The translations under genes were made by a program, and so were the position numbers. Below the pieces are notes generated by a model. It saw only the letters and a list, made by a program, of their open reading frames with translations, was not told the DNA's origin and searched no databases. 64,000 bases of DNA, from positions 1,488,716 through 1,552,715 of the forward strand of contig MVDH01000001.1 in assembly GCA_003056245.1 (NCBI GenBank), given 5' to 3'. Below, piece by piece: positions 1 through 64,000 of this stretch. The stretch's first letter is position 1. Each line of letters begins with the position of its first letter. The DNA comes from Cellvibrio sp. 79 (GTDB lineage: Bacteria > Pseudomonadota > Gammaproteobacteria > Pseudomonadales > Cellvibrionaceae).

Positions 1-1
1 T

Positions 2-820
2 GATGCCGTAGCTTCCGGTTTGAAAGGTGTTTTGGGTGTGCACGTTGAGGGACCATTTTTTGATATGGCACGACGTGGAGCACACAACGAACGTTATATC
101 CGCAAAATGGAGCAGGCTGATATTGATTGGCTGGTTACTTCAGTTAAAGCACAACACGAATTCAAAGTGATGCTGACTCTTGCTCCGGAGCATGCAGATG
201 CCGGACAAATTAAACAATTAACCTCTGCCGGTGTAGTGGTCTGCGCTGGTCATACTGATGGTCATTACGAAGATATAGTAGCGGCTTTAGCAGAGGGGCT
301 TTCCGGTTTTACGCATTTATATAATGCGATGCGCCCAACAACCGGCCGTGAGCCTGGTGTAGTTGGTGCTGCACTTGAAGATGCGAATAGCTGGTGCGGA
401 ATTATTATCGATACTTATCATGTACACGCTGGTTCTGCGCGTGTTGCTTATGCAGCAAAACCTAAAGGGAAAATGTATTTGGTAACTGATGCTATGTCGA
501 CTGTCGGTTCACCGGAAAAATCGTTTCAGATTTACGGCGAAACTATTTATGAAAAAGATGGTTGCCTGGTGAATGCTGAAGGGCGTTTGGCTGGAAGTGC
601 GATTGGTATGATTGATGCGGTACGCTTGAACACTGATTGGGTTGGTGTAGCGCTCGCTGAAAGTTTGCGTATGGCATCGTTGTACCCCGCAGAATTTATG
701 CAGGTTGATAATTGTCTTGGCCGCATTCGGGAAAATTATCGTGCAGATTTGGTTCATTTTACTGATGATTTTAAAGTTACCCATACGTGGGTCGCGGGTG
801 ATATGCACAAACATAACTAG
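2..820 (+). CDS. nagA: N-acetylglucosamine-6-phosphate deacetylase, C-terminal part (5' end outside window)
   Basis: Removes acetate from GlcNAc-6-phosphate to give glucosamine-6-phosphate in cytoplasmic amino-sugar catabolism. The open frame runs from the window edge, so about 110 of the usual ~380 residues are missing; 272 are visible. Seen motifs are those of the amidohydrolase fold: HVEGPF (metal-binding Glu), VCAGHTDG and THLYNAM (metal His), DTYHVHA (substrate His) and LVTDAM (catalytic Asp). The TTG at 20 is an internal codon, not a start. nagB follows 53 bp downstream in the same direction, so the two are probably one operon converting GlcNAc-6-P to fructose-6-P. The identification is firm. 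Confidence 0.95.
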
Positions 821-873
821 CTAGATTTTCGTGTCAATTTTTTCCTCTGTTCCAACACTCACCGGAGTGCTTA

Positions 874-1668
874 ATGAAAGTTGTTATCCTGAAAGATGCT
901 GCTGAAGTTGCTAAATACGGCGCAAATATTTTTATTAAACAAATTAATCGCAAACCTGATTCAGTATTGGGTTTGGCAACTGGCTCTACGCCCGTTGCAC
1001 TGTATAAAGAGTTAATTGCTGCATACAAAAACGCGCAAGTGTCTTTCAAACAAGTCAGTAGTTTTAATCTGGATGAGTATCTGGGGCTACCTGGAACTCA
1101 TCCACAAAGTTATCGCTATTTTATGAATCAGCAATTGTTCGATCATATTGATATTGATAAAACAAAAACTGCTGTTCCTCCGGGTGATGCTGAAGATCCA
1201 TTTGCAGCATGCGAGCTGTACGAAAAAAATATTAAAGATAAAGGCGGAATTGATATTCAATTGCTGGGTATTGGCCGCAACGGTCATATTGGTTTTAACG
1301 AGCCGTCTTCCTCATTAAAGTCGCGTACTCGCGTAAAAACTCTGACGCGCGCCACTATTGATGACAACGCCCGTTTCTTTGGTCCTGATGAATACCAGCC
1401 GCATTTATCTATTACCATGGGTATTGGCACTATTCTTGAGTCCAAAAAAGTGGTGTTGCTTGCGACTGGCAAAAATAAAGCTGAAGCTATTAAAGCGACT
1501 GTCGAGGGGCCATTGACGGCTGCATGTCCGGCATCTGCGTTGCAATTGCATGAGCAGGTTGTGTTGGTAATCGATGAAGCAGCTGCATCGCAATTAGCCG
1601 ATGTAGATTTGTACAAACATATTGAAGTTGAAAATCAAAAACTGTTAGAACGTTTAGGTCGTGATTAA
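874..1668 (+). CDS. nagB: Glucosamine-6-phosphate deaminase
   Basis: Converts glucosamine-6-phosphate to fructose-6-phosphate and ammonia, the last step of amino-sugar entry into glycolysis. At 264 residues it matches the usual ~266. Seen motifs: GLATGSTP (phosphate loop), [10 protein letters not shown] (catalytic Asp) and [13 protein letters not shown] (catalytic His and Glu). The residue before GH is Asn where the E. coli enzyme has Asp; other NagB proteins also have Asn there. The ATG start has a CCGGAG ribosome site 8 bases upstream. It follows nagA and ends just before a strong bidirectional terminator. Confidence 0.96.
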
Positions 1669-1703
1669 TTTTCATTGACGTAAAAATTTTTTCAGAGAAA
1701 AAT

Positions 1704-1735
1704 AAAAAGGCCAGCAATTGCTGGCCTTTTTATTT
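1704..1735. terminator. Bidirectional intrinsic terminator between nagB and the LacI-family gene
   Basis: A perfect stem, AAAAAGGCCAGC paired with GCTGGCCTTTTT around a short AATT centre, has A and T runs on its two sides. It lies between the convergent nagB and LacI genes and should end transcription from both. Confidence 0.9.
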
Positions 1736-1749
1736 TTTGTGGCAATTTT

Positions 1750-2802
1750 TTAACGCTTCGACGGTGCCGGGCAAGTTGAATCGCGCACAATTAATTGCGG
1801 ATAAAATCCCTCGCTTTCTACATTGCGTTGCGCGCGAACTGTTTCAATTAATAAATTGGTAGCCCGTTCGGCGATGGTGGTGTTGGGTTGTTGCGCTGTT
1901 GTTAAATTGGGCCATGCTTGACGAGAGAAGGGGCTGTCTTCGAAGCCGACAATGGATAATTGTTGCGGAACATCTACCCCCTGGATACGTGCAGCAAACA
2001 AAGTCCCTGCGGCGATTTCATCGTTACAGGCGAATACGGCGGTAGGCTTTAAATTGGACGCCAATAGTTGCCGTGTGCGCTTTACACCGGATTCAAATGA
2101 ATATTCACCCGGTAAAATTAACTTTTTATCCAGTGCAATTTTGTTGGCTTTGAGTGCCGCTTTGTAACCTTCCAGGCGTTCACCGCTGGATTTATGCGCT
2201 TCTTCACCACCCAAAAATGCGATGGCTTTGTGCCCCAAATCAATCAAATATTGGGTAATTTTATAAGCTGCCGTGCGGTCATCGATAAAAATGCAGGGGC
2301 CTTTTTTATCTGGCGGCTGGGCGCCTGAAAGAATTCGCACAAAGGGAATCCTGCGTTTGCCGAGAGCAGACAATACATCGGGCATTTCTGACATGGGGGG
2401 CGTCAATACCAGCCCGCCTACCTGGCTGCGGTCCACCATGTTGAGTACTTCATCAATAATGTCTTCCGCTTTTGAGTCGCAAGGGTGAATTACCAATTCA
2501 TAGCCCTGGCGGCGGCACTCCTCCAGAATTCCTTTTTGCATATCAATTACGTAGTTACTGTTGGGGTTGTCGTAAATAAACCCGATAGAGGAGGCTGCGC
2601 CACGTAACAGCCGTGCGGAAAGGTTGGGTTGGTAGTTCAGGGTTTTTACGGCCTGCATCACTTTATCTTGCAGTTCCTGGCCTACAGTGCCTTCTTTATT
2701 AATTACGCGTGAAACAGTTTTGAACGAAACTCCGGCAAGTTTGGCTACATCCTTAATCGTGGCTTTGGTTTTTGGGGCATGTTTATCGGCACTGGTTTTC
2801 AT
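1750..2802 (-). CDS. LacI-family transcriptional regulator
   Basis: A DNA-binding sugar-responsive regulator of 350 residues. The N-terminal helix-turn-helix (about 15-65) reads ATIKDVAKLAGVSFKTVSRV, with the LacI hinge region NYQPNLSARLLRG. The rest is a periplasmic-binding-protein-like effector domain (SIGFIYDN, FIDDRTAA, AVFACNDEIAAG, SIVGFEDSPFSRQAWP). It is convergent with nagAB. Control of the amino-sugar genes is plausible from position, but the ligand cannot be read from the sequence. The ribosome site before ATG 2802 is weak. Confidence 0.9.
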   Translation of the reverse strand: MKTSADKHAPKTKATIKDVAKLAGVSFKTVSRVINKEGTVGQELQDKVMQAVKTLNYQPNLSARLLRGAASSIGFIYDNPNSNYVIDMQKGILEECRRQGYELVIHPCDSKAEDIIDEVLNMVDRSQVGGLVLTPPMSEMPDVLSALGKRRIPFVRILSGAQPPDKKGPCIFIDDRTAAYKITQYLIDLGHKAIAFLGGEEAHKSSGERLEGYKAALKANKIALDKKLILPGEYSFESGVKRTRQLLASNLKPTAVFACNDEIAAGTLFAARIQGVDVPQQLSIVGFEDSPFSRQAWPNLTTAQQPNTTIAERATNLLIETVRAQRNVESEGFYPQLIVRDSTCPAPSKR

Positions 2803-3120
2803 AATTAGTGGTCAACTTTTCAGGTGTCGATGGATTTTTATCGCATTAGGCAAGACGCCTGTTGCGGATTGGCTAGACTTGAGGTGTATCGCGTCCATTA
2901 CCTTGGTGTGTAGGGTAGAGCTTAGCCAGTTCCAGTGCAATCGTTTCACAGCCGAATCCCTGTTTGTAGCGCACGCAAGGTTTTGTAAAGTCTTTTGCGA
3001 TCATAAAAAGGGGAGTGGCACTATAAAATCAGCGCAGGAATGGCCATCTAATAAACAGATTCTTTAACCTGAAGAACCCGGTTGTAATGCGCTCCTACTA
3101 AAACAATAAAGAGGTATCAC
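2803..3120. other. Divergent intergenic region, LacI gene / SMP-30-like gene
   Basis: This 318-bp gap separates two divergent genes and should hold both promoters. A TATAAAAT stretch at 3022-3029 could be a -10 element for the plus-strand gene, but I see no well-spaced -35 and no clear LacI-type palindrome. The open frame crossing it has no family resemblance. Confidence 0.4.
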
Positions 3121-3954
3121 ATGAAAAAACTATTGGCTCTGGTAATGCTCATTATAAGTTGTACTTCTCTGTCGACGCATGCCGAACATAAATTGACGCA
3201 ACTGTGGTTAGCGCCGGATTTACCCACTCCTGAGTCCGTGTTGTTTGTTGCCGACAAAAAATCGCCTTATCTATTGGTGTCGCTTATTGATGGAGATGGT
3301 GCAGCAGCAGATGGTAAAGGTGGAATTGCTCAGCTGGAACCGGATGGTGAGGTAATCGAAAAAGAATGGATCACCGGGCTCAATGCACCTAAAGGAATGG
3401 GCATTGTTCAAAATAATTTGTACGTTGCGGATCTTACAGAAGTAGTAGTAATTGATATAAAGAAGCAAAAAATCCTGAAAAAAATTCCAATTGATGGTGC
3501 TGTTTTCCTTAATGATGTAACCGCTAATTCGTCAGGCATTGTGTTTGTTTCTGATACCCGCACCAATAAAATTTATCGCATTGAAAAAGATCAGCCCACG
3601 CTTTATCTGGAAAATGTTAGTAATGCCAACGGACTGAAAGCAATAGGTCCCAATTTGATTGTGGGGGCCGGGCAAGAACTACTGTTATTCGGTGCTGATA
3701 AAAAACAGCTGACATTGGCGAAAGGTTTTGCCCAGGGAATTGATGGCATTGAGATGACCCAGCGTGGTGAATTTATTGTTTCCTGCTGGCCGGGATTGAT
3801 TTATTACGTGTATGCTGACGGGAAAATACAGCTATTGGTTGACTCACAAGCCGATAAAATCAATACCGCAGATATCGGTTTTGATCCTGCTAATAAAACC
3901 TTGTTTGTCCCTAATTTTTTAAAAAACTCGGTAACGGCCTATCAATTGGAATAG
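3121..3954 (+). CDS. Secreted SMP-30/gluconolactonase-like beta-propeller protein
   Basis: A 277-residue exported protein. The first ~21 residues form a signal peptide (MKKLLALVMLIISCTSLSTH, then AEHK). The mature part carries repeated propeller-like segments (PKGMGIVQNNLYVADLTEVVVID, FLNDVTANSSGIVFVSDTRTNKIYRI, QGIDGIEMTQRGEFIVSCWPGLIYYV), as in the SMP-30/LRE fold. The acidic and Asn positions resemble that family's metal site, but the substrate is unknown. Start: ATG with an AAAGAGG ribosome site. It appears monocistronic and is followed by a terminator at 4003. Confidence 0.8.
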   Translation: MKKLLALVMLIISCTSLSTHAEHKLTQLWLAPDLPTPESVLFVADKKSPYLLVSLIDGDGAAADGKGGIAQLEPDGEVIEKEWITGLNAPKGMGIVQNNLYVADLTEVVVIDIKKQKILKKIPIDGAVFLNDVTANSSGIVFVSDTRTNKIYRIEKDQPTLYLENVSNANGLKAIGPNLIVGAGQELLLFGADKKQLTLAKGFAQGIDGIEMTQRGEFIVSCWPGLIYYVYADGKIQLLVDSQADKINTADIGFDPANKTLFVPNFLKNSVTAYQLE

Positions 3955-4002
3955 GCATCTCAATGATCGACCAATAAGATTGCTAACCTTTATTCCTATA
4001 AC

Positions 4003-4039
4003 AAAACGCGCAGATTGAGATAAATCGGCGCGTTTTTTT
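4003..4039 (+). terminator. Intrinsic terminator
   Basis: A 9-bp stem, AAAACGCGC paired with GCGCGTTTT, is followed by seven Ts. It lies 48 bp after the SMP-30-like gene. Confidence 0.8.
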
Positions 4040-4181
4040 ATCTATTAAAATGTTGTTTTTTTTCAAAGCATTTGCCTGTCATAACAGCGTTTGGGCTATG
4101 CTAAGGCACAAAGAATAAGTAACCCTTTTTTGACATTGGTATAGATTCGCCAGTGATATGACCGCTAGATAGGAAAATCGC

Positions 4182-7100
4182 GTGTTTTTTTACCGTATTT
4201 GGATGAAGGTCTGTTCCTTACTCCGGCTTGTGCAAAACGCTATGCAAAAACAGGTGCGGGCGAGGATTCCTGGTGTATACCCTCGATGGTGTTTTATGAC
4301 CAGGTGCAGTTATCTACAGGTCATCACTTGCTTGTTAGTGTGTGTGTTGACTGCCAATGCTTATGCCCAGTCTCCGGTGCCGGAGAACAGCAGGGCCCCT
4401 ACCCATTTTTCGTTTAGCCACATATTGCCGGATCAGGTGGCCGCTATTGGCTATATCACTGCCATTGCGCAGGATCGCGAAGGGTTTATGTGGTTCGGGG
4501 GCGCCAATGGCTTGGCCCGTTTTGATGGTTACAACGTGCGTCTCTATCGCAAGAGTGATACAGACTCCCACAGCCTGAGCCACAACTACGTAAACGATAT
4601 CCGCCTCGACTCCGCCGGCAATTTATGGATCGCAACCCGTAAGGGAATCAACCGTTTTAATGCCCAATCCAATAATTTTGAGCACTATGTGACAGCTCAG
4701 GACTCGCCTGACGCTCACAGTGTCGACGATGTTATGGCGATTGAGGAGAGCAACGACGGCCGCCTCTGGCTCGCCACCCGTGGCGGCTTTTACAGTTTTG
4801 ATCCTGCCGCTGAAAGCTTCCGTAAATATTCCATTTCTGAAGATGCCGAGGGTGCCTGGGTATGGGTGCTGGTAAAGGACCAGCAAGGGCTACTGTGGTT
4901 GGGGCACCAGAATCGCGGCGTTACCCGCTTTAATCCGGCAACGGGTGAGATGCGTCACTACGGTAAGGCCGAAGGGTTGGGGTTTATGGATATCCGCGAG
5001 CTTTACGTGGATTCGGAAAACAACCTGTGGGCCGGCAGCTATGGTGCGGGCCTGTTTATGTTGGATAGCCAGCGCGAGCGTTTTGTTTCCGTTAAACACG
5101 ATAACCAGGAAAAAAGTGCGATTGTCTGGTCGGTTCTGGAGGACCGTGAAAACAACCTCTGGATTGGCGATGGCAGTGCGGTTTATGTGCGCACGCAGGG
5201 CAGCAAACAATTTATCCGTTTTACTTATGATGAAACTGAGCCGGCATCGCCAGGTAATTACGTGGTTAACGAACTATTTGAAGATAGCGCCGGTGATATC
5301 TGGCTGGGATATTTTCCTTCCGGCGTGGATGTGCTGGATCGCCAGGCGTCCATTTTTGATAATTATCGTTACAGTGCAAGCAACCCTAACTCGGTGACTG
5401 AAGGTGGTGTGCTGTCTGCAGTGAAAGATCAGTCAGGAAAGCTTTGGGTTGGGGCGGGTTATGGTTTGAATTATTTTGATCCCGCCCGGCAAAAATTTAC
5501 CCGCTATAAGCACGACCCCGCCAACACTAAAAGTATGAGTGGTAATACGGTGCTGGCGTTATCACTTGATGAAGCCAAACAACAATTGTGGTTAGGTATT
5601 TGGTCCGGTGGTTTAAATCGGTTGGATTTATCCACCGGCCATTTCAAGCATTATTTACCGGATGCCGATAATCCCGGCGCGCTTCGTGGGCGCGAACCCT
5701 GGTCGGTGATGAGAGATAGCAAAGGTTATTTGTGGATTGCGACCGAAGAAGGGCTCAATCGCTATGATCCAGCCACGGATTCTTTTCGCTACTTTATTCC
5801 ACCGTCCGAACAGCTTGATGGCGACAAAGTGTTGTATGCGCGCGTGGTATACGTCGATAAGCAGGATCGCATCTGGGTAGGCGCGATCCGCGGGTTGTAT
5901 TTGTTCGACCCCAACACTGAAACCTTTACCCGCTATCGTCATACCGACGGCGATACCAGCACCATTGCTGCCGATTTTGTATTTGCAATTTATGAAGATA
6001 GTCGCGGCAATTTCTGGATTGGCACTGATGGTGGTGGTTTGAATTTAATGGATCGCAGTACCGGGACATTTACGGCCTATACCAGCCGCCATGGTTTGGC
6101 GGATGACGTGGTTGCCGGGATTATTGAGGACAATGAAGGTTATCTTTGGTTGGGCACTCAAAAGGGATTAGCGCGTTTTGATGTTGATAAAAAACAATTC
6201 CGCAATTTTGATAAGCGTTACGGCCTCAACGATAATTTGTTCAATCGCAACACGCCGGTCAAACTGGATTCGGGCGAATTATTTTTTGGTAATAGCAAAG
6301 GATTTGTATTGTTTAACCCGGCTGCTATTACCACTAACCAGCATCGCCCACCGGTTGTGTTTACCAATTTATCCATCCTTAATAAGCCAGCCATTATCGG
6401 CGGGGAAAATTCTCCGCTTAGCCGCGCAATTAATCACACCCAATCTATTACGTTAACTCATAACGATTCCGTATTTACACTGGAATTCGCCGCGCTCAAT
6501 TACCAGATGAGCGAAGAAAACCAGTATGCCTATCGTATGCTGGGTTTTGATCGGGACTGGATATACGCGGGCAATAAACGCACGGCCACGTATACCAACC
6601 TGGATGCCGGTACTTATGTTTTTGAAGTGAAGGCCAGCAATAACGACGGTATCTGGAGCGATGAAATTACGCGCCTCACTATCAATATCCTGCCGCCATT
6701 TTGGCGAACCTGGTGGGCCTACATCATTTATGCGTTATTGGTTGCAACACTCTTTGTCTGGTTCTTGCGTATCCAGCGTTTGCGTTTGCAGTACGAACAA
6801 CAACAAGTAGAACAGGAGCGCGCACTGGTGCGGCGCCTGCAACAAGTCGATAAATTAAAAGATGAATTCCTGGCGAATACGTCCCATGAATTGCGTACGC
6901 CCTTGAATGGCATTATTGGTCTGGCGGAATCATTACTGGATGGTGTCGGCGGGAAACTACCAGCACAAGCGCAATACAGTCTGCGGTTAATTGCGGCGAG
7001 CGGCCAGCGCCTTTCGTCATTGGTTAATGACATTCTCGATTTTTCCAAATTAAAAAACCAAAGCATTGTGCTGCATAAAAAAGCATTGGATCTGCGCGTG

Positions 7101-8828
7101 TTGGTCGATATCGTAATTACCCTGTCGCGTCCGTTGATCGGCGATAAGCAATTGCAGCTCAATAATCGTATCGCTACTGACCTTCCCGCCATTTATGCCG
7201 ATGAAGATCGATTGCTCCAGATATTGCACAACCTGATTGGCAACGCGGTGAAATTCACGCACGAAGGCAGCGTGAATGTTTATGCCGAAGTAAAGGATGA
7301 TCAAATCCTGGTGCAGATTGCTGATACGGGAATTGGAATTGCAAAAGAACACCTGGCTGATATTTTCCATGCGTTCCATCAGGTCGATAGTCGTGTTGAG
7401 CGCGCCTATGGCGGTACGGGGTTGGGGCTTTCTATCACAAAACAGTTAGTAGAATTGCATGGTGGCAGTATTTCGGTAGAGTCCAAACCGGATGATGGCT
7501 CGGTGTTCAGTGTGCGTTTACCGATGTCATTGGAATTACCGGTGATCCCGGAAGATAACAATTACCATCAGGCAACGTTTGAAATTGCGGAGCGGCTTAC
7601 ACTTGATCAAGTGGAAGCAAAACCTGTTGCGGGTAATCAGATCCATCAAGGGCACATTTTGGTTGTTGATGATGATTCGGTAAACCGAATGGTGCTGGTG
7701 AACCATCTCGCATTGCGCAATTACCGCGTGACCGAAGCGTCCAGCGGTGAAGAGGCGATTGCATTGGTTGCGCGCGGTGACGTGGATCTGATACTGCTCG
7801 ATATCATGATGCCAAAAATGTCCGGCTATGAAACCTGCAAACGCTTGCGCGAAAATTATCGTGCGTATGAATTGCCGATTATTTTCCTGACGGCGCGCAA
7901 TCAAACCAATGATCTGGTCATGGGGTTTGAGGTTGGCGCCAATGATTATTTAACCAAGCCTATTTCCAAGGAAGAATTGTTGGCGCGTGTGGATACGCAT
8001 TTGCAGCTCTACAGTGCAACCCAATATTTGGATAAAAAAGTTGCTGAGCGTACGGAAGAATTACGCAAGAAAAATGATGGCCTGCGCCAGGCGCAACACG
8101 AATTGCAAATTGCTTATCGGAAACTGGAAGAGGCGAGTTTATCTGACCCGTTAACAGGTTTGCATAATCGCCGCTTCCTCAGCAAATCGATTGGTGCCGA
8201 TTTATCGTTGGTTGACCGTGAATATAAAAATTGGCTGGACTCTAACCAAGGGCGTACCGAAGATTCGATTTTTTGGCCAGCGCCGCGCGATAACGATCTT
8301 ATTTTTTTGCTGCTCGATGTCGATCATTTCAAAGCCGTAAACGATACCTATGGCCACAACGCGGGCGATAAAGTACTGGAGCAATTAAGTCGCTTGCTGG
8401 AAGATGTATTGCGCGATTCGGATTATCTCGTGCGTTGGGGTGGCGAGGAATTTTTAATTGTTGCGCGTTTTTGCTCACGCGATGAGGCTGCCGAAATGGC
8501 CGAGCGAATTCGTCAGGCGGTGGCGAATTATTCCTTTGACGTCGGCGATGGAATGCGTTTGCGTAAAACCGCGTCGATCGGTTTTGCCATTTATCCGTTC
8601 TATCAGCAACATCCGGATGCGCTCGGGTGGGAGCAGGTAGTCAATATTGCCGACCGCGCACTCTACGCCGCTAAAAAAGCCGGGCGCGATTGCTGGGTCG
8701 GAATTAATAGCGAATTGAATAGCAGCATGCATGAAAATCCATTGCAGGATGACAAACTCATTCGTTTGCTGGACAGCGGGGAATTACGCCTTCAGGCGTC
8801 GCGCCCGATTGTGCCGGAAAATTTATAA
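4182..8828 (+). CDS. Hybrid two-component sensor with propeller domain, receiver and GGDEF output
   Basis: A 1548-residue inner-membrane hybrid sensor. Order: signal sequence; about a dozen two-component-regulator propeller repeats (LWIATRKGINRF, NLWAGSYGAGLF, FWIGTDGGGLNLMD) to ~residue 720; a Y_Y_Y domain; one membrane helix near 850; a histidine kinase with SHELRTPLNG near 896; an ATPase with ADTGIGI and GGTGLGLSI; a receiver (phospho-Asp 1207); and GGDEF with an intact GGEEF at 1420-1424. A periplasmic signal should therefore drive cyclic di-GMP synthesis. Bacteroidetes proteins of this shape usually end in an AraC-type DNA-binding domain instead. The start is uncertain: GTG 4182 is the longest; ATG 4296 gives a cleaner signal peptide ending ANAYAQ. 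Confidence 0.93.
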   Translation: MFFYRIWMKVCSLLRLVQNAMQKQVRARIPGVYPRWCFMTRCSYLQVITCLLVCVLTANAYAQSPVPENSRAPTHFSFSHILPDQVAAIGYITAIAQDREGFMWFGGANGLARFDGYNVRLYRKSDTDSHSLSHNYVNDIRLDSAGNLWIATRKGINRFNAQSNNFEHYVTAQDSPDAHSVDDVMAIEESNDGRLWLATRGGFYSFDPAAESFRKYSISEDAEGAWVWVLVKDQQGLLWLGHQNRGVTRFNPATGEMRHYGKAEGLGFMDIRELYVDSENNLWAGSYGAGLFMLDSQRERFVSVKHDNQEKSAIVWSVLEDRENNLWIGDGSAVYVRTQGSKQFIRFTYDETEPASPGNYVVNELFEDSAGDIWLGYFPSGVDVLDRQASIFDNYRYSASNPNSVTEGGVLSAVKDQSGKLWVGAGYGLNYFDPARQKFTRYKHDPANTKSMSGNTVLALSLDEAKQQLWLGIWSGGLNRLDLSTGHFKHYLPDADNPGALRGREPWSVMRDSKGYLWIATEEGLNRYDPATDSFRYFIPPSEQLDGDKVLYARVVYVDKQDRIWVGAIRGLYLFDPNTETFTRYRHTDGDTSTIAADFVFAIYEDSRGNFWIGTDGGGLNLMDRSTGTFTAYTSRHGLADDVVAGIIEDNEGYLWLGTQKGLARFDVDKKQFRNFDKRYGLNDNLFNRNTPVKLDSGELFFGNSKGFVLFNPAAITTNQHRPPVVFTNLSILNKPAIIGGENSPLSRAINHTQSITLTHNDSVFTLEFAALNYQMSEENQYAYRMLGFDRDWIYAGNKRTATYTNLDAGTYVFEVKASNNDGIWSDEITRLTINILPPFWRTWWAYIIYALLVATLFVWFLRIQRLRLQYEQQQVEQERALVRRLQQVDKLKDEFLANTSHELRTPLNGIIGLAESLLDGVGGKLPAQAQYSLRLIAASGQRLSSLVNDILDFSKLKNQSIVLHKKALDLRVLVDIVITLSRPLIGDKQLQLNNRIATDLPAIYADEDRLLQILHNLIGNAVKFTHEGSVNVYAEVKDDQILVQIADTGIGIAKEHLADIFHAFHQVDSRVERAYGGTGLGLSITKQLVELHGGSISVESKPDDGSVFSVRLPMSLELPVIPEDNNYHQATFEIAERLTLDQVEAKPVAGNQIHQGHILVVDDDSVNRMVLVNHLALRNYRVTEASSGEEAIALVARGDVDLILLDIMMPKMSGYETCKRLRENYRAYELPIIFLTARNQTNDLVMGFEVGANDYLTKPISKEELLARVDTHLQLYSATQYLDKKVAERTEELRKKNDGLRQAQHELQIAYRKLEEASLSDPLTGLHNRRFLSKSIGADLSLVDREYKNWLDSNQGRTEDSIFWPAPRDNDLIFLLLDVDHFKAVNDTYGHNAGDKVLEQLSRLLEDVLRDSDYLVRWGGEEFLIVARFCSRDEAAEMAERIRQAVANYSFDVGDGMRLRKTASIGFAIYPFYQQHPDALGWEQVVNIADRALYAAKKAGRDCWVGINSELNSSMHENPLQDDKLIRLLDSGELRLQASRPIVPENL

Positions 8829-8834
8829 AATCGA

Positions 8835-9152
8835 TTATTCTTTCTTGTCATTCATCGCTTGCTGGAACGTTTTCAGTTGCGCGCTGCTCGCTTCTTTTTG
8901 GTGTTGTGCTTTCCAATCTGCATACGGAATTCCATAAACGCGAGTGCGCGCATCTTCATAATCCAATGTGATATCCACATCACCAGCCGCTGCTACATAC
9001 CATTTGCTTAAACAATTGCGGCAAAAACCGGCGAGGTTCATCAAGTCGATATTTTGCACATCGTTACGGCTGTCCAGATGCGCAAGCAAGCGGCGAAACA
9101 CGGCGGCTTCCAGTGCTTGTTGATCGGCGGCCGAGAGGTCTTCAATTTTCAT
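8835..9152 (-). CDS. DUF1244 family protein
   Basis: A small soluble protein of 105 residues matching the DUF1244 family: FRRLLAHLDSRNDVQNIDLMNLAGFCRNCLSKWY, then YGIPYADWKAQHQ. The conserved FCRNC cysteine pair could bind metal, but no function is established. I chose ATG 9152 over the upstream TTG 9164 because the sequence around that TTG supplies the ribosome site (TTGGAG, 6 bases before 9152). It is convergent with the hybrid sensor gene and divergent from motA. Confidence 0.85.
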   Translation of the reverse strand: MKIEDLSAADQQALEAAVFRRLLAHLDSRNDVQNIDLMNLAGFCRNCLSKWYVAAAGDVDITLDYEDARTRVYGIPYADWKAQHQKEASSAQLKTFQQAMNDKKE

Positions 9153-9265
9153 AATGGGCTCCAAAACAATGGCGAGACTGCGGGAAAAAGCAGGGCGGCA
9201 GTGTCGGCGATCCAGCCCGTCGGGTCAAATTTGGTAAATTCCTGACGGTTAAATTCTTCGGCGCC

Positions 9266-9293
9266 TTGAACCTGATTTCATCCTGCCTATACT
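9266..9293 (+). promoter_or_regulatory. Candidate sigma-70 promoter for motAB
   Basis: TTGAAC (9266-9271) and TATACT (9288-9293) are separated by 16 bases and lie about 95 bp before the chosen motA start. I saw no flagellar sigma-28-type element in the same gap. Confidence 0.5.
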
Positions 9294-9387
9294 CAAGTCG
9301 TGCCAGTTTACCGGTGCTTATTCCATTGATTAATACTTGGACATTTTTGCCGCTTTTCGAGGCGTTTTTTCTACGCTGGGGGTTTGC

Positions 9388-10245
9388 GTGAATATTATTT
9401 TGGGGATCATCGTCCTCTTCGCTTGTATGCTCGGCGGATTCGTACTGCATGGCGGTAATCTATTGGCAATTTGGCAGCCGGTAGAAATTCTTATTATTTG
9501 CGGTGCCTCCCTGGGCGGAATGATTGTTGCAAACCCGATTTCCGTCAGTATCGGCGTTGTGAAGTCGGCCGGTACATTAATGACACCGTCCAAATTCAAT
9601 AAGTCTTTTTATCTGGAAATGTTGACGCTCTTGTACGACATCCTCAATAAGACTCGCCGTGAAGGGTTGATGGCGATTGAAGGCGATATTGAAGAGCCGG
9701 ATTCCAGCCCGATTTTTGCTAACTATCCGGACATCCTCAAGGATCATCACATCGTTGAATTCATCTGCGATTACTTGCGCATTATGGTCGCCGGCAATAT
9801 GGCACCTCATGAGTTGGAGTCATTGATGGAGCAGGAGCTGGACGGCCATCATCAGGAAGCCTCGCTGGTTCCCGGCGCGATTCAAAACGCGGCCGACGGT
9901 TTACCAGGGTTCGGTATCGTAGCGGCGGTATTGGGCGTGGTGATTACCATGGGTAAGATTGGCGGCCCTCCTGCGGAATTAGGCCACTCTGTTGGTGCAG
10001 CATTGGTGGGTACACTGATGGGTATTTTGTTCGCATACGGCATGATTGGCCCGTTTGCAAGTTATTTGAATCACAAACTGCGCGATGAATCCCGCGCTTA
10101 CGAATGCATCAAAGCTGTGCTGGTTGCCTCTATGAACGGTGTGCCGCCGCAAGTTGCTGTTGAGTTTGGTCGTAAAGTCTTGTTCCACAGTGTTCGCCCC
10201 AGCTTTAAAGAGTTGGAAGAACAATATCGCGCAAGCAAAAAATAA
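9388..10245 (+). CDS. motA: Flagellar motor stator protein MotA
   Basis: With MotB, forms the proton-driven stator of the flagellar motor in the inner membrane. The 285-residue product has four membrane segments (1-25, 32-50, about 165-190 and 200-225). It carries the conserved stretch GLPGFGIVAAVLGVVITMG and the cytoplasmic loop that contacts FliG. I chose GTG 9388 because a GGGGG ribosome site precedes it and the length then matches the family; the frame stays open to TTG 9337. motB follows after 11 bp, so the two are co-transcribed. Confidence 0.94.
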   Translation: MNIILGIIVLFACMLGGFVLHGGNLLAIWQPVEILIICGASLGGMIVANPISVSIGVVKSAGTLMTPSKFNKSFYLEMLTLLYDILNKTRREGLMAIEGDIEEPDSSPIFANYPDILKDHHIVEFICDYLRIMVAGNMAPHELESLMEQELDGHHQEASLVPGAIQNAADGLPGFGIVAAVLGVVITMGKIGGPPAELGHSVGAALVGTLMGILFAYGMIGPFASYLNHKLRDESRAYECIKAVLVASMNGVPPQVAVEFGRKVLFHSVRPSFKELEEQYRASKK

Positions 10246-10256
10246 GGGCTTGAGTG

Positions 10257-11255
10257 ATGGAAAAAGGCGCAACACAACAACCGATTATCATCAAGAAGAA
10301 AAAGGGGCACGGCCATGGTCACCATGGCGGCTCCTGGAAGGTCGCGCTCGCGGATTTTATGACCGCGATGATGGCGTTCTTTTTGTTGATGTGGTTATTG
10401 GGCAGTACTTCGCAAGAAGAGCAAAAAGCGATTGCCGGTTATTTCCAGGACCCGGGTAGCGAGTACGTGGTGGGCGAAGGCGGCGCTGACCTTGGTTTGA
10501 TTAACCAGGACCAGCCGCTCAAACAATCGCAATCCGAGCAACCGGATAATGAAATGGCGAGCGATAAGGAAGCGAACAAAGATCACGATCAGGAAATGAC
10601 TGAAGATCAAGTTAAAAAGGAAATGGAAAAAATTGAAACCCAACAATTGGAAGAATTGAAAAAACAATTGGAAACCGAAATCAATTCACTCGATTCGGTA
10701 TTCCAGCAAATCAAAGACCAGATTCTTATCGATTTCACGGCGTTGGGATTGCGCATCCAGATTGTAGATAAAGACCAGCGCCCGATGTTTGATGTTGGTA
10801 GCGCGAATTTACAGCCCTGGTCGTCGGAAGTATTGAACGCGTTAGCGCCCATCCTGAATAAGGTGCAAAACAAAATCAGTATTACCGGCCACACAGACTC
10901 AACACCCTACGGCGCTGGTGCGACTTACACGAACTGGGAGTTATCGGCTGATCGCGCCAACTCAGCGCGACGTGCGTTGTTGCAGGGTACATATCCGGAG
11001 CAAAAAGTTGCTACTGTGCAAGGGATGGGATCGGCTGCACCGTTATTGGTGGATAAGCCAAATGAACCGATCAATCGCCGTATCGCTATTATCGTGTTGA
11101 AAAAAGCGGTGGCGGATGCATTGGGCAGTGGTGCAGGTATCGACAGTAATAGCCTGATTAAATCCGGCGATCCGTTTAGCCCTTCAGGCACTGCGCCCAA
11201 AATTCTGTCGCCATCGGAAGTGAACGATGCAATCGATGCGGAGAGTGCACAATAA
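10257..11255 (+). CDS. motB: Flagellar motor stator protein MotB
   Basis: Peptidoglycan-anchored partner of MotA. The sequence shows a Lys/His-rich cytoplasmic N-terminus, one membrane helix (ADFMTAMMAFFLLMWLL) with the proton-binding Asp at residue 33, and a plug/linker rich in Gln and Glu (about 85-150). An OmpA/Pal-type peptidoglycan-binding domain follows (ITGHTDSTPYG, WELSADRANSARRALL, NRRIAIIVL). At 332 residues it has the usual length. ATG 10257 is preferred to GTG 10254 given AAGGG upstream. It is convergent with the GGDEF-EAL gene. Confidence 0.94.
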   Translation: MEKGATQQPIIIKKKKGHGHGHHGGSWKVALADFMTAMMAFFLLMWLLGSTSQEEQKAIAGYFQDPGSEYVVGEGGADLGLINQDQPLKQSQSEQPDNEMASDKEANKDHDQEMTEDQVKKEMEKIETQQLEELKKQLETEINSLDSVFQQIKDQILIDFTALGLRIQIVDKDQRPMFDVGSANLQPWSSEVLNALAPILNKVQNKISITGHTDSTPYGAGATYTNWELSADRANSARRALLQGTYPEQKVATVQGMGSAAPLLVDKPNEPINRRIAIIVLKKAVADALGSGAGIDSNSLIKSGDPFSPSGTAPKILSPSEVNDAIDAESAQ

Positions 11256-11278
11256 CTCTGTTTTTTTTGGAGCTGTTA

Positions 11279-11300
11279 AAGCACTGCGTATGCAGTGCTT
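11279..11300. terminator. Hairpin between motB and the convergent GGDEF-EAL gene
   Basis: AAGCACTGC pairs perfectly with GCAGTGCTT around a GTAT loop. The stem includes the first two bases of the minus-strand gene's stop codon. A T8 run lies on the motB side at 11261-11268, before the stem. It is probably a weak bidirectional terminator or a 3'-end protecting hairpin. Confidence 0.55.
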
Positions 11301-13830
11301 AATTGAGTTCAGCTTTCACTGCTTGTGTTAAAAATATTTTCTCAACCGGCAGCGGGTGCCCGATGTGATAACCCTGCACAAAATCCACACCCATATCTTT
11401 CAATATTTCCAGGATCGCTTCGTTCTCCACGTATTCGGCCACGGCTTTTTTACCGAGCGCCTGGATAACCTGGATCATGGATTTCACCAGCGTCTGGTCA
11501 ATTTGGTCGCGATGCAAATTCTGGATAAATGAACCATCCAGCTTGATGTAATCAGCGGGTAAATCTTTTAAATACGCAAAGCTGCTAAAACCCGAACCAA
11601 AATCATCCACAGAAAAACTGCATCCGAGTTTGTGCAAATCGGCAATCACCTTTTGGGTGATATGTAAATTGAACAGGCTCGCGCTTTCCGTTAATTCAAA
11701 GGTGATGCGTTTGGGATTCACTCCAGTTGCATTCAGGCTTTCCAGAATAGTTGGTGTGAGGTTTTCATCTTTAAATGCTTGCGCAGATAAATTGATGGCG
11801 ATGTGATTCAGCTCGGGGTGCTCATGCAACGTATGTATCGCTAGCTTGATAATCCAGCGATCCAGCAAATGCATTTCCCCGGCGGATTCCAACGCAGGAA
11901 TAAATGTATCCGGCCCCACAATTCTTCCATCCGGTTCGCGCAATCTCACCAGTGCTTCATAATAGGAAACACGGTTATTTTTTACATCGAAGATCGGCTG
12001 GAAATAGAGCACCATGCGATCTTCCATAATCGCCTTGCGAATTTTTTGCGACGTATTGACCGAATGGCGCAACTCGTCGCTCTCGCTATCAAGCGGATCG
12101 TATTGGTGAATTAAATTGCGTCCACGCCCTTTGGCAACATAGAGGGCAATATCAGCGCGCATTAAATGTTCTTCGGGATTATTGGTACTGCCATCAATTA
12201 GCGTTAAACCAATACTGCTACCCAGGCTAATGCGTTGTTCCTGTAATTGGAATGTAAACTCCGCCACGATTTGCTGGATGTTGCGTGCAAATTCGTAGAC
12301 TTCATTGGACTTGATATCGCGCAATAAAATCGCAAATTCATCGCCTCCCAAACGGCATAAAATATCGGTGCCGCGAATGCGCTTGCTGAGCAAGTGCGAC
12401 ATTTCCCGCAGCACTTCATCGCCTTTCTGGTGGCCGAAAGTATCGTTAATGACTTTGAAGTGATCGAGGTCCAGATACACCAGCGCATGCTGGCGATTGT
12501 TGCGCACTGAATCGGCGGTGAGTTGCGCAAGCGTGGACTCAAAGAAATGGCGATTGTATAAACCGGTTAATGAATCGTGCATCGCCAGGTATTTTAATTG
12601 TTCCTGGGATTCGCGCCGCTCGGTAATATTATCCAGGCAGATGGTGAGGTTTTCTGAACCTTGCAATTTAGTGGAGCGGCTGATCTTGAGTTGTACCCAT
12701 AATTTCTGACCGCGGTAGTTGCTCAGGCATAATTCAAATTCGGGACAGGGTTTATTGTGTTGCAATGATTTGCGGATTTTATTTTTAAATAAGGCGTACT
12801 GGTTAAAGTCTTCGCTGGAGACAAATGTTTCCAGTGATTTTCCCAGGCACTCATTGATTGAAAAGCCCATCATGGTTTCCCATGCCTGGTTTAAATACTG
12901 GATTCTAAAATCTGCGTCCAATTCCATCACGACCGATTGCAAATCGTTGAGTAATTGGTGGTGGCTTTCGTAGAGCGCGCGATATTCGCGCTCGCGCTCC
13001 TGCACGGTTTTTACCCGCTCGGCAAATTGTGCGTTGCTAACCAAATAGTCATCGCGATGGATGGCGATATCGCACACCTTGCGCAACTGCTCGGCGCGAA
13101 AGGGTTTGGGGAGAAAATCTACCGCGCCCAACAGCATTAATTCTTCCGCCTGGTCGATAGTGGTATGCGCCGTCATGATCACAATGGGCTGGTTTGGATC
13201 AATGCTTTGGATTTCCATCAGGATATCGCGCCCGGACAGTTTGGGCAGCATGACGTCCAGCAGGATTAAATCCTGGCGGCCTTGTATCCAGGCGCGCAAG
13301 CCGGCATCCCCTTCACTGGCAAATTCAATTTCAAATGATGCCGATAGCAACCGGCGAATTAAATCGGCGGTATCGGGCTCATCTTCCACCACCAGCAAGC
13401 GTGGTTTGATGGTGTTTGCACTGTCTGGCCGGGTTAATTCTTTTACCAGCGAGGGCAGTTGCGCAATGTGTTCGAGGGGCAACAGCTGGTTGATTCCGTA
13501 CTCACGCGCAGTAACTTCGGCGATCCGTTCACACCAGGTTTGCGCGGTGATGACAATGGGTAAATCAATCCGGCATAGCAGAATCCCGCTGCGCACCAGA
13601 CGCGAAAGCCGCCAGCCGTCCAGATCGGGAATATCAACATCCACAATCAATAAATCGATGGTTTGCTGGCGCAATACACGCAGGGCTTTCTGGGCAGAAT
13701 CAACACAGGTGGTGGTAACTCGCGCAAGTACTTGCAGGCTGGCGTCAATGGTCGCCAGCGCTTTGGGGTCGTTATTAACAATTAGTATGCTAATAGGTAA
13801 ATCAGGTTGATAGGTGTTATTGGGTAACAC
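11299..13830 (-). CDS. Response regulator with REC-REC-PAS-GGDEF-EAL domains
   Basis: A cytoplasmic c-di-GMP turnover protein of 843 residues. Domains: receiver 1 (~13-130, altered acidic pocket NND but Asp kept in LIVDVDIPD); receiver 2 (~146-265, VVEDEPD, LLDVMLPK, LPKPF); PAS (~300-415); GGDEF with intact GGDEF at 495-499; and EAL with EALVR at 625, DDFGSGFSS and KLDGSFI. Both the synthase and the phosphodiesterase sites look intact, so the net activity cannot be told. The GTG start 13830 has CGGAG upstream. It lies next to motAB, a common target of c-di-GMP, though this is only suggestive. Confidence 0.92.
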   Translation of the reverse strand: MLPNNTYQPDLPISILIVNNDPKALATIDASLQVLARVTTTCVDSAQKALRVLRQQTIDLLIVDVDIPDLDGWRLSRLVRSGILLCRIDLPIVITAQTWCERIAEVTAREYGINQLLPLEHIAQLPSLVKELTRPDSANTIKPRLLVVEDEPDTADLIRRLLSASFEIEFASEGDAGLRAWIQGRQDLILLDVMLPKLSGRDILMEIQSIDPNQPIVIMTAHTTIDQAEELMLLGAVDFLPKPFRAEQLRKVCDIAIHRDDYLVSNAQFAERVKTVQEREREYRALYESHHQLLNDLQSVVMELDADFRIQYLNQAWETMMGFSINECLGKSLETFVSSEDFNQYALFKNKIRKSLQHNKPCPEFELCLSNYRGQKLWVQLKISRSTKLQGSENLTICLDNITERRESQEQLKYLAMHDSLTGLYNRHFFESTLAQLTADSVRNNRQHALVYLDLDHFKVINDTFGHQKGDEVLREMSHLLSKRIRGTDILCRLGGDEFAILLRDIKSNEVYEFARNIQQIVAEFTFQLQEQRISLGSSIGLTLIDGSTNNPEEHLMRADIALYVAKGRGRNLIHQYDPLDSESDELRHSVNTSQKIRKAIMEDRMVLYFQPIFDVKNNRVSYYEALVRLREPDGRIVGPDTFIPALESAGEMHLLDRWIIKLAIHTLHEHPELNHIAINLSAQAFKDENLTPTILESLNATGVNPKRITFELTESASLFNLHITQKVIADLHKLGCSFSVDDFGSGFSSFAYLKDLPADYIKLDGSFIQNLHRDQIDQTLVKSMIQVIQALGKKAVAEYVENEAILEILKDMGVDFVQGYHIGHPLPVEKIFLTQAVKAELN

Positions 13831-13932
13831 TCTTGAGTCTCCGAATTAATATCCTTTTAGCTGTGCACAAAACACCATTTTCATAATGGAGGGACGAATG
13901 TCCCCTTGATTCCTCCTTGCAGAAAACGGTTG

Positions 13933-13953
13933 ACCGGGCGTTAACCGCCCGGT
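13933..13953 (-). terminator. Hairpin spanning the stop codon of the ThDP enzyme gene
   Basis: ACCGGGCG and CGCCCGGT form an 8-bp GC-rich stem whose five-base loop contains the gene's stop codon. A short T stretch follows on the minus strand. It is likely a terminator or 3'-end stabiliser. Confidence 0.5.
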
Positions 13954-15740
13954 GTTGCAGAGCCATTTACTGCCAGACCTTTGATTCTGTCGCCCATCGG
14001 CGGAACCTCGTTGCGGTCTATGCGTACATCCAGAAGTGTAGGCCCTTTTTTGCTAAAAAGCGCCACATAATCCAGTTGATCAAGCTGGGTCGGGCAATCG
14101 ATAACGATGCCGTCCACACCCATGGATTGAGCCATCATGGCGTAATCGACGGTATTTAATTCCCAGCCGATAGACTCCTGCTGGCCTAAACGTTGGCCGT
14201 GCATCACCATGCCCATGGCCGCATCATTCAATACCAGGAAGACCACCGGTAATTGTTGTTGGGCCGCAACCGTAATTTCCTGTGCACTCATCAGGTAAGA
14301 GCCATCACCCACGATACACAAGGTTGGCGCCATACGATTACCAATCGCAGAACCAATGGCAGCGCCAATCGACCAGGCCATGGAACCGTAACCCATCGCA
14401 ATCCGATAAAGACCAGCGCTATTGCTGCGACTGAGGTAATGGGTTGCCCAGGACCAGCCGTTACCGGCATCGATAAAGATACGGGTATCTTCAGGTAGTT
14501 GGCGGGAAAGGTGGCTCATCAGGCGCTGGGGTTTTACCGGGCGCTCATTGGAATGGCATTTACTTTCATCGGCCAGAGTAAAAAAACCACCATTGGCGTT
14601 GGGGGTTGTGCTGGTTCCCGGCAAGGTTTCCCATTTGCGGCCCCATTTGCGTGCTTCGCGGACTTTTTCCAGCAAGCGCGTGAAAATTACATCGATATTG
14701 CCGAACACATGCAAATTCGCCATGGGGGAACGAGTGAAATGTTCAATGGATGAATCAATATGGACCAGTTTGGTGTTGAGCAAATCATCCTTCCAGCCAC
14801 TGGTTCCCAGCTCACCCAGCTCGGTTCCGACTGCCAGGATGAGATCCACTTCTTTGCTTTGCAGCAGCTTTCTAGCGCTTTCGTGGCCAGCAAAACCATA
14901 AACGCCGCGATATTGCGGATGATGTTCATCTACCCAGGTTTTACCCATTGGGCCAGTTACAAATGCAGCGCCGGTCAGCTCGATAAATTCCATAATCTGC
15001 GCACTGGCTTTACCAACGCCGTTGCCGATGTACATCACCACATTGTCGACCTTGCCCAGCTTTTCACCCAGGCGGGCGATGGCGGAATCGTCGGCCATGG
15101 CGAAATCGTGAATCAACAGATCGCTGTGGATATGGGCTTTGATGGTCGCGGGTGAGCGCAAAATATCAGCGGGAATACTGATATGCACCGGTCCGTTAGG
15201 TTTGCGGTGCGCGGCCATAATGGCGGATACCAGTTTGCTTTCCAGTTGCTCGTGATGGGACACCAGCGTATTGAATTGGGTCACGTAACGGAACATGCCC
15301 ACGGTATCTATCGCGGTGCAGCTGGATTCCTGTAAGGCGCGCTTGCCGAATTTTGGCAGCGGCGTCTGGGCAGTAATTACCAGCATGGGCACTTCATCGG
15401 CGAGGGCGGAGGCAACACCGGTGATCAAATTGGTTGCACCCGGACCGGTGGTGGCACATACCACACCCATTTTGCCGGTTTCGCGGGTGTAGCCATCGGC
15501 CATAAACGCCGCGCCGCATTCATGGCGGGCAACCACAAGGCGTGGTCCACCGCGCCTTTCACTGCGCGCGAGGGAATTCAAGAGTGGCTCAATCGCACCA
15601 CCGGGAACGCCAAAAACAGTGTCGATACCCATTTGAGTCAGGTAATCGACCACCAAATCAGCGTAAGTGGTAGCAATTTCCGGTTGAGCCAAGGATTCTA
15701 TGGTGGGAGCAAGATAGGGGATGTTTACGAGCTGTAGCAT
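13941..15740 (-). CDS. Acetolactate synthase-like thiamine-diphosphate enzyme
   Basis: A ThDP-dependent enzyme of 599 residues with the three-domain acetolactate synthase fold. Seen: GVPGGAIEPLL and the ThDP-activating Glu at 74 (VVARHECGAAF), TTGPGATNLITG, a central Rossmann-like domain, and the ThDP/Mg motif GDGSYLMSAQE...VLND near 475-505. No small-subunit gene lies nearby, so it is more likely an orphan member of the family (pyruvate decarboxylating or another 2-oxoacid enzyme) than the biosynthetic IlvB. ATG 15740 is chosen because AAGGTG precedes it; the longer frame to 15842 adds residues with no family resemblance and has no ribosome site. Confidence 0.85.
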   Translation of the reverse strand: MLQLVNIPYLAPTIESLAQPEIATTYADLVVDYLTQMGIDTVFGVPGGAIEPLLNSLARSERRGGPRLVVARHECGAAFMADGYTRETGKMGVVCATTGPGATNLITGVASALADEVPMLVITAQTPLPKFGKRALQESSCTAIDTVGMFRYVTQFNTLVSHHEQLESKLVSAIMAAHRKPNGPVHISIPADILRSPATIKAHIHSDLLIHDFAMADDSAIARLGEKLGKVDNVVMYIGNGVGKASAQIMEFIELTGAAFVTGPMGKTWVDEHHPQYRGVYGFAGHESARKLLQSKEVDLILAVGTELGELGTSGWKDDLLNTKLVHIDSSIEHFTRSPMANLHVFGNIDVIFTRLLEKVREARKWGRKWETLPGTSTTPNANGGFFTLADESKCHSNERPVKPQRLMSHLSRQLPEDTRIFIDAGNGWSWATHYLSRSNSAGLYRIAMGYGSMAWSIGAAIGSAIGNRMAPTLCIVGDGSYLMSAQEITVAAQQQLPVVFLVLNDAAMGMVMHGQRLGQQESIGWELNTVDYAMMAQSMGVDGIVIDCPTQLDQLDYVALFSKKGPTLLDVRIDRNEVPPMGDRIKGLAVNGSATPGG

Positions 15741-15922
15741 GGACTTCGCACCTTGGGTTCCAAAAGTGAGTGGTCCATCACAGTTGATGAGTTCTAAGTG
15801 TGCTGCACAATATATACCAATGATGAAAAATGTGCCATTCATTTAATGATCAAATTGTATAAAGGATGAACTTTTTTGCGGGAAAGGTGCTAAAGAACTG
15901 CAAAGCATGAAAAAACGGGCAT

Positions 15923-15946
15923 AAAAAAGCCCTGGCAAGCCAAGGC
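15923..15946 (-). terminator. Intrinsic terminator after the nitrate transporter operon
   Basis: On the minus strand GCCTTGGC pairs with GCCAGGGC (one G-T pair), immediately followed by six Ts. It lies about 90 bp after the last nrt gene. Confidence 0.7.
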
Positions 15947-16034
15947 AAACAGAGGATGTTTTCGCCTTACTTTTGCTTGCCCGCCGTTACTGAGGCACCA
16001 GCGAAGTGCAGGAAAGCAAAACGGTGTTGCGAAA

Positions 16035-16895
16035 TCAGGCGACGCTTTTAGCCTGTGCAGGCGCGTCTTTTTCAAGTTGCTTCTCCGCGCGTTTGGCGGA
16101 AATAGGCTCAATTTTTTTTTGTTTCTCATAAAGGAAGCGCAAAACCGCCGAGCGGTAACCGTTGTACTCAGCGTTGTCGGCCAGCTCCAGGCGATTGCGC
16201 GGGCGCGGCAATTTCACATCCAGAATCTCGCCTACCGTCGCTGCCGGACCATTAGTCATCATCACAATTCGATCAGACAGCAGCACTGCTTCGTCTACAT
16301 CATGGGTAATCATAATCACGGTATTGCCCAGCTCGTTCTGGATCTCCATCAATGAGTCTTGCAGATGGGCGCGGGTCAGTGCATCCAATGCACCGAAGGG
16401 TTCATCCATCAATAAAACTTGTGGTTCCATTGCCAATGCGCGGGCGATTCCCACGCGCTGCTTCATACCGCCGGAAATTTCATCAGGACGTTTGTGCATG
16501 GCGTGGGTCATATGGACGAGTTCGAGGTTGTGCTCAATCCATTCGCGCATCTCGGTTTTGGTTTTCTTGCCCTTGAACACGCGCTTCACACCCAGCTCCA
16601 CATTTTCGTAAGCAGTTAACCAGGGTAGCAATGAATGGTTTTGAAAAACGACGGCGCGCTCAGGACCGGGCTCGTTCACCTCGCGACCATTCAGTACCAC
16701 GCCGCCAGTCGTCGCTTGATAAAGACCGGCAACAATATTCAGCACTGTAGATTTACCGCAACCCGAGTGACCAATCAGCGATACAAATTCACCTTTTTTG
16801 ATTTTCAAATCGACATCGCGCAATGCGCAAAACGGACCTTTGGGGGTGGGGAACTCGATTCCTACTCTGGTCAACTCCAAATGGATCTGGCTCAT
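16035..16895 (-). CDS. nrtD: Nitrate-type ABC transporter ATP-binding protein (NrtD/NtrD family)
   Basis: The energising subunit of a nitrate/nitrite ABC importer, 286 residues. Seen: Walker A GHSGCGKST, Q-loop VVFQNHSLLPWLT, signature ISGGMKQRVGIARAL, Walker B VLLMDEPFGALDALT and switch His in ITHDVDEAVLLSDR. The C-terminal tail is charged and lacks the sensor domain found in NrtC fusions. ATG 16895 is chosen because AGAGGAAA precedes it, rather than the frame start at 16913. It is last in the operon, 90 bp after nrtB. Sulfonate and taurine transporters are close relatives, but the binding protein supports nitrate. Confidence 0.88.
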   Translation of the reverse strand: MSQIHLELTRVGIEFPTPKGPFCALRDVDLKIKKGEFVSLIGHSGCGKSTVLNIVAGLYQATTGGVVLNGREVNEPGPERAVVFQNHSLLPWLTAYENVELGVKRVFKGKKTKTEMREWIEHNLELVHMTHAMHKRPDEISGGMKQRVGIARALAMEPQVLLMDEPFGALDALTRAHLQDSLMEIQNELGNTVIMITHDVDEAVLLSDRIVMMTNGPAATVGEILDVKLPRPRNRLELADNAEYNGYRSAVLRFLYEKQKKIEPISAKRAEKQLEKDAPAQAKSVA

Positions 16896-16985
16896 GGGAT
16901 TTCCTCTGTTCAATTCTGTTTTGAAAATAATTTTCGAAATAATTTTAAATGCAATCTACGCAACGCAATTTGCGTGCCTGTTGTA

Positions 16986-17963
16986 TCAGCGCACGACAGC
17001 ACTCTTGTCCCAATTCACGTAGGTTTGCAGCATTAAGATGGCGCGGTCAAGTAAAAATCCAATCAAACCAATCACCAAAATGGCGAGGCAGATACGGCTG
17101 AGTGAATCCGATGAGCCATTCTGGAATTCGTCCCACACAAATTTTCCAAGGCCGGGATTTTGCGACAGCATTTCTGCGGCGATTAACACCATCCACGCAA
17201 TTCCCAATGAAATGCGCAAACCGGTAAACATCATTGGAATTGCAGACGGCAGCACAATTTTAATAACGTGAGTGAACCAACCTAAACGCAATACGCGGCT
17301 CACATTGATTAAATCCTTGCTGACACCGGCAACACCGACTGCGGTGTTAATCATGGTGGGCCACAGCGAGCAAAGGCTCACGGTGAATAATGAAATAATG
17401 TAGGACTTGGAAAATGCCGGTGAGTCAGAAACATAAACCGCGCTCACTACAATGGTCACCAGTGGCAGCCAAGCCAACGGTGAAACCGGTTTGAATAATT
17501 GGATTAGCGGATTGATCGCACTATAAAGTGTTTGGCTTAAACCGATCATAATGCCGATTGGAATGGCGATTATTGTTGCCACTAAAAACCCGGACAACAC
17601 GGTGATCAAACTGGTTTTGATTTTATCGAAAAAAGTAGGGCGGCCACTGAATTCGCGTGTATCTAATTTTGCGGTAGGATCTTTCACTAACAATTCCGCA
17701 TTGCGCTTTTCCTGGCGTTCATAAAATTGTGCCGCGCGATCATGTTCGGATTTATATTCATCGACCAGATTGCCCCATTGCGCGAATACTTGTTTGGGCT
17801 GGGGAAATTCACCGAGTGATGTTTTGATGTTGGGCGCAATGCCATGCCATAGCGCCAGAAAAATTAACAAGCCGATCATGGGCATGCTCACGCCGATAAT
17901 CAGTTCGCGCCATTTGATTTCTTTGAGTTTTTCAAATTTCAGGGTGGCGAGTTTGTTGCTCAT
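16986..17963 (-). CDS. nrtB: Nitrate-type ABC transporter permease
   Basis: Inner-membrane channel subunit of 325 residues. It has an N-terminal helix (MPMIGLLIFLALWHGIAP), a periplasmic stretch typical of NrtB (EYKSEHDRAAQFYERQEKRNAELL), then a run of membrane segments. The EAA loop is in GVAGVSKDLINVSRVLRLGWFTHVIKIVLPSA, which contacts the ATPase. ATG 17963 has AGAGGAAA 6 bases upstream. It lies between nrtA and nrtD on the same strand; a strong hairpin at 17984-18007 precedes its ribosome site. Confidence 0.9.
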   Translation of the reverse strand: MSNKLATLKFEKLKEIKWRELIIGVSMPMIGLLIFLALWHGIAPNIKTSLGEFPQPKQVFAQWGNLVDEYKSEHDRAAQFYERQEKRNAELLVKDPTAKLDTREFSGRPTFFDKIKTSLITVLSGFLVATIIAIPIGIMIGLSQTLYSAINPLIQLFKPVSPLAWLPLVTIVVSAVYVSDSPAFSKSYIISLFTVSLCSLWPTMINTAVGVAGVSKDLINVSRVLRLGWFTHVIKIVLPSAIPMMFTGLRISLGIAWMVLIAAEMLSQNPGLGKFVWDEFQNGSSDSLSRICLAILVIGLIGFLLDRAILMLQTYVNWDKSAVVR

Positions 17964-17983
17964 GACAATTTCCTCTGTTTATA

Positions 17984-18007
17984 CCTGCCGGACCGTGATC
18001 CGGCAGG
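17984..18007 (-). other. Intercistronic hairpin between nrtA and nrtB
   Basis: CCTGCCGGA and TCCGGCAGG form a perfect 9-bp stem with a CCGTGA loop, just before the nrtB ribosome site. There is no T-run after it on the minus strand. This suits 3'-end protection of the binding-protein message rather than full termination. Confidence 0.65.
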
Positions 18008-18051
18008 CTTATGGTTTTTTAACGTTGCGGGGATACTAAAGCTGCCTTACG

Positions 18052-19449
18052 TTAGATTTTCTCGTCACCTTTCAAACCAATTTTAAATTTGGTGAGATAT
18101 TCATTGGGTTTGGTTGCATCAAATTGAATGTTATCAATCCATATGGTTTCATCGGTTTTGCGAATGCCGTTGAAAACTTTAAAGTCAGGAAAATCACCGG
18201 CTTTTGCTTTACCTTCTTCAATAAGATCAGCAACCGCTTTTTGATAAATTTCCGGCGCTACCGCTTTTTTCGCCATATCCATATACCAGCCATCCGGTTT
18301 TGCTTCGGAAATTTGGCCCCAGCGACGCATTTGGGTCAGGTACCAGACTGCATCGGACACGTGGGGATAAGATGCGTTGTAACGGAAGAATGTATTGAAA
18401 TCCGGAGCAGGGCGAACATCTTTGCGTTCGTATTCGAAAATACCGGTCATGGAGTTGGCAATAACTTTGTAGTCAGCACCGACGTAGTGGGCGGCAGAAA
18501 TCATTTTCGCGGCCGCATCGCGGTTTGCATGATTGGCGGCGTCAAGCCACATGGCCGCACGAATTAATGCTTTCACTACGCGCACACTGGTGTTGGGATT
18601 TTTTTCGATAAAATCCTTGCGCATACCGAAAACTTTATCGGCCATTTTATTGGAGACCGCAATTACCGGAACGCCAATCCCACGGAATACCGCTTGCTGG
18701 TTCCAGGGTTCACCCACGCAATAACCTTGAATGGTACCGGCTTCCATCGTTGCGGGCATTTGCGGTGGTGGAGTTACTGATAACAAAATATCTGCATTGA
18801 TTTGCCCGAGTGTGTCGCCTTTAAGCGGTGCGTAAAAACCAGGGTTTACACCCCCGGCAGCGAGCCAATAACGCAAGCCCATATTATGGGTCGATACCGG
18901 AAATACCACACCCATATTGATGGATTTGCCTGCATCTTTCATCGCATCAATTACCGGTTTTAATGACGAGGCACTGATTGGATGAACCAATTTTCCATCG
19001 GCACCAACCGGAACATTTTTTTTCATTTTTTTCCAGATTTCATTGGAAACGGTAATCGCATACGTGTTTTGTGTCATGGTAAAAGGAAACACCAGCTCTG
19101 CCGGTGTGCCATAACCAATGTTGGCTGCAACCGGTTGTGCGGCCAACATATGGGAGCCATCCAGTTCGCCAGAAATTACGCGATCCAACACTACTTTCCA
19201 GTTAGCTTGTGCTTCCAGTTCTACAGTCAAACCTTCATCGTCAAAGTAACCATTTTCGTAGGCGACGGCCAAATCAGCCATGTCTGTTAATTTAATAAAG
19301 CCAAATTTCAAATCCGTTTTTTCCGCAGGGCCGGTTGCTGCTTGCGCAGCTGTTAGCAACGAAATACTTGCAGCAATTACACAAGTTAATTTTGCGAGTG
19401 GTCTTAATAGTGCGGAAATTTTTTTCGTTTTAATAACAGGCATGGTCAT
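18052..19449 (-). CDS. nrtA: Nitrate-type ABC transporter substrate-binding protein
   Basis: Periplasmic nitrate-binding protein of 465 residues (NrtA/CmpA family). The N-terminus is a long signal peptide ending LLTAAQA-ATG. The mature protein shows KFGFIKLTDMADLAVAYENGYFDDEGL, DGSHMLAAQPVAANIG, YCVGEPWNQQAV and the long C-terminal part typical of nitrate binders. I chose ATG 19449 (CAGGAG upstream); the frame stays open to 19569 but the extra residues do not look coding. First gene of a three-gene operon. Confidence 0.9.
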   Translation of the reverse strand: MTMPVIKTKKISALLRPLAKLTCVIAASISLLTAAQAATGPAEKTDLKFGFIKLTDMADLAVAYENGYFDDEGLTVELEAQANWKVVLDRVISGELDGSHMLAAQPVAANIGYGTPAELVFPFTMTQNTYAITVSNEIWKKMKKNVPVGADGKLVHPISASSLKPVIDAMKDAGKSINMGVVFPVSTHNMGLRYWLAAGGVNPGFYAPLKGDTLGQINADILLSVTPPPQMPATMEAGTIQGYCVGEPWNQQAVFRGIGVPVIAVSNKMADKVFGMRKDFIEKNPNTSVRVVKALIRAAMWLDAANHANRDAAAKMISAAHYVGADYKVIANSMTGIFEYERKDVRPAPDFNTFFRYNASYPHVSDAVWYLTQMRRWGQISEAKPDGWYMDMAKKAVAPEIYQKAVADLIEEGKAKAGDFPDFKVFNGIRKTDETIWIDNIQFDATKPNEYLTKFKIGLKGDEKI

Positions 19450-19940
19450 CTCTGGCTCCTGGCTTTGTAGTGCTTGGCTATTTAGTTTTTTCTGTGCTCG
19501 CGTAAATTTTTTAAATAAAAATATCGGCACAAAGAATTTTTTTGAATCGACACAAATGGGCTTATTCAAACACTATGCCAAGTTAAGTGACGCACATTTT
19601 TAGCGCAGCGATTTTGCGGTGGTTAAGTATATTTTCGTGGGGTTTGCACATTGCTGATACACACAAAAAGTGATTGCGTTTTTTTGGTGCTGCAAATTGC
19701 GAACGCTGTGTGCGCTGATTGCAAACGGTTAATTAAAATCGCGCACTTTTTTTGCGCAGCTGGTTTTTTATTGCAAAAAAATGTTACTTCAGGTGTAGGT
19801 GCGTAAGGTAGCCTCTGTTTACCCTAGAGTAAAAATAACCTTGTAGATCGGGGATTTAGCGTGACATTTGTGACGCGCAGATTTTTGTTTAGCTGCCTAT
19901 ACTGGAGAAAGATTCCTACTCTTTACTCTGGATAAGCCTC
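19450..19940. other. Divergent regulatory region, nrtA / TPR lipoprotein
   Basis: This 491-bp AT-rich region must hold the promoters of both genes. It contains clusters of TTGC/GCGCA words (about 19600-19770) and T-runs. I see no clear terminator/antiterminator leader before nrtA and no perfect sigma-54 element; the nearest is TGGCAT with TTGAA at 19565-19580 on the minus strand, which lacks the key GC. Confidence 0.4.
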
Positions 19941-21101
19941 ATGAATTTACCCGCTTTGGCCATAGTTTTTGTGGTTTTGCTACTTGCCGGTTGTTCTTCT
20001 GTGGTGCAAAAAACAGCGTTTTCAACGAATAAAGGCCTTGTCGCCAACGCTTTATCCGGGGAATTGATCTTGGGGCGCGCCTATAAGAATGATGAACTAC
20101 CCAGTGTGGATTTATTTGGCCTGACTCCGGAGATGCGCTTGTTTGCCGAAACAGTTACCGCAAATGCCAGGCACAAAGACTCCAAAGCAGAAGCGTTACA
20201 CCAGGCCTTGATGACCTCCAGTGCCCACGGCGGGCGCGGCATTACCTACAGCGCCATGATTACTAACACCGGTATCGATGCTTTTCAGCAACGCCAGGCA
20301 AATTGCCTGAGTTACACGTTGTTATTTGTCGCCATGGCACGTCATCTGGGGCTGAATGCAGAGGTTAACGAAGTTATGTTGCCTCCGACCTGGGAGATGC
20401 GAGACAACGATACCTACCTGTTTATGCGGCATGTTAACGCCAAAGTATTTATGCCCCGTAAACATATGTTTTCCTGGGTGCGGGTAGCAGAAACCGCTGA
20501 TGTGGGCGATATAGTGGTTGACCTGGAAATGCGGCGCTTTCGCCCGCACTACAAACAAAACGTAATTGATAAGGATTTGGTTGCGGCCCAATTTTATTCC
20601 AACCGGGGTATGGAATTGTCGGCGCAAGGAAATAGGCATGAAGCATTTTTATATTTGCGTAAAGCACTGCTGGTAAACGCCGACCAAAGCTACATCTGGA
20701 GTAATTTCGGCAGTTTTTATCGTCGCCAGAAAATGTTACCTGAAGCGGAAGCAATTTATCTGCACGGTCTGGCACTCAACCCGCGCGATTACACGATCAT
20801 GCACAACTTGTCCGGTTTATATCTGGAGCAGGGCGATAAGGTAAAACACAAAGAATATCAGCAGCGGGTTCGCCAACATCGCAATGCCAATCCGTATTAC
20901 ATGTTTAAACTCGCTGAAGAACTCGCGCAGCGCAATGAAAATGACAAGGCGCTGGAGCTACTTAGAAAAGCAATCAAGAAAGAAAAAGATGAAGAGCGTT
21001 TTTATCGCCTGGCTGCAGAAATATACGAACGTACTGCTGACAGTGAAAATGCCAAATTGATGCGCGATAAAATTTACCAACTCAGTACCATACGTTTTTG
21101 A
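19941..21101 (+). CDS. Lipoprotein with transglutaminase-like and TPR domains
   Basis: A 386-residue outer-membrane or periplasmic lipoprotein. The signal ends in a lipobox (LLLAGC, Cys ~18). Residues ~60-200 resemble a transglutaminase-like papain-fold domain: ANCLSYTLLFVAMARHLGL (Cys ~123), RHVNAKVF (His) and VVDLEMRRF (Asp) would be the triad. From ~215 come TPR repeats (AAQFYSNRGMELSAQGNRHEAFLYLRKAL, IWSNFGSFYRRQKMLPEAEAIYLHGLALNP, YYMFKLAEELAQRNENDKALELLRKAI). The function is unknown. It is not obviously in an operon. Confidence 0.8.
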   Translation: MNLPALAIVFVVLLLAGCSSVVQKTAFSTNKGLVANALSGELILGRAYKNDELPSVDLFGLTPEMRLFAETVTANARHKDSKAEALHQALMTSSAHGGRGITYSAMITNTGIDAFQQRQANCLSYTLLFVAMARHLGLNAEVNEVMLPPTWEMRDNDTYLFMRHVNAKVFMPRKHMFSWVRVAETADVGDIVVDLEMRRFRPHYKQNVIDKDLVAAQFYSNRGMELSAQGNRHEAFLYLRKALLVNADQSYIWSNFGSFYRRQKMLPEAEAIYLHGLALNPRDYTIMHNLSGLYLEQGDKVKHKEYQQRVRQHRNANPYYMFKLAEELAQRNENDKALELLRKAIKKEKDEERFYRLAAEIYERTADSENAKLMRDKIYQLSTIRF

Positions 21102-21185
21102 TCTCCTATGAAGGTAAAGGACTGTAATTGTCCGTCTGCCTATATGGACTCAAAACCCGTCCCGGCCTAGTCTTCGCGGCACCAT

Positions 21186-21230
21186 AACAATGACGTCAGG
21201 AACAATGATGTCAGGAACAACGACGCGAGG
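21186..21230 (+). repeat. 15-bp tandem repeat in the leader of the DUF1080 gene
   Basis: Three consecutive units (AACAATGACGTCAGG, AACAATGATGTCAGG, AACAACGACGCGAGG) end just before the start-codon region. Each unit ends in AGG, and the first two also contain ATG, so the repeat multiplies ribosome-site and start-like words directly upstream of the gene. Confidence 0.85.
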
Positions 21231-21237
21231 AATGATA

Positions 21238-22053
21238 ATGAAACCACTACTACTGGGACTTTCACTGTGCGGCCTTCTGGCGAGCACTCACAGCTGGGCT
21301 GGCGAATGGAAAAGTTTATTTAACGGCAAGGATCTTTCCGGCTGGGAAACCTATGTCAGCTATCAACCGGAAACAAACGAATATAATCTTGTTTCCAAAC
21401 ATAAACCGCGCGGTGTTAACAGCGACCCCAAAAAAGTATTCACGGTAGTCGATGGTTTGTTGCGTGTTTCCGGTGAAGAGTGGGGCGGTATCACCACGCT
21501 TGATGAATTCGAAAATTTCCATTTGAAATTTGAGGTGAAGTGGGGCGTAAAAAAATGGCCGCCACGTCTGGATGCCCGTCGCGATAGCGGCGTCCTGTAT
21601 TTTGCGGTTGGCCCGCAGGGTGCACAGAGCACGCATTGGATGCGCAGCCACGAATTCCAGGTCCAGGAAGGTGACAGTGGCGATTATCACAGCCTCGACG
21701 GTGTCATCATCGACGTGCATGCGGGCGACGCCAATGAAGGTGATTGGAAATTCTATGCCTATGATCCCAAAGCGCCGCTACGCAAAGATATCGCCGCCCG
21801 TGTATTGAAACGTGGCCTTTATGAAAAACCGTCCGGCGAATGGGACACCATGGAAGTAATCACCGATGGTAAAACCCTGATCCATAAAGTGAACGGTAAG
21901 GAAGTGTTTCGCGGCTTTAATTCCCGAGAAAAAGTGGATGGTAAATATGTACCGCTAACCCGCGGCAAATTGCAGATCCAATCGGAAGGTGCGGAGACTT
22001 TCTATCGCAATATCCAGATTAAAACCCTGGATAAACCTGCGGACCAATACTGA
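21238..22053 (+). CDS. Secreted DUF1080 (3-keto-disaccharide hydrolase-type) protein
   Basis: An exported protein of 271 residues from ATG 21238. The signal peptide is MKPLLLGLSLCGLLASTHSWA. The rest matches DUF1080, a concanavalin-like fold: EWKSLFNGKDLSGWETYV at the start, then RRDSGVLYF, EFQVQEGDSGDYHSL, GEWDTMEVI, HKVNGKEVFRGFN and GKLQIQSEGAETFYRNIQIK at the end. Related proteins act on keto-sugar glycosides, but its own substrate is unknown. ATG 21238 is best placed relative to GCGAGG at 21225-21230; ATG 21232 and ATGs in the upstream repeats are in-frame alternatives. Confidence 0.85.
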   Translation: MKPLLLGLSLCGLLASTHSWAGEWKSLFNGKDLSGWETYVSYQPETNEYNLVSKHKPRGVNSDPKKVFTVVDGLLRVSGEEWGGITTLDEFENFHLKFEVKWGVKKWPPRLDARRDSGVLYFAVGPQGAQSTHWMRSHEFQVQEGDSGDYHSLDGVIIDVHAGDANEGDWKFYAYDPKAPLRKDIAARVLKRGLYEKPSGEWDTMEVITDGKTLIHKVNGKEVFRGFNSREKVDGKYVPLTRGKLQIQSEGAETFYRNIQIKTLDKPADQY

Positions 22054-22155
22054 TAAAAATCTGTCAAATCTATACAAAATAGTTGAATTAGCCCGTTCGC
22101 GCGGGCAGTCTGGGCTCATGTTTCACTCTCCATTCTATTTTTACCGGAGTTATGC

Positions 22156-22638
22156 ATGAGCCCTTTTTATTCTTTCTCCGCCGAACGATTGAACGGCCAG
22201 CTGCAAAACCTGTCTGACTACGCAGGCAAGCTGGTGCTGGTGGTTAATACCGCCAGCAAATGCGGATTCACTCCACAATACGCCGGCCTTGAAGCCTTGT
22301 ATCAACAATTCAAAGATCAGGGATTGGTGATTCTCGGTTTTCCGTGCAATCAGTTTGGCAATCAGGAGCCCGGTGGCGCTGAGCAAATTGCGCATACCTG
22401 CGAAATTAATTACGGTGTAACTTTTCCCATATTTGCCAAAGTGGATGTGAATGGCCCCACTGCGCATCCATTATTTCAATGGGTAACCGGCGAGTTGCCC
22501 GGTTGGTTGGGTAAGTCGATTAAATGGAATTTCACCAAATTTTTAATTGGCCGCGATGGGAAACCGATAAAACGTTTTGCAACTATCACCAAACCGGAAA
22601 ACATGACCGGGTTTATCCAGCAACAACTCGCGCGCTAA
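22156..22638 (+). CDS. Glutathione/thioredoxin peroxidase (Gpx family)
   Basis: Reduces hydroperoxides in the cytoplasm. At 160 residues it has the family length. Seen: NTASKCGFTPQY with peroxidatic Cys 36 (cysteine, not selenocysteine), LGFPCNQFGNQEPG (Gln of the triad and the second Cys) and IKWNFTKFLI (Trp and Asn). This makes it a BtuE-like bacterial Gpx, often thioredoxin-dependent. A CGGAG ribosome site precedes the start. The aspartic protease gene starts 29 bp after its stop. Confidence 0.93.
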   Translation: MSPFYSFSAERLNGQLQNLSDYAGKLVLVVNTASKCGFTPQYAGLEALYQQFKDQGLVILGFPCNQFGNQEPGGAEQIAHTCEINYGVTFPIFAKVDVNGPTAHPLFQWVTGELPGWLGKSIKWNFTKFLIGRDGKPIKRFATITKPENMTGFIQQQLAR

Positions 22639-22667
22639 ATTCTCAAAATAGTGAAATCAGAATAACG

Positions 22668-23771
22668 ATGAGTTTTCAAAAAAATATTTTTATCGCTATC
22701 GCCGCATTTGGGTTGGGGTTTTACGCCAGCGAGTATCGCCATGCGCAGCAACCGCAATCAATTGCTTATTTGCCCGCACCGGAAAACACCATTTCCAGTG
22801 CACAAACTTCTGTTCAATCACCTGCAATAGAAACATCGACAGCCATACAAAATACTTCACCCGCTCTGGCAGCACCTGCGCAAGAGTTGTCCGCACTTGA
22901 ACAGGCACAACAACTGATTGCTAATAACGCGTTTCCTGCAGCAGTGCAGGCATTGAATGAAATCTTGAAAAAAAATCCGAACGATACGGAAGCATTGTTA
23001 TTGCTGGCGCGAGTCCTGGAAAAACAGGGCAAACATGAAGACGCGGTTACCACCTGGTTTCGTTATTTAAATATCGAAGTCGATGCAAAAAAATTCCAGG
23101 AAGCTACCGCCTATGTTTCACGTTACCTGATTCGCCTTGTTAATAATCCGGGTATTTTTGGTTCAAGCCGCGAATGGTTAATGGCGCAATTAAATGACTT
23201 GATTAAACTCACGCCGGATAACGGTGAGCTGCATTTACAACTAGCGGATATGCACGCAAAAGCAGATGATCAGGAGCAAGCGCAATACCACGCATTGATG
23301 GCTGCCAACCAGGATGAAACGCGTACCCGCGCGGAAGAATTTCTGGCCAAACTAACAGACAATACTATTGCAGAACAAACCGACGATCAGGAAAGCAAGG
23401 TACAGTTAATTCGTTTCGGAAAACAATTTCTGGTACCGGTGGTAGTGGAAGGTAAAACCGTAAAATTATTGCTGGATACCGGCGCATCCATTAGTGGTTT
23501 AACCTCCAGCTTTATTAATCGCAATTATAGTTTTGTAAAATCCCCCAAACCGATTCAGCTCAATACTGCCAGCGGAACCGTGGACAGCTTTTTATTTGTG
23601 GTTGATTCATTGCAATTCGCTGGTGTGACGTTTAATAAACATATGCTAGCCCGTTTGCCCATGGATAATTATGATAACTTTGATGGGTTATTGGGTGTTG
23701 ATATCCTTGGGCGTTTTGAATTTATTATCGATCAGGAAAAAGCGGAATTGCGTTTGCGTACTAGAAAATAA
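22668..23771 (+). CDS. Membrane-anchored TPR protein with retropepsin-like aspartic protease domain
   Basis: A 367-residue protein starting at ATG 22668; the frame is open further upstream but overlaps the peroxidase gene. Residues ~6-22 are a membrane anchor (IFIAIAAFGLGFYASEY), followed by a Ser/Pro/Ala-rich linker, TPR-like helices (~85-210) and a clan AA aspartic protease domain. The active-site motif is LLLDTGASISGL (Asp ~270), with LLGVDILGRFEFIID near the end. Such one-lobe proteases act as dimers, here probably in the periplasm. The ribosome site is weak. Confidence 0.8.
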   Translation: MSFQKNIFIAIAAFGLGFYASEYRHAQQPQSIAYLPAPENTISSAQTSVQSPAIETSTAIQNTSPALAAPAQELSALEQAQQLIANNAFPAAVQALNEILKKNPNDTEALLLLARVLEKQGKHEDAVTTWFRYLNIEVDAKKFQEATAYVSRYLIRLVNNPGIFGSSREWLMAQLNDLIKLTPDNGELHLQLADMHAKADDQEQAQYHALMAANQDETRTRAEEFLAKLTDNTIAEQTDDQESKVQLIRFGKQFLVPVVVEGKTVKLLLDTGASISGLTSSFINRNYSFVKSPKPIQLNTASGTVDSFLFVVDSLQFAGVTFNKHMLARLPMDNYDNFDGLLGVDILGRFEFIIDQEKAELRLRTRK

Positions 23772-23787
23772 TTTATCAGTGGTCAAG

Positions 23788-24219
23788 TTAAACGTAGAGG
23801 TTCTTTTCGGTGTTGGATGTGGAAAGGTACTCAATAAATTCAAACTGGATGCCATGATTTTCAAGAAAATAAACATTTTTTCGAAATGGATGGTCGCCGC
23901 CGTAATGATCAATGGCAAATCCAGCAGCTTGTAAGTTGCGAATCACTGCATCCATATCATCCACAACTATTCCGATGTGTTTGACCCCAGTCCATACATC
24001 TTGCCAGTTCCCGCATTTTCCCGAGCTACCGCTTTGTATAGCAATATAAGTTGCATCATTGCCTACATGAAACCAATGCGATAAGGCTCCAAACCAGTCC
24101 ATTTCGCCTTGCCCCCTTACTCGCCAATCCGGAATTGCTGCTAATAAAAACCGGATCGTCTCTTCAGGGGATTCAACACAAATATTGGCATGCTCAACAT
24201 AAGCGGAAAACTTTTCCAT
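23788..24219 (-). CDS. VOC (glyoxalase/bleomycin resistance) family protein
   Basis: A 143-residue protein with the paired beta-alpha-beta-beta-beta modules of the vicinal oxygen chelate fold: VEHANICVESPEETIRFLL at the start, VKHIGIVVDDMDAVIRNLQAAGF in the second half and FLENHGIQFEFIEYL at the end. His and Glu at these positions would bind metal. The substrate is unknown. A good AAAGGA ribosome site precedes ATG 24219. It is convergent with the aspartic protease gene, with a 16-bp gap. Confidence 0.85.
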   Translation of the reverse strand: MEKFSAYVEHANICVESPEETIRFLLAAIPDWRVRGQGEMDWFGALSHWFHVGNDATYIAIQSGSSGKCGNWQDVWTGVKHIGIVVDDMDAVIRNLQAAGFAIDHYGGDHPFRKNVYFLENHGIQFEFIEYLSTSNTEKNLYV

Positions 24220-24347
24220 AGCTATATCCTTTAAAAATTGGCAGATCAGGCGGTGTGCCTATGTAACTGCGTTTTATCCGTCAGGGATACTAGCTTCGAT
24301 TTGGCGCGGTCGCCAAGTTGAAAATTTTTATCGGTGTTATTGTCTTT

Positions 24348-24998
24348 TTAATTTCGGTTGCGGTCGGGTTTTAATAGCCACACATTTTCTTTAGCCGCAC
24401 ATTTGCCTTTTAACCCTCCTTCAACATCCGCTGATGCAAGCAACTGCAAATTGTAATGGCTTCCATAATATTGGTCGATTTCACTAGCGGGTACGGAAAA
24501 TGGTGGGCCTTCCATCTGACTTTGATCGTACTCAAAGCTAATCAAAAGTTGCTGTGAATTATGCGTGATATCCATCAAATGTCGGGTATAGTGCGCGCGC
24601 ATGGATGTTGGCAGTGCAACCAATGCAGCTCGATCATAAACGGCGTCCACTTCGCCCAATAATGATTCAGTGAGTTTAAAAATATCACCAATAAAAATAA
24701 CAAGGTTATTTGCGCTGTAGGCTTCCAGTTCTCCCAATCGGGAAATTTGTGGTGTGAAGCCCAATTCGTCAAATAATTGGATAACGGCCAACCTACTTAG
24801 CTCTGCACCGGCGACTTTATAACCTTTGGCAAGCAGCCATCCGATATCCAGGGTTTTTCCGCATAAAGGAAGGAATAAGCGGCTACCAGATGGCAATCCG
24901 AGTTGTTCCAGATGTTTTACCAACAAAGGATTGGCTTGCTGGTTGTGAAAGCCAATGTCATTGTTTTCCCATTTGTGAAGCCAGAATTCAGTGTCCAT
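24348..24998 (-). CDS. tpm: Thiopurine S-methyltransferase
   Basis: SAM-dependent methyltransferase of 216 residues. Family hallmarks: FWLHKWENNDIGFHNQQANPLLVKH at the N-terminus, LFLPLCGKTLDIGWLLAKGYKVAGAELS (SAM site) and AVYDRAALVALPTSMRAHYTRHL. Bacterial members methylate thiopurines and have been linked to selenium and tellurium oxyanion resistance. AGGAAAAACG precedes the ATG. It is a single gene, divergent from the CPBP protease gene. Confidence 0.93.
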   Translation of the reverse strand: MDTEFWLHKWENNDIGFHNQQANPLLVKHLEQLGLPSGSRLFLPLCGKTLDIGWLLAKGYKVAGAELSRLAVIQLFDELGFTPQISRLGELEAYSANNLVIFIGDIFKLTESLLGEVDAVYDRAALVALPTSMRAHYTRHLMDITHNSQQLLISFEYDQSQMEGPPFSVPASEIDQYYGSHYNLQLLASADVEGGLKGKCAAKENVWLLKPDRNRN

Positions 24999-25154
24999 CG
25001 TTTTTCCTGTAATTAGTCATGCCCTGTAATTTTTTAATTGTGGCGCATAGGTTAGTATTTTGTACGAGGGGTTGCCAGTGATGGTGAGGTTCCAATGATG
25101 GAGTTTTAAGGCAAGTGACTGCAATATTATAGAAATAAGTTGTACAGGTGAATA

Positions 25155-25745
25155 ATGAATAATAAACAACAAGCATCCGGAATGGGTGTAGTAGTGGCAA
25201 GTCAATCGGCGATTGTTTTGCTGGGTGTTGCTGGAATCTGGCTATTGAACATATCGCTTCCGGCAGCAAAAATTGGATGGGGATTGGCAAGTATTTTCGG
25301 TGTGTTTCTCGCGGTAATTACCTTTGCTATTTTTTTTCTGGTGTATCGATTTGGTGGTCGTTTTGCACAAACATTATTAACTGACCTTCAGCGAGTATGG
25401 GGCTCATTTACCGGTTATTCCTGGTTGAAAATTATCGTTGTCGCCTCATTAGCGGGAATAGGGGAGGAGTTATTATTTCGCGGTTTCGCCCAGACCTGGA
25501 TAAATAGTTATATTGCGATAGCCTGGGCGATTTTAATTTCATCCATTATTTTTGCCCTGTTGCATTATTTATCCTATGCCTATTTTATTTGCGCGATATT
25601 AATGAGTATTGCTTTTGGTGTTGGCTATTATTTATCGGGTAGTTTGCTAATGGTGATAGTGTGGCACGGCGTTTATGATTTAATCGCGTTGGTGGTGATT
25701 GTAAAATATCGCCAGATTATTGTTGGTAATGATGTTCGGTTTTAA
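25155..25745 (+). CDS. CPBP-family intramembrane glutamic protease
   Basis: A multi-spanning membrane protein of 196 residues. It holds the three CPBP motifs: GIGEELLFRGF (EExxxR), FALLHYLSYA (His) and WHGVYDLIAL (His/Asp). This matches Rce1-like/CAAX-type proteases of unknown bacterial substrate. About six hydrophobic segments are visible. The ribosome site is weak. It is followed by a terminator at 25774. Confidence 0.85.
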   Translation: MNNKQQASGMGVVVASQSAIVLLGVAGIWLLNISLPAAKIGWGLASIFGVFLAVITFAIFFLVYRFGGRFAQTLLTDLQRVWGSFTGYSWLKIIVVASLAGIGEELLFRGFAQTWINSYIAIAWAILISSIIFALLHYLSYAYFICAILMSIAFGVGYYLSGSLLMVIVWHGVYDLIALVVIVKYRQIIVGNDVRF

Positions 25746-25773
25746 TAAAAATCCTTTTGGTTTTTAACGATAA

Positions 25774-25795
25774 GGCCGCATCCTTGCGGCTTTTT
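25774..25795. terminator. Intrinsic terminator
   Basis: GCCGCA and TGCGGC form a short stem with a TCCT loop, followed by five Ts on the plus strand. It lies between the convergent CPBP and PEP-CTERM genes. Confidence 0.75.
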
Positions 25796-25798
25796 CGT

Positions 25799-26350
25799 TT
25801 ATTGTTTGCTGTTCTTGCGGCGGATAATTCCCAATCCCAAAATGCTCAGTGCAAATAATGCTAATGCTGAAGATTCCGGAACGCTGCTGACAATTGCATC
25901 GCGTACGTACCAGGTATCGTAAACATCTTCAAGTGAACCAATATCAAAACCGTTAGTAATTTTTCCTTCGGCGGCATCACTTAAATCAATATGGTTAAAG
26001 TTGCTCCAGTATTCCGACGCGAAGCGGTAAACAGAGTGATCGGTAAATCCAGCCTCTGGCATTAATGATGCGCTGCCAATTATAAAATGTGTCCAGTCGG
26101 GACGACGTGCCCATTCATCAGCAGTGGCGTAACGCCAGCCTTCACTCGCGCGGTATTCCGGCGCTTCAATATTACCAAGACCCCACTCACCGGTGCCGAT
26201 AGGCCCTGCATATACCCAATCCAGGCCATTAAAGTTCTGCAATATATTTTCATTGGGAATGATTGTGCTTGCATCAATAACAACTGCATTGGTATTGATG
26301 CTAACGAGTGCACTAAGGCTGATAACCAAAGTGGAAATTAACTTTTTCAT
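25799..26350 (-). CDS. PEP-CTERM sorting-domain protein
   Basis: A 183-residue exported protein of unknown fold. It has an N-terminal signal peptide (MKKLISTLVISLSALVSINTNA). The C-terminal sorting tail is a VPESSA motif, a hydrophobic helix (LALFALSILGLGII) and a basic end (RRKNSKQ). This is the substrate pattern for an EpsH-type exosortase, which should be encoded elsewhere. The middle is acidic and aromatic (GLDWVYAGPIGTGEWGLGNIE). ATG 26350 has ACGGAGC upstream; the frame continues to 26449 without a better start. It lies 99 bp downstream of the GH81 gene on the same strand. Confidence 0.85.
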   Translation of the reverse strand: MKKLISTLVISLSALVSINTNAVVIDASTIIPNENILQNFNGLDWVYAGPIGTGEWGLGNIEAPEYRASEGWRYATADEWARRPDWTHFIIGSASLMPEAGFTDHSVYRFASEYWSNFNHIDLSDAAEGKITNGFDIGSLEDVYDTWYVRDAIVSSVPESSALALFALSILGLGIIRRKNSKQ

Positions 26351-26377
26351 ACTGTGCTCCGTAATAATTATTCTAAT

Positions 26378-26398
26378 GGTCGCCACGGTGTGGCGACC
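26378..26398 (-). other. Intercistronic hairpin between the GH81 and PEP-CTERM genes
   Basis: GGTCGCCAC and GTGGCGACC form a perfect 9-bp stem with a 3-base loop. No T-run follows on the minus strand. It may separate or stabilise the two messages. Confidence 0.55.
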
Positions 26399-26449
26399 TG
26401 ATGTGACAATTAACTTGATGTAACGCCGATTAACTTGATTTAAAACCAA

Positions 26450-29400
26450 TTACAATTTTGTGATCCGCAACCAGTTAATACTCCAGCCGCTTTGTTGTGC
26501 ATAAATACCGAGATTAAATGTGCCCGCATTTATCGTCACTGTCTGGCTTACCGTGGTGAAATTACCCCAATCACCGGTAGCAGGAATCGTGGCGTTACCT
26601 AAAATAATGGAGCCGCCATTTAAATCGAGCGAGAGCAGTGCACCGGTCGGGCTGGCAACGCGATATTCGACTAAATAATTACCCGTTACTGGAAATGTAA
26701 TATTGGTAAATGCCATCCAGTCGCCCGCATCAATAGCACCGACTACTTGCCCGCCACCACTATCATTTGTGCCAAACAATTCGAGGCCAGACATGAATGC
26801 ATAAGTTTCTGCTTCGATAAATTTAGTAAATGCAACCGCAGAACTGGTGCTGGATGAGCTGCTTGTAGATACGCTGCTTGCTACTGAACTTGATGAGTTG
26901 CCAGTGCTGCTGACCACAAATTCTGTCCATGGTGTATCCATTGCGCCCACTGCTTGCGCAATGGTGATGAAGTAGCGAATGGTGGCGCCGGCAGGCACTG
27001 CAATTAATTCATAACTATTGGAGTTATCCGCATTGTGTGTCATGCGAATATTTTGTTGCGCTCCACCATTAACCGTGAAATGAATATCAGCCCATCCTGC
27101 ATTGTTAGCGAAAAATTTTACCGTGCTTCCATTCACAACCGTGTGGCCATAATTCTCGTTCGCAACCGACGAGCTGTATAAAGACGAACTCGATTTTGAA
27201 CTACTGGTTATTGATGAACTGCTTGCGGCAATACTGGATGAAAGTGAACTGCTGGATTTTGAAGTCGTAATCGAGCTACTTGATTTTGAAGATGAAACAC
27301 TGGTTTGCGAAACAGAGACACTCGAATTACTCGATGGAGTACAACTGGTATTGCTCGGCAATCCATCTGGCGATTCACCGGTGCGTTTAATGCGGAAACT
27401 GTTTGCCGGTACATTTAATGTCATGCCATCGGAGAGCAACACATATTGCGCACTGCAACCGAAGTTGTAAGCGATATAGGTAGTGATACCGTTTTTATTA
27501 AATGCCACTGCACTCGGGCTGCTCGCTGTTAATGCACCGGTGCCGGTAGCGAGATGGCCCAATTGTTTTAAAGTATAAATCCATTGATACGTATGGGCTT
27601 TGGTTTCACCGGCTTCAGGAGCGTAATTAAATCCGTGGCTGTGGAAATCATCTACTGCGGCCTGGCCATCGCTCATCGCCCAAATATTCCACCACACATC
27701 ACGCCATTGATCATTGGGTAAGCCGGATGGTTTTCCATTGCTGGATTGTGCCATGCCCAGATCAACATATTGATCAAGATAATCCGCGTGCTGGCCAATG
27801 TGAAATACCAGCGGGCTCAATGGTAATCCCTGAATACCTAAAATATGCGCGTAAGCGCCGCTGAACCAGGTAGAAAAAACATGGCCATTACCCCAAATAA
27901 TTGACGTGGTCATTTTGGGATAAGCTGCATCGAAATTATCGTAATCGCCGGTTAAACCACGGAAGCGATCAATATTATTCCAATATTCCCAATAGGCAGC
28001 GGTAGATGATGCATGTAAATAAATCCCGCGATCGGTAATCGCTTTATTGCGCGTGATTTGTCCGTACAAAATCATCGCACCGTAAGCATTCGCTGCTTCC
28101 GATGTGGATTCGTTATTGTTGCCCAATACAAAATTGGCGTGACCGGATGCCCAGGAGAAGCCGTTGGCCGGATCAAAATTGCGCAGGTAGGGAAACATCG
28201 CGTCATCGCGTGCGGCAGCGTAATCGCGAATTAACAATTCCACCATCGGGCCATAATTGGTAGCGCTACACCAGCTTGCATCAACACGGCAAATTTCAGC
28301 TGCCGCGCGAACAAAATAACCGTAGTGGAAATGGTGATCGTTTAATTGTTGTTGCGCACCAAAAGATTCATCGTAACCGAGCAAGGTATTCCAATTGCTG
28401 TCGTAAGAAAAATATTTGGTAGTATCGAGGCCGCCGCTGGTATTTGCACGGAACCAATCTTGCAATTCTGCTTTGAGCCAGGTAATTAATTGATCCGCTT
28501 CTGTCGTCATACCAATCGAGCGGGCAATAGCGGCGAGCTCTGCAACTTTGCCGTAATTTTTTCCAGCCCAGTAAGTATCAGTCGCACTGTTCCAATTAGA
28601 TGAACCTTGATTAACAAATTCAGTTACCAGCGCTTTTAATTGATTGCTATCGTAGTCGCCAATATTTTCGGGCAAATAAGGCAGCACACCAACGAAAGGA
28701 ATTGAGTAGCTAAATGTTTTGGTTGCAGCGAATTTGGTTATGCCGCGCGCACTGCGTACTTTGTAAGGGCTGGCCACTTGGGTAGAATTTTTCCAGGCCA
28801 GGGGCAACATCCCCGCCATCGTATTTACCGCAACACCGTTAAATAAATATTGATGCGTAACCGTAACTTTATTGTTGCTGCGATTTACACTGTAATTAAT
28901 ATTTACTTTATCGACTGGCTGGCTTGCGTACTGGATAAAATCCTGAACCATTGCTGCGGATGGAACGGTCGCTGTTGGCAAGAGTGTAACGGTGATGCGT
29001 TTGCTGCTGTTGGTAATGCCGATGGTGTTGGTGTTGGCGTTGCTAAAGTTAGTCGCATCGTGGCCGGTGACTAAAAAATAATTGCCATTGCCGGCAACGT
29101 TAGTCCATACACCCAACGTGTTTCCCTGCTGGTAGAAAATTCCTTTTTCCCCGCCGTCGGCGGCCTTGGTGAGCAATTTCAAATTACCTTTCAGTACGGT
29201 GAAGTACGCGTAAGGTGAACCGTGTACAAACGTGGCTTCCATTACCGGTGTGCTGCCACTGTTCCATTGCACAGTGACTGAACCATCACTGTAATCTTTT
29301 AAATAGGCTTCGAGGTTGGCGTAATCGCTGTTGCCAATCGCAATGCCATCAAACACTTCATTAAATGGATCGGGAATTGAATATTGCGTTGCGGTTGGGC

Positions 29401-29809
29401 TAGTTCGCAAACCGCCGGGAATTCCCAGGATGCGCACTCCGCGTTCGGTAATACGTGCGGTCATTGGATCGGGCGTGATATAGCCGGCGCCGTTAGGATC
29501 GCCCACTTTCATTTCGCCCATGAAGGAAATTGAACCCCACCAGCGATGGGTCATGGTGAGCTTGCTGGTCGCTGGCGCAACTTTTTGTGGGTAGATCGCC
29601 GTAGGTGCGCCAATGGGATTGCAACTGCTCACACCGGGCTTGACGATGCCCGCGTTGTAAATCCAGTTGCCGTGATCAACAGCGCATTTGTAACCGGCTG
29701 GGTTGGCGCTATCGCTAATATTGCCTGCACCATAATTTGTTATACCTGCGGAGCAGACAGGCGCGAGCGCCACTGTCCCTAGAAGTAGAGCGTGTTGTAG
29801 CAGTTTCAT
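26450..29809 (-). CDS. Modular endo-beta-1,3-glucanase (GH81-CBM56-CBM6 type)
   Basis: A secreted laminarinase of 1119 residues. A signal peptide (to ~21, CSAG) is followed by the GH81 catalytic domain (~25-800). Its conserved motifs are NDHHFHYGYF near 490 (catalytic Asp region) and NNESTSEAANAYGAM near 565 (catalytic Glu). A serine-rich linker (~836-885) leads to a CBM56-like beta-1,3-glucan-binding module (VKFFANNAGWADIHFTVNGG, to ~970). A second serine linker and a C-terminal CBM6-like module follow (IEAETYAFMSG, DAGDWMAFTNITFP, WSINWLRITKL). It should degrade laminarin, callose or fungal wall glucan outside the cell. Poly-serine linkers are typical of Cellvibrio enzymes. Confidence 0.92.
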   Translation of the reverse strand: MKLLQHALLLGTVALAPVCSAGITNYGAGNISDSANPAGYKCAVDHGNWIYNAGIVKPGVSSCNPIGAPTAIYPQKVAPATSKLTMTHRWWGSISFMGEMKVGDPNGAGYITPDPMTARITERGVRILGIPGGLRTSPTATQYSIPDPFNEVFDGIAIGNSDYANLEAYLKDYSDGSVTVQWNSGSTPVMEATFVHGSPYAYFTVLKGNLKLLTKAADGGEKGIFYQQGNTLGVWTNVAGNGNYFLVTGHDATNFSNANTNTIGITNSSKRITVTLLPTATVPSAAMVQDFIQYASQPVDKVNINYSVNRSNNKVTVTHQYLFNGVAVNTMAGMLPLAWKNSTQVASPYKVRSARGITKFAATKTFSYSIPFVGVLPYLPENIGDYDSNQLKALVTEFVNQGSSNWNSATDTYWAGKNYGKVAELAAIARSIGMTTEADQLITWLKAELQDWFRANTSGGLDTTKYFSYDSNWNTLLGYDESFGAQQQLNDHHFHYGYFVRAAAEICRVDASWCSATNYGPMVELLIRDYAAARDDAMFPYLRNFDPANGFSWASGHANFVLGNNNESTSEAANAYGAMILYGQITRNKAITDRGIYLHASSTAAYWEYWNNIDRFRGLTGDYDNFDAAYPKMTTSIIWGNGHVFSTWFSGAYAHILGIQGLPLSPLVFHIGQHADYLDQYVDLGMAQSSNGKPSGLPNDQWRDVWWNIWAMSDGQAAVDDFHSHGFNYAPEAGETKAHTYQWIYTLKQLGHLATGTGALTASSPSAVAFNKNGITTYIAYNFGCSAQYVLLSDGMTLNVPANSFRIKRTGESPDGLPSNTSCTPSSNSSVSVSQTSVSSSKSSSSITTSKSSSSLSSSIAASSSSITSSSKSSSSLYSSSVANENYGHTVVNGSTVKFFANNAGWADIHFTVNGGAQQNIRMTHNADNSNSYELIAVPAGATIRYFITIAQAVGAMDTPWTEFVVSSTGNSSSSVASSVSTSSSSSTSSAVAFTKFIEAETYAFMSGLELFGTNDSGGGQVVGAIDAGDWMAFTNITFPVTGNYLVEYRVASPTGALLSLDLNGGSIILGNATIPATGDWGNFTTVSQTVTINAGTFNLGIYAQQSGWSINWLRITKL

Positions 29810-29851
29810 GGGAAAGTCCTATTTATTGTTAACCTGACGTTAGGTTGGCCG

Positions 29852-29904
29852 GAAATTATTGTTAGTTGACCTGAAATTATTGATAGTTGACCTGAAATTA
29901 TTGT
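29852..29904 (+). repeat. 21-bp tandem repeat upstream of the GH81 gene
   Basis: Two near-identical 21-bp units (29852-29872 and 29873-29893, one mismatch) and an 11-bp partial third unit lie 43 bp upstream of the GH81 start. The array is flanked by GGCCGG and CCGGCC. It probably overlaps the promoter or 5' leader. Confidence 0.8.
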
Positions 29905-30055
29905 CACCGGCCGGCTGCGCTTTCTGCGCAAACGGGAAGCCAGAGTAGGGGGCTGCCAAATTAAAATCGTCCCAAAACGAAATTAATTTCAAGGTGGGAG
30001 TGTCACTTTGCAGCCTGCAAAGCGGGAATCGGGTGGGTTCGGCTCATTAATGCAA

Positions 30056-30082
30056 AAGGCCGCAAATGAGCGGCCTTCTTTT
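30056..30082. terminator. Intrinsic terminator after lpxO
   Basis: AAGGCCGC and GCGGCCTT form a perfect 8-bp stem with a six-base loop and short T-runs on both strands. It lies 23 bp beyond the lpxO stop codon. Confidence 0.8.
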
Positions 30083-30104
30083 TACGTGAGTATTTTGTGG
30101 TGAC

Positions 30105-31004
30105 TTAAAAGAAAATCCAGTAAATCAACCCGAGGTATAAACCGTATTGCAGGATGTAATACAGTGGTTTGTTAAACGCTTTGATCTTCTTGCCTACAAG
30201 GCGCACCTGGTACAAATAAGCAAAAGCGCGATTCAAAAAACCAACTTTATCACCCTTCACATTTTTGGTTGCTGCACCGGCGACTACCAGGCGCGAGAAA
30301 ATCTCATTGATCCAATCAACCCATTTAAAATCTACCGGACGTTTTACATCCAGAAACAGAATGATGCGATTGTGATCCGTTTTGTTTTCTGCGTGATGGA
30401 TGAAGGTTTCGTCAAACATTACTGCTTCGCCATCGCGCCAGGAATATTTCTGGCCATCCACAGAAATGTAGCAGTCATCGTTATTTGGCGTAACCAGGCC
30501 CAAGTGATAACGCAGTGAGCCTGCATAGGGATCACGATGTTTACCCAGGCGCGCACCGGGGGGAAGCATGGTAAACATCGCGCCTTTAACATTGGGCAGT
30601 GTATTGATTAATGCTACCGTTTTGGGACAAAGCTGCTCGGCTGATTTCAAATTCGCGCCGTACCATTTCAGGTAAAAACGCTTCCAGCCAGTGCGAAAGA
30701 ACGAGTTAAAACCCAAATCATCCAGATCTGCTGATGCTTTGATTTGTGCGGAATCGTTCAGGTGAATCGCTTCATCGCGAATCATTTCCCAATTGTCCTG
30801 CAGGACTTTCAACTCAGGGAATTTGTTAACGTCGATATAAGCCGACTGCGTGTCTTTGGAGAAAAAATAAAACAGGCAATTAATCGGGGCGAGAAAATTG
30901 GAGTGGTCAGTCAGTTTACGGGTGAACTTGTCATGCTGGACTACCCCCCGATTTTGAACATAGAAAGCGGCAAGGATAAACACAGCCAGAACGATTAATC
31001 CCAT
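30105..31004 (-). CDS. lpxO: Fe(II)/2-oxoglutarate-dependent lipid A hydroxylase LpxO
   Basis: Aspartyl/asparaginyl beta-hydroxylase-fold enzyme of 299 residues, the LpxO length. Family members hydroxylate the secondary myristate of lipid A at the inner membrane. Seen: an N-terminal membrane helix (MGLIVLAVFILAAFYV), KGAMFTMLPPGARLGKHRDPYAGSLRYHLGL (metal His/Asp), WRDGEAVMFDETFIHHAEN (second metal His) and RIILFLDVKRP (2-oxoglutarate Arg). A hydrophobic segment ends the protein. ATG 31004 is chosen because GGGAG sits 7 bases upstream; the frame stays open to 31121. Confidence 0.9.
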   Translation of the reverse strand: MGLIVLAVFILAAFYVQNRGVVQHDKFTRKLTDHSNFLAPINCLFYFFSKDTQSAYIDVNKFPELKVLQDNWEMIRDEAIHLNDSAQIKASADLDDLGFNSFFRTGWKRFYLKWYGANLKSAEQLCPKTVALINTLPNVKGAMFTMLPPGARLGKHRDPYAGSLRYHLGLVTPNNDDCYISVDGQKYSWRDGEAVMFDETFIHHAENKTDHNRIILFLDVKRPVDFKWVDWINEIFSRLVVAGAATKNVKGDKVGFLNRAFAYLYQVRLVGKKIKAFNKPLYYILQYGLYLGLIYWIFF

Positions 31005-31225
31005 AGGTAAACTCCCGTTGATCTTAGGCGAACGGGCACAATACCGAGTGGTATGTAAAAATACAAGCTGACGATTGTCACCTGTTGTATCTATTTGTAA
31101 CACTTTGTTAAGAGTTGACAAGAATGTTTAGATGACAGGTAACAAACTACTAATAATTCAATGACATTTACAGATTAATTTTAATGTCATAAAGCTATTT
31201 AAGATTATATTCCATACCGATCTGT

Positions 31226-32137
31226 CTAAACTTTGTTCATGCACTTGATAGCAATGGCGGCAGCGGAAGTGCGGTTTTCTACCCCCAACTTTTTGAAAAT
31301 CTGTTCAAGATGCTTATTCACTGTTCTGGGGCTCATTTCCAGTATCTGGCCAATTTCACGGTTGGTTTTGCCATTCGCGATCCATAACAGCACGTCCGCC
31401 TCACGTCCGGTCACAGCAAATTGCTGCTTAAGGGCATGGGTATCTTTGGCTGGCTCGTGGGCGTTGCTCAGGCGCAATAGATACTCCTTGCCATCAATAA
31501 GGTTGAGCATTTCTACATTCATCACCTGGTTTAAGCCGCTCAGCGTCAATTGCCGGCCCGCTTCGGGTTTGTGGCTGAGCCAATCGCGCAACTGATTATT
31601 AATAGTGCTACTCAGTAATGTGGAAGCATTTAATGCGCCAGCGGTATTTAAAAGTTCATAGACTTGCGGCGTCGCCCAGAGCAGTTGTCCCTGCGCATTG
31701 AGGGTTAATAAATTCTGTCCTGCTGTATCCAGCGCAGCACGTGCACTTTGGCTAATGCGCGCGTTGGCCAGATGAACACGCATGCGCGCAATCAGCTCTT
31801 CAGGATTAATCGGTTTGGTAATGTAATCCACACCGCCTGCGCCCAAGCCCATCACTACATGCTCTGTATCGCTCAGGCCAGTCATAAAAATAATCGGAAC
31901 ATCGGCGAGTTGCGGATTTTGTTTCAGGCGTTTGCACGTTTCAAAGCCATCCATATTGGGCATGACTGCATCCAGCAAAATAATATCGGGACGAATATTT
32001 TTTGTTATGGTGAGCGCTTGTGTGCCTTCCAGCGCGACGAGTACAGTGAATTTTGCATCTTCCAGAACATCGTTCAGCATATGAATGCTATCGATTGAAT
32101 CATCAACTACCAGTACTACATTCGTGGTGCTCATCAT
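31226..32137 (-). CDS. Response regulator, receiver plus LuxR-type DNA-binding domain
   Basis: A 303-residue transcription factor. The receiver (~8-125) has VVDDSID, phospho-Asp in IILLDAVMPNMDGF and YITKPINPEEL. A PAS-like middle section (~140-235: NLLTLNAQGQLLWATPQVYELL) follows. The LuxR helix-turn-helix (~235-300) reads FAVTGREADVLLWIANGKTNREIGQ, then SPRTVNKHLEQIFKKLGVENRTSAA. It starts 14 bp after the NCS1-kinase gene on the same strand, so it is the likely partner of that sensor and a candidate regulator of the neighbouring amide/formamidase genes. Confidence 0.9.
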   Translation of the reverse strand: MMSTTNVVLVVDDSIDSIHMLNDVLEDAKFTVLVALEGTQALTITKNIRPDIILLDAVMPNMDGFETCKRLKQNPQLADVPIIFMTGLSDTEHVVMGLGAGGVDYITKPINPEELIARMRVHLANARISQSARAALDTAGQNLLTLNAQGQLLWATPQVYELLNTAGALNASTLLSSTINNQLRDWLSHKPEAGRQLTLSGLNQVMNVEMLNLIDGKEYLLRLSNAHEPAKDTHALKQQFAVTGREADVLLWIANGKTNREIGQILEMSPRTVNKHLEQIFKKLGVENRTSAAAIAIKCMNKV

Positions 32138-32151
32138 AATCGTCTCCGGTC

Positions 32152-35100
32152 TTAAAGTGGCTCAGCAGCGGCGGTGTACTGATCAATCAATTCGAGGATT
32201 TTTTCAAATTGAAAATTGGTGCTGTAGCTGGCAAGTTGTTGTAGTAATTGCGCGTCCCGATGCGAATAATTTCCACAGTGTTGCAAGTGCTGGATTTTTT
32301 GCAGTAAACCTTTTTTGTGGCCGATGGCAGCAAGCCTGACCAATTCATCCAAATCAGAATTCTGTAGTGTGATGAGGTTATTACTTACGTCTGTAGCAAT
32401 AATATTGGGCGCGTTGTTTATATTGGTGTGCGCTTCAATATCCTTTTTTGTTTCACGTTCATGGCGCCAACTGATATTCAGCAGGCGACCAATATGATCC
32501 AGCAGGAGTTGAATTCGCACGGGTTTAATAACGTAGGCATTGTGTAACGGTATTTCTTCATCATCGTGTTCTGTTGGTAAATCTTTGCCTTCACTGGCAT
32601 CAGCTGAAACCATAATGATTGGCAAGGTGTAATGGTTATCGCGAATGGCTTGCGCCAGTTGCCAGCCACTCATACCCGGCATGGAAACGTCCAACATAAT
32701 TAAATCCGGTGCTGTTTCATTCGCGCGTTCTTGTGCGAGGCGGGCAATAACATTGAGCGGATTATCCATTTCGATAATATCGAAACCGAGCGGCGTTAAC
32801 ATCGCGCGCATCAGCTGCCGATGCGATGATTCATCATCAACCAGCATAATGCGTTGCACCGGGCCGCGATAACCGTAAATAGTTTGCACCGGTGCAGTAA
32901 TGGATTCGGTATGCGGTTTATTAATGCTGGATAACATCAGGCTTGCTTTAAAAGTGCTGCCTTTGCCGGGTGTGCTATTAACAGAAATATCGCCACCCAT
33001 AATTTCGCTAAGTAAGCGTGTGATGGTTAATCCCAGCCCCGTACCGGTTGCGGTAGAGCCCGGGCGACGCACGCGTTCGAAGGGGCGGAAAATACGTTCA
33101 ATATTTTCGGTGGCAATGCCTTCACCGGTATCGGTCACGGTAAATTCGGCCACCTGGCTGCGGTAGCGAATTTTAAACGTGACGCTACCTTTGTCGGTGT
33201 ACTTGATCGCATTGGATAATAAATTAATTAAAATCTGGCGCAGGCGCTTTTCATCAGTGCGCACAAATTCCGGCAATCGATCATTGCATTCAAAAACAAA
33301 TTGCAACCCTTTGGCTTCGGCTTGTAAACGAAACATCTGCACTAATTGTTCTAATAATAAAGCGATGCGCACTTGGTCTTGATGCAAATCCAGGCGGCCT
33401 GCTTCGATTTTGGAAATATCCAGCAAGCCTTCGATTAAATCCGCGAGGTGTTCACCGCTGCGACGAATCACACTTAACGCATCGCGCCTGTGCGCAGGCA
33501 TGCTTGGATCTTTTTCCAATAGCTGCGCATAACCTAAAACCGCATTTAGTGGCGAGCGCAATTCATGGCTAATACCCGTGAGGTATCGGCTTTTTGCAAG
33601 GTTGGCGGCTTCGGCTTGCTCTTTTGCGGCTTGCAATGCGCGATCGGTGCGTTCGTGCGCTTCAATTTCTTCCACTAACAAACGTGTTTGTCGCTGAGTT
33701 TCTTCCTGGGCCACGACGCGGCTTTCATGGGCGAGCACAAATAACCAGCTCACTACGCCCGTCACAATCACTAACAGGAAAAATACTTTCCATAATGTTG
33801 CTTCGAGTAATGCGGCAGTTTCGGGTGCATCTATCGGCGTTTGAAAATAAATCAATGATAATAAAATTGCAGAAAGTCCATTAATCACTGCTACCAAAAT
33901 CAGAAAATGACCAAGGCGGGAATTGATATTGTCGGTGATGGAATGTGGCAGGAATCGTTTAAAAAAAATACCGACTTGTTCAGTGTAATTCGCACCGGGT
34001 TTGCAATGGTCGTTGCAGCGTGCGTCCAGGGAACAGCAGAGTGAACAGATGTGCCCGGCATACGCAGGGCAGTAGGTCATATCCTCCAATTCAAATTTGT
34101 GTTCGCAAATGCAACAGGAAAGGCACGTGTGCTTTTGGTCTTGCGCACTATGCTCTACGGCTAAATTGATCGCCGGGCGTGCGAGATAGTAACGGCCCTT
34201 TGTTGCCCATGCGATTAGCGGAGCACACAAGAGTGCAACACCTAACGCAATAAAATGTGAGAGCGCTTGCGCAATATCGCCCAACAGTCCGCTGTGGCAA
34301 GTAATGCCTGCAACAGATGCAATTAACATTGAACCAACACCAACCGGGTTTATGTCATAGAGATGTGCGCGTTTAAATTCAATATGTGGCGGGCTAAAAC
34401 CGAGTGGTTTATTAATGACTAAATCAGCCACTAATGAGCCTAACCACGCAACGGCCACTATGCCGTAATAACCGAGCGTTTGTTCCAATGCGCGATAAAC
34501 ACCCAGCTCCATGAGTAATAATGCAATCGCCACATTAAATACCAACCACACAACGCGGCCCGGATGACTATGGGTCAAGCGCGAGAAAAAATTGGACCAT
34601 GCAATCGAGCCCGCATAAGCATTGGTTACGTTAATTTTTAATTGGCTGATGATGACAAAAATACCGGCAACCGATAATGCAACTTCCGGCGAGTTGGCAA
34701 TATAGCTAAATGCCACCATATACATGCGCGTAGGATCTGCCGCTTCTTCCATGCCTATGCCATGGTTAATCGCCAGTACAGCAAGGAATGATCCGGCTAA
34801 AATTTTTATAGAACCAATAACAATCCAGCCCGGGCCACCAGCAATTAATGCTGCCCACCAACGCCATTTTTTTTCCGGCTGTGGAGCGGGCATAAAGCGC
34901 AAAAAATCCACTTGCTCGCCAATTTGTGCAATCAACGAAAACACCACGGCGGATGCAGCGCCGAATAATAAAATACTAATTCCCTGCGTATTTTCTGGCG
35001 GCAATGTACCCGAAAACTCAGTCCAGCTTTCAACTGCACTGGCATCGGCATAAATAATAAAAACAAACGGCAATAGTTGCAGCACAATCCACAGCGGTTG

Positions 35101-35634
35101 ACTCCACAATTGAAAACGGCTGATAAACGTAATGCCATGAGTCACTAGTGGAATGATCACCACCGAGCTAATCAGATAACCCCACACTAATGGGATTTTA
35201 AAAAGCAAGTCCAGCGCCATTGCCATAATGGCGGCTTCCAGCGCGAAAAAAATAAATGTGAACGAAGCGTAAATCAGTGATGTAATGGTGGAGCCGATGT
35301 AACCAAACCCTGCACCGCGCGTCAGCAGATCAATATCAACACCGTATTTTGCGGCGTAATAACTGATAGGGATTGCTGTTAGAAAAATAATCAAGCTAAC
35401 TGCGCAAATTGCAGCAACGGCGTTATCAAATCCGTAGTGCAATGTAATCGCACCGCCAATCGCTTCCAGCGCTAAAAAAGAAATTGCACCCAATGCCGTG
35501 GTGGCCACGCGCGCTGCCGACCAGCGTCGCGCGCTTTTGGCGGTAAAACGCAATGCATAATCTTCCAGCGTCTGGTTGGCAACCCACTGGTTGTAATTGC
35601 GCCGCACGCGAAAGATATGTTGCTTGGCGGTCAT
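32152..35634 (-). CDS. NCS1-type permease fused to a hybrid histidine kinase
   Basis: A membrane sensor of 1160 residues. Residues ~1-490 form an NCS1 (purine/cytosine/allantoin-type) transporter with about 12 helices (RNYNQW near the start, LEAIGGAITLHYGFDNA, ITNAYAGS-like NVTNAYAGSIAWSNFF). A Cys-rich cluster of ten cysteines (~501-545) follows, then two more helices and a kinase with SHELRSPLNAVLGY (phospho-His 690). The ATPase has TDTGEGI and GTGLGLTI; the receiver has Asp 982. A ~100-residue tail follows. Similar in plan to CbrA-type transporter-kinases. It probably senses a nitrogen compound. ATG 35634 (CGGGGAAACC upstream) is preferred to TTG 35679. Confidence 0.9.
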   Translation of the reverse strand: MTAKQHIFRVRRNYNQWVANQTLEDYALRFTAKSARRWSAARVATTALGAISFLALEAIGGAITLHYGFDNAVAAICAVSLIIFLTAIPISYYAAKYGVDIDLLTRGAGFGYIGSTITSLIYASFTFIFFALEAAIMAMALDLLFKIPLVWGYLISSVVIIPLVTHGITFISRFQLWSQPLWIVLQLLPFVFIIYADASAVESWTEFSGTLPPENTQGISILLFGAASAVVFSLIAQIGEQVDFLRFMPAPQPEKKWRWWAALIAGGPGWIVIGSIKILAGSFLAVLAINHGIGMEEAADPTRMYMVAFSYIANSPEVALSVAGIFVIISQLKINVTNAYAGSIAWSNFFSRLTHSHPGRVVWLVFNVAIALLLMELGVYRALEQTLGYYGIVAVAWLGSLVADLVINKPLGFSPPHIEFKRAHLYDINPVGVGSMLIASVAGITCHSGLLGDIAQALSHFIALGVALLCAPLIAWATKGRYYLARPAINLAVEHSAQDQKHTCLSCCICEHKFELEDMTYCPAYAGHICSLCCSLDARCNDHCKPGANYTEQVGIFFKRFLPHSITDNINSRLGHFLILVAVINGLSAILLSLIYFQTPIDAPETAALLEATLWKVFFLLVIVTGVVSWLFVLAHESRVVAQEETQRQTRLLVEEIEAHERTDRALQAAKEQAEAANLAKSRYLTGISHELRSPLNAVLGYAQLLEKDPSMPAHRRDALSVIRRSGEHLADLIEGLLDISKIEAGRLDLHQDQVRIALLLEQLVQMFRLQAEAKGLQFVFECNDRLPEFVRTDEKRLRQILINLLSNAIKYTDKGSVTFKIRYRSQVAEFTVTDTGEGIATENIERIFRPFERVRRPGSTATGTGLGLTITRLLSEIMGGDISVNSTPGKGSTFKASLMLSSINKPHTESITAPVQTIYGYRGPVQRIMLVDDESSHRQLMRAMLTPLGFDIIEMDNPLNVIARLAQERANETAPDLIMLDVSMPGMSGWQLAQAIRDNHYTLPIIMVSADASEGKDLPTEHDDEEIPLHNAYVIKPVRIQLLLDHIGRLLNISWRHERETKKDIEAHTNINNAPNIIATDVSNNLITLQNSDLDELVRLAAIGHKKGLLQKIQHLQHCGNYSHRDAQLLQQLASYSTNFQFEKILELIDQYTAAAEPL

Positions 35635-35993
35635 GGTTTCCCCGTTAAACAATTGTTCATCCGGGAACGTCTCGGTCAAAGTAAAAGGACGAATAAAATG
35701 CGCTTTGTTTGTGCATCATCCGCGATGGCTTTTTTGTTTTGGTGCATTTGATCGGTGCACTTGCTCACAAACGCCGATGATTGCTGACGTTTAAAGTTTC
35801 ATCTATTACCTAGTCAATCAACGTACCAACTTTATATCTATGAGGGGCCCCAAGGGCGGGCAAGTGATGCTATCGGAATGACGTATGTCAAAGTTTGCCA
35901 AATATAGACATGGGTGATAGCCTTGCCAAAATAGTGTTGTGGACAGGGATATCAGCCTGGATGGCTTACTAACTCTCAATCAGGTGGTCCGAG
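35635..35993. other. Divergent intergenic region, sensor kinase / parD
   Basis: This 359-bp region should carry the promoters of the sensor operon (minus) and parD (plus). It holds two GGTGCA words 13 bp apart (35741 and 35754) with a further GTGCA at 35711. An AATGACGTA word at 35877-35885 matches the core of the fmd promoter box, and TGACGTATGTCA there is an imperfect inverted repeat. Confidence 0.4.
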
Positions 35994-36227
35994 ATGAATA
36001 TCAGCTTTACTGAAAAGCAGCAGCAATATATCGCCGCACAAGTCAGTGGTGGCGACTACCAGAATGCCAGTGAAGTTGTGCGCGATGCGTTGCGACTCCA
36101 TGAAATTTACCGTCATCGAATTGTCGAGGAGTTACGTGCGGAAATTGCCAAAGGCTGGGATGGCCCGGCCAGTAATAAAACGGTGCAAGATATTATTGCC
36201 ATCAAAGGAAAATCCAAACCGAAGTGA
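35994..36227 (+). CDS. parD: ParD-family type II antitoxin
   Basis: A 77-residue antitoxin with a ribbon-helix-helix DNA-binding N-terminus (NISFTEKQQQYIAAQVSGGDYQNASEVVRDALRLHE) and a toxin-binding tail (RHRIVEELRAEIAKGWDGPAS). It normally neutralises ParE, a gyrase inhibitor, and represses the operon. The GTG of the parE frame overlaps its stop codon by three bases, the usual coupled arrangement. The start is ATG 35994, 7 bases after AGGTGG. Its toxin partner carries an internal amber codon. Confidence 0.92.
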   Translation: MNISFTEKQQQYIAAQVSGGDYQNASEVVRDALRLHEIYRHRIVEELRAEIAKGWDGPASNKTVQDIIAIKGKSKPK

Positions 36228-36529
36228 AATCACGGACGATTACGCATTACCTGTTATCGGCGCAGGCTGAAACAGATCTCGGAGAAATTTTCGACTATAC
36301 CCAACAGGAGTTTGGCCAGGCTCAAGCATCCAGCTACCTGATGGAACTCGATGCTATCTTTAATCAGTTAGTTCTTAATCCAAAGTCAGGACGTTAGCGC
36401 CGTGAAATACGCGCGAACTTACACAGCGTTATTCATTCAGCGCATGTCATTTTTTATCGTGTTCGCACCGACCACATTCGTATTGTCCGCGTGCTCCATG
36501 CTAGCCGCGATCTCTCTCGCTTCCTTTAA
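36224..36529 (+). pseudogene. parE: ParE-family toxin gene interrupted by an in-frame TAG
   Basis: Reading from GTG 36224 gives MKSRTITHYLLSAQAETDLG...EFGQAQASSYLMELDAIFNQLVLNPKSGR, then TAG at 36395-36397 (codon 58). The same frame continues as RREIRANLHSVIHSAHVIFYRV...IRIVRVLHASRDLSRFL to TAA at 36527. Together this is a full ~100-residue ParE, with the stop falling in the conserved GR-x-RREIR segment where a sense codon (often Glu) is expected. There is no frameshift; a single base change explains it. Without suppression the product is a 57-residue fragment lacking the catalytic C-terminus, so the toxin is probably dead. Confidence 0.85.
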
Positions 36530-36570
36530 TCTCTGACCTTAAACACTTTTATTTTTACTCACCATGCGTC

Positions 36571-36606
36571 AAATGACGTAGTGGTGTGTGTTATTTATCG
36601 AATGGT
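36571..36606 (+). promoter_or_regulatory. fmd box 1, upstream of the amide/urea ABC operon
   Basis: AAATGACGTAG, ten variable bases, then TATTTATCGAATGGT. The same layout recurs at 42605-42640 before formamidase. The left end also forms CGTCA-AA-TGACG, a perfect inverted repeat. It lies about 210-250 bp before the binding-protein gene. It is a candidate site for the neighbouring LuxR-type response regulator or a shared promoter element. Confidence 0.55.
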
Positions 36607-36817
36607 TTAACCCGCCCCTCCCCCCTAGATTGGGAAGCGTGAAATCGCTTCCGCTTCCGAGTGATTTCCCCATGAAAACCTCACATTGGAAAGTCACTTG
36701 ATTTGAATGAACGCAGCTTTTAGTGAAAACAAATCAGTGATAACAGCTCGCAACTATTTCCATCGTAAAAATTTTATAGATCAGGATTTGCCACTCTTAA
36801 TTACTTGAGGAAAGACC

Positions 36818-38074
36818 ATGAAAATGACCATGCACCGTACATTGCATCTAGGCCGGCCCGCCAAAGCGGCTAGCACCTGGAAAAAATGTTTGCTAACACT
36901 TGCGGCATCCCTGGCTATTGGTGGCGCGCATGCCGCAGAGGTAAATACTACGGGTTTGGCAGTAACGGATACCAGCGTAAAAGTGGGCATCCTGCACTCG
37001 GTAACCGGCACTATGGCGATTAGTGAAACCGGTTCAGTGCAAGCGGAGAAACTGGCGATTGATCAGATCAACGCAATGGGCGGTGTGCTGGGGCGCAAGA
37101 TTGAATTTATCCAGGAAGACGGCGCCAGTGATTGGCCCACCTTCGCGGAGAAATCCAAAAAATTATTGGTGAACGATAAAGTGGCGGCAGTATTCGGTTG
37201 CTGGACATCTGCATCGCGCAAAGCGGTTTTACCAATTTTCGAACAATACAACGGCATGCTTTATTACCCGACTTTCTACGAAGGTTTGGAGCAATCGCCG
37301 AACGTGATTTACACCGGTCAGGAAGCAACGCAACAAATTATTGCGGGTATTGATTGGGTAGTCAAAACCAAAGGTGCGAAATCTTTCTACCTGCTTGGTT
37401 CAGACTATATTTGGCCGCGCACCTCCAACAAAATTGCACGGAAACATATTGAAAAATTGGGCTTGAGTGTAGTGGGTGAAGAATATTATCCATTGGGTCA
37501 CACCCAATTTAATTCGGTGATTAACAAAATCAAATTGAAAAAGCCGGATGTGATTTATGCGATTGTAGTAGGCGGCTCTAACGTAGCTTTCTACAAACAA
37601 TTAAAAGCCGCCGGTATCGATATGACCAAAGAGAAACCACTGGTGTTGACCATCTCTGTGACTGAAGATGAAATCCTCGGTATCGGCGGTGAAAACATGG
37701 TGGGTGCTTACGCAGCGATGAAATATTTCCAAAGCCTGCCGAACGACAACAATAAAAAATTCGTTGCGGACTTTAAAGCGAAATACGGTAAAGACATTGT
37801 AATCGGCGATGTAACCCAGGCCGCGTATCTTGGTCCCTGGTTGTGGAAAGCGGCGGTGGAAAAAGCCGGTTCATTTGATATCGATAAAGTGCGCGCCGCA
37901 TCACCCGGTATTGAGTTGACGACTGCTCCTGAAGGCTATGTAAAAGTTCACCCGAACCATCACCTCTGGTCCAAAACCCGCATCGGTTACGCCCGCACCG
38001 ATGGCCAATATGACGTAGTGTTTGAAACCAAAGATCTGATCGAACCCGATCCATTCCCGAAAGGTTATCAATAA
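36818..38074 (+). CDS. fmdD: Short-chain amide/urea ABC transporter substrate-binding protein (FmdD/UrtA-like)
   Basis: Periplasmic binding protein of 418 residues. The signal peptide is long and basic, ending LAIGGAHA-AEV. It then shows the UrtA/FmdD-family stretch VKVGILHSVTGTMAISE, and AAVFGCWTSASRKAVLPIFEQYNGMLYYPTFYEGLEQSPN. The TFYEGLEQSPNVIYTGQEATQQ region differs from canonical UrtA (QYEGEE, GAAPNQQ) encoded at 56768, so amides such as formamide are the likelier ligand. This is inferred from the formamidase downstream. GAGGAAAG precedes the ATG. It heads a five-gene transporter operon. Confidence 0.85.
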   Translation: MKMTMHRTLHLGRPAKAASTWKKCLLTLAASLAIGGAHAAEVNTTGLAVTDTSVKVGILHSVTGTMAISETGSVQAEKLAIDQINAMGGVLGRKIEFIQEDGASDWPTFAEKSKKLLVNDKVAAVFGCWTSASRKAVLPIFEQYNGMLYYPTFYEGLEQSPNVIYTGQEATQQIIAGIDWVVKTKGAKSFYLLGSDYIWPRTSNKIARKHIEKLGLSVVGEEYYPLGHTQFNSVINKIKLKKPDVIYAIVVGGSNVAFYKQLKAAGIDMTKEKPLVLTISVTEDEILGIGGENMVGAYAAMKYFQSLPNDNNKKFVADFKAKYGKDIVIGDVTQAAYLGPWLWKAAVEKAGSFDIDKVRAASPGIELTTAPEGYVKVHPNHHLWSKTRIGYARTDGQYDVVFETKDLIEPDPFPKGYQ

Positions 38075-38084
38075 TAAAAATAGT

Positions 38085-38108
38085 ACAACCAGCCGCAAGG
38101 CTGGTTGT
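38085..38108 (+). other. Intercistronic hairpin after the FmdD-like gene
   Basis: ACAACCAGCC and GGCTGGTTGT form a perfect 10-bp stem closed by a GCAA tetraloop, 10 bp after the stop codon. No T-run follows, so read-through into the permease genes is expected. Confidence 0.7.
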
Positions 38109-38133
38109 GGGTTTCAAACCGCGATGCTGGGGA

Positions 38134-38236
38134 GTGAGGAGGATTATTTATTTTAAAACCATATGAGGCATGGATGCCGATTTGAGCCCACAGGGAAGTG
38201 TTTACGGCGTGTTTTAAAATAAATAATTCTCCTCGC
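38134..38236 (+). repeat. Hairpin element with conserved core, copy 1
   Basis: 26-bp arms at 38134-38159 and 38211-38236 are complementary except at two positions, both G-T pairs on the plus strand. The 51-bp centre holds a small hairpin, GGCATGGATGCC (38167-38178), and ACAGGGAAGTGTTTACGGC (38190-38208). The centre matches the element at 58265-58370, while the arms are unrelated to that copy's arms. Confidence 0.85.
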
Positions 38237-38286
38237 GCCGGAGTGCAAAACCAGTAAAAATTTAAAATCGAGATGAGGATACAGCC

Positions 38287-39213
38287 ATGTTTGCTGAATA
38301 CAGTACCTCGGAGTTGTTATCGATCTTCGCAATGCAAGGCGTGGCGGGGTTGATTTTATTTTCAGTGTTTGTGCTTATGGCCCTGGGGCTCGCCATTATT
38401 TTCGGCCAGATGGGCGTAATCAATATGGCGCACGGCGAATTTATGATTCTCGGTGCGTACGTGACTTATTTAACCTCGCAAGTGTTCTCAACCTACTTGC
38501 CTGAATTATTCAGCATCTACTTTATTCTAGCGATGATACTCGCCTTTATCGTCGCTGCTGCGCTCGGCGCGCTCGTCGAGTGGGGCATGATCAGGCATTT
38601 ATACAATCGCCCATTGGACACATTACTCGCAACCTGGGGCTTGAGCTTAATTCTGCAACAACTGTATCGCACCGTATTTGGCGCGCGCGAAGTGGGTGTG
38701 ACTTTACCGGATTGGTTAATGGGTTCTTATCAATTAACCGATTCAATTGAATTACCCGTCAATGGTTTATTTGTAATGACCCTCGCTATTGGAATTTCAC
38801 TTGCAGTTGCGATTTTAATGTATCGCTCGCGTTGGGGCACGCAAGTGCGCGCCGTAGTGCAGAACCGTGCGATGGCGGGTGCAGTGGGAATTAATACTGC
38901 AAAAGTAGATCGCATTACTTTCGCGTTGGGTTGCGGAATCGCCGGAGTCGCGGGTAGCGCATTTACCATGATCGGTTCAACCGGACCAACATCCGGCCAA
39001 CTTTATATTGTGGATACGTTCCTGGTCGTTGTGTTCGGCGGTGCATCCAGTTTGCTCGGCACAATTGCTTCAGCGTTCACCATTTCACAAGCGCAATCGA
39101 CGATGGAATTTTTTATGAGTGGTTCCATGTCCAAAGTGCTCACGCTCTTATTCGTGGTGTTTATCCTGATGTTGCGCCCGCAAGGTTTATTCACCTTGAA
39201 AGTGCGTCGTTAA
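38287..39213 (+). CDS. Amide/urea ABC transporter permease (UrtB-like, short form)
   Basis: First inner-membrane permease of the importer, 308 residues. It belongs to the branched-chain amino acid/urea permease family: LGLAIIFGQMGVINMAHGEFMILGAYVTY, LYNRPLDTLLATWGLSLILQQL, and AVVQNRAMAGAVGINTAKVDRITFALGCGIAGVAG. It lacks the ~250-residue periplasmic N-terminal region of the UrtB encoded at 54974. Eight or so membrane segments are visible. It is separated from the binding-protein gene by 212 bp of structured DNA. Confidence 0.88.
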   Translation: MFAEYSTSELLSIFAMQGVAGLILFSVFVLMALGLAIIFGQMGVINMAHGEFMILGAYVTYLTSQVFSTYLPELFSIYFILAMILAFIVAAALGALVEWGMIRHLYNRPLDTLLATWGLSLILQQLYRTVFGAREVGVTLPDWLMGSYQLTDSIELPVNGLFVMTLAIGISLAVAILMYRSRWGTQVRAVVQNRAMAGAVGINTAKVDRITFALGCGIAGVAGSAFTMIGSTGPTSGQLYIVDTFLVVVFGGASSLLGTIASAFTISQAQSTMEFFMSGSMSKVLTLLFVVFILMLRPQGLFTLKVRR

Positions 39214-39228
39214 GAGGAGTAACTGATT

Positions 39229-40443
39229 ATGTCGTATCAACGTTTTAGTGCACTCTTTCCGAAAAAAGAAATGATGGGTTTCATCGTGCTGGCAATAATC
39301 CTTGCTGTGGTGCTGCCGCTCTCACTGGATATTTTTCGCCTTAACCTCGTCGGTAAATATTTAACCTACGCGTTTGTCGCTGTAGGTTTGGTGTTGTGTT
39401 GGGGTTACGGTGGCATTTTAAGTTTAGGGCAGGGTGTATTTTTTGGATTGGGCGGCTACGCCATGGCGATGTTTTTAAAACTGGAAGCCTCTGATCCAGA
39501 AAGCACAAAAATCCAATCTACGCCCGGCATTCCCGATTTTATGGATTGGAACCAGCTCACTGAATTGCCCTTTTTCTGGGAACCCTTCCACAGCTTCGGT
39601 TTTACTATCGCCGCGATCATTTTATTGCCTTGCATCTTTGGTTACATCGTGGGTGTTGCTATGTTCAAGCGTCGTGTTGGCGGTGTTTATTTTGCGATCA
39701 TTACGCAAGCACTTGCAGCAATCCTCACGATATTAATTATTGGCCAGCAAGGTTATACCGGCGGTGTTAATGGTATGACCGATCTGCGCACGCTACATGG
39801 CTACGATATTCGCACCGATAGCGCAAAATATTTATTCTATTTTGTTTGTGTGTTCATGCTGTTTGTATGTTTGTTTGTTGCGCAGTTTATTCGTAAAAGT
39901 AAATTGGGTCGCTTGCTCGTCGCCATGCGCGATAAAGAAGACCGCGTACGCTTTTCCGGTTACGACGTTGCCAACTTTAAAATCTTTGTGTTCTGCATTG
40001 GCGGTGTGTTTGCTGCAATCGGCGGCGCGATGTTTACCTTGCAGGTGGGATTTATGTCACCAACGTTAGTGGGAATTGTACCTTCGATTGAAATGGTAAT
40101 TTTCTGTGCCGTGGGTGGCCGCCTTTCAATCATCGGCGCGGTATACGGTGCATTAATTGTTAACGCCGCAAAAACATCCTTCTCGGAAAGTTTTCCTGAA
40201 TTATGGTTGTTCGCGATGGGTGGATTATTTATCGCTGTGGTGATGGCATTTCCCAACGGTTTGGCAGGTTTGTATAACACCTATGCTGCACCTAAAGTGG
40301 ATGCGTTCTTTGCAAAACTTTTTACTAAAAAACCGGCAGTAGCCACAACAGCACCTCCGCCGGCGATAACTCCTTCTGTAAGCAAACCCGTTGTGACCAA
40401 AACTGAAACCCCGGTTATTCCACAAGGAGCCATCCATGAGTAG
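39229..40443 (+). CDS. Amide/urea ABC transporter permease (UrtC-like)
   Basis: Second permease, 404 residues, UrtC type: LVLCWGYGGILSLGQGVFFGLGGYAMAMFLK, VAMFKRRVGGVYFAIITQALAAILTILI, GGVNGMTDL and LVAMRDKEDRVRFSGYDVANFKIFVF. A Pro/Thr-rich cytoplasmic tail (~365-404: KPAVATTAPPPAITPSVSKPVV) is an unusual extension and is also present, with a different sequence, in the paralogue at 53523. GAGGAG precedes the start. Its stop overlaps the next gene by 8 bp, indicating coupled translation. Confidence 0.88.
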   Translation: MSYQRFSALFPKKEMMGFIVLAIILAVVLPLSLDIFRLNLVGKYLTYAFVAVGLVLCWGYGGILSLGQGVFFGLGGYAMAMFLKLEASDPESTKIQSTPGIPDFMDWNQLTELPFFWEPFHSFGFTIAAIILLPCIFGYIVGVAMFKRRVGGVYFAIITQALAAILTILIIGQQGYTGGVNGMTDLRTLHGYDIRTDSAKYLFYFVCVFMLFVCLFVAQFIRKSKLGRLLVAMRDKEDRVRFSGYDVANFKIFVFCIGGVFAAIGGAMFTLQVGFMSPTLVGIVPSIEMVIFCAVGGRLSIIGAVYGALIVNAAKTSFSESFPELWLFAMGGLFIAVVMAFPNGLAGLYNTYAAPKVDAFFAKLFTKKPAVATTAPPPAITPSVSKPVVTKTETPVIPQGAIHE

Positions 40444-41182
40444 CAATACAGATTTTGTGCTTGCTGTTGAAGGGCTCACGGTTTCCTTTGACGGTTTCAA
40501 GGCGGTAAATGATTTAACCTTCTATGTGGATGAAAATGAAATCCGCGTAATTATCGGACCCAATGGTGCGGGTAAAACGACAGTGCTGGATTTGATTTGC
40601 GGGCGCACTAAAGCCACCGATGGCTCAATCAAATTCCGCAACCGTGAATTGACAAAATTGCGCGAACACGAAATTGTAAAAGCCGGTGTGGGCAGGAAGT
40701 TTCAGAATCCCTCTATTTACGGTGATCTCACCGTATTTGAAAACCTGGAAATTTCCTTTCCGCGCGGCCGTTCGGTATTTGGTGCACTGGCATTCAAGCG
40801 CGATGAGGAAGTGATTAGCAAAGTGCATGAAGTTGCCAATATGATTTTCCTGGGTGATCAACTGGATCGACAAGCCGAGTTACTTAGTCACGGGCAAAAG
40901 CAATGGTTGGAAATTGGCATGTTATTAATGCAAGACCCGGATCTGCTAATGCTCGATGAGCCGGTTGCAGGCATGTCCGTGGGCGAGCGCCAGCAAACAG
41001 CGGAATTGTTGCGCAGCATTATTAAAGATCGCTCCGTGATTGTGATTGAACACGATATGCAATTCGTTGCACAAATTGCTGACAAGGTAACGGTATTGCA
41101 TCAAGGGAAAATTCTCGCCGAAGGTTCAGTCGATAAAGTGAAAAATGATCCTAAAGTCATTGAAGTCTATTTAGGCCACTAA
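40436..41182 (+). CDS. Amide/urea ABC transporter ATP-binding protein (UrtD-like)
   Basis: First ATPase of the importer, 248 residues. Walker A GPNGAGKTTVLDLICG, signature LSHGQKQWLEIGMLLMQDP (the SHGQ form is typical of UrtD), Walker B LLMLDEPVAGM and switch His in VIVIEHDMQFVAQIAD. The C-terminus ends NDPKVIEVYLGH, as in UrtD. ATG lies inside the end of the UrtC-like gene, with AAGGAGCC just upstream. The paralogue is at 52711. Confidence 0.9.
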   Translation: MSSNTDFVLAVEGLTVSFDGFKAVNDLTFYVDENEIRVIIGPNGAGKTTVLDLICGRTKATDGSIKFRNRELTKLREHEIVKAGVGRKFQNPSIYGDLTVFENLEISFPRGRSVFGALAFKRDEEVISKVHEVANMIFLGDQLDRQAELLSHGQKQWLEIGMLLMQDPDLLMLDEPVAGMSVGERQQTAELLRSIIKDRSVIVIEHDMQFVAQIADKVTVLHQGKILAEGSVDKVKNDPKVIEVYLGH

Positions 41183-41202
41183 ATACTTATGAGGAATTAA
41201 TT

Positions 41203-41892
41203 ATGTTAGCAGTATCTGATTACCGCGTAAGTTATGGCCAAAGCGAAGTGCTGCACGGGTTAAATTTTGAAGTGAAGCCGCGCGAAATTGTGGCGGTAAT
41301 GGGCCGCAATGGCATGGGTAAAACTACGTTGATGAAATCATTAATGGGTGTTATTCCCAGCTCCGGCGGTAGCGTAAAACTGGATGGCAAAGAAGTTAGC
41401 GAGTTAAAAAGTTTCCAGCGTGTTGCTAACGGCTTTGGTTTTGTGCCGCAAGGGCGGATGATTTTTTCCAGCATGACAGTGAAAGAAAATATTGAAACCG
41501 GATTAACGACCACTAAAAAACGTTCAGTACCAAAAGAGCTTTACGATATGTTTCCGGTACTGTTGGAAATGCGTAGCCGTCGCGGAGGAAATTTATCGGG
41601 TGGCCAGCAACAACAATTAGCTATCGCGCGTGCATTAGCGAGTGACCCTAAGTTGTTATTCCTGGATGAACCTACGGAAGGAATCCAGCCATCGATTATT
41701 CGGGAAATGGGGCGCACCTTAAAAGCCATTCGCGATCAGCGCGGGCTTTCAATTGTGGTTTCCGAGCAGGTATTAAGTTTTGCGCTGGATATTGCGGATC
41801 GAATCCTGGTTATTGAAAAAGGCCAGATTGTGCATGAAGAATTACGTGAGACGGTAAACGAAGCTAAAGTCGCTTCCTATTTATCGGTGTGA
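41203..41892 (+). CDS. Amide/urea ABC transporter ATP-binding protein (UrtE-like)
   Basis: Second ATPase, 229 residues. Walker A GRNGMGKTTLMKSLMG, signature LSGGQQQQLAIARALASDP, Walker B LLFLDEPTEGIQPS and SEQVLSFALDIADRILVIEKG (Gln in place of the switch-region spacing of its paralogue). It is the last transporter gene. TGAGGAATT precedes the ATG. The final codons (LSV-stop) are the first unit of a 14-bp tandem repeat running into the 3' region. Confidence 0.9.
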   Translation: MLAVSDYRVSYGQSEVLHGLNFEVKPREIVAVMGRNGMGKTTLMKSLMGVIPSSGGSVKLDGKEVSELKSFQRVANGFGFVPQGRMIFSSMTVKENIETGLTTTKKRSVPKELYDMFPVLLEMRSRRGGNLSGGQQQQLAIARALASDPKLLFLDEPTEGIQPSIIREMGRTLKAIRDQRGLSIVVSEQVLSFALDIADRILVIEKGQIVHEELRETVNEAKVASYLSV

Positions 41893-41949
41893 GTTTATCG
41901 GTGTGAGTTTATTGGTGTGAGTTTATTGGTGTGAGTCTATCGGTGTAAT
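41880..41949 (+). repeat. 14-bp tandem repeat starting in the urtE-like stop region
   Basis: Five consecutive 14-bp units with consensus TTTATYGGTGTGAG (41880, 41894, 41908, 41922, 41936; the last is degenerate). The first unit contains the last codons and stop of the upstream gene. Confidence 0.9.
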
Positions 41950-42019
41950 TTTTTACAATGAATTTTTTAATGATTTAATTTTTACAATTTAGTTTTTTGT
42001 AAATTACCTTTGGATGATA

Positions 42020-42043
42020 CTTCAGCTTCAGCTTCAGCTTCAG
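42020..42043 (+). repeat. CTTCAG hexamer repeat (4 units)
   Basis: Four exact tandem CTTCAG units lie immediately before the terminator of the amide transporter operon. Confidence 0.9.
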
Positions 42044-42083
42044 CCAGCTTTCGCTAAGTCTCGGGCGATCGCTGGCTTTTTTT
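42042..42083 (+). terminator. Intrinsic terminator of the amide/urea transporter operon
   Basis: AGCCAGC pairs with GCTGGCT around a loop that can itself pair (TTTCGC with GCGAT), followed by seven Ts. It lies about 150 bp after the UrtE-like gene. Confidence 0.8.
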
Positions 42084-42126
42084 CCTCCGCGTTTTAAATA
42101 ATAAATTAATTCAATCCCATCATTGT

Positions 42127-42459
42127 TTAATCATTCCTATCCGGCGGTGGTTCGCGCCCATCTCGCCCACCTTCGGGCGGCTCCGGCATATTATCGGGCT
42201 TGCACGCCAGTGTTGTTGTTTCTCCGCTACGTGGTGGCAAGCTGCAAGTGCCATTCACTAATTCATCATTGCGGCCAGCAAAACTACAGGGATCATTTTC
42301 TGCCAAACCTTTGCACGCGAGCAGGGCTTCTTCCGGTGGACCAAAACGTTTTCCATCCCGCTCCGGGCGCTGGTTTTCAGCGGCATATACTGGTTGTAAA
42401 AATATATTCAGAAAAATACCGGCAATGCCAGCGGCTTTCAATAGTTGGGTCGATGTCAT
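42127..42459 (-). CDS. Small secreted cysteine-containing protein
   Basis: A 110-residue exported protein of unknown function. The signal peptide (STQLLKAAGIAGIFLNIFLQPVYA-A) is followed by a compact core with four cysteines (LLACKG, DPCSFAG, NGTCSLPP, LACKP), likely two periplasmic disulfides. The tail is rich in Pro, Gly, Asp and Arg. Similar short Cys-containing proteins occur in aquatic gammaproteobacteria, but I know no function. It lies antisense between the amide transporter and formamidase genes. ATG 42459 follows GAGGTAAAC. Confidence 0.7.
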   Translation of the reverse strand: MTSTQLLKAAGIAGIFLNIFLQPVYAAENQRPERDGKRFGPPEEALLACKGLAENDPCSFAGRNDELVNGTCSLPPRSGETTTLACKPDNMPEPPEGGRDGREPPPDRND

Positions 42460-42604
42460 GTTTACCTCATGTAGATCACTTTATGTAAGTTACTCATGAG
42501 ATAAATCAAAATGGTATTGGTTCAGCGGCATCAACGTGTATCACAGTCTTTGCACAATTGATTTAACCGGTTTGTTTATCCGGATATCGTTTTGTCTATG
42601 GGGT

Positions 42605-42640
42605 AAATGACGTAGATGCGCGCGCTATTTGTCGTATTGT
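42605..42640 (+). promoter_or_regulatory. fmd box 2, upstream of formamidase
   Basis: AAATGACGTAG, ten bases, TATTTGTCGTATTGT: identical in layout to 36571-36606, with 11/11 and 12/15 matching bases in the two conserved parts. It lies 74-109 bp before fmdA. Confidence 0.55.
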
Positions 42641-42713
42641 GGCGAGTGGTCCTGCACCAGATACTGACCCTGTTCCGAGACGATTTTGTCCAACCCACAC
42701 CAGGAGTCAAACC

Positions 42714-43943
42714 ATGGCTGAAACGATTATCAAAATAGATTTAAAAAAAACGCCCTACGAAAATGAAAATATCCACAATCGCTGGCATCCGGATATTCCC
42801 ATGGCGGCGACGGTAAAACCTGGTGCGGATTTTATTATTGAGTGTTATGACTGGACTGGCGGACAAATTGAAAACAATGACAGCGCCGATGATGTGCGCG
42901 ATGTAGATTTGTCGCAAGTGCATTTTCTTTCCGGTCCTGTTGGCGTAGAAGGTGCGGAGCCTGGTGATTTATTAGTGGTGGATATTCTTGACATCGGCGC
43001 ATTCCAGGAAAGCTTATGGGGCTTCAATGGATTTTTCTCGAAACAAAATGGCGGCGGGTTTTTAACAGAGCATTTTCCGGAAGCGCAAAAATCCATTTGG
43101 GATTTTAACGGCATGTTTACCAAATCCCGCCATATACCCAATGTAGAATTCGCGGGTTTAATCCATCCCGGATTAATTGGTTGTTTGCCCTCCAAAGAAA
43201 TGTTGCTGGAGTGGAATAAACGCGAAAAAGAACTTTACGATACGGAGCCTGATCGCGTTCCGGCATTAGCAACGTTGCCTTACGCCGATACCGCGCATAT
43301 GGGTAAATTAAGTGGTGATGCTGCCAAAGCTGCCGCCGCCGAAGGTGCGCGTACTGTACCGCCGCGTGAGCATGGCGGTAACTGTGATATTAAAGATTTA
43401 TCGCGCGGTTCAAAAATTTATTTCCCGGTGTATGTAAAAGGTGGTGGGCTTTCTGTGGGGGATTTGCACTTTAGCCAGGGTGATGGCGAAATTACCTTTT
43501 GCGGTGCGATTGAAATGGCGGGCTGGATTCACTTGCGTGTGAATTTAATTAAAGACGGCATGGCGAAATACGCGATTAAAAATCCTATCTTCAAGCCAAG
43601 CCCGATCGCTCCGAAATACGATGACTATTTAATTTTCGAAGGCATTTCAGTGGATGAATATGGTGAGCAACATTATCTGGATGTTCACGTTGCTTATCGC
43701 CAGGCCTGTTTAAATGCGATTAACTACATGACCAAATTCGGTTATTCCAAAGCGCAAGCTTATTCCATCCTTGGATGTGCGCCGGTGCAAGGTCATATTT
43801 CCGGCGTTGTGGATATTCCTAACGCATGTGCGACTTTGTGGTTGCCAACAGATATTTTTGATTTTGATATCAATCCATCAGCAGAAGGGCCGACTAAGAA
43901 AGTTACGCCGGGAATGGATGTACCGTTGTCGAAGGATAAATAA
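42714..43943 (+). CDS. fmdA: Formamidase
   Basis: Hydrolyses formamide to formate and ammonia in the cytoplasm. At 409 residues it matches FmdA of methylotrophs (acetamidase/formamidase family). Seen: NRWHPDIPMAATVKPGADFIIECYDWTGGQI near the start, LSGPVGVEGAEPGDLLVVDILDI, EFAGLIHPGLIGCLPS, PPREHGGNCDIKDLSRGSKIYFPVYVKGGGLSVGDLHFSQGDGEI and YSILGCAPVQGHISGVVDIPNACATLWLP. ATG 42714 has CAGGAG upstream; the earlier in-frame start at 42639 would run through the promoter. fmdB follows after a CT-rich repeat. Confidence 0.95.
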   Translation: MAETIIKIDLKKTPYENENIHNRWHPDIPMAATVKPGADFIIECYDWTGGQIENNDSADDVRDVDLSQVHFLSGPVGVEGAEPGDLLVVDILDIGAFQESLWGFNGFFSKQNGGGFLTEHFPEAQKSIWDFNGMFTKSRHIPNVEFAGLIHPGLIGCLPSKEMLLEWNKREKELYDTEPDRVPALATLPYADTAHMGKLSGDAAKAAAAEGARTVPPREHGGNCDIKDLSRGSKIYFPVYVKGGGLSVGDLHFSQGDGEITFCGAIEMAGWIHLRVNLIKDGMAKYAIKNPIFKPSPIAPKYDDYLIFEGISVDEYGEQHYLDVHVAYRQACLNAINYMTKFGYSKAQAYSILGCAPVQGHISGVVDIPNACATLWLPTDIFDFDINPSAEGPTKKVTPGMDVPLSKDK

Positions 43944-43947
43944 AAGC

Positions 43948-44029
43948 AACCCCTCCCAGCCTCCCCCTTTTCAAGGGGGAGGAGCTTTACTCCCTCCCGC
44001 TTTTGAAGGGGAGGGTTGGGGAGGGGTTT
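43948..44029 (+). repeat. CT-rich palindromic repeat, copy 1
   Basis: Runs of C/T then G/A form nested hairpins: AACCCCTCCC at the left pairs with GGGAGGGGTT-type sequence at the right, and CCTCCCCCTT pairs with AAGGGGGAGG inside. It lies between fmdA and fmdB. Related copies are at 54796, 59156 and 62931. Confidence 0.85.
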
Positions 44030-44074
44030 GTTCCGGTGAGGTTAAAGAATTTCAGTTAAAAAGCGGAGTTGCTT

Positions 44075-44443
44075 ATGCCTGTTTACGACTACAAATGCGC
44101 AGACCATGGCCTGTTTTATGAATTGGCGGCAATGGAAGATTCCAGCAAACCCATGGCATGTCCGACGTGTGCAACATTGTGCGCGCGAGTGATTATGCTG
44201 GCACCGGAATTTCTGGATATGAAAAAAGAAAATAGGGCTGCGCATCAACGCAATGAAACAGCGATGAATACGCCAGTTTTTTCTACGCCCGAATATCGTG
44301 CTGAACAAAAAGCGCGACGCGAACACAAACATGGTAAAGGTTGCGGTTGCAGTGATAAACCTATTCGTAAATCCAACCTGATGTACACCGCTGGCGGGAA
44401 TAAAATGTTTCCTTCCATGCGCCCCTGGATGATTAGCCACTAA
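44075..44443 (+). CDS. fmdB: FmdB-family zinc-ribbon protein
   Basis: A 122-residue protein with the FmdB N-terminal zinc ribbon (MPVYDYKCADHGLFYELA, then ACPTCATLCARV). A charged middle and a second Cys pair (KGCGCSDKP) follow. FmdB is a putative regulator linked to formamidase operons in methylotrophs, though its mechanism is unproven. One ribbon position is His/Gly where many members have a second Cys pair (CADHG). ATG 44075 is supported by GCGGAG upstream. It is likely co-transcribed with fmdA despite the intervening repeat. Confidence 0.85.
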   Translation: MPVYDYKCADHGLFYELAAMEDSSKPMACPTCATLCARVIMLAPEFLDMKKENRAAHQRNETAMNTPVFSTPEYRAEQKARREHKHGKGCGCSDKPIRKSNLMYTAGGNKMFPSMRPWMISH

Positions 44444-44602
44444 CTAATACCTACTTTGCGAGACATTAGCGTAAGTTGGGATGATAAGAATGCGCCAGAA
44501 AAAATCAGTAGGGTATGAGTGTGGACTGCGCTATGAACTACAGTGAAAGGCTTTGCATTAAAGGTTGGTATAGTTTTATTGATCGCACTTAAAAAAATAA
44601 TA

Positions 44603-45214
44603 TTAACGGTTTGACGGGCGTAATGTGTCGATATAATCGTTTAATGTACCAAATAAATCAGTAAGCAATTGCGGTGCTTGCATGCATTTGGCTACACCGA
44701 TAATTCCCTGGTAACTCGCCATGATAAACATTGCAATTTTGCCCGGGTTAATGTCCTGGCGAACCAGGCCTTGCTGTTGGCCTTGTTCAAGTGAGGTGAC
44801 GATTGAGTCATAGATGCTTTCCATAATATTTTCCAACCGCTCATGGAAACCTTTGTCGATTGATGCCATTTCCTGGTTTAAATTGTTGAGCGGGCAACCT
44901 TTGAAACAAACTTCATTTTTATAAAGGTCTGCTTTCCATAAAAATAATTGTTGTATTGCAGTTAATGGATTGGGGTATTTGCTGGAAAATTCAGCCCAGT
45001 TTTCCTTTACATGTTCTAATAAAATTTCATCGACAACGGCATAACCCAGTGCCAGTTTATTGGGAAAATAATGGTAGAGCGCGCCCTTGGCTAACTGGGT
45101 TTTTTGCAATATCGCTTCAATGCGCATTCCCTGATAGCCATTTTCATAGATTTCCTCCTGAGCAGCTTCAAGAATTCGAGTGCGAGTATGTTCGGGATTG
45201 CGTTCGATAGACAT
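44603..45214 (-). CDS. TetR-family transcriptional regulator
   Basis: A 203-residue repressor. The N-terminal helix-turn-helix reads RTRILEAAQEEIYENGYQGMRIEAILQKTQLAKGALYHYFPNKLALGYAV. The C-terminal part is an effector domain with a CFKGCPLNNLNQEMA segment (as in TetR_C-type regulators near oxidative or electrophile stress genes). The start at ATG 45214 is chosen although the frame continues to 45361, because the longer version would run through the palindromic operator at 45292. The target could be itself or the divergent VIT-family gene. Confidence 0.88.
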   Translation of the reverse strand: MSIERNPEHTRTRILEAAQEEIYENGYQGMRIEAILQKTQLAKGALYHYFPNKLALGYAVVDEILLEHVKENWAEFSSKYPNPLTAIQQLFLWKADLYKNEVCFKGCPLNNLNQEMASIDKGFHERLENIMESIYDSIVTSLEQGQQQGLVRQDINPGKIAMFIMASYQGIIGVAKCMQAPQLLTDLFGTLNDYIDTLRPSNR

Positions 45215-45291
45215 GGGATTCTCGTGAACCAGTAAATGATACGGCGATAAATTATTATGAATAGTCGAATAGGTTGTATTGGTTGTTTTAA

Positions 45292-45309
45292 ACCGACCAA
45301 ATGGTCGGT
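45292..45309. promoter_or_regulatory. Palindromic operator, probably for the TetR-family regulator
   Basis: ACCGACCAAATGGTCGGT: 8-bp perfect half-sites with a two-base centre, in the 233-bp divergent gap between the TetR gene and the VIT gene. The GACCGACC/GGTCGGTC type is common for TetR-family operators. Confidence 0.7.
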
Positions 45310-45447
45310 CATCATTAAATAGTAAGGTTATTTGACTTGTCAATAACAGCGCATTGCACAATGATTTGTTTCACCACACGGCAACGTTGCATATAACCGT
45401 ATTGGTTATATCATTTACCAAAAGCAAATATATAAGGGGCAAGTACC

Positions 45448-46143
45448 ATGCCGCATCGTCATCACGAACGTCATAAATCCCAACATTCAGGTTGGCTGCG
45501 CGCCGCCGTTTTGGGGGCAAACGATGGGATTATTTCCACCGCAAGTTTAATGATGGGGATGGTAACAGCAGGTGTATCGGGATCTACGATTTTATTAAGT
45601 GGTGTTGCCGGTTTGGTGGCCGGTGCAATGAGCATGGCGGCGGGTGAATATGTATCAGTTCGTTCACAAGCTGATACGGAAGCAGCAGACATTGCGCGGG
45701 AAACTCACGAACTTGAAACGAATCCAGGTGGAGAGCAACATGAATTGGAAGAAATTTATGTCGCACGCGGATTGGAGCGAGAGCTCGCTCATGAAGTTGC
45801 TAAACAATTAATGGCTCACGATGCGCTGGGTGCCCACGCGCGTGATGAATTAGGTATCACCGATATTTTTTCCGCGCGGCCGTTACAAGCGGCGCTCACT
45901 TCTGCGTTAACTTTTTCAGTGGGTGCATTTATTCCGTTGTTAGTCGTGTTATTACATCCTGCTGAATATCTTGCATTTGCAATTGCGACGGTTTCCCTGA
46001 TCGCACTCGCCGTGCTCGGCGGCTTGGCGGCGAAAGTTGGCGGTGCTAATAAGTTTGTCGGGGCTGCCCGTGTAGGCTTTTGGGGTGCAACGGCTATGGC
46101 GCTAACCGCTGCGGCAGGGCATTTATTTGGAGCAGTGGTTTAA
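45448..46143 (+). CDS. VIT1/CCC1-family membrane transporter
   Basis: A 231-residue membrane protein of the VIT family, whose members export or store Fe(II) or Mn(II). The His-rich N-terminus (MPHRHHERHKSQH) is followed by the family core LRAAVLGANDGIISTASLMMGMVTAG, AGAMSMAAGEYVSVRSQADTE, an acidic metal-binding helix (ETHELETNPGGEQHELEEIYVARGL) and two C-terminal helix pairs. GGGGC precedes ATG 45448. It is divergent from the TetR gene and possibly controlled by it. Confidence 0.9.
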   Translation: MPHRHHERHKSQHSGWLRAAVLGANDGIISTASLMMGMVTAGVSGSTILLSGVAGLVAGAMSMAAGEYVSVRSQADTEAADIARETHELETNPGGEQHELEEIYVARGLERELAHEVAKQLMAHDALGAHARDELGITDIFSARPLQAALTSALTFSVGAFIPLLVVLLHPAEYLAFAIATVSLIALAVLGGLAAKVGGANKFVGAARVGFWGATAMALTAAAGHLFGAVV

Positions 46144-46146
46144 TCG

Positions 46147-46851
46147 TTATTTATCAACTTTCTTATCAAAGATGTGCGCAATCACTTCGCTCATCGCGCG
46201 ATTAATCTGCGCAAAGCGCTGTGCATCGGCCAGCATAAAATCGGCAGGCTGGGTGTAGCGGGAGCCATCGATATCTTCGGCGCAATTTTCAATTAATGCT
46301 GAGGCTGATGCAGGTGTAGTTTCCAGGTGAAACTGGAATCCGTACACCTGATTATCCAGGGCATAAGCCTGGTTTAAACAACCTTCACTGCGCGCGATAT
46401 GCAACGCGCCGGGTGGGATAGCAAATGTGTCGCCATGCCAGTGAAAAACTTCCGGATATTTCGCCAGTATGTGGGCGATAGGGTGGGTACTGGCTTCAGG
46501 TAAAATCTGCAGCGGCAACCAACCGATTTCCTTGTGGGCATTACGTGTGACTTTACCGCCCAATACATCGGCAGTCAGTTGCGCTCCGAGGCAAATACCT
46601 ATCACGATTTTGCCCGCATTAATTGCCTCCCTGATCAGGTTTTTTTCATCGGCTAGCCAGGGATAAATTGCCTCGTCATAAATTCCCATCGGGCCGCCCA
46701 TTACAATCAATGCATCAAAACTGTGCACAGCCGGGGCTTGGTCGCCACGATACCAATGGGTGGTGTTGAGCGTATAAGAACGCGCGGTGAAGTCATTGGC
46801 CATGCTGCCAATATCTTCAAACGGGACATGCTGCAAACTATGGATACGCAT
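46147..46851 (-). CDS. Class I glutamine amidotransferase-like protein
   Basis: A stand-alone GATase1 domain of 234 residues (GuaA N-terminal-like). The nucleophile Cys is in VIGICLGAQLTADVLGG, and the His/Glu pair is in VYGFQFHLETT. ALIVMGGPMGIYDEAIYPWLADEKNLI is typical of the subgroup annotated as GMP synthase-like amidotransferases. The substrate is unknown; some relatives are gamma-glutamyl hydrolases for polyamine catabolism. AAAGGAG precedes ATG 46851. Convergent with the VIT gene. Confidence 0.88.
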   Translation of the reverse strand: MRIHSLQHVPFEDIGSMANDFTARSYTLNTTHWYRGDQAPAVHSFDALIVMGGPMGIYDEAIYPWLADEKNLIREAINAGKIVIGICLGAQLTADVLGGKVTRNAHKEIGWLPLQILPEASTHPIAHILAKYPEVFHWHGDTFAIPPGALHIARSEGCLNQAYALDNQVYGFQFHLETTPASASALIENCAEDIDGSRYTQPADFMLADAQRFAQINRAMSEVIAHIFDKKVDK

Positions 46852-47010
46852 AAAAAACTCCTTTAACCGGGCGAGTGGATATAAGCAGACCTAGATTATG
46901 CAGAAATCCAGCCAGTTTGGCTGTTTAATTCCGTAAGTTACGGCCCGGAGACGGCGGATTGTCTGGTGATTCGTGTATACTCCGGCCATTATTTGTGCGT
47001 TATAACTGTG

Positions 47011-48678
47011 GTGACGAGATTGATAGGCTTTTTTAAAAAATTGATGGGCTCCGGGACTGATAAGCCCGCTAAACAAGAAAACCCTGTAAAAACATCCGAG
47101 AAATCGCCCCATGAGCATGGGGCGAATACCAGAAAGCATCCGCGTGAGCGCCATCAGGGCCAGGATCGTAGTAATGGACAGGATCGTAGTAATGGGCAAG
47201 ACCGCGAGCGTCACGGGCAAGAGCAGCGTTCACACAACAACCGCAACCAGCGCGGCCAACAAAAAGCCGAGCATACTGACAAACCCGTAACCAGAGCAGA
47301 AAAGCCGGCGCAATCCAGGGTGGAAAAATCCCATGCCCCCAAGCGCTCGGTCAAAGTGGATCACGGTCCTTGGGATATTTCCCAATTTCCAGTTGAAGAG
47401 ATAGAAGGCAAAACCCGCTTCCATGATTTCGATCTGGAAATGCCGCTGATGCGCGGTATTGCTGAATTGAGCTTTAAATATTGTTCGCCGATTCAAGCCC
47501 AATCATTACCCCATGCATTACAAGGCAAAGATGTTGTTGGCAAAGCGCAAACCGGTACGGGAAAAACTGCTGCGTTTTTGACAGCAATTATCGATGACCT
47601 GTTAAAAAATCCCATTGCTGAAAAACGTTATGCGGGCGAAGCGCGCGCACTGGTAATCGCACCAACACGTGAATTGGTCATTCAAATTGCTGACGATGCA
47701 AAAGCCTTATGCAAATTTACTGATTTAAAAATCCATACGCTGGTCGGTGGTATGGACTACACCAAACAGCAACGTCATTTACACGAGGATCTGGTGGATA
47801 TCCTCGTCGCTACACCCGGTCGCTTGCTGGATTTTTGTGGCAACAAAGATGTGTACCTGGACCAGTTGGAAATATTGGTTATCGATGAAGCCGATCGCAT
47901 GCTTGATATGGGTTTTATTCCACAAGTACGCCAAATTGTTCGCCAAACACCGAAGCGTGAAGATCGCCAGACATTATTTTTCTCCGCTACATTTACTGAT
48001 GATGTTCACAACCTCGTGCAGCAATGGACATACAAACCGATCACGGTAGAAATTGAACCGGAATCAGTTGCCAATGCGCGTGTGGACCAGCATGTATATC
48101 TGGTTTCCACAGAAGAAAAATACACACTGCTCTATAACCTGATTCAACAGGAACATGCCGAGAGCATGATTGTGTTTGCCAACCGTCGCGACGAATGCCG
48201 CGATCTGCACGAAAAATTATTGCGCCACGGTATCAAAGCCGGTCTGTTGTCTGGCGAAATTACCCAGAATAAACGTGTATCGACACTGGATGCATTTAAA
48301 AGTGGTGAGATAAAAGTGTTGGTTGCTACTGATGTAGCGGGACGTGGAATTCATATCAGCGGCATCAGCCACGTAGTGAATTTTACCTTGCCGGAAGAGC
48401 CGGAAGATTACGTGCATCGTATCGGCCGCACCGGTCGTGCTGGCAAAGCAGGAACATCAATCAGTTTTGCTTGTGAAGATGATGCGTTGCGTTTGGCACC
48501 CATTGAGGAACTGTTGGGCAAGCCTATTAAATGCGAGCAACCGCCCGAACCTTTACTACTGGCGCCGCCGGATTTGCCACCTGCACCGCCGCGTTCACGC
48601 AATAGCAATGAACGTTACACCAACCGTTCAGTGGGTAATCGCCCCGGCGGCAATCGCAATCGCCGTCCACGCCACTGA
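47011..48678 (+). CDS. rhlB: DEAD-box RNA helicase, RhlB-like
   Basis: A 555-residue ATP-dependent RNA helicase. After a long basic, Asn/Gln/Arg-rich N-terminal extension (~20-115, including [16 protein letters not shown] from a DNA repeat) comes a complete DEAD-box core: [16 protein letters not shown] (Q motif), [48 protein letters not shown] and [11 protein letters not shown]. The core resembles Pseudomonas RhlB, a degradosome-associated helicase. The start is uncertain: GTG 47011 or GTG 47008 gives [13 protein letters not shown], the frame beginning at 46966. A short Pro/Arg-rich tail ends it. Confidence 0.88.
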
Positions 48679-48710
48679 TTTATTGATGCGTTAAGTAATC
48701 AATGAATTAA

Positions 48711-48741
48711 TTGCCCGGCCTACGCCGGGCAAATTGTTTTT
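48711..48741 (+). terminator. Intrinsic terminator after the helicase gene
   Basis: TTGCCCGGC and GCCGGGCAA form a perfect 9-bp stem with a CTAC loop, followed by a T-rich stretch. It ends 7 bp before the EamA gene. Confidence 0.75.
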
Positions 48742-48747
48742 AACGGA

Positions 48748-49632
48748 ATGTTTATGTCTGCTGCCTCCCCGGCCAAATCTGCATTGCTTACGTTGCATCT
48801 CGGCGCTTTTATGATGGGCGCTACGGGGTTGTTTTCAAAAATTATTGAATTACCCGCATGGGATATCACCGGTTATCGTACCTGGATTGCAGTGGCGGTA
48901 TTATTTATTTGGGTATGGTGGCGCGAGCGTAATATTGCGCTAAAGACGCCGCGTGATTATGGCCGGATGTTGATATTAGGTACGTTGCTGGCGTTGCATT
49001 GGGTTACGTTTTTTCATTCGATGCAAGTGGCGAATATCGCCGTGGGCATGATTTCACTTTACGCTTATCCGGTCGTGACTGTCTTCCTCGAACCCTGGAT
49101 CAAACGCACGCAATTGGATTGGCGCGATGTGGTCAGCGGCGTTTTGGTGTTGGTGGGGATTTATTGGCTCGTGCCGGAATTTGATGTCAGCAATAATCTC
49201 ACGGAAGGCGTAATTTGGGGCGTTATTTCCGCGCTTACTTTTGCGGTGCGTAATTTATTGTTGAGCCATTGGTTTAGCAATCAAACAGCGGCGCGCTCCA
49301 TGAGTTACCAGGTGTTGATTGTGGCTTTATTAATGACTCCGGTTCTATTGTTATCCAATCATCAACCCACCGAAAAAGATTGGTGGTTACTCATTTGTTT
49401 AGGGATTATTTTTACCGCCGTCACCCACACATTGCTCGGTTTTTCCCTGCGTTATCTAAAAGCAAAAACAGTGGGATTGGTGGCTTGCTTGCAGCCGGTG
49501 TACGCCGTGATTTATGAAATTTTTCTGCTGCATGAAATTCCTGCGACCAGCACGTTGATTGGTGGTGCGATTATTATGTGCGCTGCAATTTATGAATCAG
49601 TGCGTGAGCATAAAAAATCCGGCTCCGTCTGA
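48748..49632 (+). CDS. EamA/DMT-superfamily transporter
   Basis: A ten-helix inner-membrane exporter of 294 residues (drug/metabolite transporter superfamily). It has two EamA repeats: the first includes GLFSKIIELPAWDITGYRTWIAVAVLFIW and ALHWVTFFHSMQVANIAVGMISLYAYPVVTVFLEP; the second includes AFAVRNLLLSHWF, LGFSLRYLKAKTVGLVACLQPVYAVIYEIFLLHE. The substrate is unknown. ATG 48748 or 48754 could start it. Confidence 0.88.
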   Translation: MFMSAASPAKSALLTLHLGAFMMGATGLFSKIIELPAWDITGYRTWIAVAVLFIWVWWRERNIALKTPRDYGRMLILGTLLALHWVTFFHSMQVANIAVGMISLYAYPVVTVFLEPWIKRTQLDWRDVVSGVLVLVGIYWLVPEFDVSNNLTEGVIWGVISALTFAVRNLLLSHWFSNQTAARSMSYQVLIVALLMTPVLLLSNHQPTEKDWWLLICLGIIFTAVTHTLLGFSLRYLKAKTVGLVACLQPVYAVIYEIFLLHEIPATSTLIGGAIIMCAAIYESVREHKKSGSV

Positions 49633-49669
49633 TCTCAACTAAACTGCTGTTAATTGCGGAGAAGAGATT

Positions 49670-50476
49670 ATGAGTAACACCTTAATGCCAGTCGTGTTCG
49701 TTCCCCATGGCGGTGGCCCAATGCCGTTGCTGGGTGATGTCAGTCATCGCGAGCTCACTGCATTTATGCAGAACCTCGCGCAGGATTTGCCAACACCCAA
49801 AGCGATTCTGGTGATTAGTGCCCATTGGGAAGAACCGCTTGCGCATGTGTCCAGTGCACCCAACCCGGCGATGATGTTTGATTACTACGGCTTTCCACCG
49901 GAAAGCTATGAGTTTCGCTATCCCGCACCCGGCCAGCCACAATTGGCCGAAGACATCGCACAATTGCTTCACAGCAATAATATTCCGGTAATCCTGGATA
50001 ATCAGCGCGGTTATGATCACGGCACTTTTGTGCCTTTGTTGCTCAGTTACCCGCGTGCTGATATTCCGGTGGTGCAATTATCATTACTCGCTTCTCTTGA
50101 TCCCGCTGCGCATATCGCCCTTGGTAACGCCATAGCACCGTTGCGTGAGCAAGGTGTATTGATTATCGGCTCAGGGATGTCATTCCATAATATGCGTGCG
50201 TTTTTCTCACCCAGTCCGGCAGTAAGAACAAAAAGCGACAATTTCGATCAATGGCTGATTGAAACCCTGACCAGCGATGCGCTGGATTATTCGCAGCGTG
50301 CAGGGCGATTAGCACACTGGACTAATGCACCCGAAGCACGTTTTTGTCATCCACGCGAGGAACATCTGTTGCCTTTGCATGTTTGTTTCGGTGCGGCCAA
50401 GGCTTCAGTTGTCGCGCAGCATAATTTTGGCGGTTACCTGTTAGGTACTCGTGTGAGTGGATTTCTCTGGCAATAA
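49670..50476 (+). CDS. DODA-type extradiol aromatic ring-opening dioxygenase
   Basis: A 268-residue class III extradiol dioxygenase of the 4,5-DOPA dioxygenase (YgiD) type. Metal or catalytic histidines are in VPHGGGPMPLL, VISAHWEEP and GYDHGTFVPLLLSYP; IGSGMSFHNMRAF is also conserved. The natural substrate is probably a catechol-like compound. GGAGAAGAG precedes ATG 49670. It sits 37 bp after the EamA gene on the same strand, so the two may be co-transcribed. Confidence 0.9.
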   Translation: MSNTLMPVVFVPHGGGPMPLLGDVSHRELTAFMQNLAQDLPTPKAILVISAHWEEPLAHVSSAPNPAMMFDYYGFPPESYEFRYPAPGQPQLAEDIAQLLHSNNIPVILDNQRGYDHGTFVPLLLSYPRADIPVVQLSLLASLDPAAHIALGNAIAPLREQGVLIIGSGMSFHNMRAFFSPSPAVRTKSDNFDQWLIETLTSDALDYSQRAGRLAHWTNAPEARFCHPREEHLLPLHVCFGAAKASVVAQHNFGGYLLGTRVSGFLWQ

Positions 50477-50577
50477 TTTGTCGTTCTGCGCGGTTTTGGC
50501 GCATTTTAATAATTCTTGGCTACACTCAATGATTATTCGCAAGCAATTGCTAGTGAAATGTTATTGAGAGTAATCTG

Positions 50578-51834
50578 ATGAAAAAGATTCTGGTTGTTGA
50601 AGACAGTGAAATGGTGATGAAGGTATTGCGCCATTTGGTTCAATCCTCAGCCCTGGCTTATGAAGCCGTTTATGCCAATAGCCTTGCGCAGGCGACGAAT
50701 GCATATGAACAAAACCCGCAAGAGTTTTTTGCGGCGCTGGTAGATTTAAATCTACCTGATGCACCTAATGGCGAAGTGGTGGACTTCACCCTCAGCAAAA
50801 AAATTCCCACTATTGTATTAACTGGCAGCTACGACGAAAAACGCCGCGAACAATTATTCAACAAAGGCATCGTCGATTACGTTACCAAAGAAGGTCGCTA
50901 CGCTTACAGCAAAGCGATTGGCATGATCAATCGTTTGGAAAAAAACCAGCATATTAAAGTGTTGGTCGTTGATGATTCCGATATGTCGCGCAAGCATGTT
51001 GCCAATTTATTCAAACGGCATTTGTTTCAAGTATTGGAAGCTGTCGATGGCGTTGATGCGATTAAAGTCTTGCTGGAAAATCCGGATATTAAATTGGTAT
51101 TCACTGATTACAATATGCCAAAAATGGATGGCTTTGAATTGGTGCGTAACCTGCGCTACAAATACGACAAAACAGATTTGATTATGATTGGTGTTTCCGG
51201 CGAAAGCAGTGAGGCGCTGTCCGCTAAATTTATCAAACATGGCGCCAATGATTTTTTGCGTAAACCTTTTCATCCGGAAGAGTTTTATTGTCGCATTATC
51301 CACAACATAGAATCGCTCGAATTAATAGAGCAAATTACGTATAACGCGCAGCGCGATCATTTGACCGGGCTTTATCATCGCTCTTATTTTTTTAACGCGG
51401 CCCGCGAGTTGTATCGCCAAGCGGTAGAGAAGGCGTCACCCTTGTCGCTTGGGGTTATTAATATCGATAATTTTAGTCATATGAATGAGCAGCACGGTAA
51501 TGCTTGGGGCGACGTTGCCCTGAAATGCATCGCAGCCAGTTTGCAAAACATGCTGGGGCGTTTTTTGCTGGCGCGCGCCGATAGCGATGACTTTTTTTTA
51601 TTGATGCCTGGGTTGGATCACGAAAAAGCGGCATCTTTTCTAGCAAAAGTAAAACAATTATTAGCTGCTGAAAAGTACGTTATCAATAATACTGAAACCC
51701 ATTTTTATTTTAGTGCCGGTATCAGTGATCAGTTGCACCAAAGCCTGGACCAGCAACTGGCACAAGCCACTCTACATTTGCATCGAGCAAAAGAAGCTGG
51801 TGGGAATATGATTGTGGATGATGGGGAAGAATAG
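50578..51834 (+). CDS. Response regulator with two receivers and a degenerate GGDEF domain
   Basis: A 418-residue cytoplasmic protein. Receiver 1 (~1-115) has VVEDSEMV, phospho-Asp in ALVDLNLPD and VDYVTKEG. Receiver 2 (~125-245) has VVDDSDMSR, VFTDYNMPKMDGF and FLRKPFHPEE. The GGDEF-like domain (~255-415) begins RDHLTGLYHRSYFF, but its active-site motif is SDDFF (~335-339) instead of GGDEF and the metal Asp region is NIDNFSHMN. It is therefore unlikely to make c-di-GMP and may bind nucleotide or act by protein contact. The order is like PleD, but with lost catalysis. Confidence 0.88.
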   Translation: MKKILVVEDSEMVMKVLRHLVQSSALAYEAVYANSLAQATNAYEQNPQEFFAALVDLNLPDAPNGEVVDFTLSKKIPTIVLTGSYDEKRREQLFNKGIVDYVTKEGRYAYSKAIGMINRLEKNQHIKVLVVDDSDMSRKHVANLFKRHLFQVLEAVDGVDAIKVLLENPDIKLVFTDYNMPKMDGFELVRNLRYKYDKTDLIMIGVSGESSEALSAKFIKHGANDFLRKPFHPEEFYCRIIHNIESLELIEQITYNAQRDHLTGLYHRSYFFNAARELYRQAVEKASPLSLGVINIDNFSHMNEQHGNAWGDVALKCIAASLQNMLGRFLLARADSDDFFLLMPGLDHEKAASFLAKVKQLLAAEKYVINNTETHFYFSAGISDQLHQSLDQQLAQATLHLHRAKEAGGNMIVDDGEE

Positions 51835-51933
51835 CGTTTGAGTTGTTACCAGCTTGATACTCCCAGGGTTACTATTGGAAATACAATTCGGCATAACATG
51901 TTCAATTTGTGAGCTGGCTAGTCCGACCGATAA

Positions 51934-51961
51934 TTTGTGCAGTTTTCATAACCTGCACAAA
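51934..51961 (-). terminator. Hairpin after urtE
   Basis: TTTGTGCAG and CTGCACAAA form a 9-bp stem with a 10-base loop directly beyond the urtE stop codon. No good T-run follows, so termination may be weak or factor-assisted. Confidence 0.45.
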
Positions 51962-51968
51962 TACACTG

Positions 51969-52664
51969 TTACACACTCAGATATCGTTGAACCAAACCAT
52001 CATTTAACTCAGCAATCGGCCCGGTTGCCACCACACTACCTTTTTCCATGATAAAAAAATCATCGGCAACACGGCGTGCGAATGGAAGCTTTTGCTCGAC
52101 AAGTAAAACGGTCAAGCCCAATTCTCGATTGAGTTTACGAATGACTTCACCAATATCGCGCACAACATTAGGTTGGATACCTTCGGTGGGTTCATCGAGA
52201 ATTAATAATTTTGGATCTAATACCAATGCGCGTCCAATGGCTAGTTGCTGTTGCTGGCCACCCGATAAGTCGCCACCGCGCCTGTGTTTCATTTCTTTCA
52301 GGACAGGAAACAATTCGTAGATCAATCCGGGAATTGAGCGCAATTTGTCCTTGCGTGCACCGAGAGAAATTTTTAAATTTTCTTCCACGGTAAGCAGAGG
52401 GAAAATTTCGCGGCCTTGCGGCACAAAGCCGATACCACCACGAGCACGATTTTCGGTGGAGAGCTTGTTGATCTCATAGCCATTTAAATGAATGGCACCA
52501 TCGCGCACTGGCAATAAGCCGGTAATACATTTGAGCAGGGTGGTTTTGCCGACACCATTACGGCCAATCAAACAACCACAAGTCCCCTGTTTCAGGTTGA
52601 GCGATAAATCCCACAAAATATGGCTTTGGCCGTAATATTGATTGATGTTTTTAATTTCCAGCAT
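51969..52664 (-). CDS. urtE: Urea ABC transporter ATP-binding protein UrtE
   Basis: Second ATPase of the canonical urea importer, 231 residues. Walker A GRNGVGKTTLLKCITG, signature LSGGQQQQLAIGRALVLDP, Walker B LLILDEPTEGIQPNVV and LLVEQKLPFARRVADDFFIMEKG. The end reads LNDGLVQRYLSV, as usual for UrtE. It is the last gene of urtABCDE, 46 bp after urtD, and is clearly diverged from the paralogue at 41203. Confidence 0.93.
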   Translation of the reverse strand: MLEIKNINQYYGQSHILWDLSLNLKQGTCGCLIGRNGVGKTTLLKCITGLLPVRDGAIHLNGYEINKLSTENRARGGIGFVPQGREIFPLLTVEENLKISLGARKDKLRSIPGLIYELFPVLKEMKHRRGGDLSGGQQQQLAIGRALVLDPKLLILDEPTEGIQPNVVRDIGEVIRKLNRELGLTVLLVEQKLPFARRVADDFFIMEKGSVVATGPIAELNDGLVQRYLSV

Positions 52665-52710
52665 TTTCTATTTACTCATTCTGCAATCGGTAGTGACCAA
52701 CCAATATTTG

Positions 52711-53523
52711 TTATTCGCCCAGATAAACTTCGATAACTTTGGGATCGTTTTGCACTTGGTCCATAGTACCTTCGGTTAATACCGAACCCTGATGCAACAC
52801 TGTTACCTTGCGTGCAATGGAGCGCACAAATTTCATATCGTGCTCCACCACAATGACCGAATGTTCACCAGCGAGGGACAATAACAATTCAGCTGTTTTT
52901 TCGGTTTCTTCACCGGTCATACCGGCGACGGGTTCATCAACCAACAATACGCGCGGGTTCTGCATTAATAGCATGCCGATTTCCAGCCATTGTTTTTGGC
53001 CATGAGAAAGTGAACCGGCATTTTTGTATCTGTGTTCAGCCAGACCGATTTGTATCAACACTTCATCGATACGATATTTTTGTGCGCTATTTAGTTGTTG
53101 GGACAGTGTCCACCACACACGTTTATCGGCAGCAGTTGCGAGCTCCAGGTTTTCGTAAACACTCAATGCTTCAAAAATGGTGGGCTTCTGGAATTTACGG
53201 CCAATACCACCGCGTGCGATCTGGTGCTCGGATAATTCCAGCAAATTAATTTGCTGGCCGAAATACACGCTGCCTTCATCCGGTTTGGTTTTTCCGGTAA
53301 TTACATCCATCATCGTTGTTTTACCGGCGCCGTTGGGGCCGATGATGCAACGCAGCTCACCTTCATCGATATACAAGTTCAAATTGTTCAATGCACGGAA
53401 ACCATCAAAACTAACGGTTACACCTTCGACATATAAAATAGTGCGATGAGTAGTATCCAATGGTGCGCCAAAGTTGGGATCTTTTTGTCCCATTGAATAG
53501 CGTTTATGCGAAAAAATATTCAT
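52711..53523 (-). CDS. urtD: Urea ABC transporter ATP-binding protein UrtD
   Basis: First ATPase, 270 residues. It has a ~25-residue N-terminal extension before ILYVEGVTVSFDGFRALNNL. Walker A GPNGAGKTTMMDVITG, signature LSHGQKQWLEIGMLLMQNP, Walker B VLLVDEPVAGMTGEE and VIVVEHDMKFVRSIA. Ends NDPKVIEVYLGE. Its ATG overlaps the urtC stop codon by one base, so translation is coupled. Confidence 0.93.
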   Translation of the reverse strand: MNIFSHKRYSMGQKDPNFGAPLDTTHRTILYVEGVTVSFDGFRALNNLNLYIDEGELRCIIGPNGAGKTTMMDVITGKTKPDEGSVYFGQQINLLELSEHQIARGGIGRKFQKPTIFEALSVYENLELATAADKRVWWTLSQQLNSAQKYRIDEVLIQIGLAEHRYKNAGSLSHGQKQWLEIGMLLMQNPRVLLVDEPVAGMTGEETEKTAELLLSLAGEHSVIVVEHDMKFVRSIARKVTVLHQGSVLTEGTMDQVQNDPKVIEVYLGE

Positions 53524-54755
53524 TACACAGGCTCCTTAACGGCAGCGGCGATGACTGGGTTCTCAGCAGAAATAGAATTTTCTGTAGATTTATTAACGGC
53601 GAATTTTATCGGCGCGTCTGTGGTGGGAACTGGATTTTCAGGCGGCGTGTTACTAGAGCTATTTTTACTTGCCACTTTTTTAGTGCGATTAAATAAACCT
53701 ACCAAGCCTTTCGGCAATACCAGGGTCACGATCACAAACAGCGCGCCTAACGCAAACAACCATGTTTCTGGTGAGTAAGACGTGAACACCGTTTTGCCGT
53801 AGTTCACGGTGAAGGCGCCGACAATTGCACCAAACAATGTGCCGCGTCCACCGGTTGCAACCCAAACAACTAATTCAATTGAATTAAGGGGAGAGAATTC
53901 ACCGGGATTAATAATTCCCACTTGCGGAACATAGAGCGCACCGGCGATGCCAGCGAGAATCGCAGAGAAAACAAATAACCATAATTTGTAGGATTCCACT
54001 TTGTAGCCGCAAAAACGTGTGCGTGTTTCTGCGTCGCGAATAGAGACAATCACTTTTCCCATGCGTGAAGTCACAATATAGCGGCAGGCGATGTAGGCGA
54101 TTATCAACATAAACCCGGACGCTAAAAATAATGAGATACGTGTTCCGCTTGCGGCGATAGGAAAACCTAAAATATCTTTAAAATCGGTTAATCCATTATT
54201 TCCACCAAAACCCATTTCGTTGCGGAAAAAGGCGAGTAGTAATGCGTAAGTTAATGCCTGGGTGATAATTGAAAAATACACGCCGGTCACGCGGGAACGG
54301 AACGCGAGCCAACCGAAAATAAATGCAAGAATTCCAGGCACCACAATAATCATCAACAAGGCAAACCAGAACATATCAAAGCCCTGCCAATACCAGGGCA
54401 ATTCTTTCCAGTTCAGGAACACCATAAAGTCTGGCAGGATGGGATCACCATATTGGCCGCGCGGGCCAATTTGTCGCATTAAATACATACCCATCGCATA
54501 ACCGCCCAACGCAAAAAAAGCGCCGTGGCCGAGTGACAATATTCCGCAATAACCCCAAATTAAATCTATTGATAATGCGAGCAGGGCATAACATAAAAAT
54601 TTCCCCAGTAGCGTCACAGTGAACGTAGAAATATGCAGTGCCGATGTTTCCGGTACCAGCAGGTTGCAAATAGGGACCAGTATCATCGTGACCAATACCA
54701 GCCCCAGCACAATCATGCCGCCGCGATCACTGAGTAATAAACGTTGGGTTAACAT
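53523..54755 (-). CDS. urtC: Urea ABC transporter permease UrtC
   Basis: Second permease, 410 residues. Conserved parts: ALSIDLIWGYCGILSLGHGAFFALGGYAMGMYLM, FRSRVTGVYFSIITQALTYALLLAF, GGNNGLTDFKDILGF and SIRDAETRTRFCGYKVESYKLW. A cytoplasmic Ser/Asn/Pro-rich tail (~355-410) follows the last helix. It is preceded by a 218-bp gap holding a CT-rich repeat that splits urtB from urtC, unusual inside this normally tight operon. Confidence 0.93.
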   Translation of the reverse strand: MLTQRLLLSDRGGMIVLGLVLVTMILVPICNLLVPETSALHISTFTVTLLGKFLCYALLALSIDLIWGYCGILSLGHGAFFALGGYAMGMYLMRQIGPRGQYGDPILPDFMVFLNWKELPWYWQGFDMFWFALLMIIVVPGILAFIFGWLAFRSRVTGVYFSIITQALTYALLLAFFRNEMGFGGNNGLTDFKDILGFPIAASGTRISLFLASGFMLIIAYIACRYIVTSRMGKVIVSIRDAETRTRFCGYKVESYKLWLFVFSAILAGIAGALYVPQVGIINPGEFSPLNSIELVVWVATGGRGTLFGAIVGAFTVNYGKTVFTSYSPETWLFALGALFVIVTLVLPKGLVGLFNRTKKVASKNSSSNTPPENPVPTTDAPIKFAVNKSTENSISAENPVIAAAVKEPV

Positions 54756-54795
54756 TTGTTTCTCTCTTTAAAATAAAATTTTTGCAATGCCGTGA

Positions 54796-54975
54796 CCCCC
54801 CTCCCGGCCTCCCCCTTAAAAAGGGGGAGGAGTTATCGCCCTGTTCCAGCTCTACTCATTTCAAAGGGAAGGAATACACTGTTCAAGTTCTAACGGGGCG
54901 AAATGTTTCGTACAAGCTCTGCCCCTTTTCACGGGGCGCGTTTCAGTTCCTCCTCCTTGGTTAGGAGGGGGTTTT
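54796..54975. repeat. CT-rich palindromic repeat, copy 2 (composite)
   Basis: A first hairpin (CCTCCCCCTT with AAGGGGGAGG, 54796-54832), a middle GCCCC/GGGGC hairpin near 54918-54936, and TCCTCCTCC with GGAGGGGG near 54950-54974. It fills the urtB-urtC gap and touches the urtB stop. Confidence 0.75.
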
Positions 54976-56668
54976 AATCCGCAGCCGCTCTGCCTTTCTG
55001 CGGAAATATTCCCTTCGGCCGCTTCTGGATAAACAAAATCAACAACACCAATACCAATACTTTCGCGAGTACCGCACCGGCATAAGGCTCTAAAAATTTA
55101 TTGATAATGCCGAGTCCCATCGCGCCAACTAAAGTACCCCATAAATTACCCACACCACCGAATACCACCACCATAAATGAGTCGATAATGTAGGCTTGTC
55201 CAAGGTTGGGACCAACATTGGTCAGTTGTGAAAGCGCAACACCGGCAATACCGGCAATACCGGAACCTAAACCAAAAGTCATTGCATCCACCCAGTTTGC
55301 ACGCACACCTACAGCGCGAGCCATTGCGCGATTTTGCGAAACCGCGCGAACTTTTAAACCGAGCGTGGTTTTTTTCAAAATCACCAATAGCGCAAAAAAC
55401 ACCAGCAAACCAAAAATCAAAATATATAAACGGTTATACGTGATAGAGAAAACCGGATTAATTTGCAGTGAACCGCTCATCCATACTGGTAATTCAACAG
55501 CGCGATTTAATGGTGAAAAAATACTGCGGGCTGCCTGTTGCAAGATCAGGCTGATACCAAAAGTGGCGAGTAATGTTTCCAATGGGCGTCCGTATAAAAA
55601 ACGAATTACGCCACGTTCAATCGCAATACCCACCAGACCGGCAACAATAAATGCAGCGGGAATTGCAATCGCCAGGCTGTATGCAATTTGATTGGGGAAA
55701 ACTTGTTGCACAACCCAGGTGACGTAGGCGCCGATCATCATTAATTCGCCATGGGCCATATTAATAACGCCCATTACACCGAAGGTGATTGATAGGCCAA
55801 TCGCTGAGAGTAGTAGCACTGAGCCCAGACTCAGACCGAAGAAAATATTTTCTGCAAAACGATACTTTGCGATGCTACTGTCAATTGCTTTGATAGCAAG
55901 TTGTGCGTGGATTTTTACTTTTTCATCCGTGTCATTGCTGGCAACTTCGGAAAGCGCAGTGCGAACTTCCTGTTGCAGACTATCTTTCAAAACTTCAATA
56001 GCACCAAGGCGCAATTGTTGGTCATTACTGTGTAAGTTAAAAAGTGCAACAGCGCTGTCGATAGCTTTGCGCACACCGTCATTGGCTTCTGATTTTTGCA
56101 ACTCCTGTAACAAGGATATTGAATCTTCATCGATGCCATCGGCAATCATGCGATTGACGGCATCCAAGCGGATGGTGGCATCCTGGTGAGTTAAATTCAG
56201 TTGCGCCAACAGTGTACGTAATTGGCTGCGCATACTGTTATTAATAGGAACTCGTTTTAATTCTTCAGTATCGCCTATAATTTTTTCGCCGCTAATGGCA
56301 TTGGTGTAATTACCTGCTTCATCCGCGATGGCAACCAGCGGATTTTCATCTTTGGTGGCGTAAAGTGTGCCTTGTTGTAATGCGCCAATGATTTTGGCTA
56401 CACGCTCATCCTTCAATGCAGCTAATTTTTTTGCCGTTTGCGCGCGCGCGGGCAGGCTTCCTTGAGTGAGTTCTTTTACCAGCGAATCAAATTCTGGTTG
56501 GGAGTTTGCTTCGTTACTGACATTTGCAGAGATGGTTTCAGCTGATGTGGTACCTGCTTCTGCTGAGGTCTCCGCTTCTTGCGAAAAAACCGTAGCAGAA
56601 AAGCAAAATGATAAAACCACTATCACATGCAGCAGCCAATGCCCCGACGGTTTTAAAACGTTTCGCAT
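54974..56668 (-). CDS. urtB: Urea ABC transporter permease UrtB (long form)
   Basis: First permease, 564 residues. A signal peptide and a ~250-residue periplasmic region with HEAT-like helices (FDSLVKELTQGSLPARAQTAKKLAAL, DATIRLDAVNRMIADG) come before the membrane domain, as in canonical UrtB. The permease part has SIGLSITFGVMGVINMAHGELMMIGAYVTWV, LYGRPLETLLATFGISLILQQA and SQNRAMARAVGVRANWVDAMTFGLGSGIAGIAG. It ends RPKGIFPQKGRAAAD. The N-terminal region is absent from the paralogue at 38287. Confidence 0.94.
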   Translation of the reverse strand: MRNVLKPSGHWLLHVIVVLSFCFSATVFSQEAETSAEAGTTSAETISANVSNEANSQPEFDSLVKELTQGSLPARAQTAKKLAALKDERVAKIIGALQQGTLYATKDENPLVAIADEAGNYTNAISGEKIIGDTEELKRVPINNSMRSQLRTLLAQLNLTHQDATIRLDAVNRMIADGIDEDSISLLQELQKSEANDGVRKAIDSAVALFNLHSNDQQLRLGAIEVLKDSLQQEVRTALSEVASNDTDEKVKIHAQLAIKAIDSSIAKYRFAENIFFGLSLGSVLLLSAIGLSITFGVMGVINMAHGELMMIGAYVTWVVQQVFPNQIAYSLAIAIPAAFIVAGLVGIAIERGVIRFLYGRPLETLLATFGISLILQQAARSIFSPLNRAVELPVWMSGSLQINPVFSITYNRLYILIFGLLVFFALLVILKKTTLGLKVRAVSQNRAMARAVGVRANWVDAMTFGLGSGIAGIAGVALSQLTNVGPNLGQAYIIDSFMVVVFGGVGNLWGTLVGAMGLGIINKFLEPYAGAVLAKVLVLVLLILFIQKRPKGIFPQKGRAAAD

Positions 56669-56720
56669 AATATTGTCTCGTTAACTTAAGTAAAAAGCAG
56701 TCAAAATATTTTTTGTTATA

Positions 56721-56752
56721 TTTCTTCCCGGCCATTAAGGTCCGGGAAGAAA
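56721..56752 (-). other. Intercistronic hairpin between urtA and urtB
   Basis: TTTCTTCCCGG and CCGGGAAGAAA form a perfect 11-bp stem with a 10-base loop just after the urtA stop. No T-run follows on the minus strand. Confidence 0.7.
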
Positions 56753-56767
56753 TTTATAGCGTAGAAA

Positions 56768-58063
56768 TTATTGCGCAGCTGCACCTAAACATTTTTTGGT
56801 TTTGGTGTTGTAGTTACCGCACTTCAATTTGATCCAGTCAGATTCCAGGTCTTTTGAACCTTCCAGATAATCAGACCATGCATCGCCTGGAACCAGGTTA
56901 TCGGTTTTTGAAACGGTAAGGAATTGGCCATCTTCCTGAATTTCACCAATCAATACTGGTTTAGTGATGTGATGGTTTGGCAACATTTTGCTTACACCAC
57001 CGGTCAGGTTCGGTGCTTCAATGCCGATGATTGCGTCAACTACTTTATCGGTGTCAGTTGTGCCTGCTTTTTGAACGGCTTTCACCCACATGTTGAAACC
57101 GATGTAGTGAGCTTCCATTGGATCGTTGGTTACGCGTTTTGGATTTTTGATGAACGCTTTCCATTGTTTGATAAATGCCGCGTTAGCCGCATTCTCTTCG
57201 CTCATGAAGTAATTCCATGCAGCGAGATGACCAACCAGTGGTTTGGTATCAATACCGGAAAGTTCTTCTTCGCCCACCGAGAAAGCGACAACCGGAATAT
57301 CTTCCGCGGTCACTTTTTGGTTGCCGAGTTCACGGTAGAACGGAACGTTAGCATCGCCATTGATGGTAGATACCACCGCGGTTTTTTTGCCGGCTGAACC
57401 AAAGCGTTTGATATCAGACACAATGTTTTGCCAATCGGAATGGCCGAAAGGTGTGTAATTGATCATGATGTCTTCTTGCTTAACGCCTTTTGCTTTTAAA
57501 TAGGCTTCCAGAATTTTGTTGGTGGTGCGTGGATAAACATAGTCAGTGCCTGCAAGTACCCAACGTTTTACTTTTACTTCATTCATCAGGTAATCAACAG
57601 CAGGAATTGCTTGTTGGTTTGGTGCAGCACCGGTGTAGAACACATTGCGTGAAGATTCTTCACCTTCATATTGCACTGGATAAAAAAGCACACCGTTTAA
57701 TTCTTCAATGACGGGCAATACCGATTTGCGCGATACAGAAGTCCAGCAACCAAAAATGGCAGCTACTTTATCTTTGGTTAACAACTCACGGGTTTTTTCC
57801 GCGAATAGTGGCCAGTTAGATGCGGGGTCAACGACAACGGCTTCTAATTTTTTACCAAGCAGACCGCCTTTTTTGTTTTGCTCTTCGATTAACATGAGCA
57901 TGGTATCTTTCAGCGTAGTTTCGGAAATCGCCATAGTGCCGGAAAGCGAGTGGAGCACACCGACTTTAATAGTGTCAGCGGCAGCAGCGCTGAACGAGGC
58001 GATGGTTAAGCCGCAGGCGATACCGAGTGCCCCGACATGTTTTGCTATCTTCTTCAGCTTCAT
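56768..58063 (-). CDS. urtA: Urea ABC transporter substrate-binding protein UrtA
   Basis: Periplasmic urea-binding protein of 431 residues. Signal peptide to ~29 (CGLTIASFSAAAA-DTIK). Canonical UrtA motifs: IKVGVLHSLSGTMAISETTLKDT, AAIFGCWTSVSRKSVLPVIEELNGVLFYPVQYEGEESSRNVFYTGAAPNQQAIPAVDYL and NYTPFGHSDWQNIV. The C-terminus has two Cys (LKCGNYNTKTKKCLG) that may form a disulfide. It heads urtABCDE. Its 326-bp upstream region contains the second hairpin element. Confidence 0.94.
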   Translation of the reverse strand: MKLKKIAKHVGALGIACGLTIASFSAAAADTIKVGVLHSLSGTMAISETTLKDTMLMLIEEQNKKGGLLGKKLEAVVVDPASNWPLFAEKTRELLTKDKVAAIFGCWTSVSRKSVLPVIEELNGVLFYPVQYEGEESSRNVFYTGAAPNQQAIPAVDYLMNEVKVKRWVLAGTDYVYPRTTNKILEAYLKAKGVKQEDIMINYTPFGHSDWQNIVSDIKRFGSAGKKTAVVSTINGDANVPFYRELGNQKVTAEDIPVVAFSVGEEELSGIDTKPLVGHLAAWNYFMSEENAANAAFIKQWKAFIKNPKRVTNDPMEAHYIGFNMWVKAVQKAGTTDTDKVVDAIIGIEAPNLTGGVSKMLPNHHITKPVLIGEIQEDGQFLTVSKTDNLVPGDAWSDYLEGSKDLESDWIKLKCGNYNTKTKKCLGAAAQ

Positions 58064-58389
58064 GGGTCTAGCTCCTAGATGGTTTTAATGACTCAGTGGT
58101 TTTTGTGTAGTGATGCTCATTGGTTGAGTGCTCACTTTTTCCGGTAACGCCATAACGCGAATCGTGGGTGACTGTGTTTCTTCCTTAATCACTGTTGATG
58201 TGTTCTATTCATCAATTGTGTTGTCACTCTTTATTTTAAAGTCGTTCTGTTTTACTCACATCAAGTGTTGTACCTGTAGGGATTGCCAGACTATCGGAGA
58301 CATGGATGTCGACGATAAGCCTACAGGGATGTATTTACGGCCTGTCTGGCAATCCCTACAGGTACAGCACGTTTTGTGGCACATTTAAA
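58064..58389. other. Region between gntR end and urtA start
   Basis: This 326-bp gap holds the hairpin element at 58265-58370 on its gntR side. The remaining ~200 AT-rich bases should contain the urtA promoter. No AATGACGTA box like those of the fmd genes is present, suggesting separate control of the two transporters. Confidence 0.45.
58265..58370 (+). repeat. Hairpin element with conserved core, copy 2
   Basis: 27-bp arms at 58265-58291 and 58344-58370 pair with a single T-G wobble on the plus strand. The 52-bp centre holds GACATGGATGTC (58299-58310) and ACAGGGATGTATTTACGGC (58323-58341), matching copy 1 (38134-38236) in order and spacing. It lies 20 bp beyond the gntR stop. Confidence 0.85.
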
Positions 58390-59103
58390 TCATTCTGGAT
58401 GTTGTTGCTGTGCTTCGTAGAGCATATGCAACGTAATTTTTCGCACTTCTGCTTTGCTCGCCTCAATGTGCGTTTTCAAATAGCTTTTTACATCTTCTGC
58501 GCGCCGCTCCATAATCGTACGCAAAATTTTTGCGTGTTCATCGTAAGTAGCTTCAATACGATTGCGCTGGGTAAAATCAATGCGACGGATAATGCGTAAA
58601 CGCTCGGTAATGTCGTGGTGGATGCGCGCCATTTCCATGTTGCCGGTGGCTTCTATCAATTGTTCATGGAAGCGTTCATCCAGTGCGCAAACCGTTGGGC
58701 CATCTTCCAGTCGATCTTCCGGTTTTACTAACCAGATACGTTTTAAATCTTCCAGGTTTGGACCAGGTTCCATTTCACACAGTTTTTTTACTGCTGCTAA
58801 TTCCAGAATGATGCGTACATCGTAAAGTTGTTCAAATTGTTTGAAGTCAAACGGTTTTACTTGCCAACCGCTGCGAAACGAAACATCAACAAAACCTTCG
58901 CGCTGCAAACGCGCCAATGCTTCACGAACCGGTGTACGGCTTGCCGCAACGCGTTCGGCAATTTCGTTTTCACTGAAACGATCACCGGGCAATAAACGGA
59001 ATGAAAAAATATCGTCTTTAATAATCTGGTAAATCCGCTCCGTTAAATTGGTGCGCGGCTCTTCGGATTTTTTTTTGTTTTTTTCGGGTTTTACCAGTTT
59101 CAT
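58390..59103 (-). CDS. GntR-family (FadR subfamily) transcriptional regulator
   Basis: A 237-residue regulator. A winged helix-turn-helix (~20-90: LLPGDRFSENEIAERVAASRTPVREALARLQREGFVDV) is followed by an all-helical FCD ligand-binding domain (LYDVRIILELAAVKKL, LDERFHEQLIEATGNMEMARIHHDI, EHAKILRTIMERRAEDVKSYLKTHI) with the usual metal-binding His/Asp pattern. It lies between the urea carboxylase and urtA genes on the same strand, so it is the likely local regulator of urea uptake and breakdown. The ligand is unknown. Confidence 0.9.
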   Translation of the reverse strand: MKLVKPEKNKKKSEEPRTNLTERIYQIIKDDIFSFRLLPGDRFSENEIAERVAASRTPVREALARLQREGFVDVSFRSGWQVKPFDFKQFEQLYDVRIILELAAVKKLCEMEPGPNLEDLKRIWLVKPEDRLEDGPTVCALDERFHEQLIEATGNMEMARIHHDITERLRIIRRIDFTQRNRIEATYDEHAKILRTIMERRAEDVKSYLKTHIEASKAEVRKITLHMLYEAQQQHPE

Positions 59104-59155
59104 AATTTTCTCGACATTTTTACTTGTACTGTCGTTGTTTAACGCGGAGTCAGGC

Positions 59156-59260
59156 TCCTTCCTTTTTAAAGGGCGGTTGGGAGGGATTAAAAGCGAATCC
59201 CCCCTAACCCCCCTTTTTCAAATGGGGGGACTAGCTCATCACTCCGTTGCAAAGGAGAGG
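59156..59260. repeat. CT-rich palindromic repeat, copy 3 (diverged)
   Basis: AATCCCCCCTAACCCCCCTTTTTC pattern followed by TGGGGGGA (59196-59230), plus flanking CCTTTTTAAAGG and CTCC/GGAG pairs. It lies between the urea carboxylase stop and the gntR start. Confidence 0.6.
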
Positions 59261-59268
59261 TAATTTCA

Positions 59269-62200
59269 TTAATCCGTCTCCAACACCAACAACAAATCAC
59301 CTGCATTCACTTGCTTGCCCGGCTCAACATGAATCGCGCTGACTTTTGCATTGCGATCTGCATACACCGAAAACTCCATCTTCATCGCTTCAACAATTAA
59401 TAATGGTTGGTCTGGTTCAACCAGCTGGCCGGGCTCAACCAATAATTTCCAAATGTTGCCGCTGATATCCGCAGTGACTGCGTGGCCGTCTACTTCAATC
59501 GGACCGCTGCTGATTTTCACTTGCAACGCTGCATCAATGTGTTTCTCTTCATCGGCTTGCCAGAGCGCGACTTCTTTGGTGAACGCCGCTTGTTGTTTGG
59601 TTTTAAATTCCGCGATGCTCGCTGCATTTTCCTGCAGGAATTTTTCGTGTTCGGCGAGGCTGAAATAATCCTCTTCAATACGCAGGCTTAAACGGCCTTC
59701 GCGGAAGGCTTCGCGTTGTGCAGTGAGTTCTTCTTCGCTGACTTCGTAATAGCGCACGCGGTCAAAGAATTTCAATAACCAAGGCTCGCCATTTTTAAAA
59801 ACAGGATTCTTTAAAAATTTATTCCAGATGGGCAGGGTGCGGCCAACGAGTTGATAACCGCCGGGAGAATCCATGCCATAAATACACATATAAACACCGC
59901 CGATTCCCACAGTGCCTTCTGCGGTATACGTGCGCGCCGGATTGTATTTGGACGTAAGTAAACGATGGCGTGGATCAACCGGAACGGCGCAGGGTGCACC
60001 GAGGTAAACATCACCCAAACCTAAAACCATATAGCTGGTTTCAAACAGGATTTGTTTAACTTGATCTACTGAATCAAGCCCGTTGATACGACGCATAAAT
60101 TCGGTGTTGCTTGGCAACCAGGGGGCAGTGTCACGCACCGACTGGCGATAGCGGGAAACTGCATCCAGTGTTGCCGAATCTTCGAAGGCCATCGGCAAAT
60201 GAACGATACGGCTCGGTACTTTGATATCGCGCGCATCACCGAGGGTTTCTTCAATCACCAATAAACGATTAATTAATTCGCGTTGATGGATCACGCGGCT
60301 GTCGTAATTAATTTGCAGTGAACGCACACCGGGTGATAATTCAATGACACCTTCAATCGGAGTCGCTTTTAATGCTTCCATTAATGCGTGCACACGCAAA
60401 CGTAAACTTAATTCAAGAATGTTGTCACCGTATTCGAGCAGGATATATTTATCACCGGCCTGGCGATAACTTACCAGTGGGCGGCTGCCTGATGGCGGCA
60501 GTGCAGCAACAATACATTCGGAAACCGTATTTTCCGGTGCAACCAGTGGAATAGGTAAAATGGCAGGTTGTACACTCAAGTTTTCAATGGCGCGATCAAT
60601 GGACAATTCCATCGCCAATGCCGTATCAAAACTTAAACGTTTAAAGCGAATTTTATCACCGGGTTTTACCTGGCCCACTTTCCATAATTCGGCTTTTACA
60701 ATCGTCACCGGGCACACAAAACCGCCGAGGCTTGGACCATCTTTGGTGAGGATTACCGGCATATCGCCAGTAAAATTAATGGAGCCAATTGCGTATTCGG
60801 TATCGTGAATATTTGATGGATGCAAACCGGCTTCACCGCCATCACTGCGTGTCCAGGTCGGTTTTGGCCCGTTCAAGCGAATGCCTAAACGGTTGGAGTT
60901 GTAATGCACTTCCCATGCGGTGGAAAAAAACATTTCCATCGCCTCGGATTTGAAAAAATCCGGCGCGCCGTGTGGGCCATAAAGCACACCAATTTCCCAT
61001 TCCATTGGTCCATCTGTTGTGGAAAAACAAGCTGGAATTAATTCAGCGGGTGCCGCCGATGCTTCGTAGGTTGGTGCTGGAGTAGTGCATGCGGCGATTT
61101 CCGGATTACTGATTGGCAACATATCGGTTGCGCGCAATGTACGACCAGCGTGCCCACCAAATTGACCAAGTGCAAACGTAGAGCGGCTGCCGAGATAAAC
61201 CGGTACATCAAAACCATTGCGCACGGCAAGGTAACCGCGACAACCTTGTTCGGCTTTACCGATATCGAGAATTTGTCCAGCTTTAATGGCTACCGGTTGC
61301 CAGAAAGGAATTATTTTTCCATCGATTTTTGCCGGTGACGTTGCACCGGTCAACGCAATAATTGCATCGCTATGGAATTTTAATTTCGGACCAATGATGG
61401 TGTATTCGAGTGCAGCAGCGCTTTCATGATTGCCGACAATTCTGTTGGCCAATTGGAAAGAGTAATCATCCATCGGTCCAGATGGCGGAACGCCGATGCT
61501 CCACAAACCTACACGGCCAGGATAATCCTGCACACTTGTATAAGTGCCCGGTTGCAACACTTCTACAACCGGGGGTAAATAATTGAAGCTTGCCAATTTA
61601 TTCGTGGCTACATCACCAGTAGCGAAAAAGCCAGACGCAATAATTTGACGTAAATAGTCCAGGTTGGTCGCAATACCGGCTGCACGGGTTTCATTCAGCG
61701 CCGCGCTCATTTTGGCGATTGCATCAGCGCGATCTTTTCCGTACACAATAATTTTGGCGATCATTGGATCGTAGTAGGGGGATACTTCGGTACCGGTTGA
61801 TACCCAGGTGTCAACGCGTGCCGACTCTGAAAATACTACATCGGTTAAAACACCGGGCGATGGTTGGAAATCGCGTACGGGATCTTCCGCATACAAACGT
61901 ACTTCGATTGCTGCACCTCTGGGATTAATTTCAATATCCAGCTTTGGTGGCGTACCCGCGGCGGTAAGAATCATCCACTCAACTAAATCTACACCAGTAC
62001 ACGCTTCGGTAATTGGATGCTCTACTTGTAAACGTGTATTTACTTCAAGGAAATAAAATTCGTCGCGTGCCGGATCATAAATATATTCAATAGTGCCCGC
62101 AGAACGGTAGTTAACCATTTTGCCGAGGCTTACGGATGCGGCGAGTAATTTTTCGCGCGTTGCTGCGGGTAAATTCGGTGCGGGAGTTTCTTCAACCACT

Positions 62201-62907
62201 TTTTGGTTGCGGCGTTGTAGTGAACAATCGCGCTCACCTAATGCGAGTACATTGCCGTTGCCATCGCCAAACATTTGTACTTCCACGTGGCGGGCGTTAT
62301 CGACAAAACGTTCGAGGAATACACCGGAATCGCTAAAAAAGTTTTGGCCTAAACGTTTTACGCTTTCATAGGCGTTAATTAATTCTGTTTCGCTGTTGCA
62401 GCGAGTTAGTCCGATACCACCGCCACCGGCGGTACTTTTTAGCATTACCGGATAACCAAGTTTTGCCGCAGATGCGATTGCTTCTTCAACGGAATCCAAT
62501 AAACCCGTGCCGGGAGTGAGTGGTACACCGGCTTGTTCGGCAAGTTCGCGCGAAGTGTGCTTTAAACCGAACTGGCGAATTTGTGTGGGGGTAGGTCCGC
62601 AAAAGGCGATACCTTCTGCTTCGCATTGCTCACAAAATTTTGCGTTTTCAGACAAGAATCCGTAACCGGGAATAATCGCTTGTGCACCGGTTTCTTTTGC
62701 AGCAGCGAGAATTAAATCGGCCTTTAAATAACTTTCTGCGGCCGTATTGCCGCCAAGGCATATTGCTTTATCGCACGCGGTAACGTGCGCGGAGTTGCGG
62801 TCAGCATCTGAATAAACAGCGACAGATTCAATCCCCATTTTTTTCAACGTTTTGGCAATACGTACCGCGATTTCTCCGCGGTTGGCGATCAGTACGGTCT
62901 TTAGCAT
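59269..62907 (-). CDS. uca: Urea carboxylase (biotin-dependent)
   Basis: Converts urea, bicarbonate and ATP to allophanate. The 1212 residues hold a biotin carboxylase (~1-450: VLIANRGEIAVRIAKTL, AGGGGIGLTR, EVNTRLQVEHPITEA), an AHS2/KipA-like domain (~455-780: TSVQDYPGRVGLWSIGVPPSGPMDDYSF), an AHS1/KipI-like domain (~815-1030) and a C-terminal biotinyl domain with EAMKM (biotin Lys 1176). Allophanate hydrolase is encoded directly upstream, completing urea breakdown to ammonia and CO2. No genes for the carboxyguanidine deiminase subunits (CgdAB) lie on its downstream side, which weakly favours urea over guanidine as substrate. Confidence 0.93.
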   Translation of the reverse strand: MLKTVLIANRGEIAVRIAKTLKKMGIESVAVYSDADRNSAHVTACDKAICLGGNTAAESYLKADLILAAAKETGAQAIIPGYGFLSENAKFCEQCEAEGIAFCGPTPTQIRQFGLKHTSRELAEQAGVPLTPGTGLLDSVEEAIASAAKLGYPVMLKSTAGGGGIGLTRCNSETELINAYESVKRLGQNFFSDSGVFLERFVDNARHVEVQMFGDGNGNVLALGERDCSLQRRNQKVVEETPAPNLPAATREKLLAASVSLGKMVNYRSAGTIEYIYDPARDEFYFLEVNTRLQVEHPITEACTGVDLVEWMILTAAGTPPKLDIEINPRGAAIEVRLYAEDPVRDFQPSPGVLTDVVFSESARVDTWVSTGTEVSPYYDPMIAKIIVYGKDRADAIAKMSAALNETRAAGIATNLDYLRQIIASGFFATGDVATNKLASFNYLPPVVEVLQPGTYTSVQDYPGRVGLWSIGVPPSGPMDDYSFQLANRIVGNHESAAALEYTIIGPKLKFHSDAIIALTGATSPAKIDGKIIPFWQPVAIKAGQILDIGKAEQGCRGYLAVRNGFDVPVYLGSRSTFALGQFGGHAGRTLRATDMLPISNPEIAACTTPAPTYEASAAPAELIPACFSTTDGPMEWEIGVLYGPHGAPDFFKSEAMEMFFSTAWEVHYNSNRLGIRLNGPKPTWTRSDGGEAGLHPSNIHDTEYAIGSINFTGDMPVILTKDGPSLGGFVCPVTIVKAELWKVGQVKPGDKIRFKRLSFDTALAMELSIDRAIENLSVQPAILPIPLVAPENTVSECIVAALPPSGSRPLVSYRQAGDKYILLEYGDNILELSLRLRVHALMEALKATPIEGVIELSPGVRSLQINYDSRVIHQRELINRLLVIEETLGDARDIKVPSRIVHLPMAFEDSATLDAVSRYRQSVRDTAPWLPSNTEFMRRINGLDSVDQVKQILFETSYMVLGLGDVYLGAPCAVPVDPRHRLLTSKYNPARTYTAEGTVGIGGVYMCIYGMDSPGGYQLVGRTLPIWNKFLKNPVFKNGEPWLLKFFDRVRYYEVSEEELTAQREAFREGRLSLRIEEDYFSLAEHEKFLQENAASIAEFKTKQQAAFTKEVALWQADEEKHIDAALQVKISSGPIEVDGHAVTADISGNIWKLLVEPGQLVEPDQPLLIVEAMKMEFSVYADRNAKVSAIHVEPGKQVNAGDLLLVLETD

Positions 62908-62930
62908 GGTTCTTCTCCGGCTGTAATTGG

Positions 62931-63041
62931 GTTACCCCCTCCCAACCTCCCCCTTGTTAAGGGGAAGGAGCTAGCCCGCACTCAATGAGAGTGAGATTTA
63001 AACTCCCGCCCCTTATGAAGGGGAGGGTTGGGGAGGGGGTT
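62931..63041. repeat. CT-rich palindromic repeat, copy 4
   Basis: TACCCCCTCCCAACCTCCCC at the left pairs with the GGGGAGGGTTGGGGAGGGGG stretch at the right; CCCCTTGTTAAGGGG and CCCCTTATGAAGGGG are two inner hairpins; CACTCAATGAGAGTG is a third between them. It lies between the allophanate hydrolase and urea carboxylase genes and is the clearest copy. Confidence 0.85.
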
Positions 63042-64000
63042 TATTTTTGTAGTGATTTGATATACGCCCGCCATCCACCAAGGTGCGTAATATCTTTCGC
63101 ACCATTGACGGCGGCGCCTTCGCAAATAAAACCTTTTACTTCGCGACCATCTTTTAATGTGAGCGTGCCTATACCCAATGGAGCGGGAATCAGTGCGACA
63201 AAACTGCCGAAGTGCTGCACGGGTACGTCCCACAGTTCCACAATAATTTCTGCTCCTTCGCCCTCTGTGCGAATCAAACCGGGTTTGGGTGGTGTGGTAT
63301 TGGGTAGCGCAAATAAACGATAATTTTTTGCAGTAAATGTGCTCTCAACAAATAACGCTTTGCGTTCTTGCAATTGCAAATTCAATGGCATTCCAGTCAG
63401 GTGTGCACCGACAACTGCGAGGCGAACATAACCTTTGAGCGTCTTAGTGGAGACAAGGAATTCAGGCTGCTTTTTATCAAGTGCACCTAATGGCAATTGC
63501 GTGGCGGCATGCCATTTTTTTCCAAAAGCAGCAATTGCTGCGTCTTGCCATGCCGGTGCAATCAAGGTGATGCCAAATGGTAAGCCATCGGTACGAATCA
63601 CTGCTGGTAATGCGAGTGCAGAACAATCAGCGAGATTTACAAAATTGGTATAAGTACCGAGTTGACTATTCACCGTAATGGGATCGGCATTTACTTCAGC
63701 AATAGTTGGATGACGCGGTGATGTGGGAACTAATAACGCATCAACACTGCTCATCAGGGATTGAATCGTGCGTGCGAAATCGGCGCGTTGGTATTCGGCG
63801 ATAAAACTTTCTGTCGCAGAAAAATTAACCGCTTTTTCGACGATGGAGCGAACAACATCATTCATATCGTTCGCATGGTTTTTCATGAATTCGCCAATCG
63901 CCGCATGACGCTCTGCAACCCAGGGGCCGCCATAAAGCAATTGTGCGAGTGCGAACATAGGTGTGAAATCGAGTTCAATTAATTCCACATCAAGTGCGCG
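63041..64000 (-). CDS. atzF: Allophanate hydrolase, C-terminal part (5' end outside window)
   Basis: Splits allophanate to ammonia and CO2. The frame is open to the window edge; about 320 of ~600 residues are visible. The N-terminal half of what is seen is the end of the amidase-signature domain (TPMFALAQLLYGGPWVAERHAAI, DALLVPTSPRHPTIAEV, GTYTNFVNLADCSALALPA, GLPFGITLIAPAWQD). The rest is the C-terminal domain special to this enzyme (RLAVVGAHLTGMPLNLQL, YRLFALPNTTPPKPGL, VALIPAPLGIGTLTLKDGREVKGFICEG). The catalytic Ser-Ser-Lys residues lie outside the window. The urea carboxylase gene follows after 133 bp. Confidence 0.92.
   Translation of the reverse strand, partial: RALDVELIELDFTPMFALAQLLYGGPWVAERHAAIGEFMKNHANDMNDVVRSIVEKAVNFSATESFIAEYQRADFARTIQSLMSSVDALLVPTSPRHPTIAEVNADPITVNSQLGTYTNFVNLADCSALALPAVIRTDGLPFGITLIAPAWQDAAIAAFGKKWHAATQLPLGALDKKQPEFLVSTKTLKGYVRLAVVGAHLTGMPLNLQLQERKALFVESTFTAKNYRLFALPNTTPPKPGLIRTEGEGAEIIVELWDVPVQHFGSFVALIPAPLGIGTLTLKDGREVKGFICEGAAVNGAKDITHLGGWRAYIKSLQK

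Follow-up and report, generated by a model that had tools for sequence, protein, structure and literature searches.

Two hairpin elements in a 64,000-nucleotide stretch of DNA from Cellvibrio sp. 79 (the whole stretch is referred to below as the window) belong to an interspersed repeat, about 105-140 bp long, that is dispersed in gammaproteobacteria. When the core-sense strand of the repeat folds, it forms a long stem of variable sequence, P1, which ends in a three-way junction bearing two hairpins, H1 and H2. The loops of both hairpins, set on covarying stems, are of the CsrA/RsmA recognition type and, judging by their sequence, look like landing sites for this protein. We consider the chances about even that the family is a mobile repeat whose core-sense RNA binds CsrA/RsmA and whose copies act as decoys.

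The two hairpins, their common orientation and their coordinates had been described in an earlier note on this DNA, and all of these were verified in the sequence. The parts of the copies and the genes around them are as follows.

36818..38074, + strand: urtA, binding protein of a urea ABC transporter, upstream of copy 1 (TIGR03407 over cut-off)
38134..38159, + strand: 5' arm of copy 1 (26 nt), partner 38211-38236 (sequence and RNA folding)
38160..38184, + strand: hairpin H1 of copy 1, hexaloop AUGGAU at 38170-38175 on a stem with tandem G.A
38186..38208, + strand: hairpin H2 of copy 1, GCC-CAC-[AGGGAA]-GUG-UUUAC bulge-GGC, loop at 38192-38197 (from the family structure)
38211..38236, + strand: 3' arm of copy 1 (26 nt; sequence and RNA folding)
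38287..39213, + strand: urtB, permease, downstream of copy 1 (TIGR03409 over cut-off)
56768..58063, - strand: second urtA, with copy 2 upstream of this gene on the opposite strand (TIGR03407 over cut-off)
58265..58291, + strand: 5' arm of copy 2 (27 nt), partner 58344-58370 (sequence and RNA folding)
58292..58317, + strand: hairpin H1 of copy 2, hexaloop AUGGAU at 58302-58307 on a stem with tandem G.A
58319..58341, + strand: hairpin H2 of copy 2, GCC-UAC-[AGGGAU]-GUA-UUUAC bulge-GGC, loop at 58325-58330
58344..58370, + strand: 3' arm of copy 2 (27 nt; sequence and RNA folding)
58390..59103, - strand: regulator-like gene oriented with its 3' end towards that of copy 2 (best matches, to two regulator families, below their cut-offs)

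We take the regulator-like gene to be of the GntR type. Copy 2 is antisense to both adjacent genes.

The window contains two matches to the joint pattern of the core common to both copies, compared with an expectation of 0.00 from 100 shuffles. The core spacing of 20-21 bases is counted from start to start, and the gap separating the two core blocks is 13-14 bases. Both copies are strongly stabilized as folded RNA (z = -6.98 for copy 1 and -9.85 for copy 2), and none of 200 shuffled sequences was as stable. For copy 1 the family structure, at -39.8 kcal/mol, lies within 0.6 of the predicted minimum of -40.4 kcal/mol; H1 and H2 are absent from that minimum-energy fold.

Further copies were searched for with a covariance model that we built from 49 seeds, including copy 2 and excluding copy 1. 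Both window copies were recovered, at 92.8 and 80.2 bits. The source genome holds at least 12 copies by this model, and the strict core pattern matches only the two window copies genome-wide. A genome with these two copies only would, by the earlier note, have made the structure a coincidence; this objection falls because the covariance model finds 12. The 20 other genomes of the genus hold from 0 to at least 119 copies, all per-genome counts being lower bounds because no more than 150 candidates were scored in each genome. One further copy, beyond the counts of the model, was found at locus L344. Six core strings had no match in the published literature searched, where absence is no proof, and the family did not appear among the matches listed (title and start of abstract) for CsrA with repeats and for Cellvibrio with palindromic repeats.

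Pairing of the arms is conserved across the family. Among 49 members, whose arms were preselected for pairing, 93.8% of the cells are paired versus 60.6% in shuffles, and the covariation score is 0.851 versus 0.190 for shuffled and at most 0.152 for slid alignments. Of 36 pairs in the same members, 29 are changed on both sides, which is no excess over shuffles. In arms taken without selection, 18.6 of 22 positions pair within copies and 10.7 between copies. Comparison of orthologous sites shows compensation at 71 of the 122 pair positions in the arms that have changed.

The view that the arms are unrelated between copies holds for the window copies (33% ungapped identity over the outer 27 nt of their 5' arms) but fails in the many-copy genome G012, where subfamily I has a mean arm identity of 53% versus 28% for shuffled arms; its core identity is 80%. 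The apparent lack of relationship between arms of different copies, as in the window, had suggested that arms are formed at insertion by copying one flank across. This is now largely refuted, and we give it hardly any weight: the arms of one subfamily share ancestry, arms go on changing in pairs at orthologous sites after insertion, the one clean empty site (L234) contains neither arm, and a search for near-exact matches to the arms of 26 copies in G012 found only their own elements. Later copying from arm to arm through template switching may still occur; of the 71 compensated changes, 32 are transversions.

Nine sites were aligned and checked for target-site duplications. Six of them have neither the element nor a recognisable arm, and one of these six has a clean junction (L230/L234), which may itself be a deletion. 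Traces of both arms may survive at locus L253, whereas L259 contains other repeats and L263 a variant element. An origin of the arms from gene fragments elsewhere was also looked for and not seen: all 42 matches in G012 were the elements' own arms (26 5' arms and 16 3' arms). Another 10 of the elements' own 3' arms scored under the threshold, so the search responds only to near-exact matches that span some 22 bases or longer.

Mismatched arm positions indicate which strand folds. The earlier note had seen G-T pairs on the core-sense strand at three positions; this bias now stands at 134:26 against A-C in 120 of 134 elements from many species, and a second count gives 213:65 (111 of 134 elements, many species). 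G-T thus exceeds A-C by 3-5:1. In the wide set the ratio is 50:10 where flanking genes run with the element and 64:14 where they run against it. The bias in G012 is weak in subfamily I (44:24), and in subfamily II (56:5) it owes part of its size to an inherited wobble; where both genes run with the element it is 16:10, which is not significant. Since the G-T excess in the wide set is on the core-sense strand whichever way the neighbouring genes run, it is the core-sense strand that folds. The strand bias supports the suggestion that a folded single strand matters.

The folded strand could be DNA as well as RNA. The main rival to a CsrA-binding RNA is a mobile element like REP doublets or the ends of IS200/IS605, whose core-sense DNA would fold during replication and whose loops would be read by a recombinase, the resemblance to CsrA sites being a coincidence. 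The independence of the strand bias from gene orientation in the wide set agrees with it, and so do the sharp ends of elements in subfamily II of G012. Neighbouring copies are almost always inverted doublets, mostly divergent, and resemble REP dimers (PMC3733652): doublets closer than 600 bp include 24 divergent, no convergent and 2 same-direction pairs, and those among 112 extracted copies of G012 are 10, 3 and 0, respectively. However, the element is beside none of the 25 Y1 (RAYT-type) transposase genes of the genus (flanks up to 1.5 kb per side) and none of the four on a Stenotrophomonas maltophilia chromosome, which have other inverted repeats. Ends of the RAYT or TIRYT kind are rejected on this lack of adjacency. 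A Y1 match over the cut-off is absent from 5 of 21 genomes, including G015 with its at least 92 copies. Moreover, a DNA element needs neither a free N in otherwise fixed A-N-GGA-N loops nor the repeated gain of hairpins with such loops. We regard it as unlikely.

These loops speak for an RNA that binds CsrA/RsmA. A, G, G and A are kept at loop positions 1, 3, 4 and 5 of both hairpins; both N positions and the hairpin stems vary, and a C-G closing pair is kept with few exceptions. A census covered 111 distinct copies of one genome, located by the model and not by the loop pattern. H2 has A-N-GGA-N in 110 of them and an extended form in one, on a covarying stem (UAC/GUA 83, CCC/GGG 21, UCC/GGA 4, CAC/GUG 3). 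For H1 the counts are 95 A-N-GGA-Y, 10 AGGAN, five extended and one deviant, with a C-G closing pair in 110 of 111 copies; at L166/L207 this pair is G-C. In H1 and H2 alike, each of the four bases is seen at the first N of the loop. Extended copies bear additional hairpins with loops of the A-N-GGA-N type, i.e., a third and perhaps a fourth site. The orthologous copy L263 has two inserted hairpins with loops lacking A-N-GGA, and A-N-GGA motifs lie in predicted unpaired stretches adjoining them.

The SELEX consensus of CsrA is RUACARGGAUGU, with six-base loops closed by AC/GU pairs in 44 of 55 ligands (PMC7652899), and the RsmA/RsmN motif is ANGGAN within a hexaloop (PMC3791407). H2 of copy 2 agrees with the SELEX consensus at 11 of 12 positions. 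As far as loops go, the family has the paired A-N-GGA-N hairpins expected of a CsrA/RsmA-binding RNA. A CsrA-family gene is present in 20 of the 21 genomes of the genus, the single miss being an 85% complete assembly. CsrA is near-universal here, and therefore its co-occurrence with the repeat tests nothing. The earlier note was silent on the A-N-GGA-N loops, the Rfam relative and the CsrA consensus.

By crude longest-ORF calls, copies are mostly intergenic: 110 of 112 in G012, with short ORFs over elements discarded, and 97 of 134 in the wide set. By the same calls, the gene on the 3' side points at the element in 83 of 109 cases in G012 (p = 4e-8). At several conserved sites the core points one way in some species and the other way in others. 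These observations would also suit a REP-like 3'-end hairpin, a long stem downstream of genes that would work in either orientation and protect mRNAs at their 3' ends or insulate convergent genes from one another. We find it improbable: a generic stem would not keep A-N-GGA-N loops or favour G-T on one strand regardless of gene direction, a crude scan of 84 G012 copies shows no T-run next to the stem, whichever strand is read, and in the wide set elements show only a weak trend in orientation. A cis-regulatory 5' leader is rejected because orientation to co-directional genes is mixed in the wide set (33 elements against, 25 with) and because copy 2 is antisense to both its neighbours. No promoter or terminator linked to the element was found; the crude scan gave no sense-specific promoter-like signal in the 84 copies. 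These results, together with the L263 loops, the G-C closing pair at L166/L207, the predicted minimum of copy 1 and the limits of the G-T bias in G012, count against a CsrA-binding RNA.

Under the CsrA-binding explanation, the core-sense strand would be transcribed and each hairpin would bind one face of a CsrA/RsmA dimer. The copies would jointly act as CsrA decoys, or CsrA would serve the element RNA as a host factor. Folding and protection of the RNA would be due to the long stem, in which only the pairing would matter, so its sequence would drift by paired changes. The element would spread through genomes, where divergent doublets of it are frequent, and could flip in place, perhaps via recombination between its own inverted arms. 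That it is a portable CsrA/RsmA double site, serving in genomes with around a hundred copies as a dispersed evolvable sponge, or else a selfish element using CsrA, we propose tentatively, at somewhat less than even chances.

If this is true, some bacterial genomes hold dozens of scattered decoys for the master regulator CsrA/RsmA. Paired loops of the CsrA type, dispersed through many gammaproteobacterial genera on a repeat that numbers up to at least 119 copies, would alter views of CsrA titration and its evolution. They would suggest a function for orphan TwoAYGGAY-type RNAs and make the CsrA binding proposed for TwoAYGGAY RNA in 2014 (PMC4333381) directly testable. With their fast, pairing-preserving drift, the arms also offer a clean natural case in which compensatory selection could be told apart from template-switch correction of palindromes.

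Among known systems, integron attC sites have conserved outer core sites and a variable centre; the reverse layout of the repeat, with conserved centre and variable arms, contradicts such an identity. Known CsrA decoys are a few dedicated sRNAs per genome, and a decoy sRNA of the CsrB/RsmZ type has its own promoter and terminator. CsrB, CsrC and RsmX/Y/Z resemble the repeat in having several GGA hairpins, which in their case bind CsrA (PMC7652899, PMC3791407); in contrast to these dedicated sRNAs, the repeat is interspersed, most copies offer two sites each, and a genome may contain up to at least 119 of them. REP sequences with RAYT or TIRYT are likewise many-copy intergenic palindromes that form inverted dimers (PMC3733652), but their stems are 5-13 bp with a different core and structure, and none of the 29 Y1 transposase genes inspected has our repeat beside it. 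ERIC, NEMIS and other bacterial MITEs are also repeats (70-300 bp) foldable as RNA, and MITEs have terminal inverted repeats of 15-30 bp recognised by transposases (PMC3733652), whereas here the arms vary around a conserved centre (arm identities as given above).

The repeat also resembles TwoAYGGAY RNA (Rfam RF01731), tabled from human gut, gammaproteobacteria and Clostridiales (PMC2864571). The window copies score 31.2 and 31.5 bits with its model, below the 43-bit cut-off, and 26 other loci (6 + 20) gave no gathering hit. Dispersed copies are a trait of our family and are unmentioned for TwoAYGGAY in the portions of the literature seen. Both have two hairpins, which are of the AYGGAY type in TwoAYGGAY, a poorly conserved outer stem (here with varying arms that keep their pairing) and tandem G.A in a stem, as in both window copies. 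H1 with AUGGAU fits the AYGGAY loop, and the AGGGAN of H2 in the window fits A-N-GGA-N and not AYGGAY. Compared with its TwoAYGGAY counterpart, the H2 of our repeat has a stem that is shorter, a loop of the AGGGAN type and, on the 3' side, a UUYAC bulge.

The two hairpin elements of the window are the following:

38134-38236, + strand: copy 1, outer stem of 26 bp around the common core
58265-58370, + strand: copy 2, outer stem of 27 bp around the common core

The joint core pattern matches the window twice, with 0.00 matches expected, and the RNA folding predicted for both copies is far more stable than that of shuffled sequences (z = -6.98 for copy 1 and z = -9.85 for copy 2). Copy 1 occupies the gap that separates urtA from urtB in a urea-transport operon; copy 2 lies between a second urtA and a regulator-like gene and is antisense to both. 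The window includes two urea clusters with one element each: 36818-40443 (urtABC) and 56768-62907 (the second urtA, the regulator-like gene, and urea carboxylase).

In the whole Cellvibrio sp. 79 genome the strict core pattern is found only in copies 1 and 2. In a search among relatives, 16 of 96 genomes (own genome counted) contain it, and a scan of named genomes gave at least 119 matching stretches. As far as the record titles of 80 of these show, the family members belong to gammaproteobacteria, among them Stenotrophomonas, Luteimonas, Marinobacter, Rheinheimera, Alishewanella, Pseudomonas, Halopseudomonas, Shewanella, Cellvibrio, and others. We took 139 elements from the matching loci, and 134 of them fit the family (the wide set). 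L058, L075, L081, L094, and L118 were removed as chance matches. A covariance model was seeded with 49 non-redundant fixed-length members, each having at least 17 of 20 arm pairs. It recovers both copies in the window and detects copies in 20 of 21 genomes of the genus Cellvibrio: at least 12 in Cellvibrio sp. 79, at least 119 in genome G012, and at least 92 in G015, all counts being lower bounds with at most 150 candidates scored in each genome. No copy was detected in G009 among the candidates scored (at most 150). The earlier note described one conserved core with unrelated but self-complementary arms; the family is real, widespread, and under structural constraint.

The core is arranged as a three-way junction of P1 (the 5' and 3' arms), P2 (hairpin H1), and P3 (hairpin H2). 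P2 has about 10 bp, in which a tandem G.A or a mismatched conserved U is frequent, and the loop AUGGAU in the seeds; P3 consists of GCC/GGC, a UUYAC bulge, and a 3-bp stem with the loop A-N-GGA-N. For copy 1 the family fold comes within 0.6 kcal/mol of the predicted minimum, although H1 and H2 are missing from the minimum-energy fold itself. In the 49 seeds, 93.8% of the cells are paired vs 60.6% in shuffles, the arm share being raised by preselection for pairing; the covariation score, its arm part helped by the same preselection, is 0.851 vs 0.190 for shuffled and 0.126-0.152 for slid pairings. Both sides are changed in 29 of 36 pairs, which is not above shuffles (27.8). Without preselection, in all 134 elements including 14 with fewer than 15 pairs, arms form 18.6 of 22 pairs within copies vs 10.7 of 22 between different copies.

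At orthologous sites across species of the genus the element is often retained, and its arms differ by paired changes. Over 17 comparisons, which are not independent of one another, there are 442 pair positions: 320 are identical, 71 have both sides altered and still pair, 16 are one-sided changes to or from G-T, 23 are one-sided and broken, and 12 are two-sided and broken. The earlier note suggested either copying of one arm from the other during insertion or a requirement for a folded form. Under selection alone one would expect transitions, by way of G-T, to be preferred; since 32 of the 71 compensated changes are transversions (39 are transitions), there is room left for template-switch correction. 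At several sites, urtA-urtB among them, the core has opposite orientations in species with the same flanks. Nine sites were aligned with the corresponding DNA of a relative, and at six of them the element is absent there and no arm can be recognised; a clean junction is seen only at L230/L234 and may be a deletion, and L253 may retain remnants of both arms. A search of G012 with 26 of its arms, sensitive to near-exact matches of about 22 bases or more, matched only their own elements (42/42). Genome G007 carries the urtB region, element included, in two places (C1:5049 and C1:4679348, L219 and L221; DNA 97-99.6% identical), and the urtB near the contig start contains stop codons.

A stem position hit by a transition reads as G-T on one strand and as A-C on the opposite one, and the strand that folds can therefore be recognised by its surplus of G-T. 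On the core-sense strand, which carries the conserved core as read, G-T:A-C is 134:26 (120 of 134 elements), or, with longer arms, 213:65 (111 of 134) or 147:46 (81 non-redundant). The excess is present in the wide set both where the two flanking genes run with the element (50:10) and where they run against it (64:14), so in this set the core-sense strand folds regardless of neighbour direction; inside crude long ORFs no clear bias is seen (34:25, classes summed). G012 agrees more weakly, with 100:29 overall (111 of 112 copies). Its subfamilies I and II give 44:24 and 56:5, one wobble of the latter being inherited, and the ratio is 16:10 with both genes along the element and 35:12 with both against it. 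The bias fits RNA and single-stranded DNA alike and does not tell one from the other.

Crude gene calls place most copies between genes, 110 of the 112 in G012 and 97 of the 134 that make up the wide set. The gene on the 3' side points toward the element in 83 of 109 cases in G012 (p = 4e-8); this trend is weak in the wide set, both with two neighbours called and no overlapping ORF (54 vs 39) and with one neighbour missing (57 vs 40). Neighbouring copies are nearly always inverted: 24 pairs less than 600 bp apart are divergent, none convergent, and 2 in the same orientation (26 distinct pairs in 100 loci), and the close pairs among the 112 extracted G012 copies are 10 divergent, 3 convergent, and none in the same orientation. 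The spacers vary, and two Stenotrophomonas loci contain other palindromes there, one of which resembles the GGGGTCAG repeat flanking a Y1 transposase gene. Between the divergent copies of L059 and L074 (Stenotrophomonas) lie palindromes of other kinds, a GGGTCAGATCC repeat and one of the CGACACCTACC type, so that unrelated repeats form a mosaic there. L128:5373-5925 is a symmetric array of four copies, two leftward and two rightward. In subfamily II of G012, about 19 bases are conserved outside the stem at its 5' end (with 43 of the 60 copies used) and 14 at its 3' end (with 46 of 60), and none further out.

For a survey of the hairpin loops, 111 distinct copies were taken from a single genome (121 matches in 99 searched loci). 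The H2 loop is A-N-GGA-N in 110 copies and extended in one; the H1 loop is A-N-GGA-Y in 95, AGGAN in 10, extended in 5, and ATGAAT in 1. The first N of both loops takes all four bases; the model seeds carried AUGGAU alone in H1 and A[AG]GGAN in H2. H1 is closed by C-G in 110 of the 111 copies, while L166 and L207, from other genomes, have G-C. The H2 stem varies among UAC/GUA, CCC/GGG, UCC/GGA, and CAC/GUG. The fixed part is thus A..GGA presented on a hairpin, and the variable parts covary.

Several extended copies carry a CCCAC-ANGGAN-GUGGG hairpin module within H1, and one within H2 (G012, G007, G016, G014); L018 has an added UAC-AUGGAU-GUA hairpin. The module of about 50 bases, this type of hairpin plus a second one, is found in L304, L329, L361, L315 (G012), L222/L223 (G016, G007), and L184 (G014), in H1 of several copies and in H2 of L361, as if itself mobile. 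L146 comprises two near-identical copies in tandem; in its subfamily (also L034 and L122) pairing between the two arms has been lost, and the 5' arm seems to have been replaced.

The SELEX consensus of the global regulator CsrA/RsmA is RUACARGGAUGU, with mostly six-base loops (PMC7652899), and ANGGAN hexaloops are described for RsmZ (PMC3791407). The A..GGA hairpin loops of the element match this target. The two inserted hairpins of L263, with loops lacking A-N-GGA, count against the pattern; A-N-GGA motifs occur there in predicted unpaired stretches adjoining them. CsrA binding is the best-supported function, with roughly even chances of being correct, and a role as a dispersed decoy titrating CsrA is a somewhat more tentative proposal.

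No element was seen in the examined flanks of 25 Y1 (REP/RAYT-type) transposase genes of the genus or of four in a S. maltophilia chromosome, the latter having their own, different flanking repeats. A crude scan of 84 unpaired copies revealed neither a sense-specific promoter signal nor a T-run. The nearest Rfam family is TwoAYGGAY (RF01731), for which a CsrA role was proposed in 2014 (PMC4333381). The element scores below its cut-off, and a TwoAYGGAY search of the own genome lists copy 2 and not copy 1. Both have two GGA hairpins, a weak outer stem, and tandem G.A, and we file the element as a relative of TwoAYGGAY that would work like a CsrA decoy rather than as a member of that family.
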